DNA of 64,000 bases, from positions 1-64,000 of the forward strand of contig CAMDAH010000012.1 in NCBI GenBank assembly GCA_945888625.1, written 5' to 3'. The stretch comes from Chryseobacterium gleum (GTDB lineage Bacteria > Bacteroidota > Bacteroidia > Flavobacteriales_D > Crocinitomicaceae). The translations under genes and the position numbers were made by a program. Shown here in pieces: positions 1 to 64,000 of the stretch; the stretch's first letter is position 1; each line of letters begins with the position of its first letter. The notes beneath the pieces were generated by a model that did no database searches, was not told the DNA's origin, and worked only from the letters and a program-made list of their open reading frames with translations.

Positions 1-602
1 AAATCAGCTCCCGCATACATGGCAATATCACTTGCTTTACGAACACTATCGAGTGTGCAAAGCTCACCGGTTTCAAGAATCACCTTCAATCTTGACTTTC
101 CGCACGCCTCTTTGATTGCTGCTATTTCATCAAATACAAAATTATATTCTCCCGCTAAAAACTTACCGCGAGAAATAACCATGTCAATTTCATCCGCTCC
201 TTCATCAACAGCAAATTTGGTGTCTGCAATTTTTATTTCTCTAGTTGATTGCCCTGATGGAAAAGCCGTTGAAACAGAAGCCACTTTAACATCTGTTCCA
301 TTAAGAGCCATTTTTGCAATACGAACCATGGAAGGATAGACACAAACTGCGGCTACATTTGGCACACCTGCATAGGCATCATGTAAGTGATGAGCCTTAT
401 AGCACATTTGTTTTACTTTTCCTGGTGTGTCCTTCCCCTCTAAGGTAGTAAGGTCAATCATACTCAAAACTAAATCAAGCCCGTGACGCTTCGATTCATT
501 TTTAATACTTCGTGTTTGGAATCTAGCAACGCGTTCCTCTACTCCTACCTTATCAATAGAAGGAGAGATTGGTAATTTATTAAAAGAAATAGGAACTTTC
601 AT
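1..602 (-). CDS. deoC: Deoxyribose-phosphate aldolase, 3' part outside window
   Basis: The reverse strand is open from an ATG at 602 to the window edge, about 200 codons with no stop, so the C-terminus is missing. The readable protein carries DeoC hallmarks: an N-terminal IDLTTLEGKDTP segment, the VAAVCVYPSMV strand, FPSGQ, a DEIDMVIS segment and the KVILETGEL segment. DeoC cleaves 2-deoxyribose 5-phosphate to glyceraldehyde 3-phosphate and acetaldehyde in deoxynucleoside catabolism. The Schiff-base lysine lies beyond the visible part and cannot be checked. A -7 type box (625-632) lies 22 nt upstream of the ATG, so it is probably transcribed from its own promoter. Confidence 0.9.
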   Translation of the reverse strand, partial: MKVPISFNKLPISPSIDKVGVEERVARFQTRSIKNESKRHGLDLVLSMIDLTTLEGKDTPGKVKQMCYKAHHLHDAYAGVPNVAAVCVYPSMVRIAKMALNGTDVKVASVSTAFPSGQSTREIKIADTKFAVDEGADEIDMVISRGKFLAGEYNFVFDEIAAIKEACGKSRLKVILETGELCTLDSVRKASDIAMYAGAD

Positions 603-624
603 AATTATCTTCAAGATATTCCTT

Positions 625-632
625 CAAAGATA
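625..632 (-). promoter_or_regulatory. -7 promoter box for deoC
   Basis: The minus strand reads TATCTTTG, a perfect match to the Bacteroidota TAnnTTTG -7 element, 22 nt before the deoC ATG. No well-spaced TTG -33 element is visible. Confidence 0.5.
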
Positions 633-677
633 AATAAAAGTCAGGGAAAAGAAAATTATGACGGTAAAAACAAACAA

Positions 678-1040
678 CTAGTCCTTATCATCATCATCGT
701 TGGCATCTGGCTTATCATAATCATCTAAATCATCGTCAGAATCATCTTCTTTTTCATCGTCCATGTCCTCATCTTTGATTTCATCTTCTTTGTCCAAATC
801 ATCCGCAAAATCGTCATCGGCATCATCGGTAATTATTTTAGTTTTAATTTTTGGTTTGATAATTTTAACCAAATAAATAATTTCATCCGTTTCCCAAATT
901 AACGCATCTAAAATTTCACCTGTTGGTGTTTTGATAGTCGTTAGATGATTGATGTAACCATCAGGAAATTCTTTTAAAATCTGTTTTTTTTGCTCGATTG
1001 AAAGCTTATCGTAACTAATTATTGATCTCCTTTTTGTCAT
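678..1040 (-). CDS. Small protein with a long Asp/Glu tail
   Basis: A 120-residue protein. Residues 1 to about 68 form an ordinary folded-looking domain (MTKRRSIISYDKLSIEQKK at the start, then a segment with PTGEILDALIWET and IIYLVKIIKP). Residues from about 70 to the end are almost only Asp, Glu and Lys (DDADDDFADDLDKEDE and similar), so the tail should be disordered and strongly negative. There is no signal peptide or membrane segment, so it is probably cytoplasmic. Acidic tails of this kind occur in proteins that bind basic partners or metal ions, but no function can be assigned. It stands alone between deoC and the oppositely oriented radA, with a possible promoter at 1071-1098. Confidence 0.75.
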   Translation of the reverse strand: MTKRRSIISYDKLSIEQKKQILKEFPDGYINHLTTIKTPTGEILDALIWETDEIIYLVKIIKPKIKTKIITDDADDDFADDLDKEDEIKDEDMDDEKEDDSDDDLDDYDKPDANDDDDKD

Positions 1041-1070
1041 ATCAAATGCTTATTTATCTATTTTCGATTT

Positions 1071-1098
1071 CAAAATTAATTGTTTTTACTAACAGCAA
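1071..1098 (-). promoter_or_regulatory. Promoter of the acidic-tail gene
   Basis: The minus strand has TAATTTTG (1071-1078), matching the TAnnTTTG -7 element, and a TTG (1096-1098) 17 nt further upstream as a possible -33 element. The box ends 30 nt before the ATG at 1040. Confidence 0.45.
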
Positions 1099-1214
1099 TA
1101 CACCTAATTCAAAATTATTTAAAAAATATTAACGATAAAAAGTGAATTAATTAGCATTAAAAAAGTTATGCGCTATTAATTGATTTTAGCATAAGCTCAT
1201 TCAATAGATAATTT

Positions 1215-1222
1215 TAACTTTG
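1215..1222 (+). promoter_or_regulatory. -7 promoter box for radA
   Basis: TAACTTTG matches TAnnTTTG perfectly and ends 10 nt before the radA ATG, so the 5' leader would be only a few nucleotides long. Confidence 0.55.
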
Positions 1223-1232
1223 AAGCCTATTT

Positions 1233-2588
1233 ATGTCAAAACAGAAAAGTGCTTTTTTTTGTCAAGAGTGTGGCCTTGAGGCTCCGAAATGGTTAGGAAA
1301 GTGTCCATCTTGTTCTTCTTGGAATACCTTTGTGGAAGAAATTGTTTCCAATACGAAGAGTGCACTCCCATTTTCTGTCGATTCTAGAAATTCAAAGCCA
1401 ACCCTAATTAATGAAATACAACACCATGAGGAGAACCGTATTCCTCTTCAAGATAGCGAACTCAACCGGGTTTTGGGCGGGGGGCTGGTTAAAGGCGCTT
1501 TAGTTTTAATTGGCGGCGAACCTGGAATTGGCAAATCAACATTGATGTTACAAATGGCCATTGAAGAGCCCTTAAATATCTTGTATGTTTCCGGCGAAGA
1601 GAGTGAGCAACAAATAAGAATGCGCGCAGAAAGAATTGGGATTAAAAACCAACAATGTCAATTATTGACTGAAACGAACTTGGTTAATATTATCAATCAC
1701 GCTAAGGCTATTATGCCTGAAATGTTAATTATTGATTCTATTCAAACCTTATTTTTTTCTTCCATTGATAGTTCACCGGGCAGCGTTTCACAGGTGAGGG
1801 AATGCACGGCACAATTACTTCGTTTTGCGAAGGAAACAAACGTTCCTGTCTTTTTAATTGGCCACATCACCAAAGATGGATCGATTGCTGGTCCGAAAGT
1901 GTTGGAACATATGGTCGATGCCGTGCTTCAGTTCGAAGGCGATAGAAATCATGTCTACCGTTTATTGCGTACGGTTAAAAATCGCTTTGGATCAACCAAC
2001 GAACTGGGGATTTATGAAATGCAAGGAACTGGCTTACGCGTCGTGGACAACCCATCGGAAATTTTAATTACCAACTCAGATAATAGTTTAAGTGGTGTCG
2101 CTATTGCCACTACGGTAGAGGGCATGCGTCCGCTACAAATTGAAGTGCAAGCGCTGGTTAGTTCGGCAGCTTATGGCACGCCACAGCGATCCTCCACTGG
2201 TTTTGATCCAAAGCGACTAAACATGCTTCTGGCAGTAATGGAAAAGCGATGTGGTTTCAAATTAGCTTCAAAAGATGTGTTTTTGAATATCGCCGGCGGA
2301 ATCAAAGTAGACGATACCGCGGTAGATTTGGCAGTAACGATGGCCGTTTTATCATCTAATGCTGATTTACCAATTCCACAAGGCATTACTTTTGCTGCAG
2401 AAGTGGGGTTGTCGGGAGAAGTAAGGCCAGTAAATAGAGCCGAAGTTAGAATTCATGAAGCGCAAAAATTAGGATATAAAACTATATACCTCTCTAAATA
2501 TAATAAAGGCATCACTATTTCTAACTTCAAAATTAAAGTAGTGCTTTGCGAAAAAATTGAGGAAGTGGTAAGAAAAGTCTTTTCATAG
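1233..2588 (+). CDS. radA: DNA repair protein RadA/Sms
   Basis: RadA is a RecA-like, DnaB-like motor that promotes branch migration of recombination intermediates. The 451-residue protein has the full family layout: a C4 zinc finger at residues 10-27 (C10, C13, C24, C27), a Walker A motif GGEPGIGKST at 94-103, the RadA-specific KNRFG motif near 250, and a C-terminal Lon-protease-like domain (from about 280) ending in the family's HEAQKLGYKTIYLSKYN region. Length is normal. It is followed after 28 nt by rsmI on the same strand, so they may be co-transcribed. The ATG is supported by the -7 box just upstream and by the zinc finger beginning right after it. Confidence 0.97.
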   Translation: MSKQKSAFFCQECGLEAPKWLGKCPSCSSWNTFVEEIVSNTKSALPFSVDSRNSKPTLINEIQHHEENRIPLQDSELNRVLGGGLVKGALVLIGGEPGIGKSTLMLQMAIEEPLNILYVSGEESEQQIRMRAERIGIKNQQCQLLTETNLVNIINHAKAIMPEMLIIDSIQTLFFSSIDSSPGSVSQVRECTAQLLRFAKETNVPVFLIGHITKDGSIAGPKVLEHMVDAVLQFEGDRNHVYRLLRTVKNRFGSTNELGIYEMQGTGLRVVDNPSEILITNSDNSLSGVAIATTVEGMRPLQIEVQALVSSAAYGTPQRSSTGFDPKRLNMLLAVMEKRCGFKLASKDVFLNIAGGIKVDDTAVDLAVTMAVLSSNADLPIPQGITFAAEVGLSGEVRPVNRAEVRIHEAQKLGYKTIYLSKYNKGITISNFKIKVVLCEKIEEVVRKVFS

Positions 2589-2616
2589 TAATTAGAAAAA
2601 CAGAAGTCGATAGAAT

Positions 2617-3294
2617 ATGGCTAGATTGATACTTATCCCAACTCCAATAGGAAATTTAGAAGATATCACCTTGCGTTCAATCCGTATATTAAGCAGTGCA
2701 GATTTAATTTTTTCGGAAGACACCAGGGTAACGAAACGATTACTTGCACACCTAAACATCACCAACACCATCTTTTCTTTTCATAGCCAAAATGAACACC
2801 GTTTATTAGATCGTGTGATTGAAAAAATACAAGAAGTAGAAACAGCCGTATTAGTCTCAGATGCTGGCACACCTGGTATTTCAGACCCTGGATTTTTATT
2901 GGTCCGAGCCTGTATTGAAGCAAATATTCCCGTAGAATGCTTGCCTGGTCCAACTGCCTTCGTGCCAGCACTTGTTGCTAGTGGTTTACCCTGTGACAAG
3001 TTCGTTTTTGAAGGTTTTCTACCGCATAAAAAGGGGCGTCAAACTAGGTTGATTTTACTCAGTCAAGAAAGCCGTACGATTATTTTGTATGAATCCCCAC
3101 ACCGACTAGTAAAATGCTTGGGGCAAATTGTGGAGTATTTTGGTGCAGACCGTAAAATTTGTGTCTGCAGGGAAATATCGAAGTTTTACGAGGAATTTGC
3201 ACGTGGAACGGCAGAAGAAGTTTTAGCGCATTTTCAACAAAAAGAAGTGAAAGGGGAAATCGTGCTAATTATAGGTGGAAGTACGACTAATTAA
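2617..3294 (+). CDS. rsmI: 16S rRNA (cytidine-1402-2'-O)-methyltransferase
   Basis: RsmI uses S-adenosylmethionine to 2'-O-methylate C1402 in the decoding centre of 16S rRNA. The 225 residues show the family's opening LILIPTPIGNLEDITLRSI, the SEDTR segment, the SFHSQNE segment, VSDAGTPGISDPGFLL (SAM-binding loop) and LPGPTAFVPALVASGLP, then FEGFLPHKKGR. This is the SAM-dependent tetrapyrrole methylase fold. It lacks the C-terminal extension of some longer homologs, which is common. Its 3' end overlaps the convergent downstream gene by 8 bp. Confidence 0.96.
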   Translation: MARLILIPTPIGNLEDITLRSIRILSSADLIFSEDTRVTKRLLAHLNITNTIFSFHSQNEHRLLDRVIEKIQEVETAVLVSDAGTPGISDPGFLLVRACIEANIPVECLPGPTAFVPALVASGLPCDKFVFEGFLPHKKGRQTRLILLSQESRTIILYESPHRLVKCLGQIVEYFGADRKICVCREISKFYEEFARGTAEEVLAHFQQKEVKGEIVLIIGGSTTN

Positions 3295-3949
3295 TTGATT
3301 TCTTCTTTTTTTCAATGGCGTTAACCTTGGTTTCTTGAGTTTTAATTTCATTGGTTTTTACCCCTTGATCTTTTTTATTTTCCTCTATTTTTTTTTCATT
3401 ATCACTAATTTGTTTTTTTAATTTTTCAATTTCTGACTGATAATCTTGCAAATCTCTCTCTAATTTTTTTTGATCGGAATTTAGATTTTTCAATTCCTCA
3501 TTTGCAGCAGCTAATTCAATCGAAACGCACTCGCTTGCTGTTTTGACACCGAACTCTTGTAGCCGTTTATTCCATGACTGAAATTGGTCAGCGTGATCTT
3601 TTTTAGTTAAAAATGCACCCCCTAAATCTACAGCAAAATAAATTGTTGTTGATTCTCCGTTCTTTTCTTCGCTAATTGTTGCGTAAGCGTCAAAAGGTTT
3701 TGCACCGAGTGACTTTGAACTGCCCTGAAGAACAACGTGTTCGCCTTTGCTCGACTTATGCTTTCCCCAATCCTTCATTAACGATTTTAGAGCATCTGAA
3801 GCTTGATCGACATTGGCATAAGGAATTACCAACGATATGCAAGGTTTGCTACCCACTGAAAATGTTGAAGTGCTCTCGCCAATTTTAATTTGTTGGGTGA
3901 AACCCTTACTTAAAAATGCTGTTAGAAGTAATAAAAAAAATAGTTTCAT
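3287..3949 (-). CDS. Exported protein with C-terminal coiled coil
   Basis: A 220-residue protein not assigned to a named family. Residues 1-18 form a signal peptide ending near FTQQ. Residues 20 to about 140 form a globular domain beginning IKIGESTSTFSVGSKP and containing YATISEE. Residues from about 145 to 218 are rich in Lys, Glu, Gln and Asn with heptad spacing (EELKNLNSDQKKLERDL, KKQISDNEKKIEENKKD), so a long coiled coil is likely. It is probably periplasmic. It stands alone on the minus strand, convergent with rsmI and divergent from holB. The coiled coil suggests self-association or a structural envelope role, which is inference. Confidence 0.8.
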   Translation of the reverse strand: MKLFFLLLLTAFLSKGFTQQIKIGESTSTFSVGSKPCISLVIPYANVDQASDALKSLMKDWGKHKSSKGEHVVLQGSSKSLGAKPFDAYATISEEKNGESTTIYFAVDLGGAFLTKKDHADQFQSWNKRLQEFGVKTASECVSIELAAANEELKNLNSDQKKLERDLQDYQSEIEKLKKQISDNEKKIEENKKDQGVKTNEIKTQETKVNAIEKKKKSIN

Positions 3950-4015
3950 GGAAAAATGTTTTTTATAAAATTAGTAAACAAACGGGAGAAATGAAGCTAA
4001 ATTTTAAAATTGCGC

Positions 4016-4023
4016 TAATTTTA
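4016..4023 (+). promoter_or_regulatory. Imperfect -7 box before holB
   Basis: TAATTTTA differs from TAnnTTTG only in the last base and ends 4 nt before the holB ATG, the same spacing seen at several perfect boxes in this window. Confidence 0.3.
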
Positions 4024-4027
4024 CATT

Positions 4028-5146
4028 ATGCAATTTTCACAAATAATTGGGCAGGATTCACTTAAGGAAGATTTTATCCATGAGATTAATTCAGGAAGGG
4101 TAAGCCATGCAAAATTATTTTCTGGAAAACATGGCCATGGAACACTTGCCTTAGCGCTGGCATTTACTCAATTTTTATTATGCGAGAATAAACAAGCTAC
4201 CGATAGTTGTGGGGGCTGTCATTCGTGCAAACAAATGAATGATTTTGTTCATCCCGACGTGCATTATGTTTTTCCAATCGTTTTGGCAAACGAAAAATTA
4301 TCCAATGGACATTTGCCAGCTTGGCGAAAACAGCTCTTTGAAAATAGCTACTTTGATTTATTGCAATGGACTAATATAATTGACACCAAAGAAAGAAAAC
4401 CAGTAATTGGCTCCGAGGAAAGCCTTGACATTCAAAAAAAACTCAGTTTAAAGTCGTACCAAGGAAATTACAAAGTAATGATAATCTGGTGTGCCGACGA
4501 AATGAATGCAACCTGCGCCAATAAACTGTTAAAGATTATTGAAGAGCCGCCACCTCTTACCCTATTTATTCTGGTAACGGAAAAACCACAAAAACTACTT
4601 CCAACAATTCAATCAAGAACGCAAGCAGTCATCGTGCCGAGAATAAATCGCTCAATTTTAGCCGGCGAACTAATGGTTAGGCATCATGTAGAGGAAAGGG
4701 TTGCTCAAACCATCGCAGGATTTTCAGACGGCGACTACCTTCGTTCGTTTGAATTATTAAAAGAAGACAGCGTAAATGCCGCTTACCGAGAACAATTTAT
4801 GAGTTTGATGCGCTGCACTTATAAAAAGGATGTTATTGCAATGCTCGACTGGGCAGAGGCATTAGCTGCAATTTCAAAAGAACGCCAAAAACTATTTGTT
4901 CTCTACAGCCTACATATGCTTAGACAAAGTCTTGTAAATAATTACATCGGGATCTCCAATCTTCCTGTCTCTGAGGAAGAGGCAACATTCATCGGGAAAT
5001 TTTCTCCCTATATTTCAGGAAACAACATCTCGAAGTTTTTAACAACGTTCGATGAAGCCTATTATCATATCGAGCGAAATGCATTCGGCAAATTACTCTT
5101 TACACAAATGTGTTTTCAAACAATGCGGTACATTCACCAAGCATAA
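4028..5146 (+). CDS. holB: DNA polymerase III subunit delta'
   Basis: Delta' is the non-ATPase stator of the clamp loader that opens the sliding clamp. The 372 residues begin MQFSQIIGQDSLKEDF, typical of Bacteroidota delta'. The P-loop position reads GKHGHGTLAL, which lacks the usual Lys-Thr/Ser; this fits delta', which does not hydrolyse ATP. A four-cysteine zinc module (C...CGGCHSCKQM) follows. The sensor region reads ANKLLKIIEEPPPLTLFILVTE and the SRT position is SRTQAV. ricT starts 27 nt downstream, a neighbour arrangement common across bacteria (holB-ricT) and followed in flavobacteria by gldH. Confidence 0.93.
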   Translation: MQFSQIIGQDSLKEDFIHEINSGRVSHAKLFSGKHGHGTLALALAFTQFLLCENKQATDSCGGCHSCKQMNDFVHPDVHYVFPIVLANEKLSNGHLPAWRKQLFENSYFDLLQWTNIIDTKERKPVIGSEESLDIQKKLSLKSYQGNYKVMIIWCADEMNATCANKLLKIIEEPPPLTLFILVTEKPQKLLPTIQSRTQAVIVPRINRSILAGELMVRHHVEERVAQTIAGFSDGDYLRSFELLKEDSVNAAYREQFMSLMRCTYKKDVIAMLDWAEALAAISKERQKLFVLYSLHMLRQSLVNNYIGISNLPVSEEEATFIGKFSPYISGNNISKFLTTFDEAYYHIERNAFGKLLFTQMCFQTMRYIHQA

Positions 5147-5173
5147 TTTCGTAACTTTACACAAAAAAAACAA

Positions 5174-6313
5174 ATGGGTTGTAATTCATGTGGGTCAGAC
5201 GGCGGAACGCCAAGAGGTTGTAAAAATAACGGGACATGCAGTGCAGGTGGGTGTAATAAATTGGATGTTTATGATTGGCTTGCCAATATTTCACTCCCTT
5301 CCGGACAAAAAGTATATGATATAGTAGAGGTTCGCTTTAAAAATTCAAGAAAAGGATTTTATCGAAACGCCAACCACATTTCATTAAGCGTAGGCGATGT
5401 GGTGGTGGTGGAAACGGTACCAGGTTATGACGTTGGAGTAGTTTCAATTGTGGGGGAATTGGCACGCATCCAAGTAAAAAAGAAAGCGCCAGGTTTTAAA
5501 CCAATGGAAACAAGAAAAATAACGGCTATTGCTTCCCAAAAAGAAATAGACAATTGGATTCAAGCGCGATCATTAGAGCAGGAAACGATGAACAAGTCGA
5601 GGGTTATGGCGCTAAAACTAGGACTTGAAATGAAAATTTCTGACGTTGAATACCAAGCTGACATGTCGAAAGCCCTCTTTTACTACACTGCCGAAGGAAG
5701 AATTGACTTTCGCCAATTGATTAAAGATATGGCTGATCAGTTTAAAATTCGAATTGAAATGAAACAAATTGGATCCAGACAAGAATCGGCGCGCCTAGGA
5801 GGAATTGGCTCCTGTGGTCGCGAACTTTGCTGTAGTACTTGGCTTACGGACTTCAGGTCTGTCTCCACCTCCGCCGCACGCTATCAACAATTATCCCTCA
5901 ACCCACAAAAACTTGCTGGTCAATGTGGCAAACTAAAATGCTGCTTGAATTACGAGCTAGATATGTACCTCGATGCAATAAAATCATTTCCCAAAAACGA
6001 AGTGAAGCTCAAAACGGAAAAAGGAGAGGCAACACATATAAAAACCGATGTTTTTAAACGCCTCATGTGGTTTGCGCTACAAGGCGAGAATGGACTAATT
6101 GCATTGAATCCTGAACAAGTAAAAAAAATTCAGGAACTCAATAAAGCGGGATCAATTCCCAAAGACCTAAAAGAATTTACCTTTGTCGTTGAAAAAGAAG
6201 TAGAAATTGGATACGATAACGTAGTTGGTCAAGACAGTATTTCTCGTTTTGCTCATAACAACAAAAACAGAAATAAAAATAAAAACAGGAATAAATTTAG
6301 GCCTAAAAAATAA
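5174..6313 (+). CDS. ricT: PSP1-domain regulatory iron-sulfur protein RicT-like
   Basis: In Bacillus subtilis the homolog RicT (YaaT) acts with RicA and RicF in an Fe-S complex that affects RNase Y-dependent mRNA processing; the role in Bacteroidota is not established. The 379-residue protein has a Cys-rich N-terminus (seven Cys in the first 30 residues), a central PSP1 domain with GSCGRELCCSTWL and GQCGKLKCCLNYELD cysteine motifs, and a basic Asn/Lys/Arg tail (NKNRNKNKNRNK). The N- and C-terminal extensions are larger than in Firmicutes homologs. It lies between holB and gldH in one operon, with 3 nt to gldH. A near-consensus -7 box (TAACTTTA, 5152-5159) precedes it. Confidence 0.88.
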   Translation: MGCNSCGSDGGTPRGCKNNGTCSAGGCNKLDVYDWLANISLPSGQKVYDIVEVRFKNSRKGFYRNANHISLSVGDVVVVETVPGYDVGVVSIVGELARIQVKKKAPGFKPMETRKITAIASQKEIDNWIQARSLEQETMNKSRVMALKLGLEMKISDVEYQADMSKALFYYTAEGRIDFRQLIKDMADQFKIRIEMKQIGSRQESARLGGIGSCGRELCCSTWLTDFRSVSTSAARYQQLSLNPQKLAGQCGKLKCCLNYELDMYLDAIKSFPKNEVKLKTEKGEATHIKTDVFKRLMWFALQGENGLIALNPEQVKKIQELNKAGSIPKDLKEFTFVVEKEVEIGYDNVVGQDSISRFAHNNKNRNKNKNRNKFRPKK

Positions 6314-6316
6314 GCG

Positions 6317-6778
6317 ATGAAGAAATTATTATATCTATTAATTGGAATTGCTTTTTTATTCTCTTGCACCAATTCTTCGATATACAATCGCTCCTTTCAT
6401 TTTGACAATAATACGTGGAAACAAAAAATAAAACCAAAATTTATAGTTCAAATTAAGGACACTTCACTTACCTACGATTTTACCTTAAGTTTTCGCACCA
6501 CTACCGACTATAAATTCAGCAATATTTGGATTTACTTAACAACTAAAACACCTTTCAAACAAGTTATTCGTGAACCATATGAAATAAAAACTTGCTATCC
6601 TAATGGCGAGTGGGTTGGTACGAAAACGGGCAGTATGGTGGAACACAAACTGGTGTTCAGAAGGCGGAAAGTGCCACAAATTGGCAAATACACTTTTATC
6701 ATAGAACAAGGAGTCGTTCAAAAAGCATTGAATGAACTTGTCGACATTACCTTTGATGTATCTAAAGTAGAAGAATAA
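6317..6778 (+). CDS. gldH: Gliding motility lipoprotein GldH
   Basis: A 153-residue lipoprotein: signal peptide with lipobox LFSC and lipidated C17. The body carries GldH-family features (YDFTLSFRTTTDYKFSNIWIYLTT, then GEWVGTKTGSMVEH, then GKYTFIIEQG). In Flavobacterium johnsoniae GldH is required for gliding; it is envelope-located and its exact role is unknown. It follows ricT by 3 nt and precedes the next gene by 1 nt, so it is part of a tight operon and not of the gldKLMN cluster at 37-43 kb. Confidence 0.88.
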   Translation: MKKLLYLLIGIAFLFSCTNSSIYNRSFHFDNNTWKQKIKPKFIVQIKDTSLTYDFTLSFRTTTDYKFSNIWIYLTTKTPFKQVIREPYEIKTCYPNGEWVGTKTGSMVEHKLVFRRRKVPQIGKYTFIIEQGVVQKALNELVDITFDVSKVEE

Positions 6779-6779
6779 G

Positions 6780-7256
6780 ATGCGATTTCGGTGCCTAAAT
6801 GACGATGAATTAGTTGAACTAGACAAAGAGTTTGTTCAGTTTTTAATACTAAATCATGTTTACAAAGAAGATTGGGCCACTTTGAACCAAAGTCAACCAC
6901 TGAAAGCCAAGCAATTAGTCGAAATGTTTAGCGACGTAGTTTTAGAAAAAGTTTATTCGAAAGTTTCCTACTTAGAACGCCTAGTGGCCAAACAAATTTG
7001 CTTTTGTTCATTGGCTGAATCGAGTGCTGAAATGCTAACAGTAGAGGCACTTGTCGATGATATTGATTTAACAAACGAAGATAAGCTGGACGATTATCTG
7101 CTAATAACACCCTCTAAATTATCTATTTATCACGGTAAAAAAAAATTTACAAAAGCAAAAGCAGATGAAGTATTTTTGCTGTTAAACCACGGATTTGTCA
7201 TGTCAAATGAAGATCGCTACCAAAATTTATCTCAACACCTAATCAAAACAAATTAA
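6780..7256 (+). CDS. DUF6495-like protein of unknown function
   Basis: A 158-residue protein without signal peptide or membrane segment. It begins MRFRCLNDDELVELDKEFVQFL and has a central AKQICFCSLAESSAEML segment. From memory it resembles the flavobacterial DUF6495 family, but I cannot confirm this without a search. The gene starts 1 nt after the gldH stop, so it is translated from the same message. A small cytoplasmic protein kept next to gldH might support GldH or T9SS assembly; that is inference from position only. Confidence 0.7.
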   Translation: MRFRCLNDDELVELDKEFVQFLILNHVYKEDWATLNQSQPLKAKQLVEMFSDVVLEKVYSKVSYLERLVAKQICFCSLAESSAEMLTVEALVDDIDLTNEDKLDDYLLITPSKLSIYHGKKKFTKAKADEVFLLLNHGFVMSNEDRYQNLSQHLIKTN

Positions 7257-7266
7257 TCCAAACTTT

Positions 7267-8109
7267 ATGAAAAAAACAATTTTAATAATCGCTCTGGGTT
7301 TTATTACCGCAGGCTATTCGCAAATTACAACTCCCAAAGCAAGTCCTTTGGCTAAAATTGAGCAAAAAGTGGGCTTAGCTGATATCAGCATCACCTATTC
7401 GAGACCAAGCGTAAAAGACCGAACCGTATTTGGTGATGTGGTAGAATTTGGCAAGATTTGGCGATTGGGAGCCAATGAAAACACCTTGATAAAATCCTCT
7501 GAAAACCTAATCTTTGGCAATGACACCGTAAAAGCGGGCACCTATTCACTATATGTTATTGCCGATAAAAAATCATGGCAGATCATCTTTTACAATGAAG
7601 TAGATAATTGGGGAGTACCTGATAATTGGTCTGCGGATAAAATTGTTTACAAAGTAACAGTTCCTGTAATAGAAATGAAAGATAAAGTAGAAAATTTACA
7701 GATTTCTATTGACAAAATAACTAATAATGGTGCAGAAATAAACATAGCATGGGACCGAACCAAAGTGGCACTCTCATTTAGTCTTAACACTAAAGACAAA
7801 GTTATTACGAGCATCAAAAAAACAATGAATGGGCCACAAGCCAACGACTACCACCAAGCAGCAACCTATTATTTCACAGAAAAAATAGACATGAAACAAG
7901 CATTAATCTGGTCGACTCTAGCGGTTGAAATGCGTGGTGAAAAAGCGTATTGGATGACGCGATTAAAAGCGCAACTTCAAGCAGAAAATGGCGACTTCAA
8001 GGGAGCAATAGCAACCGCAAAAAAATCGATGGAAGCAGCTGCTGCAGATGACGACTCAAATTATGTTAAAATGAATAAATTGTCCATCGAAGAATGGTCT
8101 AAAAAATAA
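7267..8109 (+). CDS. DUF2911 domain exported protein
   Basis: A 280-residue protein. Residues 1-19 are a signal peptide ending AGYSQ. The DUF2911 domain follows (KASPLAKIEQKVGLADISITYSRPSVKDR, GKIWRLGANENTLI, AGTYSLYVIADK; about 25-170). Residues from about 190 to the end look like a short helical repeat (YYFTEKIDMKQALIWSTLAV, GDFKGAIATAKKSMEAA), resembling TPR units. The molecular role of DUF2911 is unknown. It lies 10 nt after the preceding gene, in line with the holB-gldH operon. Confidence 0.88.
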   Translation: MKKTILIIALGFITAGYSQITTPKASPLAKIEQKVGLADISITYSRPSVKDRTVFGDVVEFGKIWRLGANENTLIKSSENLIFGNDTVKAGTYSLYVIADKKSWQIIFYNEVDNWGVPDNWSADKIVYKVTVPVIEMKDKVENLQISIDKITNNGAEINIAWDRTKVALSFSLNTKDKVITSIKKTMNGPQANDYHQAATYYFTEKIDMKQALIWSTLAVEMRGEKAYWMTRLKAQLQAENGDFKGAIATAKKSMEAAAADDDSNYVKMNKLSIEEWSKK

Positions 8110-8114
8110 AATTC

Positions 8115-9014
8115 ATGTGGCAAAGGTACAAGTACCATGCATTGTTGCACATCATAATTTTCTTGTGGGGATTTACAGGTATCTTAGGTAAACTAATACA
8201 CAAAGACGCCTTGTACATCGTTTGGTATCGCGTGTTAATTGCCTTTATTGCCCTTGGATTGTTTTTATTCTTCGTCGGAAAAAGTGTTCACCTGACCAAG
8301 AAAACAGCCCTGAGGACTTTTGGAGTTGGTTTTATTGTTGCAATACACTGGATTTCCTTTTATTACGCTATTCAACTCTCCACTGCGTCATTGGCTATTT
8401 TGTGCTTGTCAACAACAACACTACACGTTTCCTGGTTAGCTCCTTTGGTAATGAAACAAAAATTTTCTTTGCGGCAATTTTTTATGGGCTTACTCGTGAT
8501 TGCGGGCATTTCGCTTGTTTCGTTTAATTTCAATGGTCAAGAAATTTTCGCGCTTGTTCTTGGTCTGTTTTCGGCACTTTGCGCCGCATTCTTCTCTGTT
8601 TTCAATGCTAAGTTGTCCGAAGACACAAGTGCTGATAAGTTAACATTTTACGAAATGATTGCCGCATATATTTTCGTGTCTATTCTACTTTTATGTACAG
8701 GAAAATTTACTGTATCGGCGCTTCAACTAACGGTTACTGATTTTCTTTGGCTACTTTTTCTTGGTGTTGTATGTACCTCGTTTGCATTTTTAGCAACGAT
8801 TATTATCGTCCGAAAATTAGGAGCGTTTACGGTGTCTTTAAGTATAAACCTCGAACCCATTTACACGATTATTTTAGCAATTATTCTTTTAAAAGAACAC
8901 AAATTACTTTCGCTTAACTTTTATATTGGTGCTGTACTCATCCTCCTAGTATTGCTAATTAATGGCTTGATGAAACACTATGAAGTAAAGTCAAGCGATA
9001 AGGTGCAGCATTAA
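8115..9014 (+). CDS. EamA/DMT-family membrane transporter
   Basis: A 299-residue integral membrane protein with about ten hydrophobic helices in two repeats, the EamA (drug/metabolite transporter) layout. The first repeat has IFLWGFTGILGKLI and WYRVLIAFIALG; the second has LWLLFLGVVCTSFAF and INLEPIYTIILAIILLKE, the latter close to the family's usual LEPVxA-like end. Substrate cannot be read from sequence; relatives export amino acids or nucleotide-related solutes. It lies 5 nt after the DUF2911 gene and probably ends this operon, because the next gene has its own -7 box. Confidence 0.88.
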   Translation: MWQRYKYHALLHIIIFLWGFTGILGKLIHKDALYIVWYRVLIAFIALGLFLFFVGKSVHLTKKTALRTFGVGFIVAIHWISFYYAIQLSTASLAILCLSTTTLHVSWLAPLVMKQKFSLRQFFMGLLVIAGISLVSFNFNGQEIFALVLGLFSALCAAFFSVFNAKLSEDTSADKLTFYEMIAAYIFVSILLLCTGKFTVSALQLTVTDFLWLLFLGVVCTSFAFLATIIIVRKLGAFTVSLSINLEPIYTIILAIILLKEHKLLSLNFYIGAVLILLVLLINGLMKHYEVKSSDKVQH

Positions 9015-9029
9015 ACTATTTTTTTTGAG

Positions 9030-9037
9030 TAACTTTG
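9030..9037 (+). promoter_or_regulatory. -7 promoter box of metal module
   Basis: TAACTTTG is a perfect TAnnTTTG match ending 7 nt before the ATG of the Cys-rich protein. It separates this operon from the EamA gene upstream. No repressor-type palindrome is visible around it. Confidence 0.55.
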
Positions 9038-9044
9038 TAAAAAC

Positions 9045-9458
9045 ATGAAAACACTCATCTTATTTACTACCATCTTTTTAATTTTTGTTGGAAACGTAGG
9101 TTTGCCTGTTTTCAATCATTCGTGTAAAGAAAATGGTGTTTTCACCTCCTACATTTTTGATCACAATGCATGTGTTTGCGCGAATAAAAAAGTACCTCCT
9201 TGCTGTGAAAAAGATAAGGACAAAGAAGACGGTTGCTGTTCTGACAGTTTGGACGTACTAAAAAATAATTGTGACTACGAACGAACAGCTAATTTTAAAC
9301 TACCACTTTTCACACTTTTATCCAATAATAACGCAATAAATACATTTCAAGACCGAGTTTTAGTCCCGCAAATAGAAAATAGCGTGGATTTCGAACAGCC
9401 GCCCAACAAACCACCCGGAAAACTTATTTTGCTCAAAAAACAAGTATCTCAGATTTAA
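9045..9458 (+). CDS. HYC_CC_PP-type Cys-rich exported protein
   Basis: A 137-residue protein with an N-terminal hydrophobic signal segment (1-20). It has eight cysteines: C27 in an NHSC motif, C43, C45, paired C53-C54, paired C64-C65, and C76, followed by a Pro-rich end (EQPPNKPPG). This pattern (His...Cys, CC, PP) matches the Bacteroidota family named HYC_CC_PP, which is found beside TonB-dependent receptors. Soft-metal binding in the periplasm or at the outer membrane is the obvious reading of the cysteine pattern but is inference. It is the first gene of an operon with the TonB receptor (39 nt away) and an HMA protein. Confidence 0.8.
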   Translation: MKTLILFTTIFLIFVGNVGLPVFNHSCKENGVFTSYIFDHNACVCANKKVPPCCEKDKDKEDGCCSDSLDVLKNNCDYERTANFKLPLFTLLSNNNAINTFQDRVLVPQIENSVDFEQPPNKPPGKLILLKKQVSQI

Positions 9459-9497
9459 AAATACAAGGCGTGATTTTCTAACCTTCTATTTTTAATT

Positions 9498-11699
9498 ATG
9501 TATTCAAAACTTTTAATTAACCTAACATTCATTTTTTGTTCGATAACAATCCATGCGCAAATTAAAGGCCTTGTGCAAGGACTTAATGCCACATCTGTTG
9601 AGATACTGGTAGGAACAAAAATAAAACTCCTTCGTGCAAAAACAGGAACGAGCACGAAAGAAAGTGGCACCTTCGAAATTGCTTTACCTAAAATACTCCC
9701 CGATACATTGGTTTTTTTCTATCCTGGCTATTACCCCGACTCAATTATTGTGGACAAAAAAGACCGGTTTATTGCCTTAAATATCATCCTCAAGGCGGAA
9801 GTACATTTTGGTGAAATTACTGTTGATGGAAAAAAATTTACGCATGGTATTTCGAAAATGAAAACCCTTCATGTGGAGGAAATTACTGCCGGAGAATTAC
9901 GCAAAGCTGCCTGTTGCAATTTATCCGAATCATTTGAGACAAATGCCTCAGTAGATGTAAACTTTACCGATGCCGTGTCGGGTGCGAAAAAAATTCAAAT
10001 GATGGGAATTAACGGCGTTTACACACAAATACAACTGGAAAATATCCCCTACCTCCGAGGACTAGAAAGTTCGTTCGGACTTAATTCACTTCCTGGCACT
10101 TGGATTGAATCTATTCAAATTACAAAAGGGACAGGAAATGTGGTTAACGGTTACGAATCCATGGCTGGATTAATCAACTTGGAATTAAAAAAACCAAGCG
10201 AGATGGAACGTTTATTTGTGAATGCGTACCAAAATAGATTTGGGCGCTCAGAAGTGAATGTAAATGGGGGGCAAATAATCAATAAAAAATGGAGTAGCGG
10301 TACCTTTGCGCATGCCTCAGTAGTTCTGGGTAACATCGACGAGAATAACGATGGATTTCGAGATGTCCCAATGGGCGACAACTTCGCACTGATGAATCGT
10401 TGGGCTTATCAAGGAGATAAAATGGAAGCGCAACTCGGCATAAACTTGAACCATGAACGAAAAATGGGGGGACAAAACGTTTACCTTAGAGAAAATCCAG
10501 TTGGTTACGGTGTATTAATTAATTCGCGACACGCAGATGTCTTTGCGAAAACTGGATTTTTTATGAAAAAACCAATGCGCTCATTTGGCGTGATTTACAA
10601 CCTAAAATACCAGGATATTGAGGGACAATTTGGTAATCGCCTTTTCGCAGGTACAGAGAAACGAGGATACGTAAATGCCCTTTACGAGGACATTATCGGT
10701 ACAAGCGATCACAAAATAAAAGTAGGATCAAGCTTTGTTGTGACTCAAATCACACAAAATAACGACTCGATTAACGATAATAGAAATGAGATTGTTCCGG
10801 GTGCATTTGTAGAATATACCTACGGAGGTTCGCGCTTGAACACTGTTGTGGGTGCACGTATGGATTATCATAATTTATTCGGGTGGCAGTTTTGTCCTCG
10901 CGTTCATGCAAAATATACTTTTACTGAAACAACAGATTTTCGGTTTACAGCAGGGCGAGGATGGCGCGTACCTAACTATATTATTGATAATGTTTCCCTG
11001 TTAGCAAGTTCTAAAAACTGGATTGCCCCATCGGAAATACTCCCTGAAATTTCATGGAACTTCGGTGGCTCGATTGTGCAAGAATTTACCCTATTCAAAA
11101 GAAAAGCATCATTTAGTGTTGACTTATACCGAACGTTTTTCGAACGACAATTAATCATCGACCGGGATGAAGACCCTTCAAAAGTTGTCTTTAAAAATTT
11201 GAATTCCCCATCTATTTCGAACAGCCTACAAGCGGAAGTAGCGATTAATCCACTTAAAAATCTAGAAATTCGAATTGCCGGTAAATATTTGGATGTAAAA
11301 ACAATTTTAGATGGTAGATTTCAACAGCAGATTATGCTTCCAAAATATCGAGGCTTTGTTAATGTTGCCTCCAAAAGCAAAAACAAGCGTTGGGAATATG
11401 ATTTTACCTGTTCTATTTTTGGAAAATCACGTCTTCCAATAGAAAAACCAGGTGACCCAGAAAGGTTCAGCCCATCCTATCCCATGATCAACACACAAAT
11501 AACGCATGTTTACAAACGCATGGATTTTTACCTCGGCATTGAAAATTTGACTAATTTTAGGCAACTAAGACCTGTGGTTGACCCTTTAAATCCATTTGGT
11601 AGCGACTTTGATGCCACCTGTGTTTGGGGTCCTATTACAGGAACAAATGCATACATTGGCCTGCGATATGCCCTTTTACGTAAACCTCTAAAAAAATAA
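9498..11699 (+). CDS. TonB-dependent receptor, probable metal uptake
   Basis: A 733-residue outer-membrane receptor. Residues 1-20 are a signal peptide (ITIHAQ). Residues about 22-100 form a carboxypeptidase-regulatory-like extension (IKGLVQGLNATSVEILVG, FYPGYYPDSIIV). The plug starts near 105, with an unusual KAACCNLSESFETN segment (C139-C140) and IQMMGINGVYTQIQLENIP. The 22-strand barrel fills the rest and ends GTNAYIGLRYAL. The flanking Cys-rich and HMA genes suggest a thiophilic metal such as copper as substrate; neither the metal nor the direction of transport is proven. The HMA gene starts 3 nt after its stop. Confidence 0.93.
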   Translation: MYSKLLINLTFIFCSITIHAQIKGLVQGLNATSVEILVGTKIKLLRAKTGTSTKESGTFEIALPKILPDTLVFFYPGYYPDSIIVDKKDRFIALNIILKAEVHFGEITVDGKKFTHGISKMKTLHVEEITAGELRKAACCNLSESFETNASVDVNFTDAVSGAKKIQMMGINGVYTQIQLENIPYLRGLESSFGLNSLPGTWIESIQITKGTGNVVNGYESMAGLINLELKKPSEMERLFVNAYQNRFGRSEVNVNGGQIINKKWSSGTFAHASVVLGNIDENNDGFRDVPMGDNFALMNRWAYQGDKMEAQLGINLNHERKMGGQNVYLRENPVGYGVLINSRHADVFAKTGFFMKKPMRSFGVIYNLKYQDIEGQFGNRLFAGTEKRGYVNALYEDIIGTSDHKIKVGSSFVVTQITQNNDSINDNRNEIVPGAFVEYTYGGSRLNTVVGARMDYHNLFGWQFCPRVHAKYTFTETTDFRFTAGRGWRVPNYIIDNVSLLASSKNWIAPSEILPEISWNFGGSIVQEFTLFKRKASFSVDLYRTFFERQLIIDRDEDPSKVVFKNLNSPSISNSLQAEVAINPLKNLEIRIAGKYLDVKTILDGRFQQQIMLPKYRGFVNVASKSKNKRWEYDFTCSIFGKSRLPIEKPGDPERFSPSYPMINTQITHVYKRMDFYLGIENLTNFRQLRPVVDPLNPFGSDFDATCVWGPITGTNAYIGLRYALLRKPLKK

Positions 11700-11702
11700 A
11701 TT

Positions 11703-12038
11703 ATGAAAACAACGCTTTTAATTCTGGCGATTTGCTTAAGCCAAGTAGTATTATCTCAACAAGCAAAAAAACAAACCATTCTCATTCAAACATCCGCCCA
11801 ATGTGATGACTGTAAAGAACGAATTGAAGGTGCGCTGAATTATACCAAAGGTGTGAAATTCGCAGATTTAGACCTCGAAACAAAAAAGGTAAGCGTGCAA
11901 TATAAAACCAAGAAAATAAACGCGCAAGAGATTAAAGATATCATCGCTAAAATCGGCTACGATGCCGACGAAGTAAAAGCTGACGCTGAAGCGGTTTCAA
12001 AACTTCCCAAATGCTGCCAGCCAAAAGGTCATCCCTGA
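11703..12038 (+). CDS. Exported HMA-domain metal-binding protein
   Basis: A 111-residue protein with a signal peptide (1-19, VVLSQQ), placing it in the periplasm. The heavy-metal-associated domain (about 24-92) has the metal-binding CxxC as C34-D-D-C37, followed by the ferredoxin-like beta-alpha-beta pattern (GVKFADLDLETKKVSVQY, IKDIIAKIGYDADEV). A second site is possible at the end: C104-C105 and H110 in KCCQPKGHP. Most HMA chaperones (CopZ, Atx1) are cytoplasmic, so the export signal and the extra CC...H tail are distinctive. It is the last gene of the metal module and probably receives or buffers metal carried by the receptor. Confidence 0.88.
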   Translation: MKTTLLILAICLSQVVLSQQAKKQTILIQTSAQCDDCKERIEGALNYTKGVKFADLDLETKKVSVQYKTKKINAQEIKDIIAKIGYDADEVKADAEAVSKLPKCCQPKGHP

Positions 12039-12173
12039 AGTGAAATTGTGCTCACTGCAATATCCCGTGGTAAGACCAAAAATAAAAGTTGATAACTAGT
12101 ATGTGGTTTTTTTTGATTTATCGACCTGTTCAATTAACATTGGTTATCTTCGCACAAAAATTTGTAAAAAGCC

Positions 12174-14075
12174 ATGAGTGATGCAATCAAACACGAATGT
12201 GGAATTGCCTTGTTGAGGCTCAAGAAACCACTGCAGTTTTACTTAGACAAATACGGCACGGCTTTGTACGGCCTAAATAAAATGCAACTCTTAATGGAAA
12301 AGCAGCACAACCGCGGTCAAGATGGCGCAGGTTTGGCTAACATTAAATTTGATATGACCCCGGGAGATCGGTACATTTCTCGCGTTCGTTCCATTCAAAA
12401 AAATCCAATACAAGATATTTTTGATCAAATTAATGCTCGGTTTCTTCAAATTCAACGCGAAGACCCTAAACTGCTTAAAGACATTGATTTTTTGAAAAAA
12501 AACGCGGGTTTTACCGGCGAATTATTTCTAGGCCATCTTCGCTATGGAACCTTTGGTCGAAATTCGATCGAGAGTTGTCATCCTTTTCTCCGCCAAAATA
12601 ACTGGATTTCGAGAAATCTTGTCGTGGCAGGAAACTTTAACTTAACCAATGTAGATGAATTATTTGATTCCTTAGTGAAAATTGGCCAGCATCCAAAAGA
12701 AAAATCAGATACGGTTACCGTATTAGAGAAAATCGGGCATTCCTTAGATGTAGCACACGATGCCTTGGTTGAAAACTATAAAGCCAAAGGATTTGATAAA
12801 GCAACTAGCTACAAAATGATTGCTGATCAACTCCAAATTGCAGACATACTTAAAAACTCCTCCAATAATTGGGATGGTGGCTATGCTATGGCGGGACTTT
12901 TAGGACATGGAGATGCATTCGTACTGCGGGACCCTGCCGGGATTCGACCTGCATTTTGGTACGAAGATGACGAAATATGTGTAGTGGCCTCGGAACGACC
13001 TGTAATTCAAACGGCCTTTAATTTACAGCTCGAAGAAATTAACGAATTAAAACCGGGGCATGCGCTAATCGTCAAAAAAAATGGGCATGTTACAGAAGAA
13101 TTAATCAATGCGCCTGTTGCTCCTCTACAATGTTCATTCGAAAGAATCTATTTCTCTAGGGGCTCAGATGCAGACATCTATAAAGAAAGACAGGCACTGG
13201 GAAACTACATTGTTCCACAAGTAATGGCTGCAATAGACAACGATCTTTGTGATTCTGTTTTCTCTTTTATTCCAAATACAGCAGAGGTATCCTTTCTTGG
13301 AATGATAAAAGGTATTGAGGATGAATTAAATGAGCGAAAAGTAAAAGAAATTACAGCGCTAGGCGCAAATCCATCCGCGGAAGATATTACGAAAATAATT
13401 CAGCAACGAACAAGAATTGAAAAAATAGCGATTAAAGATGCCAAACTTCGCACCTTCATAACCCAAGATAATTCGCGTGACGATCTCGTTACGCACGTGT
13501 ACGATATTACCTATGGCAGCTTGCGCAAGGGAGTTGATAATTTAGTCATCATCGACGATAGCATTGTGCGTGGAACAACCTTGAAACAAAGTATATTAAG
13601 AATGTTGGATCGATTACAACCTAAAAAAATAGTGGTGGTGTCCTCCGCCCCTCAAATTCGCTATCCAGACTGTTATGGCATTGACATGGCAAAACTTGGG
13701 GACTTTATTGCCTTTGAAGCCGCTATTTGTCTTCTACATGATCGAAATATGCAATCAACCATTGATTTTGTTTACCGAAAATGTAAAGAACAACTGCTAC
13801 TTCCTAAAGAACAAGCCAAAAATTTTGTTAAAGAAATATACGCCCCTTTCACTGATGAAGAAATCTCAGCCAAAATAGCCGTTCTACTGAAACCTAAAAT
13901 CGTACTATCAGAGGTGGTTATTATTTTTCAAAAAGTGGAAAACCTCCATAAAGCTTGTCCAAATCATTTAGGCGATTGGTATTTCACAGGAAATTATCCC
14001 ACACCCGGCGGCAATAAGGTCGTTAATCGTGCTTTTGTTAATTGGTTTGAAAAAATAAACGAAAGAGCGTACTAA
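12174..14075 (+). CDS. purF: Long-form amidophosphoribosyltransferase
   Basis: This class II glutamine amidotransferase / PRPP transferase makes 5-phosphoribosylamine, the first step of purine synthesis. The sequence begins MSDAIKHEC, so the nucleophile Cys is residue 9 after an eight-residue propeptide. Typical elements follow: KQHNRGQDGAG, HLRYGTFGRNSIES, WDGGYAMAGLLGHGDAF, the RDPAGIRP segment, and the PRPP-binding VIIDDSIVRGTTL. At 633 residues it is about 130-160 residues longer than textbook PurF; this long form is typical of Bacteroidota. Whether it is the main purine enzyme here or a paralog cannot be decided. A TATCTTCG near-match to the -7 element lies at 12145-12152. The stop overlaps the convergent waaA by 4 bp. 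Confidence 0.88.
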   Translation: MSDAIKHECGIALLRLKKPLQFYLDKYGTALYGLNKMQLLMEKQHNRGQDGAGLANIKFDMTPGDRYISRVRSIQKNPIQDIFDQINARFLQIQREDPKLLKDIDFLKKNAGFTGELFLGHLRYGTFGRNSIESCHPFLRQNNWISRNLVVAGNFNLTNVDELFDSLVKIGQHPKEKSDTVTVLEKIGHSLDVAHDALVENYKAKGFDKATSYKMIADQLQIADILKNSSNNWDGGYAMAGLLGHGDAFVLRDPAGIRPAFWYEDDEICVVASERPVIQTAFNLQLEEINELKPGHALIVKKNGHVTEELINAPVAPLQCSFERIYFSRGSDADIYKERQALGNYIVPQVMAAIDNDLCDSVFSFIPNTAEVSFLGMIKGIEDELNERKVKEITALGANPSAEDITKIIQQRTRIEKIAIKDAKLRTFITQDNSRDDLVTHVYDITYGSLRKGVDNLVIIDDSIVRGTTLKQSILRMLDRLQPKKIVVVSSAPQIRYPDCYGIDMAKLGDFIAFEAAICLLHDRNMQSTIDFVYRKCKEQLLLPKEQAKNFVKEIYAPFTDEEISAKIAVLLKPKIVLSEVVIIFQKVENLHKACPNHLGDWYFTGNYPTPGGNKVVNRAFVNWFEKINERAY

Positions 14076-15313
14076 GGCATAAAAATAGCCTGCTCACTAA
14101 TCAATTGGGTAGCACCGCTATTATTTTTAATAAAGTCGCTTGCTTTTGTAGCTAATTCTACCTTGTTTTTCTCCATGGCCCCTACTGCCGCTATAAATTC
14201 AACTGGAGATTTAACACGGATAGCAAAACCCGCCTTTAATGGCTCTACGGTCTCTGGAAATTTATCCACTTTTGGCCCAAAAATAACCGGCAGACCAAAA
14301 ACCAAGGGCTCAAGAATGTTATGCAATTTACCGGAAAATCCCCCGCCGATTACTGCAATATCGCCAAACCGATAAGCCAGTGATAAATGACCAATCGTGT
14401 CTAAAATTAAGACCTGTTGTTGCTTGTAATCGCTGAATGCTGTAAAGCGAATGGCTTTATCACCCATACTAGCCATGAGTCGCGCGCTATTTTCTTCTTT
14501 AACATCGTGTGGTGCAACAATGATTTTTCGTGTGCAGCCACTTTCCAATAAAGCAAGTAACAAACCCTCCTCTTCTCTCCAACTGCTACCAAAAATGATG
14601 GCTTTTTCACCTTCCAAAAAAGTACTAAAAATCTCGTTTTCAAGAGATGAATGGTTTGATTTTTCAATTGTTGCAGCGCGATTTGCCAAAACGCGATCAA
14701 ATCGTGTGTCGCCAACACATGCTATCTGCTCTATTTGGATAGACTGCAGCAATGCAAATGTTGACTTATTTTGAACGAAGAAAAAATCAAACGATTGAAG
14801 TATTTTTCGGAAGAATCCCCCATAAAATTTAAAATAAACTTGATTCTTTCGAAGTAAAGTAGCTACTGAAAGTAACACAACTCCTTGTTTCTTAGCGGCA
14901 AAGATAACATTAGCCCAAAACTCATACTTAATAAATATCGCGTAAGTAGGTTGAAGTTTTTGAATAAAAATCGCCGCATTTTTGGGTGTATCGAGCGGCA
15001 AATACACTGCGTAATCGACACAGTTTCTCCTCTTTTGATAATGATCCATGCCGGATGGCGAAAAAAAAGAGACAACGATCAAACAAGAGGGATCACGCTC
15101 TTTTAAAGCAAACATGAGGTCTAATCCTTGGTCAAATTCGCCCAATGAGGCACAATGAAACCAACAAATTTTATCACTTTTAGGGATGCTATCTAATGTT
15201 TCCTGCCAATTTTTTCGACCAACAACCCACTTTTTTGCTTTTGGAGAAAAAACTGCATAAATCCGAATGAAAAAACCAAAAACTAAAACAGAAAAATTAT
15301 ACAACAAATTCAT
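14072..15313 (-). CDS. waaA: 3-deoxy-D-manno-octulosonic acid transferase
   Basis: WaaA (KdtA) moves KDO from CMP-KDO onto lipid IVA at the inner membrane, starting the LPS core. The 413-residue protein has an N-terminal membrane anchor (LLYNFSVLVFGFFIRIYAVF), the CWFHCASLGEFDQG motif, VVSFFSPSGMDHY, YLPLDTPKNA, KYEFWAN, and in the C-terminal GT-B domain FGSSWREEE and GGGFSGKLHNILEPLVFGLPVIFGP. All are diagnostic. It lies 1 nt after the outer-membrane gene that precedes it on the minus strand, so they form a two-gene operon. Confidence 0.96.
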   Translation of the reverse strand: MNLLYNFSVLVFGFFIRIYAVFSPKAKKWVVGRKNWQETLDSIPKSDKICWFHCASLGEFDQGLDLMFALKERDPSCLIVVSFFSPSGMDHYQKRRNCVDYAVYLPLDTPKNAAIFIQKLQPTYAIFIKYEFWANVIFAAKKQGVVLLSVATLLRKNQVYFKFYGGFFRKILQSFDFFFVQNKSTFALLQSIQIEQIACVGDTRFDRVLANRAATIEKSNHSSLENEIFSTFLEGEKAIIFGSSWREEEGLLLALLESGCTRKIIVAPHDVKEENSARLMASMGDKAIRFTAFSDYKQQQVLILDTIGHLSLAYRFGDIAVIGGGFSGKLHNILEPLVFGLPVIFGPKVDKFPETVEPLKAGFAIRVKSPVEFIAAVGAMEKNKVELATKASDFIKNNSGATQLISEQAIFMP

Positions 15314-15314
15314 C

Positions 15315-16094
15315 TTAATTATAATAAAAATCTTTTGGCTTACGCTTGTAAATCGGAATAAACCAACCTATGCGAAAACCGAACTGAAGATCTAATCTTA
15401 TGGCTTGAGATACCGGAATCGTGGGCTGGTCAAAGAAAATTGTTCGTCTATTTTTTGTGAATCCTTGTTGTGCGTATAGCCCTGCATAAAAGCTATAAAA
15501 TCCACCGTCAGCCAAAAAAGAATACCCAACGAATTGATGCGTGTTAACACCCGTTGTCATGCGGTCGTATCCCTTTTTATAATCTAATTCTAACTGAGGG
15601 ATAACCTGATCCTGTGTTTCAATTCGCATGTGATGCAACAAATACCCCACCCCCCCGTGTACAAAAATACCTGAATTCTTGTTAGATCCCCGAACCGGAA
15701 ACAAGCCTCCAATTGATAAATTTGCATTAAATCCACGCGGCATAACCAATACCACGGCAACATCGCCATTAATATCCGTAATATTTCCCTGTGCATCTAC
15801 CAAGTGATCAAACACCCCCGTTAAATTTACTTTTTGTCCAAAAATAAAATTAGCATCTAAACCGAAGTAAAACTGCTTAGCTGTTTTATAACCCGCCATA
15901 AAACCAATATGGTTAAGATAGCCGTACCGATCGTCCAAATCTCCTGATGGGAAATTTCCCCCATAATGCACCCCAACCCATGGCGTAGCGATGGCAGAAT
16001 CTTTCACTGTTCGCTGAGCGACAAACACTTGAATGGATTGGAACATGAGGCTTGCAATTATAGATACCCTCAAAAAAATAGAAGTCTTTTTCAT
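15315..16094 (-). CDS. Outer-membrane beta-barrel protein beside waaA
   Basis: A 259-residue protein with a signal peptide (residues 1-26, FVAQR). The rest shows alternating amphipathic strands with aromatic ends (HIGFMAGYKTAKQFYFGLDANFIFG, FLADGGFYSFYAGLYAQQGF, LDLQFGFRIGWFIPIY), as in 8-10-strand outer-membrane barrels. It ends in a short basic tail (KRKPKDFYYN). No named family is recognised. Being transcribed directly upstream of waaA suggests an LPS or outer-membrane assembly connection, which is inference. Confidence 0.78.
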   Translation of the reverse strand: MKKTSIFLRVSIIASLMFQSIQVFVAQRTVKDSAIATPWVGVHYGGNFPSGDLDDRYGYLNHIGFMAGYKTAKQFYFGLDANFIFGQKVNLTGVFDHLVDAQGNITDINGDVAVVLVMPRGFNANLSIGGLFPVRGSNKNSGIFVHGGVGYLLHHMRIETQDQVIPQLELDYKKGYDRMTTGVNTHQFVGYSFLADGGFYSFYAGLYAQQGFTKNRRTIFFDQPTIPVSQAIRLDLQFGFRIGWFIPIYKRKPKDFYYN

Positions 16095-16229
16095 GATCTA
16101 CAGTTCTTATAGATAAAAACTTTCTATAAAATTAGCACATAATTCTATACTAATTAGTTTGTGCCTTTTTATATCCTTATAATCCATGTAAATTATTATT
16201 TGAACACTTATTATCTTGCCTAAAACCCT

Positions 16230-16256
16230 TACTTTTGACGTAAATTGATTTCAATT
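16230..16256 (+). promoter_or_regulatory. Promoter and small palindrome of the sugar operon
   Basis: TACTTTTG at 16230-16237 is a perfect -7 match, 25 nt before the wbpE ATG. Between it and the ATG lies AATTGA-TT-TCAATT (16243-16256), a perfect 6-bp inverted repeat in the transcribed leader. In such AT-rich DNA a 6-bp palindrome can arise by chance, so an operator role is only possible. Confidence 0.4.
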
Positions 16257-16262
16257 ATTTGT

Positions 16263-17396
16263 ATGAGAAAAATTCAAATGGTCGATTTGATCAGCCAATA
16301 TGAAAAAATTAAGCCGGCCATTGATGAAGCGATTTTTTCGGTCATACAAAATGCCCAATTTATTAATGGACCAGAAGTTGCTGGTTTTCAAAGTGAATTT
16401 GAAAGCTATCTAGGAATTAAACACGTAATTCCATGTGCTAACGGCACAGATGCTTTACAAATCGCCATGATGAGTTTAGGGTTGAAACCTGGTGATGAAA
16501 TTATTACTCCTTCCTTTACCTATATTGCCACCACAGAAGTGATGGCTCTACTTGGACTAACACCTATTTTTGTTGATGTAGATCCACTTACATTTTGTTT
16601 AGACCCGAGCAAAATTGAAGCAGCAATCACCAAAAATACCAAGGCAATTGTTCCCGTTCATCTTTATGGACAAGCTGCCGATATGAATAAAATAATGGCT
16701 ATCGCAGAAAAGCACGAACTATTTGTAATAGAAGATAATGCGCAAGCAATCGGCTCTGATTATCACTTAGATAATGGATCTGTCGTAAAAACTGGGACCA
16801 TTGGTCATATTGGCTGCACATCATTTTTTCCTAGTAAAAACTTAGGCTGCTTCGGCGACGGGGGAGCAATGTGTACGAACGATGAAAAGCTAGCCGAAAA
16901 AATGCGCATGATCGCCAATCATGGCCAAAGTAAAAGATATTACCACGATACGGTTGGATGTAATTCGCGATTAGATAGCATTCAAGCAGCTGTTTTGCGC
17001 ATAAAACTTCGTCAATTAGATAATTACATTGATGCTCGAAGAAATGTTGCGGATTACTATGATGGGATACTAGGAAGTATTAAAGGCGTGAGTATTCCAT
17101 TTCGTGCACATGATTCCAAACATGTTTTTCATCAATACACTCTTAAATTGGAAGGGATTGATCGCAATGGATTAAATGAATATTTGGCCTCCAAAGAAAT
17201 TCCATCCATGATCTATTATCCGGTTCCGGCTCATCGTCAAAAAATGTTTGCCCATTTTGGAAGTGATGCCACTAATTTACCGGTAACTGATGAACTTACC
17301 TCCATTGTTATTTCACTTCCTATTCATACTGAAATGCAAGATGAACAACTTGAATTGATCACATCAGAAATCATTGAATACATTCAAAAAAAATGA
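16263..17396 (+). CDS. wbpE: WbpE-type sugar aminotransferase (DegT/DnrJ family)
   Basis: A PLP enzyme expected to convert UDP-2-acetamido-3-keto-glucuronate to UDP-2-acetamido-3-amino-glucuronate. Motifs: CANGTDALQIAMMSLGLKPG, the EDNAQAIG segment, and FFPSKNLGCFGDGGA with the PLP-binding Lys. A TTG at 16245 would give six extra residues (MISIIC); the ATG at 16263 (MRKIQMVDLISQYE) matches family starts and is preferred, giving 377 residues. The gene overlaps ugd by 4 bp (ATGA). The specific WbpE call rests on co-location with WbpA/B/D homologs. In Porphyromonas an aminotransferase of this family, PorR, serves A-LPS synthesis. Confidence 0.88.
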   Translation: MRKIQMVDLISQYEKIKPAIDEAIFSVIQNAQFINGPEVAGFQSEFESYLGIKHVIPCANGTDALQIAMMSLGLKPGDEIITPSFTYIATTEVMALLGLTPIFVDVDPLTFCLDPSKIEAAITKNTKAIVPVHLYGQAADMNKIMAIAEKHELFVIEDNAQAIGSDYHLDNGSVVKTGTIGHIGCTSFFPSKNLGCFGDGGAMCTNDEKLAEKMRMIANHGQSKRYYHDTVGCNSRLDSIQAAVLRIKLRQLDNYIDARRNVADYYDGILGSIKGVSIPFRAHDSKHVFHQYTLKLEGIDRNGLNEYLASKEIPSMIYYPVPAHRQKMFAHFGSDATNLPVTDELTSIVISLPIHTEMQDEQLELITSEIIEYIQKK

Positions 17397-18712
17397 AAAT
17401 AGCGGTAATTGGAACTGGGTATGTTGGACTGGTAACAGGGACTTGTTTCGCTGAAACAGGGAATATTGTTACTTGCATAGACATTGATGCTACAAAAATT
17501 GAACGCTTAAATAATGGTGAAGTAACGATTTACGAACCACAACTCGATACATTTTTTCAGCGAAACCTACTCGCAAAACGACTTTTTTTTACTACCTCCT
17601 TAGCCGAAGGGATAAAAGATGCCGAAGTTGTTTTCCTAGCCTTACCTACCCCACCTGGAGAAGATGGTTCAGCCGATCTTTCATACATTTTAAAATCAGC
17701 TGAAGAAGTAGCTAAATTAATACAAAACTATACCGTAATTGTTGATAAAAGTACCGTTCCTGTTGGTACTGCAGATCAAGTAGGCAATATAATTTCGAAA
17801 AATACTTCCTGTCCTTTTAGCATAGTTTCTAACCCTGAATTTTTGCGTGAAGGTTTTGCAATTAGTGATTTCATGAAACCAGACCGGGTAATTATTGGGA
17901 CCAATGATGAAGCCGCAAGAAAAATAATGGAAAATCTATATAAACCGTTTGTTCGGCAAGGCAATCCAATTTATTTTATGGATGCAAGATCCGCTGAATT
18001 AACAAAATATGCGGCAAATGCTTTTTTGGCCACCAAAATTACCTTCATGAATGAAATAGCTAATTATTGTGAAATAGTTGGCGCAAATGTAGACCAAGTT
18101 AGAATCGGTATTGGTTCAGACGAGCGAATTGGCAAACGCTTTTTATTCCCTGGAATTGGCTATGGTGGCTCTTGTTTTCCGAAAGATGTACAAGCATTAG
18201 TTAAAGCGGGAAAAGACCATCAATTTGACTTTAGCATTTTAAATGCTGTTGAGCAACGAAATAACGAACAAAAAACAGTTCTTTTCCCTAAAATCAGCAC
18301 CTACTTTAATGCAAATTTAAAGGGTAAAAATATTGCGGTTTGGGGCTTGGCATTTAAGCCCGATACGGATGATATTCGCGAAGCTCCCGCTTTATATTTA
18401 ATTAATAAATTAGTTGAGTCAGGGGCCGTAATCACAGCCTTTGATCCGGAGGCCATGGAAAATGTTCGTGCACAAATAGGCGATAAGATCCAGTATACCG
18501 AAAATGAATACGATGCCTTAAAAGAAGCCGATGCTTTGATAATCTGTACCGAATGGAGCATCTTTAGAAATCCAGATTTTAGTAGAATTAAAGCAGAAAT
18601 GAAGGGAAATGCACTATTTGACGGCAGAAACTTATTCGACCTAGAAGATATGGAATCAAAAGGATTTTGCTATTTTAGCATTGGTCGAAAAGCCATAATC
18701 TCAAAACAATGA
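17393..18712 (+). CDS. ugd: UDP-glucose 6-dehydrogenase
   Basis: Oxidises UDP-glucose to UDP-glucuronate with two NAD+. The 439 residues start with the Rossmann motif [23 protein letters not shown] and the catalytic cysteine motif [13 protein letters not shown] follow, and the C-terminal domain has [16 protein letters not shown]. Length is normal. Its start overlaps the wbpE stop (ATGA) and its stop overlaps the start of the next gene in the same way, so the three are translationally coupled. The product is the substrate of the following UDP-glucuronate decarboxylase. Confidence 0.95.
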
Positions 18713-19695
18713 AAAGAATACTCATTACAGGAGCGGCAGGTTTTTTAGGCTCCCATCTTTGCGATCGGTTTATTAAAGACGGGTATCATGTGATTGGCAT
18801 GGACAACCTCATCACTGGAAATTTGAAAAACATTGAGCACCTTTTTAAACTAGAACACTTTGAGTTTTACCACCACGACATTTCTAAATTTATCCATGTT
18901 TCAGGAAAACTAGACTTTATTCTTCACTTTGCTTCACCTGCAAGCCCTATTGATTACCTTAAAATTCCAATTCAAACCTTAAAAGTTGGCTCTTTAGGCG
19001 TTCATAATTGCCTTGGTTTAGCAAAAACAAAAGCAGCACGTATTCTTATCGCATCTACTTCTGAAGTGTATGGAGACCCTGAGGTGCATCCGCAGCACGA
19101 AGATTATTGGGGCAATGTAAATCCTGTTGGACCCAGAGGAGTATACGATGAAGCCAAACGATTTCAAGAAGCCATCACCATGGCATATCATAATTTTCAC
19201 GGCTTGGAAACAAGAATTGCCAGGATATTTAATACCTACGGCCCGAGAATGCGCCTAAACGATGGCCGAGTACTCCCAGCATTTATTGGTCAAGCACTTC
19301 GTGGAGAAGATTTAACTGTATTTGGAGATGGTTCACAAACCCGTTCCTTTTGCTATGTTGACGATCTAGTGGAAGGTATCGTACGTTTATTACACAGCGA
19401 TTGTTCTGATCCAGTTAACCTTGGAAACCCAGCGGAAATTACCATTGATCAGTTCGCAAAAGAAATCATTGAGCTAACCAATACAACGCAAAAGGTAGTT
19501 TATAGTTCATTGCCCGTTGATGATCCGAAACAACGCAGACCCGATATTACTAAAGCAACTTCACTACTGAATTGGAATCCTGCCATTGATCGTAAAGAGG
19601 GCCTAAATAGGACTTACTCCTATTTTTTAAGCTTGTCGAAAGAAGAATTAATGGCAACAGAACATAATAATTTTGATAAATACATCATCTCTTAA
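18709..19695 (+). CDS. UDP-glucuronate decarboxylase (UDP-xylose synthase)
   Basis: An extended-SDR enzyme that turns UDP-glucuronate into UDP-xylose. The 328 residues have GAAGFLGSH for NAD binding, the catalytic YxxxK as YDEAK, and the UXS-typical [25 protein letters not shown] context, plus [18 protein letters not shown]. It uses the product of ugd, whose stop codon it overlaps (ATGA). A broader SDR epimerase role cannot be excluded, but the HPQ...YWGNVNP block is specific to this family. The next gene overlaps it by one base (TAATG). Confidence 0.9.
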
Positions 19696-20270
19696 TGGAA
19701 CGCTATTTTTCACATGAAACAGCCATCATAGATGCGAATTCCTCCATCGGGGAAGGAACAAAAATTTGGCATTTTTCTCATATTATGGCAAACTGTATAA
19801 TTGGTAAAGGATGTAATATTGGTCAAAATGTGGTGGTCTCGCCTGATGTGGCACTTGGCGATAATGTGAAAGTTCAAAACAACGTGTCTATATATTCCGG
19901 TGTAATCTGTGAAGACGATGTTTTTCTTGGGCCTTCCATGGTATTTACCAATGTGATAAATCCCAGAAGCCATGTTGTACGCAGAGGACAATATGCCAAA
20001 ACAATTGTGAGAAAGGGGGCAAGTATTGGCGCAAACGCAACCATTGTTTGCGGACACGAGATTGGCGAATATGCCTTTATCGGAGCAGGCGCTGTTGTTA
20101 CAAAGGAAGTGCTTCCCTATGCCTTAGTGCTTGGTAATCCAGCCCGACAAGTTGGTTGGATGAGTAAATTTGGACATAAATTAGTTTTTGATGAAAATGG
20201 ATTGGCTAACTGTCCCGAAAGTGGTGAAAAATATCAGCTAAATGAAAACAAACTTTCAATTATTGTATAA
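19695..20270 (+). CDS. wbpD: WbpD-type hexapeptide N-acetyltransferase
   Basis: A 191-residue left-handed beta-helix acetyltransferase, expected to acetylate the 3-amino group of UDP-GlcNAc3NA using acetyl-CoA. Hexapeptide-type turns run through IDANSSIGEGTKIWHFSHI, IIGKGCNIGQNVVV, LGDNVKVQNNVSIY and IGANATIVCGHEIGEYAFIGAGAVV, then NPARQVGWM. Length equals that of WbpD/WlbB. It is coupled to both neighbours by single-base overlaps (TAATG). Confidence 0.88.
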   Translation: MERYFSHETAIIDANSSIGEGTKIWHFSHIMANCIIGKGCNIGQNVVVSPDVALGDNVKVQNNVSIYSGVICEDDVFLGPSMVFTNVINPRSHVVRRGQYAKTIVRKGASIGANATIVCGHEIGEYAFIGAGAVVTKEVLPYALVLGNPARQVGWMSKFGHKLVFDENGLANCPESGEKYQLNENKLSIIV

Positions 20271-21313
20271 TGTCAGAAGAAAATAAAATTCGTTTTGCTG
20301 TAGTTGGAGCAGGACATATAGGTAAAAGGCACGCCGAAATGATTTGTCGAGAAGCCGAAGCCGAATTAGTGGCATTGGTTGACTGCAGAACTGTCGCAGA
20401 TTGTGATGCCGAAAAATTTGCCGTCCCGTTCTTTACCTCTATAGAAGAATTGCTAGCGGCAGATTTAGCTATTGATGTTGTCAATATATGCACACCGAAT
20501 GGCCTCCACGCTTCGCAAGCAATAGCTGCCCTCCATGCAAATAAGCACGTTGTATGCGAAAAACCGATGGGCCTCAGCAAAGAAAGTTGCGAAAAAGTAT
20601 TGTTTCAAGCCCTGCAAGTATCAAAACATGTCTTTTGTGTGATGCAAAATCGGTATTCTCCACCATCTGAATGGATTAAATCGATCATTGAAGAAGGCAA
20701 ATTAGGAGAGATATTTATGGTGCAATTGAATTGTTTTTGGAATAGAGACGAACGCTATTACAAAGCAGGTGGCTGGAAAGGTACTGAGGAAATGGATGGA
20801 GGAACGTTGTTTACCCAATTCTCACACTTTATTGATATTATGTACTGGCTTTTTGGAGATGTTGAGAATATTCAAGGGAAATTTGCCGATTTTACACACA
20901 AGGGCTTAACCGATTTTGAAGATTCTGGATTCGTTAGTTTCAACTTTACTAGCGGAGGAATGGGCTGTATCAATTATTCAACGGCCGTTGCCAATCAAAA
21001 TTTAGAGTCTTCCATGACCATCATTGGTGAAAAAGGAAGCGTTAAAATTGGTGGACAATACATGAATGAGGTAGAGGTTTGTTCAATTGAAGGTTATGCC
21101 ATGCCCGAATTAAAAGAGTCGAATCCCGCCAATGATTATGGCCCTTATAAAGGTTCTGCAGCCAACCATAACTATGTAATTTCAAATGTTATTGATACGC
21201 TAAAAGGGCGAACTTCAGCCACTACAAATGCACTAGAAGGCATGAAAGTGGTTGATATTATTGAACGTATTTACAAGGTAAGAAATGAAGCTATTCAATT
21301 GAATCGATCGTAA
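20270..21313 (+). CDS. wbpB: WbpB-type Gfo/Idh/MocA oxidoreductase
   Basis: A 347-residue NAD(P)-dependent oxidoreductase, expected to oxidise C3 of UDP-2-acetamido-glucuronate before transamination by WbpE. The N-terminal Rossmann fold begins IRFAVVGAGHIGKRHAEMI; the family's EKPMGLSKE motif follows, and the C-terminal alpha/beta domain has NRYSPPSEWIK, WNRDERYYKAGGWKGTEEMDGGTLFTQFSHFIDIM-type residues (Lys, Asp and His at family positions). It starts at the last base of the wbpD stop and ends 2 nt before the dehydrogenase gene. Confidence 0.88.
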   Translation: MSEENKIRFAVVGAGHIGKRHAEMICREAEAELVALVDCRTVADCDAEKFAVPFFTSIEELLAADLAIDVVNICTPNGLHASQAIAALHANKHVVCEKPMGLSKESCEKVLFQALQVSKHVFCVMQNRYSPPSEWIKSIIEEGKLGEIFMVQLNCFWNRDERYYKAGGWKGTEEMDGGTLFTQFSHFIDIMYWLFGDVENIQGKFADFTHKGLTDFEDSGFVSFNFTSGGMGCINYSTAVANQNLESSMTIIGEKGSVKIGGQYMNEVEVCSIEGYAMPELKESNPANDYGPYKGSAANHNYVISNVIDTLKGRTSATTNALEGMKVVDIIERIYKVRNEAIQLNRS

Positions 21314-21315
21314 AA

Positions 21316-22620
21316 ATGGAAAAGAAAATCTATCAAAAACTTATAGACCGTGAAACAAGTCTCGCAGTTATAGGATTAGGTTATGTTGGTTTACCAATTG
21401 CCTTAGAATTTGCTAAAAAGATAAACGTGATTGGCTTTGATATTAGTCAAGAGCGCATCGATTTAATGAAAAATAAAATCGATCCAAGCAACGAATTAAA
21501 GTCGGTAGATTTTGAAAATTGTTCGATTGATTTTACGGCTAATTTGGAGGAACTTCGTGCTGCTACTTTTTATATTATTGCTGTTCCCACACCAATTGAC
21601 GATGCGAATTTACCCGATTTACGCCCGCTACTCGCCGCTACAAAAACCATCGCTAAAGTTTTAAAAAAAGGAGATTACGTGGTGTATGAATCAACTGTTT
21701 ATCCTGGCTGTACTGAGGAGGACTGTATCCCACTTATAGAAAAGAAAAGCGGCTTAGTGTTTAAAGAAGATTTTAAGATAGGTTATTCCCCTGAAAGAAT
21801 TAATCCGGGAGATAAGGTACACACCCTGCAAAATGTGGTGAAGGTTGTTTCAGGATGTTGCGATGAGTCTCTTCAAGAAATTGCACTCACCTATCAACTA
21901 GTTGTAGAAGCAGGCGTGCATCGTGCGCCATCAATAAAGGTGGCTGAAGCGGCAAAAATTATCGAAAATACCCAACGTGATGTAAACATTGCTTTGATAA
22001 ATGAATTATCAATCATTTTTAATAAGCTTAAGATTAACACTTATGATGTGCTAGAAGCAGCCGGTACCAAATGGAATTTTTTGAATTTCACTCCTGGTTT
22101 GGTGGGTGGCCATTGTATTGGAGTTGATCCCTACTATCTGACACATAAAGCGCAACAAGCCGGTTATCACTCACGTGTAATTACTAGTGGCCGATATGTC
22201 AATGACTCCATGGGGTTTTATATCGCAAAACAGACTGTAAAAAAAGTAATTGCACAGGGAAAACACATTCAAGAAGCGAGAGCCCTCATCATGGGCGCTA
22301 CGTTTAAGGAGGATGTAAGCGATATTCGGAATACGAAGGTTATTGATATCGTAACTGAATTAAAATCCTACCAAATGGCTGTAGATATTGTAGATCCCCA
22401 TGCAAGCTCTGAGGAAATGGAAAAAGAATACGGCGTTACACTCATTCAGCAACCTTCTAATAACTATGATGCTATTATCGTTGCCGTTAATCATCACGCC
22501 TATTTAGATTTAACAGAAACCTATTTTAAAAGTTTATTCAAAGAAGGTAAAGGTATTTTTATCGATGTCAAAGGAATATATAAATCAAAAATTAAGGACC
22601 TAGAATATTGGAGTTTGTAA
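21316..22620 (+). CDS. wbpA: UDP-N-acetylglucosamine 6-dehydrogenase (WbpA/TviB type)
   Basis: Oxidises UDP-GlcNAc to UDP-GlcNAcA, the entry step of the Wbp route. The 434 residues contain LAVIGLGYVGLPIALEFAKK, AVPTPIDDANLPDL, ESTVYPGCTEE, YSPERINPGDK and GGHCIGVDPYYLTHKAQ with the catalytic Cys, then MGATFKEDVSDIRNTKV. This is the TviB/WbpA branch, clearly different from the Ugd branch upstream. UDP-GalNAc specificity is possible; the co-located wbpB, wbpD and wbpE favour UDP-GlcNAc. Gaps are 2 nt upstream and 3 nt downstream. Confidence 0.9.
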   Translation: MEKKIYQKLIDRETSLAVIGLGYVGLPIALEFAKKINVIGFDISQERIDLMKNKIDPSNELKSVDFENCSIDFTANLEELRAATFYIIAVPTPIDDANLPDLRPLLAATKTIAKVLKKGDYVVYESTVYPGCTEEDCIPLIEKKSGLVFKEDFKIGYSPERINPGDKVHTLQNVVKVVSGCCDESLQEIALTYQLVVEAGVHRAPSIKVAEAAKIIENTQRDVNIALINELSIIFNKLKINTYDVLEAAGTKWNFLNFTPGLVGGHCIGVDPYYLTHKAQQAGYHSRVITSGRYVNDSMGFYIAKQTVKKVIAQGKHIQEARALIMGATFKEDVSDIRNTKVIDIVTELKSYQMAVDIVDPHASSEEMEKEYGVTLIQQPSNNYDAIIVAVNHHAYLDLTETYFKSLFKEGKGIFIDVKGIYKSKIKDLEYWSL

Positions 22621-22623
22621 AAA

Positions 22624-23685
22624 ATGATACAGTATAAAAAACACATAATGTTAACTGGTGGGGCAGGATTTATTGGATCCCATGTTGTAAGACGTTTTGT
22701 GACGAATTATCCCGATTATCGAATCATTAATGTAGATAAACTCACGTATGCTGGAAATTTAGAAAACCTCATTGATATAGAACACAAAGACAACTATGTG
22801 TTCGAAAAAGCGGATGTCGTTGATAAAAAAGCATTGGATGAATTGTTTCTAAAATATAAAATTACTGATGTCATTCACCTTGCTGCAGAATCACACGTAG
22901 ATCGTTCTATTGAGGGACCGATGGAATTTGTGTTAACCAATGTGGTTGGAACGGTCACCCTTCTCGAAGCCGCTAAAGCCGCTTGGACTGATAAAAACGA
23001 CCACGTTTTTTACCATGTTTCAACGGATGAAGTTTTTGGGAGTTTGGAAAGCGAAGGTTTTTTTACCGAAAATACACCCTACGATCCACGGAGCCCCTAC
23101 TCTGCCTCCAAAGCATCATCTGATCATTTTGTTCACGCTTATTTTCATACCTTTCAGCTTCCTGTAAAGATGTCAAATTGCTCCAATAATTATGGCAGTC
23201 ATCATTTTCCTGAAAAATTAATTCCCCTAATGATTAATAACATTCTTAATGAAAAACCCTTGCCGATTTATGGTAATGGCCTAAATATTAGGGATTGGCT
23301 TTGGGTAGAAGATCACGCAAGTGCTATTGATGCTGTTTTTCATAAAGGTAAAATTGGCGAGTCGTATAATATTGGAGGATTAAATGAATGGTCCAACATC
23401 GATTTAGTGATGTTTTTATGCCAACTCATGGATCAAAAATTGGGAAGAGCAGAAGGCAGTTCTGCCAAATTAATCACGTACATCAAAGACAGAGCAGGTC
23501 ACGATCAGCGCTACGCGATTGATGCAAGTAAAGTAAGTAACGAATTAGGTTGGACACCTTCCATAAACTTTGAAGATGGCTTATCAAAAACCATCGACTG
23601 GTATTTAGCAAATAAAGAATGGATCGACAAAGTGACTAGCGGAAGCTACCAAAATTATTACGACCAACAATACAATAATCGTTAA
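22624..23685 (+). CDS. rfbB: dTDP-glucose 4,6-dehydratase
   Basis: Converts dTDP-glucose to dTDP-4-keto-6-deoxyglucose for rhamnose, fucosamine or similar deoxy sugars. The 353 residues show LTGGAGFIGSHVVRRF, HLAAESHVDRSI, STDEVFG, YSASKASSDHFVHAY with the catalytic Tyr-Lys, SNCSNNYGSHHFPEKLIPLMI and the DRAGHDQRYAIDA segment. The partners rfbA, rfbC and rfbD are not in this window. It is 3 nt after wbpA and 5 nt before cpsB, in the same operon. Confidence 0.94.
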   Translation: MIQYKKHIMLTGGAGFIGSHVVRRFVTNYPDYRIINVDKLTYAGNLENLIDIEHKDNYVFEKADVVDKKALDELFLKYKITDVIHLAAESHVDRSIEGPMEFVLTNVVGTVTLLEAAKAAWTDKNDHVFYHVSTDEVFGSLESEGFFTENTPYDPRSPYSASKASSDHFVHAYFHTFQLPVKMSNCSNNYGSHHFPEKLIPLMINNILNEKPLPIYGNGLNIRDWLWVEDHASAIDAVFHKGKIGESYNIGGLNEWSNIDLVMFLCQLMDQKLGRAEGSSAKLITYIKDRAGHDQRYAIDASKVSNELGWTPSINFEDGLSKTIDWYLANKEWIDKVTSGSYQNYYDQQYNNR

Positions 23686-23690
23686 TTAAT

Positions 23691-24434
23691 ATGGGATTAT
23701 TTGGATTTTTCAAACAGCAAACAAGTAATAAAAAAGCCCTAGACATATCAAAAATAAAAGTAGATATGCATAGCCATTTGATCCCGGGAATTGATGATGG
23801 GGCAAAAAGCATGGACGAGACAATTGCGCTCCTTACAAAATTTGAATCCCTCGGCTATTCGAAAATAATTACCACCCCACACATTAAAAATCCATCCTAT
23901 CCAAATACAAGTGCTATTATTTTAAGTGGATTAGATGAGGTGCGAAAAGAAATGGAAGCAGTGGGCATTACCCTAACACTAGAAGCCGCAGCGGAGTATT
24001 TTTTTGATGAATCCTTTCTAGAAAAAGTTAAAAATCGCGATGTACTCACCTTTGGCGATAACTACGTTTTATTTGAATTCTCATTTTATCATGCTCCAAG
24101 TTTTGAAGAAGTACTGTTTGATGAATTAATAAAAGCAGGCTATAAACCTGTTATTGCTCATTTTGAGCGCTACTTATACTATTTAGGGTCCATTGAAAAA
24201 GCCGTTGAATGGCGAAAAAGAGGCGTGAACATTCAAATTAATCTCCTTTCTCTCACTGGGCATTATGGTATGGAAATAAAGAAACAGGCTGAAATGCTCA
24301 TTGATGCCTGTGAGTTTGATTTTGTTGGTTCGGATTGTCACCGCATGGAGCATCTTACGCTACTTGAAGAATCACTAACCCTTCCTCAACTTGAAAAGAT
24401 GAACAACTATTTACTTAAAAATAAATTCTTGTGA
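23691..24434 (+). CDS. cpsB: CpsB/YwqE-type tyrosine phosphatase (PHP fold)
   Basis: A 247-residue metal-dependent phosphatase that in other bacteria dephosphorylates the BY-kinase (Wzc/CpsD) controlling polysaccharide chain length. Metal ligands are visible in KVDMHSHLIPGIDDGAKSMDE, TTPHI, the Glu of EAAAEYFFDE, VIAHFERY and GSDCHRMEHL. No BY-kinase gene is present in the window, so the partner must lie elsewhere. Its presence marks this as a capsule, exopolysaccharide or O-antigen locus. It overlaps the next gene by 4 bp (GTGA). Confidence 0.9.
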   Translation: MGLFGFFKQQTSNKKALDISKIKVDMHSHLIPGIDDGAKSMDETIALLTKFESLGYSKIITTPHIKNPSYPNTSAIILSGLDEVRKEMEAVGITLTLEAAAEYFFDESFLEKVKNRDVLTFGDNYVLFEFSFYHAPSFEEVLFDELIKAGYKPVIAHFERYLYYLGSIEKAVEWRKRGVNIQINLLSLTGHYGMEIKKQAEMLIDACEFDFVGSDCHRMEHLTLLEESLTLPQLEKMNNYLLKNKFL

Positions 24435-24904
24435 AGCTCCACCTGCTGCGCCACGCCAAAACGAAAGTACTATCCATCAGCGGTAAAGACATTGATCGAG
24501 AATTAGCCGAAAAAGGACTGCGACAAGCGATTGAAATGAAAGCGTTTCTTTCGAAAACCGATTGGAAAAAAACCTTGCTCTTGTGTTCAGACGCAACCCG
24601 CACCAAACAAACACTCGAAAATGTAGCACTGGAAGGGCAATTTAATGCAATCGAATATTCAATTGAATTATACCTTGCAGAGGCAATGCATCTAAAAACT
24701 CTCATAGCGGACCAAGAGAATTATGATTTATTTATTATTGGTCATAACAATGGCTTGTCAGAATTAGCAGAAGAACTGTGCGGCAATTACATCTGCCTGA
24801 AAACCTGTGAATACATCGAAATTGAATGTGCTGGAAACGATTGGTCGGATATTTTTATCCAAAAAGGAAGGGTTACAGCACAGTTTCATCCAAAGGTGGA
24901 TTAA
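24431..24904 (+). CDS. SixA-like histidine phosphatase
   Basis: A 157-residue histidine phosphatase superfamily protein. The catalytic motif LRHAKT contains the nucleophilic His at position 8; LSISGKDIDRELAEKGLRQA and the second His in FIIGHNNGLSELAEEL follow. SixA in E. coli removes phosphate from phosphohistidine in signalling proteins; the substrate here is unknown. The start is GTG, overlapping the cpsB stop as GTGA, so it is translationally coupled to the sugar operon. Its 3' end overlaps the convergent rhomboid gene by 32 bp. Confidence 0.87.
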   Translation: MKLHLLRHAKTKVLSISGKDIDRELAEKGLRQAIEMKAFLSKTDWKKTLLLCSDATRTKQTLENVALEGQFNAIEYSIELYLAEAMHLKTLIADQENYDLFIIGHNNGLSELAEELCGNYICLKTCEYIEIECAGNDWSDIFIQKGRVTAQFHPKVD

Positions 24905-25661
24905 TCACTGGTTTTTCTTTTGCGTCTTTGTTATCTATGTAATGATAGATGATTTGTGGAGTTGATTTAATTGCTGCTTCACGCTCCTCCTCCTCACGTA
25001 ATTTTTGCTTATAGATGGCCTCTAAATCGGGGGGCTCAATGCCTAACTCTTTTTCGATTTCGTATTGAAATTTTGGACGTTGAGGGCCTTTTGATCTATA
25101 ATAGATAGCTAAAAAAAAACCGGTACTTAAGCCCATTAAATGTCCTTCCCATGAAATTCTTAAATTGGTTGGAAAAAGCCCCCAAACCATGCTACCGTAT
25201 AAAAAAACAATTAATAAGGATAAGGCTTGAAGCGGAAAATATTTTCGAATTATTCCAGACATAAATAGAAAACCAGCTAAAGCGTAAATTACAGCACTCA
25301 TTCCAATGTGATAAACACCCCGGTCCTCCGCAAAAGCCCACAATAACAATCCACTCATAATCCATGAAAGGACAAAAATCTTGAACCCAATTTTACGATA
25401 CGAATAAAATAATAAAGTGCTAAGAAAAAAAATAGCTGGCGTATTGTTTAAAATATGTTTGGAATCATCACTAGCGTGAATTAGAGGCATAAATAAAATT
25501 CCTTTTAGCCCTCTGAGTTGCTTAGGCAATACACCTAATTCATAGAAATTATAAAGAAATAAGGCATCCGCCCAGTATACTAACCACATGGCAAATACAA
25601 TAAGCAAAGCCCAGAACGCAGCACTTTTTAAACTTACCTCTTCCAATTGATTTTTTACCAT
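24873..25661 (-). CDS. Rhomboid-family intramembrane serine protease
   Basis: About 262 residues from the ATG at 25661 (a TTG at 25676 would add five). Six or more hydrophobic helices are visible. The catalytic serine is in HIGMSAVIYALAG and the catalytic histidine in WEGHLMGLSTGFFLAIYY, the Ser-His pair of rhomboids; the serine motif is GMSA rather than the more usual GxSG. A charged cytoplasmic tail (about residues 185-262) contains a helical KQKLREEEEREAAIK stretch. Rhomboids cleave substrates within the membrane; targets are unknown. It is convergent with the histidine phosphatase and divergent from the SDR gene. Confidence 0.87.
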   Translation of the reverse strand: MVKNQLEEVSLKSAAFWALLIVFAMWLVYWADALFLYNFYELGVLPKQLRGLKGILFMPLIHASDDSKHILNNTPAIFFLSTLLFYSYRKIGFKIFVLSWIMSGLLLWAFAEDRGVYHIGMSAVIYALAGFLFMSGIIRKYFPLQALSLLIVFLYGSMVWGLFPTNLRISWEGHLMGLSTGFFLAIYYRSKGPQRPKFQYEIEKELGIEPPDLEAIYKQKLREEEEREAAIKSTPQIIYHYIDNKDAKEKPVINPPLDETVL

Positions 25662-25778
25662 ACTAGAAAATATCAAATGCTGTACCTAATCGAAATCACT
25701 GACAATCTGTCCGAGATTTTAAATTTTTGACGCCAACAACCAAAGAGATAATCCGTAAAATGCTAACAAATAATAAAG

Positions 25779-25786
25779 TACCTTTG
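25779..25786 (+). promoter_or_regulatory. -7 promoter box for the SDR gene
   Basis: TACCTTTG matches TAnnTTTG and ends 25 nt before the ATG at 25812, in the region between divergent rhomboid and SDR genes. Confidence 0.5.
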
Positions 25787-25811
25787 AGAAATCAAAAATC
25801 AGGTTTTCTTT

Positions 25812-26630
25812 ATGTCAAAGTTTACTTTTGAAAACAAAGTTTTCATCATTACAGGGTCCAGTAGCGGAATCGGAAAAGCAATTGCCCTTGCATTAGCTCG
25901 TAAGGGAGCACAAGTGGTCTTAAATGGTAGAAATGAGGAACGATTACGTACCACAGAATCAGAACTTCTTGCTATTACAGCAAACATAATTTCAGTTTGT
26001 GCCGACGTTTCCACGATTTCTGGTGCACAAGAACTAATCGATAAAACAATCGAGCGCTTCCATAAGATAGACGGCTTAATAAATAATGTTGGTGTTTCCA
26101 TGCGTGGTCGAATAGCTGATTTAAACCCTGAGGTCTACAAAACCGTTTTTGAAAGTAATGTACTTGGAACCGTTTACCCAACAATTCCTGCCATTAAACA
26201 CATCAGAGAAACAAAAGGAAGTATCGTGTTTATTTCAAGCTTGGCCGCAGTGCACGGCCTGCCCTTTTTATCCGCATACAGTTCCTCCAAATTGGCCTTG
26301 AGGGCTATCGTTGAATCGCTGCGAATAGAAGAGGTAAAACATAAAGTGCACGTGGGCCTTGTACTTGTTGGGATTACGGCAATTGAGGACAATAAAGAAG
26401 CCATTAATTTTGACGGCAGTAAAATTCTTTTGGAAAAACGAGACGCTCGAAAAGTCCAAAGTACAGAGCAAGTTGCCCAAGCAGTGCTAAATAATATCTC
26501 GAAACGTAAATTTATCACGGTGCAAACAACCATCGGAAAGATAAATGCATTTCTCCACGCTCGATTTCCTCTCTTAGTGGAACGGATTTTAATTAAGAAC
26601 ATACATAAATTTGATCATTTCAATAAATAA
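25812..26630 (+). CDS. SDR-family NAD(P)-dependent oxidoreductase
   Basis: A 272-residue classical short-chain dehydrogenase. It has the cofactor motif TGSSSGIG near residues 14-21, the NNVG motif in DGLINNVGVSM, the catalytic Ser in IVFISSLAA, and YSSSK as the Tyr-Lys pair. The C-terminal 40 residues are basic and may touch membranes (INAFLHARFPLLVERILIKNIHK), as in DHRS7-like or 3-ketosphinganine reductases, so a lipid substrate is possible but not proven. The next gene starts 1 nt after its stop. Confidence 0.88.
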   Translation: MSKFTFENKVFIITGSSSGIGKAIALALARKGAQVVLNGRNEERLRTTESELLAITANIISVCADVSTISGAQELIDKTIERFHKIDGLINNVGVSMRGRIADLNPEVYKTVFESNVLGTVYPTIPAIKHIRETKGSIVFISSLAAVHGLPFLSAYSSSKLALRAIVESLRIEEVKHKVHVGLVLVGITAIEDNKEAINFDGSKILLEKRDARKVQSTEQVAQAVLNNISKRKFITVQTTIGKINAFLHARFPLLVERILIKNIHKFDHFNK

Positions 26631-26631
26631 T

Positions 26632-27348
26632 ATGCTGATAGGTTCGAATTACGACAAACTTGAATTAATAGTGGGAGACATCTTATTACTGGAACCCATC
26701 GGGTTCTTTGGCGACCTGCTCATTTTTTTAATTAGTGTTTATTTTGCCTATAAAATCATTAAACGCAATGTAAAATCGTCCTTTTTCACTTATTGGATTT
26801 GGTTCTTTTTGATTTTCGGAACATCAATGTTAATTGGGGGATTTGGACATTTGATGTACCACTATTGGGGCGAAAGTGGTAAATACATGGGTTGGTATAG
26901 TTCACTTTTCGCAACAATCTGTCTCGAATTGGCCTTCATTTCAATTTATCCCAATTTAGCAAGAAAAAAATTATTGACGTTTCTGGCTTTTGGGAAACTG
27001 ATTGCTGCTATTTTGCTGGAGTTTTACCTATTAAGTACAAATGATATCGATAAAAACGAAGCGCTTGGTGTAATTATCCCTTCGATAAACTCATTTATTG
27101 GCCTTGGCTATTGCGCTGGTTATTTAAGTTATTATTACCAAAATAAATTTGTGGTGCACTTCCACTATTTTTGGATCAGCATTCTAATTTTAATGCCAGC
27201 CAGTATATTTCAACTACTAAAAATAAATCCTCACCAATACTTTGACCGAAATGATGTGTCGCATTTATTACTAATTTTGACTTTATTTACTTTCTATAAA
27301 GGACTCCAAAAACTAGCTGTAATTGATCTCTCTAAAAGCTTGGATTAG
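26632..27348 (+). CDS. Seven-helix membrane protein (DUF6962-like)
   Basis: About 239 residues from the ATG at 26632; a TTG at 26611 inside the previous gene would add seven. Roughly seven transmembrane segments are visible, including FFGDLLIFLISVYFAYKII, FFTYWIWFFLIFGTSMLIGGFGHLMYHY, LLTFLAFGKLIAAILLEFYLL and FHYFWISILILMPASIF. Conserved-looking His residues (GHLMYHY, HFHYFW) lie within or beside helices, as in the alkaline ceramidase-like fold of this group; the DUF6962 name is from memory. It lies between an SDR gene and menA with overlapping or 1-nt junctions. Confidence 0.72.
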   Translation: MLIGSNYDKLELIVGDILLLEPIGFFGDLLIFLISVYFAYKIIKRNVKSSFFTYWIWFFLIFGTSMLIGGFGHLMYHYWGESGKYMGWYSSLFATICLELAFISIYPNLARKKLLTFLAFGKLIAAILLEFYLLSTNDIDKNEALGVIIPSINSFIGLGYCAGYLSYYYQNKFVVHFHYFWISILILMPASIFQLLKINPHQYFDRNDVSHLLLILTLFTFYKGLQKLAVIDLSKSLD

Positions 27349-28240
27349 CGCACTAAGATTACGGACGCTTCCCCTATCGATTTCGGGAATTCTGATGGGC
27401 ATTGCCTTGGCAAAGATAAATGGGCAATGGGATAATTTGATTTTTTTTGGCGCCCTGTGTGCCACGATTTCATTTCAAATTACCTCCAACCTGGCTAACG
27501 ACTTGGGAGATACCCTGAAAGGTACAGATAATGCCGAACGAATTGGGCCTTTACGCGGTGTTCAATCGGGACTAATTTCCAAAAACGCAATGATTGGCGC
27601 TATTTGCGTGTTCGTAATGTTAAGTTTTGCTTCCTCATTTCTTCTCCTCTTCCATTGTGCCGACTTGTTGAGTCCTTATGCAGTAACTTGCTATGCCATA
27701 CTTTCGCTACTTTGCGTTATTGCGGCAATTACCTACACAATAGGTAAAAAAGCATACGGTTATCACGGACTCGGCGATGCCATGGTTTTTATTTTTTTTG
27801 GATTAGTCGGTGTAATGGGCTCCTATGGTTTGTTTGGAAATACCCTGAATATAAATACCATTTTTGCTAGTTTAAGTATTGGTACTTGGAGTGTTGGTGT
27901 ATTAAATCTTAATAACATGCGCGACCGAGAAAATGATATGCGCTGCAACAAAAATACCATTGCAGTAAAACTCGGTTTTGAAGGCGCCAAAAAATATCAT
28001 TTCACCCTTGTAATTATAGGCATTTGCTCATGGATACTTCTCCTTATAAATAGCTATTTAGAGAACAAAAACATCCTTATTTTTCTTGCTTTTCTGCCCC
28101 TAATACTTTTTTTAAATCACCTTCAAAAAATAAAAAAAATAAATTTACCTATCGCGTTCGATCCCGAATTAAAAGTGCTTTCGTTGAGTACTTTTCTCGC
28201 GACGCTTTTTCTATTCGCAATTAGTTTTATTGAGCGTTAA
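27323..28240 (+). CDS. menA: 1,4-dihydroxy-2-naphthoate polyprenyltransferase
   Basis: MenA attaches the polyprenyl tail to 1,4-dihydroxy-2-naphthoate in menaquinone synthesis at the inner membrane. The 305-residue UbiA-family protein begins LKAWISALRLRTLPLSISGILMG, typical for MenA, and has the Asp-rich motifs NDLGDTLKGTDNAERIGP and NNMRDRENDMRCNKNTIAVKLG, with about eight or nine hydrophobic helices. The start is a TTG at 27323, 26 bp inside the previous gene; no ATG lies at the expected position and this TTG places the KAW motif correctly. Confidence 0.9.
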   Translation: MISLKAWISALRLRTLPLSISGILMGIALAKINGQWDNLIFFGALCATISFQITSNLANDLGDTLKGTDNAERIGPLRGVQSGLISKNAMIGAICVFVMLSFASSFLLLFHCADLLSPYAVTCYAILSLLCVIAAITYTIGKKAYGYHGLGDAMVFIFFGLVGVMGSYGLFGNTLNINTIFASLSIGTWSVGVLNLNNMRDRENDMRCNKNTIAVKLGFEGAKKYHFTLVIIGICSWILLLINSYLENKNILIFLAFLPLILFLNHLQKIKKINLPIAFDPELKVLSLSTFLATLFLFAISFIER

Positions 28241-28287
28241 ATTGTCTGATAATTAGGCTTCATCGGAGCATAACTAAAAAATAATAG

Positions 28288-28313
28288 TAACTTTGTACAC
28301 TTTAAAAAGTGTA
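28288..28313 (+). promoter_or_regulatory. etfBA promoter with perfect palindrome
   Basis: TAACTTTG (28288-28295) is a perfect -7 match. Directly after it lies TACACTTTAAAAAGTGTA (28296-28313), an inverted repeat with 8-bp perfect arms and a 2-nt centre, ending 2 nt before the etfB ATG. It spans the predicted transcription start and looks like an operator for a dimeric repressor. A weak mRNA hairpin over the start site is the alternative. Confidence 0.6.
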
Positions 28314-28315
28314 AA

Positions 28316-29056
28316 ATGAATATTCTAGTTTGTATAAGTAAATCCCCCGATACTACGTCAAAAATTGCATTTGTTCAAGACAATAAAGTGTTTGATGAAA
28401 CTGGTGTGCAATACATTGTTAACCCTTATGATGAATGGTACGCGTTAGTTAGGGCGCTTGAATTAAAAGAAAGTTTAGGTGGGCAAGTTACCATCATTAC
28501 TGTTGGCTTGGCAAACGACGAAGCAATCATGCGAAAAGCCCTAGCGATTGGTGCAGATGAAGCCATTAGAATTAATGCTGAAGCAAAAGATGCCTACTTC
28601 ACGGCGTGTCAAATTGGAAATTATGCCAAAGAAAAAGGCTTTGATTTAATTTTAACAGGCAAAGAAACTATCAATTTTAACGGTTCACAGGTCGGAGGAA
28701 TGATTTCGGAAGTGCTTGACCTACCGTTTCTTTCCCTTGCGTCTAAACTAACTGTCGATGGCCAAACTGTCCATGTTGAACGAGAAATTGCCGGTGGAAT
28801 ACAGGTAGTGGAGTGCCATTTACCGCTTGTCATATCATGTGCGAAAGGAATGGCTGAACCACGAATTCCAAATATGCGAGGGATAATGGCGGCAAGAACA
28901 AAGCCCTTACAAATCATAGAGCCAATAAATATCGAGGAACTTACCAGCTATGTGTCGTTTGTAACACCTGCAACCAAGGCGACAGTAAAAATTATAGATT
29001 CAGCAAACATGGATGAACTAGTCCGCTTATTGCACAGTGAAGCAAAAGTTATATAA
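28316..29056 (+). CDS. etfB: Electron transfer flavoprotein subunit beta
   Basis: EtfB pairs with EtfA to carry electrons from acyl-CoA dehydrogenases to the respiratory chain; it binds AMP. The 246 residues begin MNILVCISKSPDTTSKI and contain INPYDEWYALVRALEL-like text (NPYDEWYALVRALELKE), GADEAIRI, LTGKETINFNGSQVGGMISEVLDLPF and VLISCAKGMAEPRIPNMRGIMAARTKP-like text. All are EtfB signatures. etfA follows after 17 nt. A palindrome on the promoter suggests regulation with fatty acid or amino acid oxidation. Confidence 0.95.
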   Translation: MNILVCISKSPDTTSKIAFVQDNKVFDETGVQYIVNPYDEWYALVRALELKESLGGQVTIITVGLANDEAIMRKALAIGADEAIRINAEAKDAYFTACQIGNYAKEKGFDLILTGKETINFNGSQVGGMISEVLDLPFLSLASKLTVDGQTVHVEREIAGGIQVVECHLPLVISCAKGMAEPRIPNMRGIMAARTKPLQIIEPINIEELTSYVSFVTPATKATVKIIDSANMDELVRLLHSEAKVI

Positions 29057-29073
29057 TTATAAAAATAAAAAAA

Positions 29074-30015
29074 ATGGTTTTAGTTTATTTAACAACGCAA
29101 AATGGTCTATCAAAGTCTGCACTTGAAACAGTAAGCTATGCTAGAAAATTAGCGGATGATGTCGCCGTCATAACTTGTGGCAACGCGTCAGAAAACGATT
29201 TGTCTGTCCTCGGTGAATACGGCGCGAAATCGATTTTAATCCATCGCGCCATCAACGGAGAAGACCATCAACAACTTACACGCTTAATTGCTTCATTTGC
29301 TAATTCACTTGCTGTAAACACTGTTTTATTTTCGCACGATTTCGTTGGGAAAGCAGTTGCTCCAAGACTATCCGTGCGACTAAAAGCTGGATTAATTTCA
29401 GGTGCTATTGACTTGCCTGCTGCTGATGGGTCAATTAAAGTAAACGTGTTTTCGGGAAAGGCAATGGCCTACGTAAAAGTTAATACTTCCATTAAAATTA
29501 TTTCCTTGTTGCCAAATAGTGTTCCCGCAGAAAATAACCCTGTTGCCTGTACATTTCAGGAAGTAAGTGATGATTTTGGAACAGCAGCGATTACCATTTT
29601 ATCGACTAAAAAACCGGAAGGTGATATTCCACTTCCCGAAGCAGAGTTAGTCGTTTCGGCAGGAAGGGGGATGAAGGGACCCGAAAATTGGACGATGATT
29701 GAAAACTTAGCACAAGCACTGGGTGCAGCAACTGCATGCTCTCGACCTGTTGCTGATATTGGCTGGCGACCGCATCACGAACATGTTGGTCAAACGGGAG
29801 TTGCCATTCGTCCGAACCTTTACATTGCAATCGGTATTTCCGGTGCAATTCAACATTTAGCAGGTGTAAATGGATCTAAAGTGATCGTGGTGGTGAATAG
29901 CGATAGTGAGGCTCCTTTTTTTAAAGCGGCTGACTACGGTGTTATTGGCGATGCTTTTGATGTTATTCCTAAACTGACAGAAGCCGTGAGAAAATTTAGA
30001 GCAGAAAACAATTAG
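29074..30015 (+). CDS. etfA: Electron transfer flavoprotein subunit alpha
   Basis: EtfA holds the redox-active FAD. The 313 residues have an N-terminal domain (AKSILIHRAI, TVLFSHDFVGKAVAPRLSVRL) and the C-terminal FAD-binding region VVSAGRGMKGPENW, AATACSRPVADIGW, HVGQTGVAIRPNLYIAIGISGAIQHLAG and VVVNSDSEAPFFKAADYGVIGDAFDVIPKL, the ETF alpha signature. Length is normal. It forms an operon with etfB. Confidence 0.95.
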   Translation: MVLVYLTTQNGLSKSALETVSYARKLADDVAVITCGNASENDLSVLGEYGAKSILIHRAINGEDHQQLTRLIASFANSLAVNTVLFSHDFVGKAVAPRLSVRLKAGLISGAIDLPAADGSIKVNVFSGKAMAYVKVNTSIKIISLLPNSVPAENNPVACTFQEVSDDFGTAAITILSTKKPEGDIPLPEAELVVSAGRGMKGPENWTMIENLAQALGAATACSRPVADIGWRPHHEHVGQTGVAIRPNLYIAIGISGAIQHLAGVNGSKVIVVVNSDSEAPFFKAADYGVIGDAFDVIPKLTEAVRKFRAENN

Positions 30016-30058
30016 TCATTATTTTTTGTAATTTTAGCTTAAGACAATTTTCGAAAAA

Positions 30059-30670
30059 ATGAAAAAAATAGCCCTAGAAATAGCTGGTATCACTTATAGC
30101 CAAACTCAATCAGGGTCGTACGTCCTTACCCTATCCGAAGAGAATGGGAAAAGAAAATTACCCATTGTTATTGGTGGATTTGAGGCACAAGCCATCGCAA
30201 TAGAATTGGAAAAAATGTCTCCTAACCGTCCACTTACTCATGATTTGTTTAAATCTTTCTGCGAATCGTATTCCGTTAATGTTACCGAAGTGATTATTTA
30301 CAAATTTTTTGAGGGTGTTTTTTATGCTAAGATAATTTGCATTAAAGAAAATGAAGTTACGGAAATCGACTCAAGGACGTCAGATGCAATTGCTATAGGC
30401 ATTCGGTTTGATTGCCCTATTTATTCTTATGAGAGCATATTGGATGAGGTTGGTTCTACCAATGAGCGAAAAGAATATAATCGGGATGAATCAACAGATG
30501 AGGATCAAGAACAGTTGGAAATAAACGACTCATCACGAGAAGATTTTTTTGCCGAAATCAATGAATCTATCGAAGAAATGAAGTTGCGACTCCAAGACGC
30601 TATCAGTCAAGAGGATTACGAATTGGCCTCGTATTTAAGGGATGAAATTGCGAAGAAATCCATTAAATAA
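30059..30670 (+). CDS. Bifunctional nuclease (BFN/DUF151) with UVR motif
   Basis: A 203-residue protein. Residues 1 to about 140 form the BFN domain (YVLTLSEENGKRKLPIVIGGFEAQAIAIELE, PLTHDLF, RTSDAIAIGIRFDCPIY). Residues about 165-200 form a UvrB/UvrC interaction motif (LRLQDAISQEDYELASYLRDEI). Bacterial and plant BFN proteins have reported DNase/RNase activity; the UVR motif may link it to other proteins or to stress. It is followed by the nucleoside permease with a 1-base overlap (TAATG), which hints at co-regulation of nucleic acid turnover and nucleoside uptake. Confidence 0.9.
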   Translation: MKKIALEIAGITYSQTQSGSYVLTLSEENGKRKLPIVIGGFEAQAIAIELEKMSPNRPLTHDLFKSFCESYSVNVTEVIIYKFFEGVFYAKIICIKENEVTEIDSRTSDAIAIGIRFDCPIYSYESILDEVGSTNERKEYNRDESTDEDQEQLEINDSSREDFFAEINESIEEMKLRLQDAISQEDYELASYLRDEIAKKSIK

Positions 30671-31965
30671 TGATTGAAAACGCAACACCGCTTTCCACCA
30701 ATTCCACGTTTAGTATAAAATTGAAATTAATCGTTATGATTTTCTTTCAATATTTTATTTGGGGTGCTTGGTTGATTACTATTGCCAACTACTGGTTTAC
30801 CACCAAACAATGGAACGCCACAGCATTCGGTGCCATTTTTACGACCATGGGAATTTCTTCCGTCTTTATGCCTAGCTTAATGGGAATTGTCGCTGATCGT
30901 TACATGAACGCAGAACGCTTATTTGCATTACTACATGTCTTAGGGGGGATTAGCTTAATGGCACTACCATTTGTCACTAATTCGTTCACTTTTTTCTGGG
31001 TTATCTTAATGGCAATGCTTTTTTATATGCCAACGATAGCGATTTCAAATTCAATTAGTTATAGCGTATTAACGAAGTATAACTTAGAGATTGTAAAAAC
31101 ATTTCCTCCCATTCGTGTTTGGGGAACCATCGGATTTATTGCAGCCATGTGGTTGACAAATTTAACCGGAAATAAAGCGTCCGCAAATCAATTTTACTTT
31201 GCTGGAATAGCGGCAGTTATTTTAGCTGTTTATGCGCTTAGCTTACCAAAATGCCCTCCAATCCCGAAAGAAAATACGAAACAAAGTTGGGTTCAAGTTC
31301 TTGGTTTAGATGCCTTTAAATTATTAGCTTCCTACAAAATGCTCATCTTCTTTCTGTTTTCGTTATTGTTAGGCGGAGCACTGCAACTAACCAATATGTA
31401 TGGCGATGTATTCCTTGACCACTTTAAGGAAATTCCTAAGTATGCTGATTCATTTGCTGTAAAATATTCGACTATTATTATGTCCATTTCGCAAATATCA
31501 GAAACACTTTTTATCCTTGCGATTCCATTTTTCTTGTATCGATTTGGCATCAAAAAAGTAATGATAATTAGCATGGTAGCATGGGTATTACGCTTTGGAC
31601 TCCTCGCCTATGCCAATCCTGCAGACGGACTTTGGATGATTATTATTTCCTGTATCGTCTACGGTATGGCATTCGACTTTTTTAACATCTCAGGATCGCT
31701 CTTCGTTGATTCATCCGTTGACCCAAGCATACGATCGAGTGCCCAGGGATTATTCATGATGATGACAAACGGTTTTGGTGCAATATTAGGAAGTCTTGTT
31801 AGCGGTGTTTTAATTGATTATTATTTTTTGTTTAAAGATGGCAGTAAGGATTGGACGAATATATGGATCTGTTTCTCACTATATGCTTTATTCATCGCTG
31901 TATTTTTTACGCTACTTTTTCGTCACAAACACGACCCCGCGCAATTGGGGGAGATCAAACATTAA
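30670..31965 (+). CDS. Nucleoside:H+ symporter (NupG/XapB family)
   Basis: A 431-residue major facilitator with about twelve helices. The family signature is near the N-terminus (LIVMIFFQYFIWGAWLITIANYW), followed by MGISSVFMPSLMGIVADRYMNAERLFALLHVLGG and FPPIRVWGTIGFIAAMW, then DFFNISGSLFVDSSVDPSIRSSAQGLFMMMTNGFGA. These match the nucleoside proton symporter family better than other MFS groups. It starts at the last base of the preceding stop codon and is probably co-transcribed with the nuclease gene. Confidence 0.9.
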   Translation: MIENATPLSTNSTFSIKLKLIVMIFFQYFIWGAWLITIANYWFTTKQWNATAFGAIFTTMGISSVFMPSLMGIVADRYMNAERLFALLHVLGGISLMALPFVTNSFTFFWVILMAMLFYMPTIAISNSISYSVLTKYNLEIVKTFPPIRVWGTIGFIAAMWLTNLTGNKASANQFYFAGIAAVILAVYALSLPKCPPIPKENTKQSWVQVLGLDAFKLLASYKMLIFFLFSLLLGGALQLTNMYGDVFLDHFKEIPKYADSFAVKYSTIIMSISQISETLFILAIPFFLYRFGIKKVMIISMVAWVLRFGLLAYANPADGLWMIIISCIVYGMAFDFFNISGSLFVDSSVDPSIRSSAQGLFMMMTNGFGAILGSLVSGVLIDYYFLFKDGSKDWTNIWICFSLYALFIAVFFTLLFRHKHDPAQLGEIKH

Positions 31966-32012
31966 ATAATTCAAACTATATTAGTAAAAAATTAATAACC
32001 TAAAAATAAACC

Positions 32013-32369
32013 ATGAAAAAATTAATCTCAGTTCTTAGCCTCATTTTACTATGTTCATTTTCGATAAGTGCGCAAAAATCAACCCCCTACATTGGTACTA
32101 TCGATGGAAAAGACCTAAAAGCCACCTTTGAATTGCATAGTGGAGAAAGCTCAGGGACCTTCTTTGTTACTAGCCAACCTGCGGATAACTACCAAATGAC
32201 TACGACCAACAAAACTAATCAGGAAATTGAAATTCGTATTACTTTAAATTCGACTAAATATGGTAGTGGTACCTTAGCAAAAAGTTTAAAAGACGGCAAA
32301 GTTAAGATCGAGGGCAACATCACAAAAGCTGATGGCACAACCGCTTTTCTAGTGCTCATAGAAGAATAA
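32013..32369 (+). CDS. Small exported protein, unknown function
   Basis: A 118-residue protein with a clear signal peptide (MKKLISVLSLILLCSFSISAQ). The mature part is rich in Thr, Ser and Lys with alternating polar and hydrophobic residues (GTIDGKDLKATFELHSGESSGTF, EIEIRITLNSTKYGSGTLAK), suggesting a small beta-sandwich. No cysteine, no lipobox and no known family are visible. It sits 47 nt after the permease and before a terminator-like hairpin. Confidence 0.72.
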   Translation: MKKLISVLSLILLCSFSISAQKSTPYIGTIDGKDLKATFELHSGESSGTFFVTSQPADNYQMTTTNKTNQEIEIRITLNSTKYGSGTLAKSLKDGKVKIEGNITKADGTTAFLVLIEE

Positions 32370-32385
32370 AAAGTAAATTTTAATT

Positions 32386-32432
32386 CCTTGGGTGACGTTT
32401 TCCAATTGAATAAAGGTAAAATGTCGCCAAGG
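32386..32432. terminator. Probable bidirectional terminator hairpin
   Basis: The two arms CCTTGGGTGACGTTTTCC (32386-32403) and GGTAAAATGTCGCCAAGG (32415-32432) pair over about 16 positions with two single-base bulges and two G-U pairs, leaving an 11-nt loop. It lies between two convergent genes, where a shared terminator is expected. No long T run follows on either side. Confidence 0.55.
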
Positions 32433-32440
32433 TTAATAAG

Positions 32441-34057
32441 CTATTTTTTAAAAATAGTATCTCCACTACTAAAATAAGAGCGTTTATTATTTTTTTCTTG
32501 TTCGAAAAATTCTACATAACTCTCAGGATTAGTTATATTTTCTCTTTCAGAGATTAATTGTACTGTAATATTTTTATTTTTTGCTTGTATCACAAAATCT
32601 TCGAATATTTCTATAATATCGCTGTCAATGTATTTACTATTCCTCACGTTAATTTCCAAAGTTATGTCATTAGGCAGACTTGCAAGTTGTTTTGTAATTG
32701 CGCCTTTGTTTAAAAAGGTTGCTTCTTCTGCCAAAGTCATTTTAACTAATTTATCATTTATTTTGTCGATGTTTAGAAATGAAGCATTTTGATAATTTTT
32801 AATGATAATTACTATTACCCCCAAAAATAACCCAACGGAAATACCCCATAATAAATCTTTAGCAACGATAACTACAATTGTAGCCACAAAAGGCAAAAAT
32901 TGTGTCCACCCTTTACTCCACATTTTTTTGAATAAGCTCGGTTTCGCAAGTTTATAACCCACTACTATTAGAACTGCTGCTAAAACAGATAATGGAATAT
33001 GATTCAGTATTTTTGGCAATGCTAAAACCGCAAGTAATAGTAAAAGTCCGTGAATAATTGTGGACAGTTTACTTTTGGCGTTTGACTGTATATTGGCTGA
33101 ACTTCTAACAATCACTTGCGTTAAAGGCAAACCTCCAATCAGACCAGAAATAATATTTCCTGTTCCTTGCGCAAACAGTTCGCGATTAGTGGGCGTTACG
33201 TTTTTATCCGGATCTATTTTGTCTGTTGCTTCTACGCTCAATAACGTTTCTAAACTCGCAATTAAAGCTATAGTAAATGCTACTGTCAAAACCTTTGGAT
33301 TTGTGATGGCACTAAAATCGGGAAAAGTAAGGAATCCTCGCAAATCATTAAGATTCTTAGCCACAGGAATGGAAACTAAATGAATATCTTTTACAGCTAA
33401 AATCGAGTAATTGTCAAAAATTAATTTAGTGATTGTACCAAGCAAAACAGCCACAATAGCTCCTTGTATAACTTTGAATATTTTTGATTTTTTAGATAAA
33501 ACTGTGTCCCAAAAAATAATCAAGGCCAAACCTGTAAAACCAATGATAACTGGACCTATACTGATATTGCCAATTATATGAGAAATCGCTGAAAATGTAT
33601 TTTCACCCGTTGTCTCTATAAACTCATCGGCTCCCATTGGCTCTGAATCGTATCCAAATAAATGTGGAATTTGTTTTAAGATGATAATAATTCCAATGCC
33701 CGAAAGCATTCCAAGTATCACACTGTTAGGGAAGAAATATCCTATTATCCCCAATCTTAAGATACCAAATAATATCTGTATTATACCCGATAAAACTACA
33801 GCTACTAGAAATACCTCAAAACTACCTAGTTCCGTAATTGAAGCGGCTACTATAGCAGCAAGACCAGCCGCGGGACCTGATACACCCATATTAGAACCAC
33901 TCAATGCACCTACAACAATTCCTCCTATTACACCAGATATCAATCCTGATAAAAGTGGTGCTCCTGATGCTAACGCTATACCTAAACACAAGGGCAATGC
34001 AACAAAAAAAACAACTACACTCGCCGGAAAATCACTTTTTAAATTTTTTAAATACAT
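32441..34057 (-). CDS. SulP-family anion (probable bicarbonate) transporter
   Basis: A 538-residue SulP transporter. The membrane domain starts LKSDFPASVVVFFVALPLCLGIALASGAPLLSGLISGVIGGIVVG and contains SGPAAGLAAIVAA and the IVRSSANIQSNAKSKLSTIIHG region. The C-terminal STAS-type domain (about 430-520) has LPNDITLEINVRNSKYIDSDIIEIFEDF. SulP proteins move sulfate, bicarbonate or other anions. A carbonic anhydrase gene lies 2 nt upstream in the same operon, which favours bicarbonate, as in BicA-type or SulP-carbonic anhydrase systems; that assignment is inference. Confidence 0.9.
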   Translation of the reverse strand: MYLKNLKSDFPASVVVFFVALPLCLGIALASGAPLLSGLISGVIGGIVVGALSGSNMGVSGPAAGLAAIVAASITELGSFEVFLVAVVLSGIIQILFGILRLGIIGYFFPNSVILGMLSGIGIIIILKQIPHLFGYDSEPMGADEFIETTGENTFSAISHIIGNISIGPVIIGFTGLALIIFWDTVLSKKSKIFKVIQGAIVAVLLGTITKLIFDNYSILAVKDIHLVSIPVAKNLNDLRGFLTFPDFSAITNPKVLTVAFTIALIASLETLLSVEATDKIDPDKNVTPTNRELFAQGTGNIISGLIGGLPLTQVIVRSSANIQSNAKSKLSTIIHGLLLLLAVLALPKILNHIPLSVLAAVLIVVGYKLAKPSLFKKMWSKGWTQFLPFVATIVVIVAKDLLWGISVGLFLGVIVIIIKNYQNASFLNIDKINDKLVKMTLAEEATFLNKGAITKQLASLPNDITLEINVRNSKYIDSDIIEIFEDFVIQAKNKNITVQLISERENITNPESYVEFFEQEKNNKRSYFSSGDTIFKK

Positions 34058-34059
34058 AT

Positions 34060-34701
34060 TTACGAAATAAAAGCTGTTTCTGAATAATAGGTAACTTGTC
34101 CTGTTGATAAATCATGCATTCCTCCGATTATGCCGATTTCGCCGCTTTTAATCATTTGTTCAAGAATGGTACTTCGCTCCATGACTGCTTTAACTGTTCT
34201 TTTAACATTTATGGCAGCGACATTTTCTACAAAAATTGCATTTTGAGATGTGCGATTATCTTGCGTTTCTTGTTCTTCTTCAACAGCTGGTCTTATTTTA
34301 GACAATAAGGCAGTTAAATTACCCATTTCGACATGGTCGCATGCGCCCTTAATAGCGCCACATTTGGAGTGCCCCAGTACAACAATAATCTTTGAACCCG
34401 CAACTTTACAGCCAAATTCCATACTACCCAAAATATCTTCGTTAATGATGTTTCCAGCAATACGCACGCTAAAGATATCGCCTAGTCCTTGATCAAAAAT
34501 AAGTTCGGCAGAGGTTCTGCTATCAATACAACTTAAAACTACAGCGAATGGATGCTGCCCATCGGAGGTTTCGTTCGCCTGTTGTAATAAGTTACGGTTT
34601 GCTTTTAAATTATTTACAAACCGATTATTTCCTTCTTCTAATAATTTTAATGCGTTTGCAGGAGAAAGGGACTCCTGTTTTTCTTTAGTCAATGTTTTCA
34701 T
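34060..34701 (-). CDS. Beta-class carbonic anhydrase
   Basis: Interconverts CO2 and bicarbonate. From the ATG at 34701 (MKTLTKEKQESLSPANALKLLEEGN) the protein is 213 residues; an upstream start at 34785 would add an implausible 28-residue hydrophobic stretch. Zinc ligands are visible: C58-x-D60-x-R62 in VVLSCIDSRTSAE, and H111 and C114 in VVLGHSKCGAIKG. The gene ends 2 nt before the SulP gene, forming a probable two-gene bicarbonate unit. Confidence 0.94.
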   Translation of the reverse strand: MKTLTKEKQESLSPANALKLLEEGNNRFVNNLKANRNLLQQANETSDGQHPFAVVLSCIDSRTSAELIFDQGLGDIFSVRIAGNIINEDILGSMEFGCKVAGSKIIVVLGHSKCGAIKGACDHVEMGNLTALLSKIRPAVEEEQETQDNRTSQNAIFVENVAAINVKRTVKAVMERSTILEQMIKSGEIGIIGGMHDLSTGQVTYYSETAFIS

Positions 34702-34861
34702 GTTCAATAAAATAAGGTGAAAAATATTGTTAAAAATGATGATAAGACAATGGAAAGAGATGCAACCGAACAACTCAAAAAACAAAAAATTAGCTAAATT
34801 TAATGATTCGGAAAAGACATTCTGCTGAACGTGGCCACTAACTTGAGTAAAAACTCAAAAG

Positions 34862-35218
34862 TCATATCATCTCCGGAGGAGAATACGTTGCTTCTAAAAA
34901 AACGGGCTGAAGTTTCTGATTTCTTAAAAATGCAAACGATTCGTTTTCATAGCCGTAAGCAGCAGAAAGAGCGATCGATATTTGCTTATTATACAATTTA
35001 AAAAAGTCTTTATTATTTTCATCTTCCAAATCCTCTGATGAACAATCACCGCCAGATTCCTCCGTTGGTGATTTTTCAACTAGGGAAATTTCCTGCTCAA
35101 ATTGAACTGGAACTATGGAATAAGCTAATTGCATTACAAAAAGCAACAGAAATAAAACCTTGTAAAAAGTGGTCTTTTTATTCACACACAAATATAATTT
35201 ACTAATCCTTGAAATCAA
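34862..35218 (-). CDS. Small exported protein after kbl
   Basis: A 118-residue protein with a basic N-terminus and hydrophobic segment (about residues 18-36, FYKVLFLLLFVMQLAYSIVP) that works as signal peptide or anchor. An acidic middle (EESGGDCSSEDLEDENNKD) and a Pro-rich end (PVFLEATYSPPEMI) follow. Bacteroidota genomes contain many small exported proteins with similar Pro-Pro ends, but I recognise no family. It lies 9 nt after the kbl stop on the same strand, so it may be the last gene of that operon. Confidence 0.62.
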   Translation of the reverse strand: MISRISKLYLCVNKKTTFYKVLFLLLFVMQLAYSIVPVQFEQEISLVEKSPTEESGGDCSSEDLEDENNKDFFKLYNKQISIALSAAYGYENESFAFLRNQKLQPVFLEATYSPPEMI

Positions 35219-35227
35219 AACTTTAGA

Positions 35228-36415
35228 TTAAATAACAGCTAACTTTTTACCAACTTTAATGAACGCTGCAATTGCCTTATCCAAATCTTCTTTAGAGTGA
35301 GCAGCAGATAGCTGCGTTCTAATTCGGGCTTGGTCCTTTGCTACAACTGGATAAAAAAATCCGATTGCATAAATACCCTCTTTGAGTAGTTCATCGGCAA
35401 ACTTTTGAGATAGCGCTGCATCGTAGAGCATAATAGGAACTATAGGCGAATTGCCAGGTTTAATATCGAAGCCTGCGGCCTTAATTTTTTCTTTAAAGTA
35501 AAGGGTATTTTCCTCCAATTTGTCGCGTAAATCGGTGTTAGTGGAAAGAATATCAAATACCTTGATAGACGCACCAACTATGGCAGGCGATAAGGAATTT
35601 GAAAATAAATAAGGGCGTGAACGCTGCCTAAGCATTTCAATAATTTCTTTATTTCCAGTAGTGTAACCCCCCATTGCGCCACCCAAGGCCTTTCCAAGCG
35701 TTCCTGTAATAATATCTACTCGATCCATCACACCGCAATGTTCCGGAACTCCTCTACCTGTCTTGCCAATAAAACCTGCGGAATGACATTCGTCTGTCAT
35801 GACTAATGCGTCGTACTTGTCGGCCAAATCACAAATCTTATCCATTAAGGCAATATCGCCATCCATAGAAAAAACTCCATCGGTAACAATAATCCGGTGT
35901 CTTTGGTCCTGCGCCTTAATTAATTGGTCCTCTAGATCCTGCATGTTGGAATGCTTGTAACGATAACGCTGGGCTTTGCATAAGCGAACACCATCAATAA
36001 TCGAAGCATGATTTAATTCATCGGAGATTATAGCATCATCCTCCGAAAAAAGAGGTTCAAATAAACCACCATTGGCATCAAAAGCAGCAGCGTAAAGAAT
36101 CGTATCTTCAGTACCGTAAAACTCCGCTATTTTACGCTCTAAAGTTTTATGAATATCTTGCGTACCGCAAATAAATCGAACCGAAGACATTCCAAATCCA
36201 TGCGAATCTAATGCGTCTTTTGCCGCTTGCACTACCTCAGGATGAGATGAAAGACCAAGGTAATTATTAGCACACATAACTACTACATCTTCGCCGGTAC
36301 TCACGTGAACACTTGGACCTTGAGGACCAGTAATAATACGCTCTTTTTTCATCAATCCCTTATCTTGAATTGACGCTAATTCATCCGACAAAAAAGATTT
36401 TATATTTCCGTACAT
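35228..36415 (-). CDS. kbl: Glycine C-acetyltransferase (KBL)
   Basis: A PLP enzyme that converts 2-amino-3-ketobutyrate and CoA to glycine and acetyl-CoA in threonine breakdown. The 395 residues closely follow E. coli Kbl: [75 protein letters not shown] and the PLP-lysine motif [17 protein letters not shown]. No threonine dehydrogenase gene is in this window. Serine palmitoyltransferase is a close relative in this phylum, but the RFICGTQ and [27 protein letters not shown] segments fit Kbl. Confidence 0.94.
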
Positions 36416-36417
36416 AC

Positions 36418-36975
36418 TTATTTATTTAGAAATTCTCGACTCCGTTTAACTAATAAATTTAATAAAACACTTGCTTCTTTTGGATCAATTTTTTTACCAA
36501 ACCGAACCGATTTATTGAGGTATTCAAATTGAAACCGCTCCCCGCCATTAATCCATGGAGATGATTCCCAAACACTTTGAATGGAGTTAGGTTCAGGATA
36601 CACCAAACTAATTTTTTCAATGTTTTCATGAAAATATACCGAAGACTTACCGTAATTAGCGATTGACTTTTTAATGTGAATACCAACCTCATTAACTTTA
36701 ATTTTTTCCTTTCCATATTGTAACCAAAGAAAGGCCTTCGTTACGCGAAAAGCGTAATAGAACCAAAAAACTAATGCAACAACAATAATAATTTTTTCCT
36801 GTCGGGACAACTTAAGAACATTAAAAGCCCAAATTAATGTAAAACCGATGGTATACCACATAGCTAACCAAGCACCCATCATAAGATTGACAAACAACTT
36901 CTTTTCTGGCTCAATAACAATCGTTGTTTTATCGGAATGATCAACAAAAGTAATTCGTTGCCCTATTGATTTCAT
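36418..36975 (-). CDS. Two-helix membrane protein with PH-like domain
   Basis: About 185 residues from the ATG at 36975, which the -7 box 4 nt upstream supports; a start at 36993 would overlap that box. Two transmembrane helices ([28 protein letters not shown] and [23 protein letters not shown]) are followed by a cytoplasmic beta-rich domain ([12 protein letters not shown]-like text, [26 protein letters not shown]). This layout resembles bacterial PH-domain membrane proteins. Function unknown. It is 2 nt from kbl and probably leads the kbl operon. Confidence 0.7.
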
Positions 36976-36979
36976 AGTA

Positions 36980-36987
36980 CAAAAATA
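36980..36987 (-). promoter_or_regulatory. -7 box, 4 nt before the start codon
   Basis: The minus strand reads TATTTTTG, a perfect TAnnTTTG match, ending 4 nt before the ATG at 36975. Transcription would begin at or next to the A of ATG. The box lies only 4 nt beyond the T run of the gldN terminator. Confidence 0.55.
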
Positions 36988-36991
36988 AAAC

Positions 36992-37015
36992 AAAAAACCC
37001 CGGCAAGTGCCAGGG
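36992..37015 (-). terminator. Rho-independent terminator of the gld operon
   Basis: On the minus strand CCCTGGC-ACTT-GCCGGGG forms a 7-bp stem (six Watson-Crick pairs and one G-U) with a 4-nt loop, directly followed by six T. It lies 21 nt after the gldN stop. This is the clearest intrinsic terminator in the window and one of its few GC-rich elements. Confidence 0.88.
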
Positions 37016-37036
37016 CTTTGAAAAATTTAACACCAC

Positions 37037-38305
37037 TTAGTAATTCCAAACGTCGTGTTCCCAAGTGCGCAACGAATTTTTAAATTCTTCCGCTTTGTAT
37101 AGTGCATCCACACCAAAACGATAATCTTGAATTTCTTGATCGAATCTGTTTGAACTCTTGTAAATCTGTGCAGTAAAATAACGTTTCCAAAATAAATCAT
37201 CGAAAGACATTAAATTAGCGTCTGATTTATCGTTGTACACAAAATAATTTACGATAACATTTCTCAATTCAGGGAAATACAACCAAAACATTTCACGCTC
37301 TTCATACTCATCCTCGTATTCCTCAAAACCTTTGCCAAAAATATATGCTTTACCAGATTTACTGTATACAATTAAATCGCCACGTTCAGCGTCGGGATCA
37401 TTTGAATTGACATCTACCGTATAACGTGCAACAGGCGCAATGCAAATAACTCGTTTTTCAAACATGGATAATTCTTTATCGAAATACCAATCTTCCTTTA
37501 GGTTGTACGCAAAAATGCTATTTGAAGCAGCATACATAACCTTGTAATCTTTTTTTACTACCGAATTAACATTGGCTGCATCCCACCAACTTTGAAATTT
37601 ATCCCTATCAACAGATAAAAACGTTTCGTAATCAGGATCAGCTTTAATAGCCGAGTCTAAAAATACTTGGAGTGTTTGGTCCGTTTTCACAACAGTAATG
37701 GTGTCTTCAGTGTCACTTATTCGAGCGAGTTTTAAATCATCTCCCTTTCCATTGGCTGAAATTATGTCTGATATTGCTTTTTTGTATTGACCACTTAGAA
37801 AATAGTCGTTTCCGTTAAAATTAGGACTTTTGACCACTGGATATTTGAGACTGTAGCCGTCTTCCACGGTCGGGTGTAAATCGCTAGCAACCTGATAAAC
37901 TGTCAAATCGCCAAGAAGGATATGTCGCAAAATGATTGTCCAAAGTGACCAACTCGTTTGATTACGATTCCAAGATGTATTATCCACCTCTTTTAAACTA
38001 GAAGGACTGTATGATGTTGCTTCGCCCTCCGCACCTTCAAAAGAATCGTAGGGTAGAAATATCGAGTGATTCATTTTTTCTCTGGCATCGATTCGAGAAT
38101 ACACTCTTTTAGCAAAAGCATAATCAGCTGCACGAACAAACTCGTATGGCCTAGCCGCACCCACTGGCAGTTCTTCCTGAAGTACAACCCCGTCAATAAC
38201 ACCGTTGGAAGGTTGATTTAATGGCCCTCTCATCGGATCACCTTGTGCACTTACTAAAGACGACAAGCCAATACAAAAATAAATTAATCCAATAGTTGCT
38301 TTCAT
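37037..38305 (-). CDS. gldN: Gliding/T9SS protein GldN (PorN)
   Basis: GldN (PorN) forms, with GldK (PorK), the periplasmic ring of the type IX secretion system below the outer membrane. The 422-residue protein has a signal peptide (IGLSSLVSAQ), then VLQEELPVGAARPYEFVRAADYAFAKRVYSRIDAREKMN, WTIILRHILLGDLTVYQ, ICIAPVARY and MFWLYFPELRNVIVNYFVYN, all typical. From memory flavobacterial GldN is about 300-350 residues, so this one is longer; the extra length seems to lie in about residues 100-240. It is the last gene of the operon, 6 nt after gldM, followed by a strong terminator. Confidence 0.93.
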   Translation of the reverse strand: MKATIGLIYFCIGLSSLVSAQGDPMRGPLNQPSNGVIDGVVLQEELPVGAARPYEFVRAADYAFAKRVYSRIDAREKMNHSIFLPYDSFEGAEGEATSYSPSSLKEVDNTSWNRNQTSWSLWTIILRHILLGDLTVYQVASDLHPTVEDGYSLKYPVVKSPNFNGNDYFLSGQYKKAISDIISANGKGDDLKLARISDTEDTITVVKTDQTLQVFLDSAIKADPDYETFLSVDRDKFQSWWDAANVNSVVKKDYKVMYAASNSIFAYNLKEDWYFDKELSMFEKRVICIAPVARYTVDVNSNDPDAERGDLIVYSKSGKAYIFGKGFEEYEDEYEEREMFWLYFPELRNVIVNYFVYNDKSDANLMSFDDLFWKRYFTAQIYKSSNRFDQEIQDYRFGVDALYKAEEFKNSLRTWEHDVWNY

Positions 38306-38311
38306 AATTTC

Positions 38312-40063
38312 CTAGTTTGTAACTTTTAAAATTCCTTGAGCAGGCAAATCAGCTTTCTTTCCGTTTCGGGTGTAAAAAATCTCAATTCCCACTCGCTTAC
38401 CAGCTCTAAGCTTAGCTACAGCACTCCCTGGAACTACTCGTCCATTAAAAGGAACATCATCAATCGTTCCACCAATATATCCAAAAACTACACCTGTAAA
38501 AACGGATTCTGCTCCAAAGCTTACAGTTGCGGTATAACCAGTTTGCTTAGAGATCACAGTACCTGCTACTTGTGCAGTTGGAAATGGCTTTACTCTATAC
38601 TTAAAAGTACCGAAACCTCTCGATTTACCATCTTTATCTTTTCCTGTTAAAGTAATGGCCACTTGCTTGGATCCTGGAGCAACTCTAACATAATAACCTT
38701 TGTAGTTGCCATTTGCATCACTCCAACTAGCTTGAGTAGCTGATCCACCAGAAACACTAATAGAAGAGGATACTACACCTGCAGCAACAGGAACCACTTT
38801 ATTATCATGATCTTTATACATAACAGATAACTCGGGTAACGCAATGGAACCATTTGGCTGAACAATCTGCACTTTCCACGTCCATGGTCTTTCTTTTGGA
38901 ACACCAGCTTTGTTAAAAATCTTAACTGTTCCAGATAGATTCATTTCACCGTTGTTAGCTGCACGTGTTTTAACGGTTCCTATACCGTCAACAACTGTTA
39001 TCGTTCCAGGACCAGTTACCACAGGGTTATTGTCTGAATCGTATGCGGCCATAGTTACTTTCAGCTCGATATCTTCACCAGCTGTCGCTACGCCAGGCCC
39101 ACTAACCAATTCTTGAATTTTATTAAAAGAATATTCACCAGTCGTAACCTTACTTTTCAACAAGTTCACTGCTTTTGCTCTTGCTGCTAAAATATCATTC
39201 TGCAAGGAAGATAATGAAGCAAGTGCACCAACAAGCGGTGAATGGTCAAAAGTTTTTGCCATCCAATGGATACCTTTCAATTCATGGTGATCATTTAATT
39301 CCTGCTTTGTTAATTCTTCATAAATGGATGATAAAGCAGCAAGATCTTCCTTGTTAACTTTATTACCTGGTGCTTTAAACATGTTTTCGATTTGCTTCGT
39401 TAAATCGTTATTGTCTTTAAAGGTGTTGATGTCTTTCACTTTAACAACCCATTTGGTATTTTCACCTTCTTTGTATGATCCAGTGGTTTCTACAACGAAC
39501 TTGCGGTAAGCATTAAATTTTTTCCAAAGTTTTAAACCATCTTTCGTGGGGTCTAATCTTTTAATTTCAGAACCTATTATTTCATGCATCGGCTTATCAA
39601 ACTGGTCTTTCGCTTGAACTGCTTCTAAATTCATTCTAATGGGCAACAATGGCTTTTCTAAAGAATATTTAGTCCAAATAATCGATTCTTTATTCTTGTC
39701 CTTTACGTTTTTTATGTCTTCACCACTTTTCTCAAGGATTTTGAGCTTCACTTCGTCAATGAGCTTAATCATAGCGCCTGTTTCTTTATCCACTTTTTTA
39801 ATGAGGTCCAAGTATTGTTTGATTTTTTTCTTCTTAGCTCTACCAGCCTCGTCATCTAACTGAGTTGACAATTCTTGACTAAGATCTTTTTTAGCAGCCT
39901 CTCCTCTTTCAAACTGAACAATATTTCCTCTTTGAATATTCTCCTCAATAGCAACAAAAGCATCAAGAACAGACTTAGAAACATTCAATGCAAGTAATGC
40001 CGTAAGCACTAAATACATCATACCAATCATCTTTTGTCTTGGGGTTTCTTTACCTCCAGCCAT
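38312..40063 (-). CDS. gldM: T9SS motor protein GldM
   Basis: GldM (PorM) spans the periplasm and with GldL forms the proton-driven rotary motor of T9SS and gliding. The 583-residue protein begins MAGGKETPRQKMIGMMYLVLTALLALNVSK: one N-terminal helix with the conserved Arg9 just before it. The remainder is periplasmic, with a helical part (about 60-230) followed by beta-rich repeats (AGEDIELKVTMAAYDSDNNPVV, VAGTVISKQTGYTATVSFGA) as in the stacked D1-D4 domains. It lies 48 nt downstream of gldL and 6 nt upstream of gldN. Confidence 0.95.
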   Translation of the reverse strand: MAGGKETPRQKMIGMMYLVLTALLALNVSKSVLDAFVAIEENIQRGNIVQFERGEAAKKDLSQELSTQLDDEAGRAKKKKIKQYLDLIKKVDKETGAMIKLIDEVKLKILEKSGEDIKNVKDKNKESIIWTKYSLEKPLLPIRMNLEAVQAKDQFDKPMHEIIGSEIKRLDPTKDGLKLWKKFNAYRKFVVETTGSYKEGENTKWVVKVKDINTFKDNNDLTKQIENMFKAPGNKVNKEDLAALSSIYEELTKQELNDHHELKGIHWMAKTFDHSPLVGALASLSSLQNDILAARAKAVNLLKSKVTTGEYSFNKIQELVSGPGVATAGEDIELKVTMAAYDSDNNPVVTGPGTITVVDGIGTVKTRAANNGEMNLSGTVKIFNKAGVPKERPWTWKVQIVQPNGSIALPELSVMYKDHDNKVVPVAAGVVSSSISVSGGSATQASWSDANGNYKGYYVRVAPGSKQVAITLTGKDKDGKSRGFGTFKYRVKPFPTAQVAGTVISKQTGYTATVSFGAESVFTGVVFGYIGGTIDDVPFNGRVVPGSAVAKLRAGKRVGIEIFYTRNGKKADLPAQGILKVTN

Positions 40064-40111
40064 AATTTATGTGTTTAAAATTATTTATAATTAATTAGGT
40101 TGTTAAATGAT

Positions 40112-40960
40112 TTAGCTTTTCATTGCCTTAAGCATGTTTCCGTAAACATTATTCAAGTCGGTTAAGTTTTGTGCTAACATAGCCATGTTCTCACGGTACA
40201 ATTTAGTATCCTCGGCAGAAGCTGATAAATCACTCATCATTTCTAACACTTGTTTTTGGAAGCCTTGAGTTGCCTCTAAATGGGCTGAAGAACCTTGTAA
40301 TTGAAGCTCATAAACATTGTTCAAAGCAGTTAAATTTTTGGAAACGCCTTGCATCGCTATACCCATTTGTTCACCGTCTACTTGAGCTTCGGTAATGCCA
40401 ACGAGTGAAACGGAAGCTTTTTTGTAGTCGGAAACAAGTGTCGCCACACTTTGAGAAGCTGCTTCTAAACTTGCCACATATGAATCGGTAGCTGTTGCGG
40501 CAGAAGAAACGCTTTTAAGTTGTTCTGCGTTGTTACTTAAGTCCCTCATAGAAGAACCTAATCTATCTAAAAGAGCTTGATCTATTTTGGCATTTGCAAG
40601 TAGCTCGTCGAATTTTTCAGTAATTCCTGTTGAAGAACCTCCTCCTGCTCCACCAGCAAGATCCAATGGCTTTGGAAAAGCAGCCAACTCCTCAGCAGAT
40701 TGCGGTCTTTCATCTTCTGGTAAAAGGTAAGGGTAATAAACAGCCCAATTTGGTTCTGCATGTAAAGGCTCCATAGCACTCAAGGCAAAAATAAGCGCTT
40801 CAGTGGACAGACCGATGATTAACATCTCGTCACAAAAAGGCCAGTGCATAATTTTAAACAACGCTCCAAGAATAACTACGGCAGCACCAAAGCCATAAAC
40901 TTTACCCATTAACTTCTTATACCCTTTAGATGCGAAAACACTTTTTGACTTACCACTCAT
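40112..40960 (-). CDS. gldL: T9SS motor protein GldL
   Basis: GldL (PorL) is the inner-membrane stator-like partner of GldM. The 282-residue protein has two helices: VYGFGAAVVILGALFKIMHW (about 21-40) and MLIIGLSTEALIFALSAM (about 46-63), with an intramembrane glutamate at position 54, matching the essential proton-pathway glutamate known in GldL. After AEPNWAVYYPYLLPEDE, the cytoplasmic region contains a Gly/Ser linker and a long coiled coil (about 120-280). It is longer than the roughly 215-residue F. johnsoniae GldL (from memory), mainly in the coiled coil. Confidence 0.95.
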   Translation of the reverse strand: MSGKSKSVFASKGYKKLMGKVYGFGAAVVILGALFKIMHWPFCDEMLIIGLSTEALIFALSAMEPLHAEPNWAVYYPYLLPEDERPQSAEELAAFPKPLDLAGGAGGGSSTGITEKFDELLANAKIDQALLDRLGSSMRDLSNNAEQLKSVSSAATATDSYVASLEAASQSVATLVSDYKKASVSLVGITEAQVDGEQMGIAMQGVSKNLTALNNVYELQLQGSSAHLEATQGFQKQVLEMMSDLSASAEDTKLYRENMAMLAQNLTDLNNVYGNMLKAMKS

Positions 40961-41012
40961 GATTTTAGATTTATATGTTAAACTTTAATTAAATAATACG
41001 TTACAGAAATAA

Positions 41013-43031
41013 TTATTTTAGCTGGATGTCGCTCTGAATTTCTTCACCATTTTCAGCCTCGAGGTCTTTTCCTCCTCTACCTAAATGTGTCATTACATTA
41101 CGAAATCCGATATACGATTTAGCAGTGTCTTGGTATTCGTATGTGCGTGTTGAATTAAGAAGATAATACCCAATATCTTTCCAAGAACCACCACGAATAA
41201 CTTTACGTTTTTTAACAGGGTGGTCGCCGTCTTTCGCATCATACTGATTGTCGGAATTGAGATCATGCGTAAATTCGCTTGCGGAATTTTCATAAGCCGA
41301 TGAACACCATTCTGCCACATTTCCGGCCATACAATACAGTCCAAAAGCGTTGGGATTATAAGAATATACTTTAACCGTGTGGAACCCACCATCTTCAAAA
41401 TACCTACCTCTCATCGGCTTGAAATTTGCTAAGAAACAACCATTAGCATTTCTGATGTAAGGACCACCCCAAGGATATTGAGATAAATCTAAATCTCCAC
41501 GAGATCCTCTCTCCCACTCAGTTTCAGTAGGCAAACGAAAATCATTTACGAATAAATCCCCATTAGATAATAACCAACTGTGAAAAAGTTGTGTTCTCCA
41601 AACAGAAAAGGCCTTCGCTTGTGACCAAGTAACTCCAACAACAGGATAGTTGTCATAGGCAGTGTGCCAGAAATAATTTTGAGTCATCGGATCATGAAAA
41701 GAATACGTAAAATCCCTAACCCAACATAAAGTGTCAGGATAAACATGAATTCTTTCCTTGATAATAAATCTACTTCTGTCTGTATGGCCCCGAATTGCAT
41801 TATGTTGGCCCTTCGTATTTGTATAACCCAAATCCAAATCTTGCCCTGGATTGATTAAAATCCCCCCCTCCACTAATGCTACACCATTTTGATCAGTAGG
41901 AACCGAGGAATAAGTTGAAGGATCAATAGATGTTGGATCGTTGTAAACAGTTGAATCAAACATTACTTGACTTCCGTCAACATTTAACGTGGAACGATGT
42001 AATCCATTATTTTTATAATCTTTAGATAGTGGATCTCTTCTGTGGTTTCCCGTTAAATTTTCATTTAGATAATTGTAAGAATTTCGCGCATCAACATCTG
42101 CTGTTTGAATTTTCCCTCGCTTTGCAGCCTCCTTATAATCTATCCAATAATAGTCGTAAAAAAGTAACCTTGTATCGATTTGTTTATTCTTAAAGTACTG
42201 TTCCTCCTGACCTAAGTACATATCAGAAAGTAAAAAAGCAGTCTCAGGATCGGTGTAATCAATAGGAACCTCCCAATTCAACGTGAAAAACTTTCGGTTT
42301 TCGAGACGACCACCGTTGGCTTCGAGAAGTTTCTTATCAAAATCTTTAGGACCTTCTGACTTCATGTCAGCCGATTTACCTTCTTTGGAATAAGCATAAA
42401 AGATATTAGAAACCTCTAATGGATTCAGTGTTAAATCAATATCTTTTCTTGTTATTTTCTTAGGAGCTTTCTCTAAACCTGCTTTTTTCCAATCAAAGCC
42501 ATTCACTTTAATTCCGTCATAACCAGATAGTAATAAATAAGCTTTATCTAATTCTTCGGAACCTTCTCCTGTTAAAAACGGCTCAAAAGGAGTGTTAGCA
42601 CCTTGTACATCAGACCCTTGAGAAATAAGTGATCGATAAGGTTCTTTGAAAAAATCATCTGGGACATTAACCCACTCTTCTGCATCGTCAGCAGATTGTC
42701 TTCTAAACAATTTTTCTCTCGCCATTGAGTCACGCACCCAATCCACAAATTGGCGGTATTCGTTATTAGAAATCTCAGAAGCATCCATGTAAAATGCTTG
42801 AACAGAAACCGTTCTCACTCGAGCGGTATGCAAGCCCATGATGTCCTCATCATCTTCTCCAGACTGATATGCTCCGGCGGGCACATAAATCATTCCATAA
42901 GGAACTTTTCCAGGGCCAAGAATGTCTGGGTAAAAAGTACCTCTACCTTGAACACCAACTAAATTACCATCAATGTCATTACACGATGATAAAACAGCTA
43001 TAAATACGGCAATAGCAAAAAATCTTTTCAT
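41013..43031 (-). CDS. gldK: T9SS ring lipoprotein GldK, expanded form
   Basis: GldK (PorK) is an outer-membrane lipoprotein that forms the T9SS ring with GldN. Lipobox LSSC gives lipidated C17. The FGE-sulfatase-like fold is in two parts: residues about 40-100 (YGMIYVPAGAYQSGEDDE, FYMDASEISNNEYRQFVDWV) and about 425-655 (YPVVGVTWSQAKAFSVWRT, FRLPTETEWERGSRG, MAGNVAEWCSSAY, VIRGGSWKDIGYYL, IGFRNV). The 320-odd residues between them are much longer than in F. johnsoniae GldK (about 460 residues in total, from memory), making this protein 672 residues. First gene of gldK-L-M-N. Confidence 0.93.
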   Translation of the reverse strand: MKRFFAIAVFIAVLSSCNDIDGNLVGVQGRGTFYPDILGPGKVPYGMIYVPAGAYQSGEDDEDIMGLHTARVRTVSVQAFYMDASEISNNEYRQFVDWVRDSMAREKLFRRQSADDAEEWVNVPDDFFKEPYRSLISQGSDVQGANTPFEPFLTGEGSEELDKAYLLLSGYDGIKVNGFDWKKAGLEKAPKKITRKDIDLTLNPLEVSNIFYAYSKEGKSADMKSEGPKDFDKKLLEANGGRLENRKFFTLNWEVPIDYTDPETAFLLSDMYLGQEEQYFKNKQIDTRLLFYDYYWIDYKEAAKRGKIQTADVDARNSYNYLNENLTGNHRRDPLSKDYKNNGLHRSTLNVDGSQVMFDSTVYNDPTSIDPSTYSSVPTDQNGVALVEGGILINPGQDLDLGYTNTKGQHNAIRGHTDRSRFIIKERIHVYPDTLCWVRDFTYSFHDPMTQNYFWHTAYDNYPVVGVTWSQAKAFSVWRTQLFHSWLLSNGDLFVNDFRLPTETEWERGSRGDLDLSQYPWGGPYIRNANGCFLANFKPMRGRYFEDGGFHTVKVYSYNPNAFGLYCMAGNVAEWCSSAYENSASEFTHDLNSDNQYDAKDGDHPVKKRKVIRGGSWKDIGYYLLNSTRTYEYQDTAKSYIGFRNVMTHLGRGGKDLEAENGEEIQSDIQLK

Positions 43032-43141
43032 TTTATACTTATTTAAGTTCGAACATTAAACAAACTAACTTTGCTACAGGTTATCATGGTTTGTCATAAC
43101 GTATGAACAATAAAAATGGTTACATACTAAATCTTTAAAAT

Positions 43142-44095
43142 TTATAACCACCTTGGGTGACGCGATTTTGTCACTGGAGGTGGAGGTAAATAAAAACAAT
43201 ACTTAACCATTATTTCATGTGATCCACGGGAAACACTGGAAAGTTTATTTAATGTTAAATCATATGAATACCCTACTGTTAAATCAGCAATTGGATTATA
43301 TCCAAGAATGATTGCTACTGCATCAGATGTTCGGTAGGTTACCCCTCCGTAGGCAATTTCTTTATTATTTTTTACATAAAAGTACCTAGCATTAATATCA
43401 GTAGAAAACTTCACTAAATCAGTTCTTAGTAACAAGTTTCCGTCAATATTACCCCCGGCTACATCTCTTACCTTATAACCACCCATCAAGTAATAGTGAC
43501 GAGCAGACTGATAGGTTGCAGGAAGAACTTGGGAACCAACACTCGATAAAACAGACTCGCTCAGGTGCGTAGAAGATAGTCCAGCGTAAAAATTTTTCCC
43601 TTTGAAATAAGCACCAAAATTTAAATCGAGGTTAGCTGCTTGAAATCCTGTTGCGGGTAATGAAGGGTCAATAATTGTTTGAGGTGGCACCCACGTTGGA
43701 TTCATGCCATAAGTCATAATGCCAACTCCTAGTCCTAGCCCCAAACGGCCTAAATTCCCTATTTGTATTGGATATGAATAATTAAGCAACACGTTATTTT
43801 GTCGCGAAAAACCGATAGCGTCGTGGTAAAATGAAATACCAAGACCTCCAGGAAAGAAGCGATTCATATTAGCTTCAATATTTAAAACGGCAGAATTTGG
43901 AGCGCCATTTACTTTGTCCCATTGATTTCTGTATATGGTGGTTGCACAAATACCATCGTCTAAACCAGTTTCGCCTGGATTTATACTCATTTTATCGTAA
44001 AAAAAATGAGTTAGCAACTTGTCTTGCTGACTAGAAGCACTGCCTATTACAAACAATACTACGAAAGATAAAACACTTATTTTCAACAGGTTCAT
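43142..44095 (-). CDS. PorP/SprF-family outer-membrane protein
   Basis: A 317-residue protein of the PorP/SprF type IX secretion-associated family. The signal peptide ends near SASSQQ. Then come the family features HFFYDKMSINPGETG, ICATTIYRNQWDKVNGAPNSAVLNIEANM and GGLGISFYHDAIGFSRQNNVLLNYSYP, followed by barrel strands up to ILGYNPIADLTVGYSYDLTLNKLS and SHEIMVKYCFYLPPP. SprF-like proteins help secrete or anchor specific T9SS adhesins such as SprB. The PPP start of the tail and closing SRHPRWL are distinctive. It is 110 nt upstream of gldK, like porP in the porPKLMN operon of Porphyromonas. Confidence 0.9.
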   Translation of the reverse strand: MNLLKISVLSFVVLFVIGSASSQQDKLLTHFFYDKMSINPGETGLDDGICATTIYRNQWDKVNGAPNSAVLNIEANMNRFFPGGLGISFYHDAIGFSRQNNVLLNYSYPIQIGNLGRLGLGLGVGIMTYGMNPTWVPPQTIIDPSLPATGFQAANLDLNFGAYFKGKNFYAGLSSTHLSESVLSSVGSQVLPATYQSARHYYLMGGYKVRDVAGGNIDGNLLLRTDLVKFSTDINARYFYVKNNKEIAYGGVTYRTSDAVAIILGYNPIADLTVGYSYDLTLNKLSSVSRGSHEIMVKYCFYLPPPPVTKSRHPRWL

Positions 44096-44282
44096 TTTAA
44101 GTTAACATTAGTCAAGCGCAGAAGGACATGCAGTTTATTCCCAAAACGTGCGCTAAAATAATTAAAAAAAATTAAAACAAAAAAAAAGTTTGTTTTATTA
44201 TTTCAAATAAAGTTAAAACTAACCGATAAAAACTAGTTGATTTGCTTTTTTTAATTTAGAATAAAAATGATGTAATTTAATT
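44096..44282. other. AT-rich intergenic region with weak hairpin
   Basis: This 187-nt gap lies between the PorP/SprF gene and the arginase-fold gene. It is very AT-rich. TAAAACAAA (44173-44181) and TTTGTTTTA (44189-44197) form a 9-bp inverted repeat around a 7-nt loop, followed on the minus strand by a T run; it could end transcription of the upstream arginase-fold gene. No coding region or clear -7 box for the PorP gene was seen. Confidence 0.4.
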
Positions 44283-45443
44283 TCAACCTAGTTTTTGATA
44301 GGTCCTCCACCACAAATCTGGCATTTCATTTTGCATCGCTTTATCGTAATCATTCTTATTACAAGGAACCATGTGATGCCGTTCAAATTTTGAAAATTGA
44401 TCAGGTGGATAAGGCACTTCCATCCACCATCTATCTGACTTGTTTGATTTATAAAACACGATTTCATGATCACCTTGTTCAAGATACACCGTGAACTTTG
44501 AATAATCTATTTTATTTCCAATAGGAAAGTCACCTTTCCTTGCAAAGTAACCATCTAAAAAATACCAAATCATTTCAGCAATAAGTTTCTCGGCTATCCG
44601 TGAACTAGAAAAGCAATTAAAAACACCAAAGCTTGTCGCTTTATCACTTATACCAGCATATTTTGCTATTTGGCAGGCTTGCTCAGCATAAAAACCATTT
44701 GGATTACCGTGAGCGCCTCTGGTTTCAGAAGCACGAATCGATTCAAAATCAAAACTAATAATATCAGCGTTCCGCAAAATTGGCTCTGCGTATTTAACAT
44801 CTGAATTGAATTCTCCGAGGCGACAAACGTCAAAATAAAGTTTTTCAAAGAGCTCGAGTTCTTTCGATTGTGCGAAAGGCAGTTGTAAACCAATATTCGC
44901 ATGATTGAATAGATAGCAAGGGCGTCTTAATAACAAGCTACCAATGAAACGGTCGTGACAAACAGCATCATCCACAGCTCCTAAATCCAACCTAGCATCA
45001 ATTGTGCAAGTGTTTATTAATTGCTCTAGTTCTTCATACCCTGTAAACATTGCCGTTGTTAAATCTTGGCCTCCACCCACAACAATTGGAACAATTTTAT
45101 TTTTTACCAACTCCGCCGTAACTTGAGCTAGTGCATAGTAAGTATCCTTTAAGTCATTGCCAGGCAATAAATCACCAAGATCATAAATGGTTGTTTTCCA
45201 TTCTAGCCCTTTACATAATAAATAGAGCTCACTTCTGAAATTACTTGGCCCTTCAATTTCGCGCCCATAATTATCAAAATTTTGATTAAGCCCTCTGTAT
45301 TCAGGCACATAAATAATTGCACATCCATTGGGTTGTAAATCGGGAAATTCTACCGTAAACGAATCAATAACAAACCCCAATTGCTCTTCATTACAATTTG
45401 GTTTTTGGGATATTGGATGAAAATAAATGGATAAATCTTTCAT
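44283..45443 (-). CDS. Arginase-fold protein with degenerate metal site
   Basis: A 386-residue ureohydrolase-like protein, usually annotated in this phylum as formimidoylglutamase or arginase family. The metal-ligand positions are altered: the GGDHS motif reads GGGQD (residues 123-127, His to Gln), the DAHxD motif reads DARLD (149-153, His to Arg), and the SxDxD motif reads SFDFE (230-234, second Asp to Glu). Loss of two His ligands makes a binuclear manganese site unlikely, so hydrolase activity is doubtful. It contains 100-plus extra C-terminal residues after the core. It lies directly upstream of the T9SS genes. Two candidate -7 boxes (45461-45468 and 45478-45485) precede it. Confidence 0.85.
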   Translation of the reverse strand: MKDLSIYFHPISQKPNCNEEQLGFVIDSFTVEFPDLQPNGCAIIYVPEYRGLNQNFDNYGREIEGPSNFRSELYLLCKGLEWKTTIYDLGDLLPGNDLKDTYYALAQVTAELVKNKIVPIVVGGGQDLTTAMFTGYEELEQLINTCTIDARLDLGAVDDAVCHDRFIGSLLLRRPCYLFNHANIGLQLPFAQSKELELFEKLYFDVCRLGEFNSDVKYAEPILRNADIISFDFESIRASETRGAHGNPNGFYAEQACQIAKYAGISDKATSFGVFNCFSSSRIAEKLIAEMIWYFLDGYFARKGDFPIGNKIDYSKFTVYLEQGDHEIVFYKSNKSDRWWMEVPYPPDQFSKFERHHMVPCNKNDYDKAMQNEMPDLWWRTYQKLG

Positions 45444-45460
45444 GTTTATTTTGATGGACT

Positions 45461-45468
45461 CAAAACTA
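45461..45468 (-). promoter_or_regulatory. -7 promoter box for the arginase-fold gene
   Basis: The minus strand reads TAGTTTTG, a perfect match, 17 nt before the ATG at 45443. A second match (TAATTTTG, 45478-45485) lies just upstream, so start-site use is ambiguous. Confidence 0.45.
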
Positions 45469-45546
45469 AACTAAAGTCAAAATTAAATAATAGCACATGA
45501 GCAAAAGAAATGAAAGGTAAATAGTGAATAACTATTCGAATACTAT

Positions 45547-45936
45547 TTACTGATGTAGTATTTTACCTATGTCGGGTCTAAAATAAAGTGAGGATTTTAG
45601 CACTTTACCATCCGCACGATAAATAGGATTGCCATCTTGGTCTAATTTGCTCATATTGGAACGTTGAATTTCCATAAATACTTCTTCTATTTTATGTTGT
45701 AATCCATGTCTTAATAAACTCCCACATAAAATATACAATTGATCGCCAAGCGCGTCAGCAATTTCAACAATATCGCCATTTTTCGCTGCCTCCAAGTACT
45801 CCTCATTCTCTTCTTTCATTAAATTATACCTCAATTCAGCCGCTGAATGGCTGAGCAATGTCGGTAATGCATTATTTTCTATTCCAAATGCCGTGTGAAA
45901 AGATTCTACCTGTTTAATAATATCCTGAAATTCCAT
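45547..45936 (-). CDS. MazG-like NTP pyrophosphohydrolase
   Basis: A 129-residue all-alpha NTP pyrophosphohydrolase. Magnesium-binding acidic motifs are visible: EENEEYLEA on one helix and EIADALGDQLY (ExxD) on the next, followed by GSLLRHGL. Such enzymes remove pyrophosphate from (d)NTPs or act on related nucleotides; the exact substrate is not predictable. The C-terminus has the FRPDIGKIL end seen in the phosphoribosyl-ATP pyrophosphohydrolase-like subgroup. It is 45 nt downstream of the E1 dehydrogenase gene on the same strand. Confidence 0.85.
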   Translation of the reverse strand: MEFQDIIKQVESFHTAFGIENNALPTLLSHSAAELRYNLMKEENEEYLEAAKNGDIVEIADALGDQLYILCGSLLRHGLQHKIEEVFMEIQRSNMSKLDQDGNPIYRADGKVLKSSLYFRPDIGKILHQ

Positions 45937-45981
45937 AGCTAATTTTGTTTTGTTAAAAAATTCCTTGGTTTTTTGATTAGA

Positions 45982-48069
45982 TCAATAATGCAACAAACTG
46001 AGCAGTGCCACTTTAACTTTTTCTGCATTCGGTAAAATGGCAGCCTCAAGATCCGCATTAAGCGGTATTGCTGGTGTATCGATCGCCCCGACTAATTTTA
46101 TGGGGGCGTCTAAGGAGGAAAAACAATTCGCTTGAATTCTTCCCATCAAGCTTAGTCCAAAAGTACATTCTTGTGATTCTTCCGAAACGATTAAAACCTT
46201 TCCGTGTCGATTAGCCAAGGAATATATTGCGTCTTCGTCGAGCGGATTAAGCGAACGTAGATCAAGAATCTCAATTTTCTGTGCAAAAGAATTTGAAGCT
46301 TCTATGCTCCAATACACCCCACGTCCATAAGTCACTACACCTACAGAATCTCCTTTATCAATATGCAACGCATCTGCTTCCTGCACCGTTCTTGCCTTTC
46401 CGATTGGAATAATATATTGGTCATCGGGCTCAATTGACATGGCTCCTTCTGTCCCCGCAATTTTTGACCAATAAAGGCCTTTGTGCTCAAGTATTACCAC
46501 AGGATTCGGATCATAAAAAGCCGCTTTCATTAATCCCTTTAAGTCTGCACCGGTGGACGGATAAACCACTTTTATTCCACGGATATTTAACAATACAGAC
46601 TCCACACTTGATGAGTGATAAGGCCCTCCAGAACCGTAAGCACCGATTGGAACTCGGATAACGCAACTAACAGGCCATTTGCCGTTTGAAAGGTAACAAG
46701 ACCTAGACACCTCGGTAAAAAGCTGATTTAACCCCGGCCAAATGTAATCTGCAAACTGCACCTCAACAATAGGTTTAAGCCCGACTGCAGACATCCCGAC
46801 TGTAGATCCAAATATAAATGCCTCTTGAATTGGCGTATTAAAAACCCTATCATCACCAAAAGTTTCTCCAAGAGTTGCTGCTTCGCGAAAAACACCTCCT
46901 AATCTACGACCGACATCCTGACCATAAAGCAATGCCTCAGGGTGTTTTTGCATCAATTCTCTTACAGCAAAGAGCGCAGAGTCAACCATTACTGTTTTCT
47001 TTTTTCCAATTGGCTCTCGAGAACCTGACTCTTCCATAATAGGCGTTGGCGCAAAAATAAAATCAGTGAGTGAGTCGACATCAGGATCTGGAGCCAAAAG
47101 TGCCTGTTCGTATTGTTCATCAACCAGCTTTCGTGTTTTTGCCTCAATAAGTATTGTATCAGCAAGCGAAATGGAATAATTTGGCAAAAGCTTTTTTAAT
47201 TTAGGAAAAGGATCATTTTTTTCGGCTTCAACTAAATCATCCCTATACCATTCTTTTCTTACACCCGAAGTGTGGTGTCCGAGCAGGGGAACTTTTGCGT
47301 GAATGATAAAAGGCCGTCTTTCTTTCCTTACCAGACTAAAAACCTCTTGAACTGTTTGGTAACAACTAGCGAAATCAGTGCCGTCGATAGTTCGTACTTC
47401 AATGCCATTAAAACCCTTTGCAAAAGTAGTTATATCCTGCGCTCTTGTTTCCGAAGCTTTTGCAGAGATATCCCAATTATTATCTTGTACTAGATAGACG
47501 ACAGGAAATTGTTTCAAAGCGGCCATTTGAAATGCCTCTGAAACTTCTCCTTCGGTGCAAGCCGCATCGCCAAGTGAGCAGACAACCACGGGGGCGTCAT
47601 TTTCATCAACTTCACTTAATCCTGTTTTTTCTTTATACTGAATTCCCATTGCTATACCGGTAGTCGGGATTGCTTGCATTCCTGTGGCTGAGGACTGGTG
47701 AATAATTTTAGGAAACGAAACTTTGTTTAAAGATGGATGTGCATAATATGTTCTGCCACCGGAAAAAATATCATCTTTTTTTGCAAACAATTGCAGCATC
47801 AACTCATAAGGAGAAATGCCCATACTTAGAAGCATGGCATCATCTCTATAATAAGGCGACACCCAATCCATTGATTTTAATTGAAGTCCAACAGCAATTT
47901 GAATTGCTTCATGACCTCGCGAAGTGGCGTGAACATACTTAGATGTAATTTCCTTGTTTAGTTCATATTTCTCCGATAAATACTTAGTGGTAAACATATG
48001 AATGAAAGCAGACTCGACAATCGTTTTGTCTAAAACATCATTTAATACCAATTCATTATTTTGTATCAT
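45982..48069 (-). CDS. Fused 2-oxoacid dehydrogenase E1 (alpha + beta)
   Basis: A 695-residue single-chain E1 of a branched-chain 2-oxoacid dehydrogenase-like complex, catalysing thiamine-diphosphate-dependent decarboxylation. The alpha half (1 to about 330) has the TPP motif beginning GDAACTEGEVSEAFQMAAL and ending near NNWDIS. The beta half (about 350-695) has the GQDVGRRLGGVFREA segment, TPIQEAFIFGSTVGMSAVGLKPIVEVQFADYIWPGLNQL and the EHKGLYW segment. The fusion is common in Bacteroidota. The usual annotation is 2-oxoisovalerate dehydrogenase; the actual substrate is not fixed by sequence. E2 and E3 are not in the window. Confidence 0.92.
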   Translation of the reverse strand: MIQNNELVLNDVLDKTIVESAFIHMFTTKYLSEKYELNKEITSKYVHATSRGHEAIQIAVGLQLKSMDWVSPYYRDDAMLLSMGISPYELMLQLFAKKDDIFSGGRTYYAHPSLNKVSFPKIIHQSSATGMQAIPTTGIAMGIQYKEKTGLSEVDENDAPVVVCSLGDAACTEGEVSEAFQMAALKQFPVVYLVQDNNWDISAKASETRAQDITTFAKGFNGIEVRTIDGTDFASCYQTVQEVFSLVRKERRPFIIHAKVPLLGHHTSGVRKEWYRDDLVEAEKNDPFPKLKKLLPNYSISLADTILIEAKTRKLVDEQYEQALLAPDPDVDSLTDFIFAPTPIMEESGSREPIGKKKTVMVDSALFAVRELMQKHPEALLYGQDVGRRLGGVFREAATLGETFGDDRVFNTPIQEAFIFGSTVGMSAVGLKPIVEVQFADYIWPGLNQLFTEVSRSCYLSNGKWPVSCVIRVPIGAYGSGGPYHSSSVESVLLNIRGIKVVYPSTGADLKGLMKAAFYDPNPVVILEHKGLYWSKIAGTEGAMSIEPDDQYIIPIGKARTVQEADALHIDKGDSVGVVTYGRGVYWSIEASNSFAQKIEILDLRSLNPLDEDAIYSLANRHGKVLIVSEESQECTFGLSLMGRIQANCFSSLDAPIKLVGAIDTPAIPLNADLEAAILPNAEKVKVALLSLLHY

Positions 48070-48085
48070 ACAGATAAAACAGGGG

Positions 48086-48093
48086 CAAATATA
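48086..48093 (-). promoter_or_regulatory. -7 promoter box for the E1 gene
   Basis: The minus strand reads TATATTTG, a perfect -7 match, 16 nt before the ATG at 48069. Confidence 0.5.
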
Positions 48094-48151
48094 CGAAAGA
48101 AGATTCTTAAGAAACTACAAAAGGGGTAATTCTGCACGAATAGAGGCCTAA

Positions 48152-49186
48152 TTATCCATCAATTACAACCGCAGATTGTTGCAGTTCAAAGCTCGATTTA
48201 ATCGTATCAAGTTCAGCAAAAACACCAATTGGGATCGTCCATTTTTTAGTGGTATGACCAAAGGGTGCGTTGTAAATAGCAGGAATCTTTAAAGGTAAAA
48301 TATGGTAATTTACGACTTGAATTAAGGAGAAAGAATGCTGTAGATCTTCTGCGTCACATTTTGTACAAACACCAAATATAAACCCAACAATCTTATCCAA
48401 AATACCGGCAAGCTTTAAATGCGTAAACATTCGATCTATTTTATATGGGTCCTCATTTAACTCTTCCAAAAATAAAATTTTACCCTCACAATTTGGAAGA
48501 TATTCTGTTCCAATTAAACTATTAAACACGGTGAAATTGCCACCAATCAGCTCACCCCGCGCAAATCCAGGAGACAAAGTAATTAGTTTATCCGAAGCAC
48601 TAAAGGGGAACACATTTTTTTCTGCTCTTACGACAACTGATTTAAAGCAATTTTCAGAAAAAATATCCCAAGAAGACAGGCCAACAGGACCATGAAAAGT
48701 AACAAAATTCGCCTTTACAGAAATCGCTAGGAGTAGACTTGTAATGTCACTAAAACCCAATATCACCTTAGGGTTTTCAGAAATCATTTTAAAATCAAGC
48801 AAACTTAAAATTCTTGCACAACCCCAACCACCTCTCATACAAAAAATACCCCTAATAGACTTATCTGCGAATGCGTTATTAATATCATCGGCACGTTCTT
48901 GATCTTTTCCCGCAAAATAACCGTATTGCCTAGCTACTGACTTTGAAAGAATAACAACGAAACCTAGCTTCGAAAGAACTTGGCGAAACGCTTCAATTTT
49001 GGATAAATCAAAAACTGCTCCTGCGGGAGACACAATTATCACCTTATCGCCCGCTTTAAGCGCTACAGGAAACGCTTTTTTTGCTTCGGAAGGCAATAAA
49101 GGCGGACTAAAACTTATTAACGGTTGAGCAATTGAGGCAGAAGCAACCAATGCTGTGTACTTTAAAAAACTTCTTCTGTTTTGCAT
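48152..49186 (-). CDS. LD-carboxypeptidase (S66) with Tat signal
   Basis: A 344-residue peptidase S66 family protein; relatives remove the terminal D-alanine from tetrapeptides during murein recycling. The Ser-Glu-His residues are recognisable: S146 in LGFSDITSLL, the Glu in LFLEELNEDPYKIDRMF, and the His in PFGHTTKKW. MRGGWGCARILSLLD is also typical. Unlike cytoplasmic LdcA it starts with NRRSFLKYTALVASASIA, a twin-arginine (RRxFLK) signal followed by a hydrophobic segment, so export in folded form is predicted. It is the last gene of the FkbM-hydroxylase-DUF2141 run (18 nt gap). Confidence 0.9.
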   Translation of the reverse strand: MQNRRSFLKYTALVASASIAQPLISFSPPLLPSEAKKAFPVALKAGDKVIIVSPAGAVFDLSKIEAFRQVLSKLGFVVILSKSVARQYGYFAGKDQERADDINNAFADKSIRGIFCMRGGWGCARILSLLDFKMISENPKVILGFSDITSLLLAISVKANFVTFHGPVGLSSWDIFSENCFKSVVVRAEKNVFPFSASDKLITLSPGFARGELIGGNFTVFNSLIGTEYLPNCEGKILFLEELNEDPYKIDRMFTHLKLAGILDKIVGFIFGVCTKCDAEDLQHSFSLIQVVNYHILPLKIPAIYNAPFGHTTKKWTIPIGVFAELDTIKSSFELQQSAVVIDG

Positions 49187-49204
49187 TAAAAAATTGATAC
49201 AATA

Positions 49205-49630
49205 TTAAAAACTATTCTTAATGGTTATGGACTTATTTTTATCTAGTTTAACGGCGCAACTTTCAAAAGAAGGGACTGAAAAAACAGGTCGAATATTATT
49301 TGAAAAGCCGTATGGTTCTGTTGGGAAACCGAAAAAATTTCTGTCACAGGCTTTATTGTTGTTTTCGTCATGATAAATACAAACCCCGTATTTACCTTCG
49401 GTAAGATCATGAAAAACAACGGTCACCTCATTACCTGAAAATGACGTTCTAATTTGTTTAAAAGTTAGCCCAACTTTAGCGAAATTTTCAGCATTTCTAT
49501 ATAAACCGAACTCGACCATACCTTTGGAATTTTTAAGATTCGTAACGGTAACTGTAAGGTTAAAAGTAGCTTTTTGGGCATGACAGAAACAAACTAAAAA
49601 ACTACTGAAAATCAAACAATAAAATCGCAT
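49205..49630 (-). CDS. DUF2141 domain exported protein
   Basis: A 141-residue protein with a signal peptide (VCFCHAQ). The DUF2141 domain has GMVEFGLYRNAENFAK, the FHDLTEGKYGVCIYHDENNNKACDRNFFGFPTEPYGFSNN-type region with acidic residues spaced like a calcium loop (D, N, N, D), then the PSFESCAVKLD end. Function of DUF2141 is unknown. It starts right after the hydroxylase stop on the same strand (0 nt gap), so the two are translated together. Confidence 0.88.
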   Translation of the reverse strand: MRFYCLIFSSFLVCFCHAQKATFNLTVTVTNLKNSKGMVEFGLYRNAENFAKVGLTFKQIRTSFSGNEVTVVFHDLTEGKYGVCIYHDENNNKACDRNFFGFPTEPYGFSNNIRPVFSVPSFESCAVKLDKNKSITIKNSF

Positions 49631-50323
49631 CTAAGCCTTGAAATTAGTTTTAAAAATCTTATCCATCCAAATGAAGGTTGAGGAGTAATTCCCACTTAGC
49701 TTCGCATGGTGATCGTCGTGGTGCTTCGTTTTACTAAGCAATGGGATCTTACTCGATAATGGCAATTCTAAATCAGAGTGAATATGTATTTCGTGTAAAT
49801 TTCTCAATCCACCAAAAATCCAAAAAGCATACACATTAACTGGCATAAAAATTAATAAAATTGCAAAACCCAAAAATGCGCCAATCATACCCAGCAACCA
49901 TTCAACGGGGTGGGCATACAGGTATTCAAGCGGAAAAGGTTTCGTTGCCCGATGGTGAATAGAATGAATTGTTTTGAGCATGAATTTATTTTCATGTAAC
50001 CAACGATGATAAAAATAAAAAAAAACATCATCGATAACGAAAGCGAAAATGACCTGAAAAACGATGGTGCCAATAGAAAATGATTGATTAAGCAAAGGAG
50101 CCCCAAAATAGGCACCAAGACCAGAAATGCTAAGCAAAAGAGCTATGTTAAATAAATAAAGTGGCATCCTTTTGGCAAAAAGTCCTTTAACGTATGGCTT
50201 TTTTTGAATTGAAAATTGTTGAAAGATGTTTGTGTACAGCACAAGAATAGAGTACAATAAGCCGAAAAGATTCGTGCCTACTAATAAAAGAACCGTATAA
50301 AAAGCAATACTACTAGCGCTCAT
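49631..50323 (-). CDS. Fatty acid hydroxylase / sterol desaturase family
   Basis: A 230-residue membrane di-iron oxygenase. The histidine boxes are complete: HRWLHE, HSIHH, LHEIHIHSD and the KTKHHDDHH cluster. Several helices are visible (NLFGLLYSILVLY, YLFNIALLLSISGLGAYFG, IVFQVIFAFVIDDVFFYFYH). Members hydroxylate or desaturate lipids, including carotenoids and sterol-like compounds; the substrate is unknown. The start overlaps the FkbM stop by 4 bp and the stop touches the DUF2141 start. Confidence 0.9.
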   Translation of the reverse strand: MSASSIAFYTVLLLVGTNLFGLLYSILVLYTNIFQQFSIQKKPYVKGLFAKRMPLYLFNIALLLSISGLGAYFGAPLLNQSFSIGTIVFQVIFAFVIDDVFFYFYHRWLHENKFMLKTIHSIHHRATKPFPLEYLYAHPVEWLLGMIGAFLGFAILLIFMPVNVYAFWIFGGLRNLHEIHIHSDLELPLSSKIPLLSKTKHHDDHHAKLSGNYSSTFIWMDKIFKTNFKA

Positions 50324-51117
50324 TCTTTTAAGGCGAAAATGTTATACATAGCGGAAGATTCCAATCCTTTTTCTTGTTCGTCAAAAATACGTGTAAATCC
50401 TTTTTGGGTAAACAACTCTTTTACTTTAGTTAGGCGATTTTCCGTATTGTGAACTTCAATAACAATTGATTTTATTTTCGACCAATCATCCTCTTTAATT
50501 CCTTTTAACACATCCCACTCAGCTCCTTCACAGTCAATTTTTAACAGATCTATTTTCCGAATATTTTCAGATGCTATGATTGAAGAGAGTGTTTTTAATT
50601 CACACGTGACCATTTTTTTTCCTTTCACTAATTGCTTAGCAATAATTCCTGAAAACACCAATGGAATCCATTTCATCCAGCGCATATTTTCCGGAGGATT
50701 ACGCATTGTACCCCTTACTGCCTTGTGAAAAGCTTGAGGATCTTCGTCCCATTGCTCTGGGTGAAGTGTAGAAAGCGCGGGAGTATTTGGGAAGTAAGTA
50801 AATGTGGCTTGAGCGCTTTCGCTTGAGACACCGTAAGGAAGAACAAACATGTTTCCGTTACCATGCAATGCAGCATTTTGAGTGAGAACTTGAATGATAT
50901 CAGGAATCGGTTCGAAACAATACACCTTTACATTTTTTGCTTTTTGCATAGCCCGAACGCCAAAAATTCCAATGTTGGCACCAATATCAACAACAACGTC
51001 GTTATCTTTTATGCCAATGCCATTTTGGAGGTACCCTTCCACGTGATGATCCAGCATTTTTGCCTCCGGCTTTCTTAAACAATGTACAACAGTACCATCG
51101 GAAAGTTTAGTTGTCAT
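50320..51117 (-). CDS. FkbM-family methyltransferase
   Basis: A 265-residue SAM-dependent methyltransferase. It has VVDIGANIGIFGVRAMQKA (SAM-binding loop), VYCFEPIPDIIQVLTQNAALHGN, and the FkbM hallmark IDLLKIDCEGAEWDVLKGI. FkbM enzymes O-methylate sugars and polyketides; the substrate here is not known. It overlaps the hydroxylase gene by 4 bp and lies 33 nt after pruA, so it may be transcribed from the pruA promoter as well. Confidence 0.9.
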   Translation of the reverse strand: MTTKLSDGTVVHCLRKPEAKMLDHHVEGYLQNGIGIKDNDVVVDIGANIGIFGVRAMQKAKNVKVYCFEPIPDIIQVLTQNAALHGNGNMFVLPYGVSSESAQATFTYFPNTPALSTLHPEQWDEDPQAFHKAVRGTMRNPPENMRWMKWIPLVFSGIIAKQLVKGKKMVTCELKTLSSIIASENIRKIDLLKIDCEGAEWDVLKGIKEDDWSKIKSIVIEVHNTENRLTKVKELFTQKGFTRIFDEQEKGLESSAMYNIFALKE

Positions 51118-51150
51118 ATAACTTTTAACTTTTTGCTAAAATAAACATAA

Positions 51151-52782
51151 TTATTGTTCGAGAAAAGGGTATTGGTAGCTAGTTGGTGGGACAAAAGTTT
51201 CTTTTATCGTTCTAGCCGAAACCCAGCGCAAAAGATTCATTGCAGCACCCGCCTTGTCATTTGTTCCGGAACCCCTTGCGCCACCGAAAGGCTGTTGTCC
51301 AACAACCGCTCCCGAGGGCTTGTCATTGATGTAAAAATTACCCGCTGCATTTTCAAGCATTCGCGTTGCTGTATTTATTGCGTATCTATCTTGAGCAATT
51401 ATTGAGCCCGTTAATGCATAATCCGATGTTTCGTCGACCAACGAAAGCGTTGCTTCAAATTGATCATCTTCGTAAACGAAAATAGTTAGAACAGGACCAA
51501 AAATCTCCTCACACATCGTTCTAAAAACCGGATTGGTGGTTACAAATGTTGTTGGCTCAATAAAATACCCAATTGTTTTATCGTACCCCCCACCTGTAAT
51601 CAATTCTGCATCTTCTTGCGCTTTGCAATAATCAATGTAGGCAGCTATTTTATCAAATGCTTTTTCATCAATGACCGCATTAACAAAGTTTGACGTATCG
51701 TAAGGAGAACCAACCGAAATTGTTTTTACTTGATCAACAAAAAGTTGTTTCACCTCAGGCCATATTGATTTAGGTATGTAGGCACGCGATGCAGCCGAAC
51801 ATTTTTGACCTTGAAATTCAAACGCACCACGTGCTAGCGCTGTTGCAACTATAGCTGGCGATGCTGAACTGTGAGCAACAACAAAATCTTTTCCCCCCGT
51901 CTCCCCAACGATTCTAGGGTAAGTTCGAAAACTCGACAGGTTTGTCCCAATTTGTTTCCACAATTCTTTAAAAACACTCGTTGAACCGGTAAAATGTAAG
52001 CCCGCAAAATCTTTGTGTTTAAAAATAATCTCCCCGGCAACTGGTCCATCGACGGTAATCATATTAATGACGCCATGGGGTAGGCCTGCAGCATGAAATA
52101 ATTCCATAATCACTTGAGCAGAATAAATCTGTGTGTCGGAAGGCTTCCAAACCACCACATTACCCATCATTGCAGGCGCAGCGCACAAATTTGCAGCAAT
52201 TGCAGTGAAATTAAACGGTGTTATCGCGAAAACGAATCCTTCAAGGGGCCTATATTGTAGCCGATTCCAAACGCCTGTAGAAGATTCTGGTTGTTCTTTG
52301 TAAATTTGGGTCATGTACTGCACATTGAAGCGCAAAAAATCAATTAATTCACAAGCCGCATCGATTTCTGACTGAAATACGTTTTTTGATTGCCCAAGCA
52401 TCGTTGCGGCATTCATTTTATTTCGAAATGGACCTGAAAGTAAATCGGCAGCTTTTAAAAAGATAGCCGCTCGGTCCTCCCAAGGAAGATTGTTCCAATC
52501 CTTTTTAGCTTGCATCGCTTGAGCTATCGCTTCTTCAACGTGAGAACCGTCACCTATATTAAAATGCCCTAGTACTTTTTGATGGTCGTGGGGTGGGCTA
52601 ATTGTCATTTTGTTATTTGTCCTCACCTCTTTAGCTCCGATATACATGGGTACATCAATAGGTTGCTGAGAAAACATTTCTTTGTAGCAGTGCAGTAAGC
52701 TTTCTCGTTCGATACTACCTTTAGCATACGATCTAACCGGTTCGTTTATAGCCTCAGGAGTTTTAAAAAATGCATTTGACAT
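51151..52782 (-). CDS. pruA: L-glutamate gamma-semialdehyde dehydrogenase
   Basis: Oxidises glutamate semialdehyde (P5C) to glutamate, the second step of proline catabolism. From the ATG at 52782 (MSNAFFKTPEAINEPVRSYAKGS) the protein has 543 residues, the normal length for single-function enzymes; an upstream ATG at 52827 would add 15 residues and is not favoured because the -7 box (52800-52807) lies between the two. Catalytic motifs: VGETGGKDF with the general-base Glu and FQGQKCSAASRAYIP with the nucleophilic Cys; FGGARGSGTNDKAG ends the family signature. Confidence 0.95.
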   Translation of the reverse strand: MSNAFFKTPEAINEPVRSYAKGSIERESLLHCYKEMFSQQPIDVPMYIGAKEVRTNNKMTISPPHDHQKVLGHFNIGDGSHVEEAIAQAMQAKKDWNNLPWEDRAAIFLKAADLLSGPFRNKMNAATMLGQSKNVFQSEIDAACELIDFLRFNVQYMTQIYKEQPESSTGVWNRLQYRPLEGFVFAITPFNFTAIAANLCAAPAMMGNVVVWKPSDTQIYSAQVIMELFHAAGLPHGVINMITVDGPVAGEIIFKHKDFAGLHFTGSTSVFKELWKQIGTNLSSFRTYPRIVGETGGKDFVVAHSSASPAIVATALARGAFEFQGQKCSAASRAYIPKSIWPEVKQLFVDQVKTISVGSPYDTSNFVNAVIDEKAFDKIAAYIDYCKAQEDAELITGGGYDKTIGYFIEPTTFVTTNPVFRTMCEEIFGPVLTIFVYEDDQFEATLSLVDETSDYALTGSIIAQDRYAINTATRMLENAAGNFYINDKPSGAVVGQQPFGGARGSGTNDKAGAAMNLLRWVSARTIKETFVPPTSYQYPFLEQ

Positions 52783-52799
52783 AATAAAATTTATTTGCA

Positions 52800-52807
52800 C
52801 AAATATA
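52800..52807 (-). promoter_or_regulatory. -7 promoter box deciding the pruA start
   Basis: The minus strand reads TATATTTG, a perfect -7 match, 17 nt before the ATG at 52782 and downstream of the alternative ATG at 52827. It therefore favours the shorter PruA. Confidence 0.55.
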
Positions 52808-52893
52808 ATAAATGTTCGCACCGACATCTCGAAAAAATAAGGGGAATAAGAGAAAATATATTATTGCTAAGCAAAACAAAGCTGATAAAATTG

Positions 52894-52901
52894 TACCTTT
52901 G
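52894..52901 (+). promoter_or_regulatory. -7 promoter box deciding the recF start
   Basis: TACCTTTG is a perfect -7 match ending 6 nt before the ATG at 52908 and downstream of the alternative ATG at 52812. It supports the shorter RecF. Confidence 0.6.
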
Positions 52902-52907
52902 GAATTC

Positions 52908-54023
52908 ATGTATTTAACCCATTTACACTTACTTAACTTTAAAAATTATTCCGATACTGAAATACAATTTTCGTCTCGACTAAACGGTATTGTAGGTGAT
53001 AATGGCAGCGGAAAAACCAACATTTTAGATGCTATACATTACCTCAGCATGTGTAAATCTTACCTCAATGTAATCGACCGTCAGAACATAAAATTTGGGG
53101 AATTATTTTTTTCAATTCAAGGCAATTGGAAAGAACAAGAAACCGAATCCGTTGTAAATTGCGCTGTAAAATTGGGTTCAAAAAAGGTGGTTAAAAGGAA
53201 TAAAAAGGAATACGAACGTCTAGCGGATCATATCGGTCTTTATCCTGTCGTATTTATTTCACCTTACGATGGTGATTTGGTTGCTGAAGGAAGCGAATTA
53301 AGAAGACGTTGGATGGATGGAATTCTGGTTCAAGTCGACCGTATTTACCTGGACCAACTTCAACAATACAACCGTGTGTTAGAACAACGAAACGCGCTAC
53401 TTAAAAACATGTTTGAACACCGGTTATTTGATGCCGAAAGCGTGGAGGTTTGGGATCAACAGTTGGTAACATGTGGCAAACTAATTTATGAAAAAAGACG
53501 TTCTTTTTTAAACGAATTCATTCCGATTTTTAAAAAATATTATTGCATTATCGGCACGGAAGCAGAGCAGGTAGGATTAAGTTATCGATCGCAACTAAAT
53601 GAAGGAGATTTTGCTATGCTTTTGAAAGATTCGCTTCGTAAAGACACCTTTACACATTTCACTAATGTTGGGCTCCACAAGGATGATTTATTATTTACGC
53701 TAAATGGAAATCCCGTAAAAAAATTCGGATCGCAAGGACAGCAAAAATCATTTATAATTGCCTTGCGATTGGCGCAGTACGAATGGCTAAAAGTTTGCTT
53801 AAATAATACCCCAGTACTTTTGTTGGATGATATTTTCGATAAACTCGATGGACAACGCGTAGAAAAACTGCTTAAAATTGTCACCGAAGATTTTTTTGGG
53901 CAAGTGATTGTGACCGACACTGATCGATCCAGAATGGAACAATTATTTTCTTCATTAAATGTTTCTAGTAACCTATTCGAGGTAACTTCACAGCAACTAG
54001 TATCAATAGGAAATAACAGGTAA
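52908..54023 (+). CDS. recF: DNA replication and repair protein RecF
   Basis: RecF is an ABC-type ATPase that loads RecA on gapped DNA with RecO and RecR. From the ATG at 52908 (MYLTHLHLLNFKNYSDTEIQF) it has 371 residues, the normal length; the open frame extends to 52812 but those 32 residues are basic, unlike the family, and upstream of the -7 box. Motifs: Walker A GDNGSGKTN, signature FGSQGQQKSFIIALRLAQ, Walker B PVLLLDDIFDKLD. A DUF721 gene follows after 4 nt. The genes dnaA and dnaN are not nearby. Confidence 0.95.
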   Translation: MYLTHLHLLNFKNYSDTEIQFSSRLNGIVGDNGSGKTNILDAIHYLSMCKSYLNVIDRQNIKFGELFFSIQGNWKEQETESVVNCAVKLGSKKVVKRNKKEYERLADHIGLYPVVFISPYDGDLVAEGSELRRRWMDGILVQVDRIYLDQLQQYNRVLEQRNALLKNMFEHRLFDAESVEVWDQQLVTCGKLIYEKRRSFLNEFIPIFKKYYCIIGTEAEQVGLSYRSQLNEGDFAMLLKDSLRKDTFTHFTNVGLHKDDLLFTLNGNPVKKFGSQGQQKSFIIALRLAQYEWLKVCLNNTPVLLLDDIFDKLDGQRVEKLLKIVTEDFFGQVIVTDTDRSRMEQLFSSLNVSSNLFEVTSQQLVSIGNNR

Positions 54024-54027
54024 AAAC

Positions 54028-54333
54028 ATGAATTCATTTGACAAACGAAAATCAGAAAGCCAACCCTTAAAAGACGTCATTGATCGATTTTTAAAAGCCT
54101 TTTCTTTGGAAGATAAAATGAAGGAGATGGACGTTATTGCTGCCTGGCCTGAATTAATGGGAAGTGCCGTTGCTTTCAGAACGACCAGCATTAAAATTCA
54201 CAAAAAGGTGCTTTATTTGGAAATTTCCTCCTCGGTAATGCGAGAGGAATTGTTGAATGGAAAAGAAATTATTATTCTTCGCATCAACGAAAAAGCAGGA
54301 AAGGAACTTATAAATAACGTTTGGTTTGGTTGA
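54028..54333 (+). CDS. DUF721 (DciA-like) protein
   Basis: A 101-residue DUF721 domain protein: DRFLKAFSLEDKMKEMDVIAAWPELMGSAVAFRTTSIKIHKKVLYLEISSSVMREELLNGKEIII-type sequence, with the WPELMG and VMREEL motifs of the family. DciA, the founding DUF721 protein, loads or recruits the replicative helicase DnaB in bacteria without DnaC; longer DciA proteins have an extra C-terminal region that is missing here. The coupling with recF (4 nt gap) is common in Bacteroidota and supports a replication role. Confidence 0.85.
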   Translation: MNSFDKRKSESQPLKDVIDRFLKAFSLEDKMKEMDVIAAWPELMGSAVAFRTTSIKIHKKVLYLEISSSVMREELLNGKEIIILRINEKAGKELINNVWFG

Positions 54334-54371
54334 TAAATGGGCAATTTTTATGCGCCTAAAAAGAAATTAAC

Positions 54372-54379
54372 TACTTTTG
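54372..54379 (+). promoter_or_regulatory. -7 box before the esterase gene
   Basis: TACTTTTG, a perfect -7 match, ends 1 nt before a first ATG (54381) and exactly 4 nt before a second (54384). The 4-nt spacing seen at other genes here favours the second ATG as a leaderless start. Confidence 0.55.
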
Positions 54380-54383
54380 CATG

Positions 54384-55073
54384 ATGAAAAAATATTTTTT
54401 TTTAATTTTCTTTTTAGTTTCTTTACATTTTGTTGGTTTAGGTCAAGTTAAAGCCATTTACAACCAAGCGGATTATCCATTTTGGTTATACCTTCCCTCA
54501 GATAGCATTCTAAAAAGTAATCCACCAGTACTCATCTTTCTACATGGACGAAGTTTGTCGGGAACCAATTTAGCCCTCGTAAAGAAATATGGTATTATTC
54601 ATGAAATAGAAAATGGCAGAAAAATTCCTGCTATTGTTATTGCACCGCAAGTATTAGCAGGAAAAGCTTGGGAGCCTAAGAAAATACTTTCAGTTCTCCG
54701 ATTTGTGCAAAATAAATTTAATACAGATACTAATCGCGTTTATGTTGCTGGGATGAGTTTGGGAGGCTATGGAACTCTAAATTTTGTTGGAGAATATCCC
54801 CATTTAGTGGCTGCAGGTGTGGCACTTTGCGGAGGTGGAAATGTAAATGATGGGTTCAATCTTTCTCAAGTTCCATTATGGATTCAGCATGGAACACGCG
54901 ATGAAAAAGTACCGATTAGTGAATCCGAAAAAATAGTAACGGCAATAAAAAACGTTAACGGCGGAGAAAACTTAAAGTATTCCCGATTAGAAGGCAAAGA
55001 CCACGGCGATTTGGAACGCATATTTAGGACAGATGAGATGTACGACTGGCTGTTCCAATTCACCAAAGACTAA
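54384..55073 (+). CDS. Exported alpha/beta-hydrolase (esterase/peptidase-like)
   Basis: A protein of 229 residues from the second ATG. A signal peptide is present (MKKYFFLIFFLVSLHFVGLGQ). The alpha/beta-hydrolase fold shows the oxyanion segment LIFLHGRSLSG, nucleophile Ser in VAGMSLGGYGTLN, an Asp in HGTRDEKVPISESEKI, and His in EGKDHGDLERIF, so the triad is complete. This resembles the prolyl-oligopeptidase/dienelactone-hydrolase group of periplasmic esterases. It is followed 17-26 nt later by a second lipase-like gene. Confidence 0.87.
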   Translation: MKKYFFLIFFLVSLHFVGLGQVKAIYNQADYPFWLYLPSDSILKSNPPVLIFLHGRSLSGTNLALVKKYGIIHEIENGRKIPAIVIAPQVLAGKAWEPKKILSVLRFVQNKFNTDTNRVYVAGMSLGGYGTLNFVGEYPHLVAAGVALCGGGNVNDGFNLSQVPLWIQHGTRDEKVPISESEKIVTAIKNVNGGENLKYSRLEGKDHGDLERIFRTDEMYDWLFQFTKD

Positions 55074-55099
55074 CGATAACCAAGCTTATTTTGAAGCAA

Positions 55100-56098
55100 A
55101 TGGGTACAAAGCGTAGTTTTTCAATTTGGTATTTCTGTCAATTTACAGTTGCCATTGTTATTTGTAATTCCACTTTAATAAACGCACAAACTAATTACCA
55201 TTTACTTGAAAATTGGGCCGTGTTACCCAATAAAGTTTCTCCATATTTACTTGAAACTATTAAAGACAGTTCGTTGTTAAAAAGCCTCGATGTATTTTAC
55301 ATTTACCCAACTTTTTTAATTGATTCAACTGACAAGCGATGGAACACGACAATCGAAGATGCTATCAACAAAAATGAGGTACTTGAAAATGCCGTTCGCT
55401 TTCAAGCGAGCGCATGGGCAGAGTCGGGCAGGATGTTTGTTCCGTATTACCAACAAGCCCATCTTCGCTCCTACCGCAACCTAGATAACGGTGGGCGAAA
55501 CGCATTACTTTTTGCCTATTCGGATATTAAAGCTGCCTTTGAATACTACCTCGAAAATTTCAATCATGGGCGCGGTATAATTTTAGCTGGACACAGTCAA
55601 GGATCCACCCATATTAATTTATTACTCAAAGATTTTTTTGATGGAAAGGCCTTGCAAAAGCAACTCGTTGTGGCATACCTCCCAGGAATTGGTGTTGAGA
55701 AGGATGAATATAAAACAATTTCCTTCTCCATTAACCCGTTGGAAGTTGGAGGCTTTGTAAGCTGGAACACCTTTAAAAATCCAATAAACCTAGACACTTA
55801 CAATAAATGGTACAAGGGAAAAGCAGTTATAAACCCAATTACTTGGGATTTGTCTCCCCTTACTAAACGAAAGTATCAACGCGGTTTTTATTACAAAAAC
55901 AGTAAAAAATACAAGCGTGTTTTTCAAACAAACTTAATTGATGGCGCTCTAGTATTAACGCATTTGCGATTCCCTTTTAATCTTGTATCCAAAAAAATGG
56001 CAAGCTTTCATATTGGCGATGTTAATTTATTTTGGGACGACATCAGACAAAACTCAAAACAACGAGGTAAAACTTGGCTAGTTAAAAATGGGTTGTAG
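55100..56098 (+). CDS. DUF3089 lipase-like exported protein
   Basis: About 332 residues from the ATG at 55100; a TTG at 55091 would add three. The N-terminus is hydrophobic and ends LINAQ, a signal peptide. The DUF3089 features are LDVFYIYPTFLIDSTDKRWN, ARFQASAWAESGRMFVPYYQQAHLRSY-like text, the nucleophile elbow LAGHSQGSTHINLLL, and the C-terminal FHIGDVNLFWDDIRQNSKQR with a candidate His-Asp pair. Members are alpha/beta-hydrolases of unknown substrate. It is convergent with the DUF5916 gene, 8 nt apart. Confidence 0.87.
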   Translation: MGTKRSFSIWYFCQFTVAIVICNSTLINAQTNYHLLENWAVLPNKVSPYLLETIKDSSLLKSLDVFYIYPTFLIDSTDKRWNTTIEDAINKNEVLENAVRFQASAWAESGRMFVPYYQQAHLRSYRNLDNGGRNALLFAYSDIKAAFEYYLENFNHGRGIILAGHSQGSTHINLLLKDFFDGKALQKQLVVAYLPGIGVEKDEYKTISFSINPLEVGGFVSWNTFKNPINLDTYNKWYKGKAVINPITWDLSPLTKRKYQRGFYYKNSKKYKRVFQTNLIDGALVLTHLRFPFNLVSKKMASFHIGDVNLFWDDIRQNSKQRGKTWLVKNGL

Positions 56099-56106
56099 TA
56101 TAAAAA

Positions 56107-58527
56107 CTATTTCTTCCTTTTTAGTGATTGAGTATCTAACCAATAAATAAGCTTAAAAGAGAAGCTGTTGGTTGGACCTTGCTGAATTGTTTTCGAAAGG
56201 TTGTAAACATAAGACTCTGTTACAAATTTATCCGATTGAAATATGGAGTTTTTCCAAACGATATTTATTTCGCTACCAGGAAGAAATACCCAACGGTAAA
56301 CTAAATCAATAGTAAAAGCATTAAAATTTACGTTGTAAGCCGATTCGCCGTCAAAATCAAGGCCGTCAAAATCAATTGGATTTAATTGTCCATCCAGTTG
56401 AAGCTCATAAAATTTGCTGTAAACCAATGTAGATCGATAATGTCTCAATCGAAAAGAGATGTTCATGCGATTAGTAATTGAATAATCTATGGCAATTGTA
56501 TTGGTTATGTTGTTTCGATTTCGGGAGCCAAATAAGATCCCATTAAAAGAAGTGTCGGCAGGAGAACCAAAAGGGACCGCGAAACCTAGAAAATTAGTTT
56601 GAAAACCTTGCTCCCAATTATATTTCAAGAAAATATGATCCGATAATCTTAATCTCACGCCGACGTTGTAATCATACTCCCTCCAGTTATTACCATTAAT
56701 AATGTAATAACTACCGCCAGCATCAATCGCTATTTTCTTCTGATAATTGCTGGAAATCCATGATGATAAACCGGAAAAAGCAGGTAGCACATAATAATAC
56801 CCTGGCGTTCTTGCCTCAAAATAATCATACCTTTTAATGGGAGAAACGTACGATTCAACGCCACATGCCAAGAAATCTTTTGTAACCAAAAAGGACTTTA
56901 AATTGATTCCGAAACTGGTAAAAACGTTAGGGTTGTACAAGCGATTATAATCAATATCAATCGTTGAGGAATACCTCATTAAATTATTAGCGGGCTTGAA
57001 ATTTCGATAGGAAAAAGAAAATGCAGCATTCCTTCGGTTATTCATTTGATTGAAACCGAGATCATTTGGGTCATACGTATCTGATTCCTCAAAATACGAT
57101 GCCGAGTATACAAAAGCCCCTCTTTGTTTTCCGGCAAACAAACTCCAATTAAAACCCGTCGAGGTGCTATCTTGAAATAATTTATTAGAAAGCGCAGAGG
57201 ACGCACCCAAAAAATAATTATTATTCTTTGTATTAATGACCGATTTAAGACTGCTCACATTGGCATCATAAAAGGAACCTGCCCGTGTTACATTGGTATT
57301 TGTAAAATTCACATAACTATTATTTTTAAGGTTTTGGTCAAAAACCAATACGTTGTAATTAGTCAATGGAGAGACTAAAACCGCTCTCTCCTCCAGCGTT
57401 GTTTGCTCAACCGCCGTAGCAAACAACGGTGCCGTAACTGCATTAAAAACCCCTATTCCTAAGCCTAGTTTTGTTCTGCCACTTAATTTCGTAGCGTTAT
57501 ATAATTGCGTGGCCGTTGGCACAGACGACAAGCGCTCATTACTTTGCAGCAAATTATTCAATACGCTAGCCGGAGCTTGAATACCGATTCTACGACTGTA
57601 AAACAAACCAGATCTATTGAAGAGCTCATTTCCTTCGGTAAAAAACTGCCTGTTTTCATTAAACTGAATTTCAAAAGGAGAGAGATTGAGAACCTGATTG
57701 TCAAAAACTACCTGTCCAAAATCGGGGATTAAGGTAACATCAATTGTAAAAGCATCATTTAACCCATACTTAATATCCATACCGCCATTAAAAGACTTAG
57801 CAACATTGCCTTTATCGGTCACCAAATAAGAGGAAACGTAGGGCATTAAAGCAAGCCGAAAAGGTGGATCAATACCCTTTACTCCTTCGACAACTCCGCT
57901 TTCAAGTAAATAATTTTCTAAATCTGGGTTTACAGGCGACCAACTGGCGATTTCCCTGAATCGGCTAATTTGTCTTGAAAAATTAACTCCCCAAGATTGC
58001 ACATCCTTTTCTGGAAAACGAATGGCAGAAAAAGGGATACTTATTTCTATAATCCAAGCTTCTTTTGCGAACTTAACCTTTGAATTCCATACTAAATTTA
58101 GCTCATCAATAAAGTCACCCTCGGCTATTTTAGCGTCGAGCTGAACGCCCTTGCTCGTAACTCCGAAATAGAAACCATTTTGATTATCGTTGTACGTGTC
58201 CAAAAAAATAGCAAAAATATCTGCATTCGGGCTATTTTCATCCCTGACACTAAATACTTTCGAGATTGAATCAGGGCTGTCGTAACAAATTGCCGCAAAA
58301 TAAATTGCCTCAGCTGAATAAGCCATTGCAACTTTAGTATTTTTTCTTGATTTTTCGCTTGGATTAGGCCGCAATTGCGTAAAGCTTTCTACAAACTGAG
58401 CTTTCTGCCAAAAAGCCTCGTTTAAATCTCCATCAATTAGCACTTTTTCATCTGTATGTAAGGCCTGAATTGTTTGAGAAAACAAGATGCAAGGGCTTAA
58501 AAAGAAAAACGCAACGACCCATTTCAT
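56107..58527 (-). CDS. DUF5916 outer-membrane protein with CBM9-like domain
   Basis: An 806-residue protein with a signal peptide (PCILFSQ). Residues about 20-220 form a carbohydrate-binding family 9-like domain (KVLIDGDLNEAFWQKAQFVESFTQLRPNPSEKSRKNT and the FLDTYNDNQNGFYFGVTSKGVQLDA region). The rest, about 230-806, is the DUF5916 region, with GQVVFDNQVLNLSPFEIQFNENRQFFTEGNELF and a long series of amphipathic strands ending SFSFKLIYWL, a probable barrel. Function unknown; the CBM9-like part suggests glycan or metal-ligand binding at the surface. The -7 box ends 4 nt before its ATG. Confidence 0.9.
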   Translation of the reverse strand: MKWVVAFFFLSPCILFSQTIQALHTDEKVLIDGDLNEAFWQKAQFVESFTQLRPNPSEKSRKNTKVAMAYSAEAIYFAAICYDSPDSISKVFSVRDENSPNADIFAIFLDTYNDNQNGFYFGVTSKGVQLDAKIAEGDFIDELNLVWNSKVKFAKEAWIIEISIPFSAIRFPEKDVQSWGVNFSRQISRFREIASWSPVNPDLENYLLESGVVEGVKGIDPPFRLALMPYVSSYLVTDKGNVAKSFNGGMDIKYGLNDAFTIDVTLIPDFGQVVFDNQVLNLSPFEIQFNENRQFFTEGNELFNRSGLFYSRRIGIQAPASVLNNLLQSNERLSSVPTATQLYNATKLSGRTKLGLGIGVFNAVTAPLFATAVEQTTLEERAVLVSPLTNYNVLVFDQNLKNNSYVNFTNTNVTRAGSFYDANVSSLKSVINTKNNNYFLGASSALSNKLFQDSTSTGFNWSLFAGKQRGAFVYSASYFEESDTYDPNDLGFNQMNNRRNAAFSFSYRNFKPANNLMRYSSTIDIDYNRLYNPNVFTSFGINLKSFLVTKDFLACGVESYVSPIKRYDYFEARTPGYYYVLPAFSGLSSWISSNYQKKIAIDAGGSYYIINGNNWREYDYNVGVRLRLSDHIFLKYNWEQGFQTNFLGFAVPFGSPADTSFNGILFGSRNRNNITNTIAIDYSITNRMNISFRLRHYRSTLVYSKFYELQLDGQLNPIDFDGLDFDGESAYNVNFNAFTIDLVYRWVFLPGSEINIVWKNSIFQSDKFVTESYVYNLSKTIQQGPTNSFSFKLIYWLDTQSLKRKK

Positions 58528-58531
58528 GGCA

Positions 58532-58539
58532 CAAAAATA
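58532..58539 (-). promoter_or_regulatory. -7 box, 4 nt before the DUF5916 start
   Basis: The minus strand reads TATTTTTG, a perfect match, ending exactly 4 nt before the ATG at 58527. Confidence 0.55.
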
Positions 58540-58601
58540 CTTTCTTATTTAAGAACTTTTCAAAAAATAGATTTAATACTAAAATTACCGCCTAAAAAAA
58601 G

Positions 58602-58695
58602 GGGTAGCCAATGGCAAAATGTTTTACGGGTAGTAACCAATCTTAACAAGCAAGTTAAACTGCACAAATGTGTTTTAATAATTCTAAACTACCCG
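58602..58695 (+). repeat. GGGTAG/CTACCC repeats around the OmpA gene start
   Basis: CGGGTAGT (58627-58634) is the exact reverse complement of ACTACCCG (58688-58695), which ends 1 nt before the ATG at 58697. A second GGGTAG copy lies at 58602-58607, and each GGGTAG is followed within a few bases by CCAAT. In the mRNA either upstream copy could pair with the sequence touching the start codon. Repeated binding sites for a regulator are the alternative. Confidence 0.4.
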
Positions 58696-58696
58696 C

Positions 58697-59443
58697 ATGA
58701 GAACTTTCATCTTGTTGACTTTTTATTTAATCAGTATTCGTGCATTAGCACAAGACAGCACAGAAGTTTATTTTAGTTTTAACAGCTCAAGCATAGACAA
58801 AAAGACAGCACTAGTTTTATCCGATCTAAAACAGCGTGCTGTTACAGTCACTGGAGTGTTTGGGTACACGGATACGCAAGGAACTAATGAGTACAATAAT
58901 TCATTGGCTAACAAACGAGTAAATGCCGTCTGTGCCTTCTTAAAGTTAAAAAATCCAATTAGCAAGGATAAAGCCGCAGTTGGAGAACTTTTTGACTTTT
59001 CCACTGATGATGATAAAAACAGAAAAGTAATTATTGTCACAGAAAATAGACCATCGGAAGTTAAAAAATTAGACGAGCAAATTAGAAATGCAAAAAAAGG
59101 CGATAAGATTGTATTAAGCGCATTGAATTTTGAGCCGGGACTGTCTATATTATTAAAGGAATCAGAACCAACATTAAAAACGTTGCTTCTTCAAATGCAA
59201 AACAATAAACAATTAGTAATTAAAATTCAGGGGCATATTTGTTGCCAAAAGGAGGATGAAAAGGATTTATCAAGTGAAAGAGCGAGACAAGTTTTTAATT
59301 ATTTAGTTGCGAATGGAATTACAAAAAGCAGGATGACGTTTGAAGGTTTTGGCGGAAAAGAACCCCTTTATAGTATTCCCGAGAAAAACACAGTAGAGGA
59401 AGTTGCCAATCGAAGAGTGGAGATAAAAATTATTAGCAATTAA
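58697..59443 (+). CDS. Exported protein with two tandem OmpA-like domains
   Basis: A 248-residue protein with a signal peptide (IRALAQ, residues 1-19). Two OmpA-C-like peptidoglycan-binding domains follow in tandem. The first (about 22-115) has VYFSFNSSSIDKKT, GYTDTQGTNEYNNSLANKRVNAV and NRKVIIVTE. The second (about 135-246) is more divergent, with GHICCQKEDEKDLSSERARQVFNYL and NRRVEIKIIS. No transmembrane barrel or lipobox is present, so it should be a soluble periplasmic peptidoglycan-binding protein. The CC pair in domain two (C182-C183) is unusual for this fold. Confidence 0.85.
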   Translation: MRTFILLTFYLISIRALAQDSTEVYFSFNSSSIDKKTALVLSDLKQRAVTVTGVFGYTDTQGTNEYNNSLANKRVNAVCAFLKLKNPISKDKAAVGELFDFSTDDDKNRKVIIVTENRPSEVKKLDEQIRNAKKGDKIVLSALNFEPGLSILLKESEPTLKTLLLQMQNNKQLVIKIQGHICCQKEDEKDLSSERARQVFNYLVANGITKSRMTFEGFGGKEPLYSIPEKNTVEEVANRRVEIKIISN

Positions 59444-59507
59444 AGCCTAATATAACAATAGTCAATATTTTGAAAATAAAATTTCATTCATTCCCAAAAA
59501 ATCACCT

Positions 59508-59515
59508 TAAATTTG
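59508..59515 (+). promoter_or_regulatory. -7 box, 4 nt before a GTG start
   Basis: TAAATTTG, a perfect -7 match, ends exactly 4 nt before the GTG at 59520. This supports the GTG as start and predicts a leaderless message. Confidence 0.55.
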
Positions 59516-59519
59516 CGTC

Positions 59520-59783
59520 GTGGAAACATTTGATTCACTTCGTGCGCAACTCGAATTGTTGGAATGGCCAAATGTTTATTTGTTCAAATTTATTATGCCC
59601 AACGATAAAATTAAAATAGCGCAAATCACTGCCTTATTTGATTCAAATGCACAACTAAGCCTTCATCCTTCTGGTAAAGGAAACTACACGAGCATCAGTG
59701 TTAAAACAGTTATGTTGAGTGTGGATGAAATAATTACTATTTATAAACTTGCCAGTGCCATTGAAGGCGTAATAACACTGTAA
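59520..59783 (+). CDS. DUF493 (YbeD-like) protein
   Basis: An 87-residue cytoplasmic protein of the DUF493/YbeD family with an ACT-like fold: METFDSLRAQLELLEWPNVYLFKFIMPND at the start, then LHPSGKGNYTSISVKTVMLSVDEIITIYK. E. coli YbeD lies by lipB and its role is unclear. The start is GTG, chosen because of family length and the -7 box 4 nt upstream. The next gene begins immediately after its stop codon, with no spacer. Confidence 0.85.
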   Translation: METFDSLRAQLELLEWPNVYLFKFIMPNDKIKIAQITALFDSNAQLSLHPSGKGNYTSISVKTVMLSVDEIITIYKLASAIEGVITL

Positions 59784-60164
59784 ATGAACACTTATATTTT
59801 TCTTAAAGATGTCCTTTTTTATTCTTTAGTTCTTCTTTGCCTTATTATTTCGTATCACCTAATAATTAAGCGCCTAAGTAAAGGCAGGCATATTCCCAGT
59901 GACTTTTGCTCACTTTATCCCCTTGACATAAATCCATCAAAAGGCGATATTTCGTTCTATTTCACAACTGAACTAGTTAAAACTGTACGAATAACCGTTG
60001 AAAATGACGAAAACATGAAGGTGGAATTAGCGAACAAAGAATTCGATAAAGGCGGGCACATTATTCGTTTCGATACAACAAGCTTAGCCGATGGCCTATA
60101 CTTTTACTGTTTAACGACAGATGTACAAGAAACAAAAAAGAAATTTAGGATAGCAAACAATTAA
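59784..60164 (+). CDS. Membrane-anchored T9SS-CTD-like protein
   Basis: A 126-residue protein with one hydrophobic helix (about 9-28, LFYSLVLLCLIISYHLII) followed by a basic patch (K29, R30, K33, R35). Residues about 45-124 read like a type A T9SS C-terminal sorting domain: YPLDINPSKGDISFYF at the start, TVRITVENDE in the middle, FDTTSLADGLYFYCL (the GxYxxx element) and KKKFRI at the end. Real cargo has a cleavable signal and a large passenger; here there is neither. By the positive-inside rule the domain could even face the cytoplasm. It starts directly after the DUF493 stop. Its 3' end overlaps the convergent gene by 4 bp. Confidence 0.72.
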   Translation: MNTYIFLKDVLFYSLVLLCLIISYHLIIKRLSKGRHIPSDFCSLYPLDINPSKGDISFYFTTELVKTVRITVENDENMKVELANKEFDKGGHIIRFDTTSLADGLYFYCLTTDVQETKKKFRIANN

Positions 60165-60874
60165 CCTTCTTTCTCTTTTTTAGGCTTCTTAACCTTAATT
60201 TTTGTTCTCCCTTTGTGAATGTGGTACTTCTTTTTACTAAAGTCGCTCTGTTGAGATGCTAAAGATTCAAATCGAAAAACCAATCCAGCACTATGTTGCA
60301 TATAATTAGAATAGCCCATAAAGGGGGAAGTTAAACCAAATTTTCCACCAGTTTGAATTTGCAAACCAACCGACTTAGAAAACCAAAAATTACACCCTAA
60401 CATTAGATTAAGAGTCGGAGTTAATGGGGCAACCAAAGAATCATCTCGATTTCGAATACTTATTCCTAGCCCTGTTGAAACATAAGGGTCTATCGTTCCG
60501 GACTTCAACATTTTGTAAAACGAATACTTAAGGTTAACATCGCTTGCTAAAAAAACACCTGTTTTCCCTAATTGCTTATTAAGTAATTTGTTCGCATTGT
60601 ATTTATTAAAAGCCATTGCAAGTTCACAACTCCAACCATTGTAAATATACCTGTCAACAAAAACTCTTGACGGATAAAAATTATAATGCCAGTCGGCAGG
60701 TGAATAAAATGCAGCAGCATTTCCATCATCATCTAGAGCGTTCCACCCAATCCCAAACATCCATTTGTAGCTGTTCTCCTCTGTTAACTTTTTGATCGGT
60801 TGTGCAAAAAGGACCGTCGATGTTAAGGCAAAAACAAGCATTAAACACCATTTTGATTGAATCTTTATTTTCAT
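60161..60874 (-). CDS. Outer-membrane beta-barrel protein with basic tail
   Basis: A 237-residue protein. The signal peptide ends STVLFAQ. The mature part shows strands typical of OmpA-type N-terminal barrels in this phylum (WMFGIGWNALDDDG, WSCELAMAFNKYN, FLASDVNLKYSFYKML, IDPYVSTGLGISIRNRDD, SVGLQIQTGGKFGL, QHSAGLVFRFE), making an 8-strand barrel likely. The last 35 residues are strongly basic (KKKYHIHKGRTKIKVKKPKKEKEG) and would face the periplasm, where an OmpA-C domain would normally sit. The -7 box lies 4 nt before the ATG. Confidence 0.8.
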   Translation of the reverse strand: MKIKIQSKWCLMLVFALTSTVLFAQPIKKLTEENSYKWMFGIGWNALDDDGNAAAFYSPADWHYNFYPSRVFVDRYIYNGWSCELAMAFNKYNANKLLNKQLGKTGVFLASDVNLKYSFYKMLKSGTIDPYVSTGLGISIRNRDDSLVAPLTPTLNLMLGCNFWFSKSVGLQIQTGGKFGLTSPFMGYSNYMQHSAGLVFRFESLASQQSDFSKKKYHIHKGRTKIKVKKPKKEKEG

Positions 60875-60878
60875 AGGA

Positions 60879-60886
60879 CAAACTTA
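60879..60886 (-). promoter_or_regulatory. -7 box, 4 nt before the barrel gene start
   Basis: The minus strand reads TAAGTTTG, a perfect match, ending exactly 4 nt before the ATG at 60874. Confidence 0.55.
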
Positions 60887-61016
60887 ATTAAAATATTTGC
60901 GACGAATAAAATTTTCAAGTAAGAAATCAAACAAAATTGATTCCTAAAACAATAAATAACATGGAGAGAATAATTTATTAACTAAATGGTTACGAAAAAA
61001 AGCAGATATTAATCAG

Positions 61017-61024
61017 TATTTTTG
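61017..61024 (+). promoter_or_regulatory. -7 box, 4 nt before the IPExxxVDY gene start
   Basis: TATTTTTG, a perfect match, ends exactly 4 nt before the ATG at 61029. It probably drives this gene together with pyk. Confidence 0.55.
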
Positions 61025-61028
61025 CATT

Positions 61029-61466
61029 ATGCCCAAAAAACTAAAAAAGTATATTTTAGAAAAGGACTCATTCGACTCCTTTGACATTTTAGGAATTGTT
61101 ACGGCACAAAATGATTTTAGACTGGCTTTGCAATTGAACGAAAAGTACCGCATTTTTTTTGAAAAGAATTTGGAACCCCTCGAAATTCCAGAAAAAAAAT
61201 CAGGACAAATAGTACCCTTTAATTATTTTTCATTTTCGGACCCTACAGACTTTGTATCCTACTTTTTAATTCGGAATAAACAAGATGGGCACCTCTTGCT
61301 TGCCGAAAAACCCTCTATTGATTTCTTTTTGGTGTTACAAAACAATTACAAATTAGAGACACAAGAAATACTAACTGATTTGCGATCAATGGAACGCATA
61401 ATCGCTGCCTTCCCATTTTCAAGTGATGAATTTGCATTGGCAGAATACCTAATCTTTGAAAACTAA
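61029..61466 (+). CDS. IPExxxVDY-family protein
   Basis: A 145-residue cytoplasmic protein. The family is named after a central motif that here reads IPEKKSGQIVPFNYF, a diverged form. The N-terminus (KLKKYILEKDSFDSFDILGIVTAQNDFRLALQLNEKYRIFF) and the C-terminus (EILTDLRSMERIIAAFPFS) fit the Bacteroidota family that is regularly found directly upstream of pyruvate kinase. Function unknown. pyk starts 3 nt downstream, so a regulatory or accessory role for glycolysis is plausible by position. Confidence 0.85.
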   Translation: MPKKLKKYILEKDSFDSFDILGIVTAQNDFRLALQLNEKYRIFFEKNLEPLEIPEKKSGQIVPFNYFSFSDPTDFVSYFLIRNKQDGHLLLAEKPSIDFFLVLQNNYKLETQEILTDLRSMERIIAAFPFSSDEFALAEYLIFEN

Positions 61467-61469
61467 GTT

Positions 61470-62888
61470 ATGAAAAAGACAAAAATAGTTGCCACACTTG
61501 GCCCTGCTTCTTCCAACAAAGCAGTATTAAAAGAAATGATGCTTGAAGGTTTAAATGTGTGTCGTTTAAATTTCTCTCATGGCGCCTATGATGATCATGC
61601 AAATTCAATTAAAATAATCCGAGAATTAAATGAAGAACTTGGTCTTCATGTGGCTATTTTGGCAGATTTACAAGGGCCCAAAATTAGGACCAATGAAATG
61701 GAGAACAATGGCGTTTTACTTGAGCCCGGGAAGGAAATCAACATTATTACAGAAAAAATAGTCGGAAATGCAAAGCAATTTTCCATCAATTATACCAAAT
61801 TACCGCAAGATGTCTCTGCAGGAGAAAAAATTTTACTTGACGACGGAAAGATAATGTTAGAGGTGATTAGTAGTAATGGTAAATCGGAAATTAAGTGCAA
61901 GATTATACAAGGTGGAATACTTTCTTCAAAAAAAGGAGTCAATTTTCCAAATACAAGTATTTCATTGCCTTCTCTAACTGAAAAAGACCAAATGGACTTA
62001 GAATTTGCGCTCGATAACGAAGTCGATTGGATAGGATTATCATTTGTCCGATCAGCAAGAGACATAATCGAACTAAAGCATCGCATCACATTGAGAGGCG
62101 CAAAAGCAAAAGTAATTGCGAAAATAGAAAAGCCGGAAGCGCTTGATAATATTGACGACATCATAACGGAGAGCGATGGTTTGATGGTGGCACGGGGTGA
62201 TTTAGGGGTAGAAATTCCCTACCAAAATGTTCCGCTAATTCAAAAAATGCTAATTAATAAATGTGTGCGTAAAGCGAAACCCATTATTGTCGCAACCCAA
62301 ATGATGGAGTCCATGATAAATAATATGTCTCCATCTCGAGCAGAGGTAAATGATGTTGCGAATGCAGTACTTGACGGAACAGACGCCGTGATGCTTTCGG
62401 GAGAAACTTCGGTGGGTAAATACCCGGTTGAAGTAATCCGCACAATGGCAAATATTATTAAGGAAATGGAAACGAATGGTGCCGTCTATAATAAGGAGGA
62501 ATTACCAAATCCTAAAAGCGAAAGGTTTATTTCTGATTCTATTTGCTTTAACGCCTGTCGTCTAAGCCAACGCGTTGAAGCAAAGGCGATTATTACTATG
62601 TCATTTTCAGGGTACACAGCCTACAAAATTGCATCACAACGTCCTAACACCGAAATTTTCATCTTTACAAGCAACAGAAGTATTCTCACCCAATTGAATC
62701 TTCTTTGGGGTGTTCGAGCCTTTTATTACAATAAACACATTTCAACCGACCATACCATTGCGGATATAAAGTACATTATGAAAAATGATGGTTATTTAAC
62801 CCAAGGAGATCTGGTGATCAATATTGCTTCTATTCCAATCGAAGACATGGGCGGTACTAACATGTTAAAATTAAGCTACGTCGATTAG
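61470..62888 (+). CDS. pyk: Pyruvate kinase
   Basis: Transfers phosphate from phosphoenolpyruvate to ADP, the last step of glycolysis. The 472 residues have KIVATLGPASSNKAVL, NVCRLNFSHGAYDDH, ILADLQGPKIRT, VIAKIEKPEAL with the catalytic Lys, GLMVARGDLGVEIPYQ and MLSGETSVGKYPVEVIRTM. The C-terminal regulatory domain is of normal size without the extra PEP-utiliser domain. It is co-transcribed with the IPExxxVDY gene and followed by a terminator-like hairpin. Confidence 0.97.
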   Translation: MKKTKIVATLGPASSNKAVLKEMMLEGLNVCRLNFSHGAYDDHANSIKIIRELNEELGLHVAILADLQGPKIRTNEMENNGVLLEPGKEINIITEKIVGNAKQFSINYTKLPQDVSAGEKILLDDGKIMLEVISSNGKSEIKCKIIQGGILSSKKGVNFPNTSISLPSLTEKDQMDLEFALDNEVDWIGLSFVRSARDIIELKHRITLRGAKAKVIAKIEKPEALDNIDDIITESDGLMVARGDLGVEIPYQNVPLIQKMLINKCVRKAKPIIVATQMMESMINNMSPSRAEVNDVANAVLDGTDAVMLSGETSVGKYPVEVIRTMANIIKEMETNGAVYNKEELPNPKSERFISDSICFNACRLSQRVEAKAIITMSFSGYTAYKIASQRPNTEIFIFTSNRSILTQLNLLWGVRAFYYNKHISTDHTIADIKYIMKNDGYLTQGDLVINIASIPIEDMGGTNMLKLSYVD

Positions 62889-62917
62889 TGATTAAGTGTT
62901 AGTGTTTACATGCCGTT

Positions 62918-62949
62918 AGTGCTTTTTGATTTCCATCAAAACACTTTTA
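62918..62949 (+). terminator. Probable intrinsic terminator after pyk
   Basis: AGTG-CT-TTTTGAT (62918-62930) pairs with ATCAAAACACT (62935-62945) around a TTCC loop, with a 2-nt bulge, and is followed by TTTT. It lies 29 nt after the pyk stop. Confidence 0.5.
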
Positions 62950-62968
62950 TACGCTTATTGTTATAGTG

Positions 62969-62998
62969 TTGTTCGTTCAAATTTTGAACGTATCTTTG
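62969..62998 (+). promoter_or_regulatory. gcvP promoter with a perfect palindrome in the spacer
   Basis: A TTG (62969-62971) and TATCTTTG (62991-62998) form a -33/-7 pair with 19-nt spacing, the best complete promoter in the window. The spacer holds CGTTCAAATTTTGAACG (62974-62990), an inverted repeat with 8-bp perfect arms and a single-base centre, which touches the -7 box. A dimeric repressor bound there would block RNA polymerase. The leader to the ATG at 63018 is about 15 nt. Confidence 0.72.
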
Positions 62999-63017
62999 AC
63001 ACATTAAATTATTTATC

Positions 63018-64000
63018 ATGCATTCCCATTTTTCTAAAAGACACATCGGACCAAACGAGCAAGAAAAAACCGCTATGTTAGCTTCCATCGGAGTTGAAAA
63101 CATTGCTTCGCTTATCGATAAAACGATCCCTGCAAATATTCGATTTTATTCAGCTTTGAATGTCTCTGAGGCGATGAGTGAAGCCGAATACTTAACTCAT
63201 ATTACTGAACTTGGCAGTAAAAATAAAGTGTTAAAATCTTTCATTGGCTTAGGTTATTATGAAACAATTGTGCCCTCTGTTATTCTGCGAAATATATTAG
63301 AAAACCCAGGATGGTATACTGCTTATACGCCCTATCAAGCAGAAATTGCACAAGGCCGTCTCGAAGCGTTGTTAAACTTTCAAACCATGGTATTGGATTT
63401 AACAGGAATGGAAATTGCCAACGCCTCTTTGCTAGACGAAGGGACATCAGCTGCTGAGGCCATGATTATGTTTTATAATTCACGATCAAAAAGCGATATT
63501 AACTCGGGTAAAAATTCTTTTTTCATTTCGGCAGATTGCTTTGCACAAACAATCGAAGTTGTTCAGGGCAGAGCGCTTAATCTGGGTATCGATCTTATTA
63601 TTGGAAACAAAGATTTTCAACAAGTGAGCGACAAGTGTTTTGGAGCTCTTATCCAATATCCTACTGCTTTGGGCGAGATTAATGATATTGGTCCTTTCAT
63701 TTCCGGCTGTAAGGCAAATGGCGTTCAGGTTGCTGTTGCATCTGATTTGTTGGCGCTTGCCTTGTTGAAGCCACCCGGAGAAATGGGCGCAGATGTAGTT
63801 TTCGGATCCTCTCAACGCTTTGGTGTACCTATGGGATTTGGTGGCCCACATGCTGCCTTCTTCAGTTCAAAAGAAGTGTACAAACGAACAATGCCAGGAA
63901 GAATTATTGGTGTATCAAAAGATGCCGATGATAATTTAGCGCTGCGTATGGCACTACAAACAAGAGAACAACATATAAAACGAGACAAAGCGACGTCAAA
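63018..64000 (+). CDS. gcvP: Glycine dehydrogenase (P protein), 5' part
   Basis: The P protein decarboxylates glycine and passes the aminomethyl group to the H protein of the glycine cleavage system. The frame is open from the ATG at 63018 to the window end (327 codons). N-terminal P-protein motifs are clear: FSKRHIGPNEQEKTAML, SFIGLGYYETIVPSVILRNILENPGWYTAYTPYQAEIAQGRLEALLNFQTM-type sequence, ASLLDEGTSAAEAM, FGSSQRFGVPMGFGGPHAAFF and MPGRIIGVSKDA. The PLP lysine is in the missing C-terminal half. Glycine made by the Kbl reaction (35-36 kb) would be a natural substrate. Confidence 0.96.
   Translation, partial: MHSHFSKRHIGPNEQEKTAMLASIGVENIASLIDKTIPANIRFYSALNVSEAMSEAEYLTHITELGSKNKVLKSFIGLGYYETIVPSVILRNILENPGWYTAYTPYQAEIAQGRLEALLNFQTMVLDLTGMEIANASLLDEGTSAAEAMIMFYNSRSKSDINSGKNSFFISADCFAQTIEVVQGRALNLGIDLIIGNKDFQQVSDKCFGALIQYPTALGEINDIGPFISGCKANGVQVAVASDLLALALLKPPGEMGADVVFGSSQRFGVPMGFGGPHAAFFSSKEVYKRTMPGRIIGVSKDADDNLALRMALQTREQHIKRDKATS

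Follow-up and report, generated by a model that had tools for sequence, protein, structure and literature searches.

Leaderless genes are known from Actinobacteria and Deinococcus-Thermus, where a promoter element lies some 12 nt upstream of the start; the survey describing them, which sought a Pribnow-like signal, reported in the passages cited here such genes in only 1 of 37 Bacteroidetes/Chlorobi genomes (PMC3160421). Within the Bacteroidota, the transcript maps found for Flavobacterium and Bacteroides put leaderless mRNAs at a few percent (PMC9723704, PMC7366714, PMC6847099), with 5.5% of 890 mRNAs in Flavobacterium psychrophilum (PMC9723704) and about 3.7% of 5′ UTRs shorter than 10 nt in Bacteroides thetaiotaomicron (PMC7366714). 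Base composition has also led to the suggestion of leaderless mRNAs in Bacteroidetes (PMC5397173), and they have been suggested for Flavobacteriia without the CCUCC anti-Shine-Dalgarno (anti-SD) core (PMC10783764). Those two studies draw the same inference for the phylum in general terms, but in the passages cited neither links it with a fixed distance from the -7 box, with particular genes or with the family of the genome analysed here. All this bears on how Bacteroidota select their start codons in the absence of SD pairing.

The genes described below, in a 64,000-nucleotide stretch of DNA from an uncultured flavobacterium (the window), resemble those of Actinobacteria and Deinococcus-Thermus in having a promoter element fixed just 5′ of the start and, it would seem, no ribosome-binding site, but here that role falls to the Bacteroidota box TAnnTTTG, which ends 4 nt before the start. 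Leaderless mRNA is already known, and what is new here is its predicted abundance and its conservation gene by gene.

Boxes next to start codons in the window

An earlier note on this DNA had listed six genes with a TAnnTTTG box ending exactly 4 nt before the start, and reading the letters in the window bore out the spacing at 6/6. On the minus strand, the box TATTTTTG (36980..36987) is followed by TACT and the ATG at 36975, which opens a predicted leaderless gene of 185 aa (36418..36975) with no Pfam or NCBIfam match. The box TACTTTTG on the plus strand (54372..54379) is followed by CATG and the ATG at 54384 of a predicted leaderless esterase/peptidase S9-like gene (54384..55073); an earlier in-frame ATG lies at 54381, 1 nt past the box. 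A second copy of TATTTTTG (58532..58539, minus strand), then TGCC, precedes the ATG at 58527 of a DUF5916 protein gene (56107..58527, minus strand; PF19313), likewise predicted to be leaderless. The box TAAATTTG (59508..59515, plus strand) and CGTC precede the GTG at 59520 of the putatively leaderless DUF493 gene (59520..59783, plus strand; PF04359). The box TAAGTTTG (60879..60886, minus strand) and TCCT precede the ATG at 60874 of a predicted leaderless gene for 237 aa without a family (60161..60874, minus strand). Finally, TATTTTTG at 61017..61024 (plus strand) and CATT precede the ATG at 61029 of an IPExxxVDY family gene (61029..61466, plus strand; NF033205), also predicted to be leaderless and located upstream of pyruvate kinase. 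G was absent from both free box positions in five of the six boxes, and the 60874 box has one.

Three further plus-strand boxes lie slightly more distant, at spacings that agree with those noted earlier: TACCTTTG (52894..52901), 6 nt before the recF ATG at 52908, TAACTTTG (9030..9037), 7 nt before the ATG at 9045 of the metal module, and TAACTTTG again (1215..1222), 10 nt before the radA ATG at 1233 (TIGR00416). The RecF model TIGR00611 aligns from residue 3 of the 52908 start. A composition-based start caller misplaced the starts of recF, 58527, 60874 and 54384 in the window. With the box at 6-8 nt, the mRNA would keep a leader of 1-4 nt, and the radA box is at most a short-leader case, since it falls in the 8-12 nt valley of the distance distribution described below. 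No orthologues of the 9045 gene or of radA were present among the relatives' loci compared.

Five of the six genes do lie within 54-61 kb, as had been pointed out, but a special cluster there is weakly supported and post hoc, the 7-kb and 9-kb window sizes having been chosen after the fact. Of the 99 genomic ATG matches described below, 4 fall in the densest 7 kb, a count that 23% of 5000 random placements also attained; for 9 kb the maximum is 6 of the 99 (0.3% of random placements), two of them intragenic.

Distance between box and start codon

In the window the box alone was only slightly more frequent than expected (106 against 89.9 +/- 9.2, reached in 4/100 shuffles); it is the spacing that departs from chance. 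In the 2.417 Mb genome, TANNTTTG followed by 4 nt and ATG occurred 99 times, compared to 43 for the reversed pattern and 41 with the ATG at 10 nt. Against this, three of the window's eight exact ATG matches (8114 minus, 52301 plus and 53815 plus) sit within genes rather than at starts.

The box-to-start distance was counted for 729 genes in 864 kb, with starts called without using the box. The distribution was bimodal: a sharp peak stood at 4 nt, and beyond a valley (8-12 nt) a separate hump began at 13 nt; a flat distribution, named beforehand as the outcome that would speak against leaderless starts, was not what was found. It has a lower edge, with 0, 3 and 0 genes at 0, 1 and 2 nt, then 7, 22, 7, 7 and 5 at 3-7 nt. 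The valley held 7 genes altogether, and 89 lay at 13-30 nt. A box at 3-7 nt was thus found in 48/729 genes, compared to 2.4 for control motifs, and 4 nt was again the modal distance in all six other samples.

Among promoters with an exact box within 80 nt, the close share was 27% in this genome, 54% in a relative (G374) and 15% in one Flavobacteriaceae genome. The difference between this genome and the Flavobacteriaceae genome (48/214 vs 10/81) was not significant (Fisher p 0.07), and that between G374 and the latter (14/29 vs 10/81) gave a Fisher p of 0.0002. A share of 40% for the loci L041-L099 is inflated because these loci were picked around conserved close-box genes. F. psychrophilum and B. 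thetaiotaomicron belong to the same phylum and use the same -7 box, but the values of 3.7-5.5% reported for them were measured and the 27% is predicted, so the two are not strictly comparable; a Fisher test against the published 5.5% sets unlike quantities side by side and is not proof.

Conservation in orthologues

The close spacing is kept in orthologues of all six genes and of recF, for 60874 in the closest relatives only, although the flanks diverge. Each of these footprints uses whichever start gave the best fit to a box; the reversed motif, treated by the same procedure, gave one match within 12 nt in the multi-gene orthologue set and none within 12 nt in the 36975, DUF493 genus and distant-DUF493 footprints.

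The DUF493 box lies at 3-4 nt in 30/30 orthologues on named contigs and at 4 nt in 11/11 other genus genomes having the gene. The 36975 gene has a homologue in 59/60 family genomes (its own included), with a box at 4-5 nt in 13/19 other family genomes and no exact box in 6/19. The box is found at 4-8 nt in 27/27 IPExxxVDY orthologues, at 4-5 nt in 8/11 orthologues of 54384, two of which (L042, L043) start at the codon aligned with 54384, and at 4-7 nt in 10/12 recF orthologues scored. For DUF5916, 63 of 79 loci were scored, in a count run without the reversed-motif control: the box precedes an in-frame start by 3-8 nt in 45/63 homologues, including one hand-fitted TTG start with the box at 5 nt (L053), and 18/63 are without an exact box. 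Of the 28 orthologues of 60874 scored, the 8 closest have the box at 4-5 nt, 15 at 16-27 nt, one at 2 nt and four none. The negative control ompA had a close box in 0/6. Close or distant class was commonly shared within gene families (pair coherence 0.883, against a shuffle mean of 0.498 and maximum of 0.556). The genome peak, the control motifs and the orthologues therefore agree with the earlier note that the spacing is more regular than chance.

Promoter context and start codons

The base context before the box was the same in close-box (n = 188) and distant-box (n = 251) genes. In the 188 close-box genes the two free positions avoid G (2% and 4%), as in the TAnnTTTG -7 element of Bacteroidota sigma-ABfr promoters, and the F. 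johnsoniae -7 box is likewise reported to avoid G at two free positions (PMC6847099). In neither class did the base frequencies 5′ of the box show a clear -33 TTTG element; in the passages cited it is not evident in F. johnsoniae either (PMC7366714, PMC6847099).

All 223 close-box genes called blind start with ATG or GTG (TTG 0), i.e. with the AUG or GUG expected of leaderless mRNA. Counted by gene family, close-box starts were ATG 110, GTG 8 and TTG 0 and distant-box starts ATG 192, GTG 6 and TTG 9 (GTG vs TTG, Fisher p 0.007). Distant-box genes are A-rich at -12 to -9, as in the Kozak-like A-rich leaders described for Flavobacterium johnsoniae (PMC6847099), whereas close-box genes are not, the box itself filling those positions, so that this difference is partly by construction.

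Probable leaderless initiation and its alternatives

The best reading of the close boxes, to which we give a probability of roughly 0.88, is that they produce leaderless or near-leaderless mRNA. The boxes would be the -7 elements of promoters of the sigma-ABfr type, the housekeeping type in Bacteroidota, transcription would begin at the start codon's first base or a few bases off, and an mRNA starting with AUG or GUG would be translated as a leaderless message. This reading follows from Flavobacterium, in which transcription is reported to start 4-5 nt past the box (PMC9723704, PMC6847099), the box of F. psychrophilum lying at -12 to -5, i.e. 4 nt before the transcription start (PMC9723704). 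The exact 5′ ends predicted here borrow that spacing, which was measured in another family than that of the window and which in F. johnsoniae also served as the criterion by which 241/434 candidates were deemed probable promoters (PMC6847099). Entry of the ribosome without a leader is likewise a prediction. The shared promoter context and the exclusive use of ATG and GTG fit a promoter firing at the start codon, and together with the spacing peak and the orthologues they lend support to the leaderless messages proposed earlier.

It is improbable that the boxes are real promoters but that initiation takes place also or mainly further upstream, so that the main transcripts have leaders. Secondary start sites are common in bacteria, and promoters without an exact box are invisible to the box method. 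However, orthologues conserve the close spacing, and a terminator-like hairpin with a T-run, read by eye (36992..37019, minus strand), lies between the gldN stop and the 36975 box, leaving scant room for a leader; a similar arrangement is found at the 36975 orthologues of three genus relatives (L280, L293, L296).

Less probable still is a translation signal, a ribosome-binding or Kozak-like element and no promoter. The close box does occupy the usual position of a ribosome-binding site, in a phylum with unusual non-SD signals (PMC6847099, PMC10783764). The reported signal is, however, A-rich (PMC6847099), as at the distant-box genes here, and the upstream context of close boxes is that of boxes 13-30 nt away. 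The upstream gap is under 30 nt in 14% of close-box genes against 45% of genes without a box. The operon-internal pyruvate kinase genes had a close box in 0/27, with one box at 48 nt; on this control and the shared context the translation element was rejected.

The start codons are sequence predictions, and alternative in-frame starts exist for DUF493 at +36 and +39, which would allow the true starts to lie downstream, the close ATG or GTG being a chance codon behind which leaders exist. This is very improbable, as 30/30 DUF493 orthologues align from the first codon past the box onwards, and ATG and GTG replace each other there. A mere coincidence singled out by the reader, for which the three intragenic matches in the window and the post hoc cluster might speak, was rejected on the genome-wide counts and the distance distribution over 864 kb and is contradicted by the controls and orthologues.

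Leaderless initiation would thus mark a sizeable class of genes with a promoter abutting the start codon in this flavobacterium and many relatives, an arrangement that the maps cited above measured as uncommon among the phylum's best-studied members. Within this order, particular genes keep to the arrangement stably, and many of these are housekeeping genes. Tentatively, and at somewhat less than even odds, leaderless initiation may be a second, selected mode of translation start in parts of the order, at work in from a quarter up to half of the boxed promoters. Individual genes would have held on to it across divergence at the family level, and it would be confined to purine-first starts, the transcription start being the gene's first base; genes would switch between leadered and leaderless by a change of spacer. 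DUF493 could be an example, with 4 nt in the genus, whereas of 19 genomes from other genera in the window's family none has its box at 3-7 nt and 10 have it at 17-20 nt; 11/40 distant DUF493 genes lacked an exact box. Such a lineage would offer a natural comparison, both between two modes of initiation inside a single genome and among orthologues that change from one to the other, and TAnnTTTG 3-7 nt before ATG or GTG could serve annotation as a mark of the start. If true, there are lineages that often do without leaders among the bacteria in which AT-rich leaders have been described in place of SD sequences.

The leaderless share was also set against anti-SD loss. A 16S tail search matched 20/120 genomes (0/31 of family f2), and a further search found 16S in 2/12. 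The tail reads CATCTCC in G379 and G397 and CACCTCT in G405. Unlike the Flavobacteriia without the CCUCC core, G334, the one genus relative with a 16S tail read, keeps CCTCC.

The −7 box at the start codon

For six starts in the window, at 36975 (minus strand), 54384 (plus), 58527 (minus; a DUF5916 protein), 59520 (plus; DUF493), 60874 (minus) and 61029 (plus; IPExxxVDY), the best reading is a true Bacteroidota promoter positioned at the start codon, the predicted mRNAs being leaderless or near-leaderless. The leaderless message is of a known kind; here it is, by prediction, abundant and conserved gene by gene. Re-reading of the sequence found the six boxes (TAnnTTTG, the −7 element of the phylum) ending 4 nt before their start codons, exactly as the earlier note had described. 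The box was already common in the window (106 occurrences versus 89.9 ± 9.2 expected), so the spacing, and not mere presence, carries the signal. In the whole genome (2.417 Mb, 42 contigs, the window being contig 12), TANNTTTG followed by 4 nt and ATG had 99 matches; the reversed pattern had 43, and a frame-matched spacing of 10 nt had 41. Of the 99 matches, eight fell in the window: five coincided with gene starts and three were intragenic.

Distances from box to start were taken in 864 kb of the same genome (the window and 40 further 20-kb stretches), where genes had been called by hexamer score, blind to the box. This count, which the earlier note had called for, was highest at 4 nt (22 of 729 genes); distances 0 to 7 nt were represented by 0, 3, 0, 7, 22, 7, 7 and 5 genes, respectively, and a previous run on 728 genes agreed in picture. 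The box was found at 8–12 nt in 7 genes and at 13–30 nt in 89, and the mean for seven permuted control motifs was 2.4 at 3–7 nt, 1.3 at 8–12 nt and 11.7 at 13–30 nt. With controls subtracted, the close class (3–7 nt) constituted 27% of the exact-box promoters within 80 nt and approximately 6% of genes. This class is, if anything, undercounted, because the box-blind caller misplaced some starts (52812 for 52908 in recF, 58485 for 58527, 60841 for 60874 and 54381 for 54384). The box of radA (1215–1222), 10 nt before the start at 1233, lies in the 8–12 nt valley, where few boxes of the sampled genome fall; the leader of this gene may be very short, or a second promoter may lie elsewhere.

Conservation among orthologues

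A scan with the DUF5916 protein identified 79 named loci, chiefly from Crocinitomicaceae and other Flavobacteriales MAGs. The nearest matches were 74–80% identical, which makes this group the most likely origin of the window. The box stood 3–8 nt before an in-frame start in 45 of the 63 loci scored, a count made without a control motif and with 16 mostly most distant loci omitted. Among the flanking genes within these loci, it was located at 3–4 nt in 30/30 DUF493 orthologues, starting with GTG or ATG, and at 4–8 nt in 27/27 IPExxxVDY orthologues. Close boxes were also present in recF (4–7 nt in 10 of 12 scored) and in orthologues of the 54384 protein (4–5 nt in 8 of 11). The operon-internal pyruvate kinase gene had no close box in 27 loci, with a single box at 48 nt, and ompA had none in six. 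The reversed motif matched once within 12 nt across the flanking-gene sets (54384 set, 7 nt).

The gene at 60161–60874, without a known family, had the box at 4–5 nt in 8 of 28 scored orthologues (the closest relatives), at 16–27 nt in 15, at 2 nt in one and nowhere in four; the longer spacing was found in more distant relatives. A match to the 36975 protein was present in 59 genomes of the family, of which 20 were read, the window's own included. Among the 19 others the box was at 4–5 nt in 13 and absent from six, although inspection by eye showed a box with a single mismatch at 4 nt in two of the six. In the window, and likewise in three relatives of the genus, a hairpin and T-run resembling a terminator lie immediately before the 36975 box.

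DUF493 was present in 84 of the 120 genomes of the order, and 70 were read. The box was at 4 nt in all 12 genomes of the window's genus, own included, and at 3–7 nt in none of 19 from other genera of the family, where ten had it at 17–20 nt, three more had it at 13, 11 and 8 nt, respectively, and six were boxless. In f2, another family of the order, 15 of 22 had it at 4 nt, four had it at 10, 17 or 19 nt or in unrecognisable form, and in three a box with a single mismatch was seen by eye at 4 nt; in family f53 six of seven had it at 5–8 nt and one at 9 nt. The arrangement is therefore heritable but changeable.

Promoter context and start codons

Sequence context was compared between 188 close-box and 251 distant-box (13–30 nt) genes pooled from the own genome, G041, G397 and the loci L041–L099. 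Aligned on the box, the context was the same in both classes: A at −6 in 58% (close) and 46% (distant), T at −4 in 52% and 54%, depletion of A at −1 (6% and 12%) and few G residues at either free position of the box (2% and 4% close; 8% and 1% distant). Aligned on the start, distant-box genes had 53–63% A at −12 to −9; in close-box genes the box itself occupies these positions, so that the A-rich stretch is absent partly by construction. This stretch 9–12 nt before the start of leadered genes resembles a signal that has been reported, in general terms, from leaders of the phylum.

The start codons of the 188 close-box genes were ATG in 161, GTG in 27 and TTG in none. Close-box gene families from all seven groups (223 genes) had 110 ATG, 8 GTG and 0 TTG, versus 192, 6 and 9 in distant-box families (301 genes; p = 0.007 for GTG versus TTG). 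A purine-first start codon would be favoured if transcription begins on the codon itself. Box class was common to the members of 48 of 59 gene families (shuffle mean 18.2, maximum 28), and the upstream neighbour was divergent in 57% of close-box versus 22% of boxless genes.

Published accounts give 4 or 5 nt from box to transcription start in many F. johnsoniae candidates, a spacing that then served as criterion for 241 of 434. In F. psychrophilum the box lies at −12 to −5, the median leader is 24 nt and 5.5% of 890 are leaderless (PMC9723704), and leaders shorter than 10 nt amount to approximately 3.7% in B. thetaiotaomicron (PMC7366714). Of the 37 Bacteroidetes/Chlorobi in a survey of 953 bacterial genomes, one was found to have leaderless genes (PMC3160421). 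A comparative study according to which a high leaderless fraction had been reported for Bacteroidetes, among others (PMC5397173), and another that mentions such mRNAs for some Flavobacteriia (PMC10783764) count against a phylum simply poor in these messages. A gene-start paper places the FCB group under AT-rich non-canonical ribosome sites (PMC9581028). Among the titles and abstract openings listed by a full-text literature search, with subscription journals mostly outside its coverage, there was no report of leaderless genes in Crocinitomicaceae or of a fixed-distance box spacing.

Genes of the close-box class

The sampled own genome contained 48 close-box genes, 30 of which were scanned against families. 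Above the family cut-off were ispD, ispE, guaA, trmD, mnmA, aroB, dnaX, purK, purT, asnS, ssb, mutS2, lnt, ruvX, a MazG pyrophosphohydrolase and a decaprenyl-phosphate phosphoribosyltransferase-like protein; purN, ftsX, mreC, a uridine kinase, a PyrR-like protein, a polyprenyl synthase and others were below it only, and four had no family match at the thresholds used. Members from nucleotide metabolism include guaA, purK, purT and mazG, with purN, the udk-like and the PyrR-like genes below cut-off, and for such genes sensing of NTP levels by the first base is conceivable.

Distribution across genomes

In each of the remaining samples the close-range maximum was likewise at 4 nt: G041 (4 genes), L041–L099 (65), G397 (15), G312 (6), the relative G374 (9) and the Flavobacteriaceae genome G428 (6). 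The close share of exact-box promoters was 27% in the own genome, 22% in G041 (119 genes only), 24% in G397, 27% in G312, 54% in G374 and 15% in G428; the 40% of L041–L099 is inflated by locus choice. By the cruder pattern count G428 had no 4-nt excess (120 versus 112 reversed).

Pattern counts covering 91 of the 120 genomes of the order gave an uneven signal, strong in the genus and f2 and near nil in f60. Matches at 4 nt versus reversed were 1592 versus 507 in the window's genus (13 genomes), 2359 versus 1229 in the remainder of the family (19), 2572 versus 758 in f2 (31), 1075 versus 733 in f52 (14 of 30), 587 versus 337 in f53 (8) and 421 versus 371 in f60 (6). In family f24, from a different class of the phylum, nine genomes (G027, G059, G086, G101, G105, G113, G136, G144 and G232) had 360 matches at 4 nt, versus 117 reversed and 79 at 10 nt, a preference exceeding that of the window's genome.

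The 16S tail was AACATCTCC instead of AACACCTCC in G379 and G397, both from other genera of the window's family, and the anti-SD core is therefore altered in some genera of that family. The tail of G405, from f52, read CACCTCT, and G334, of the window's genus, retained CCTCC.
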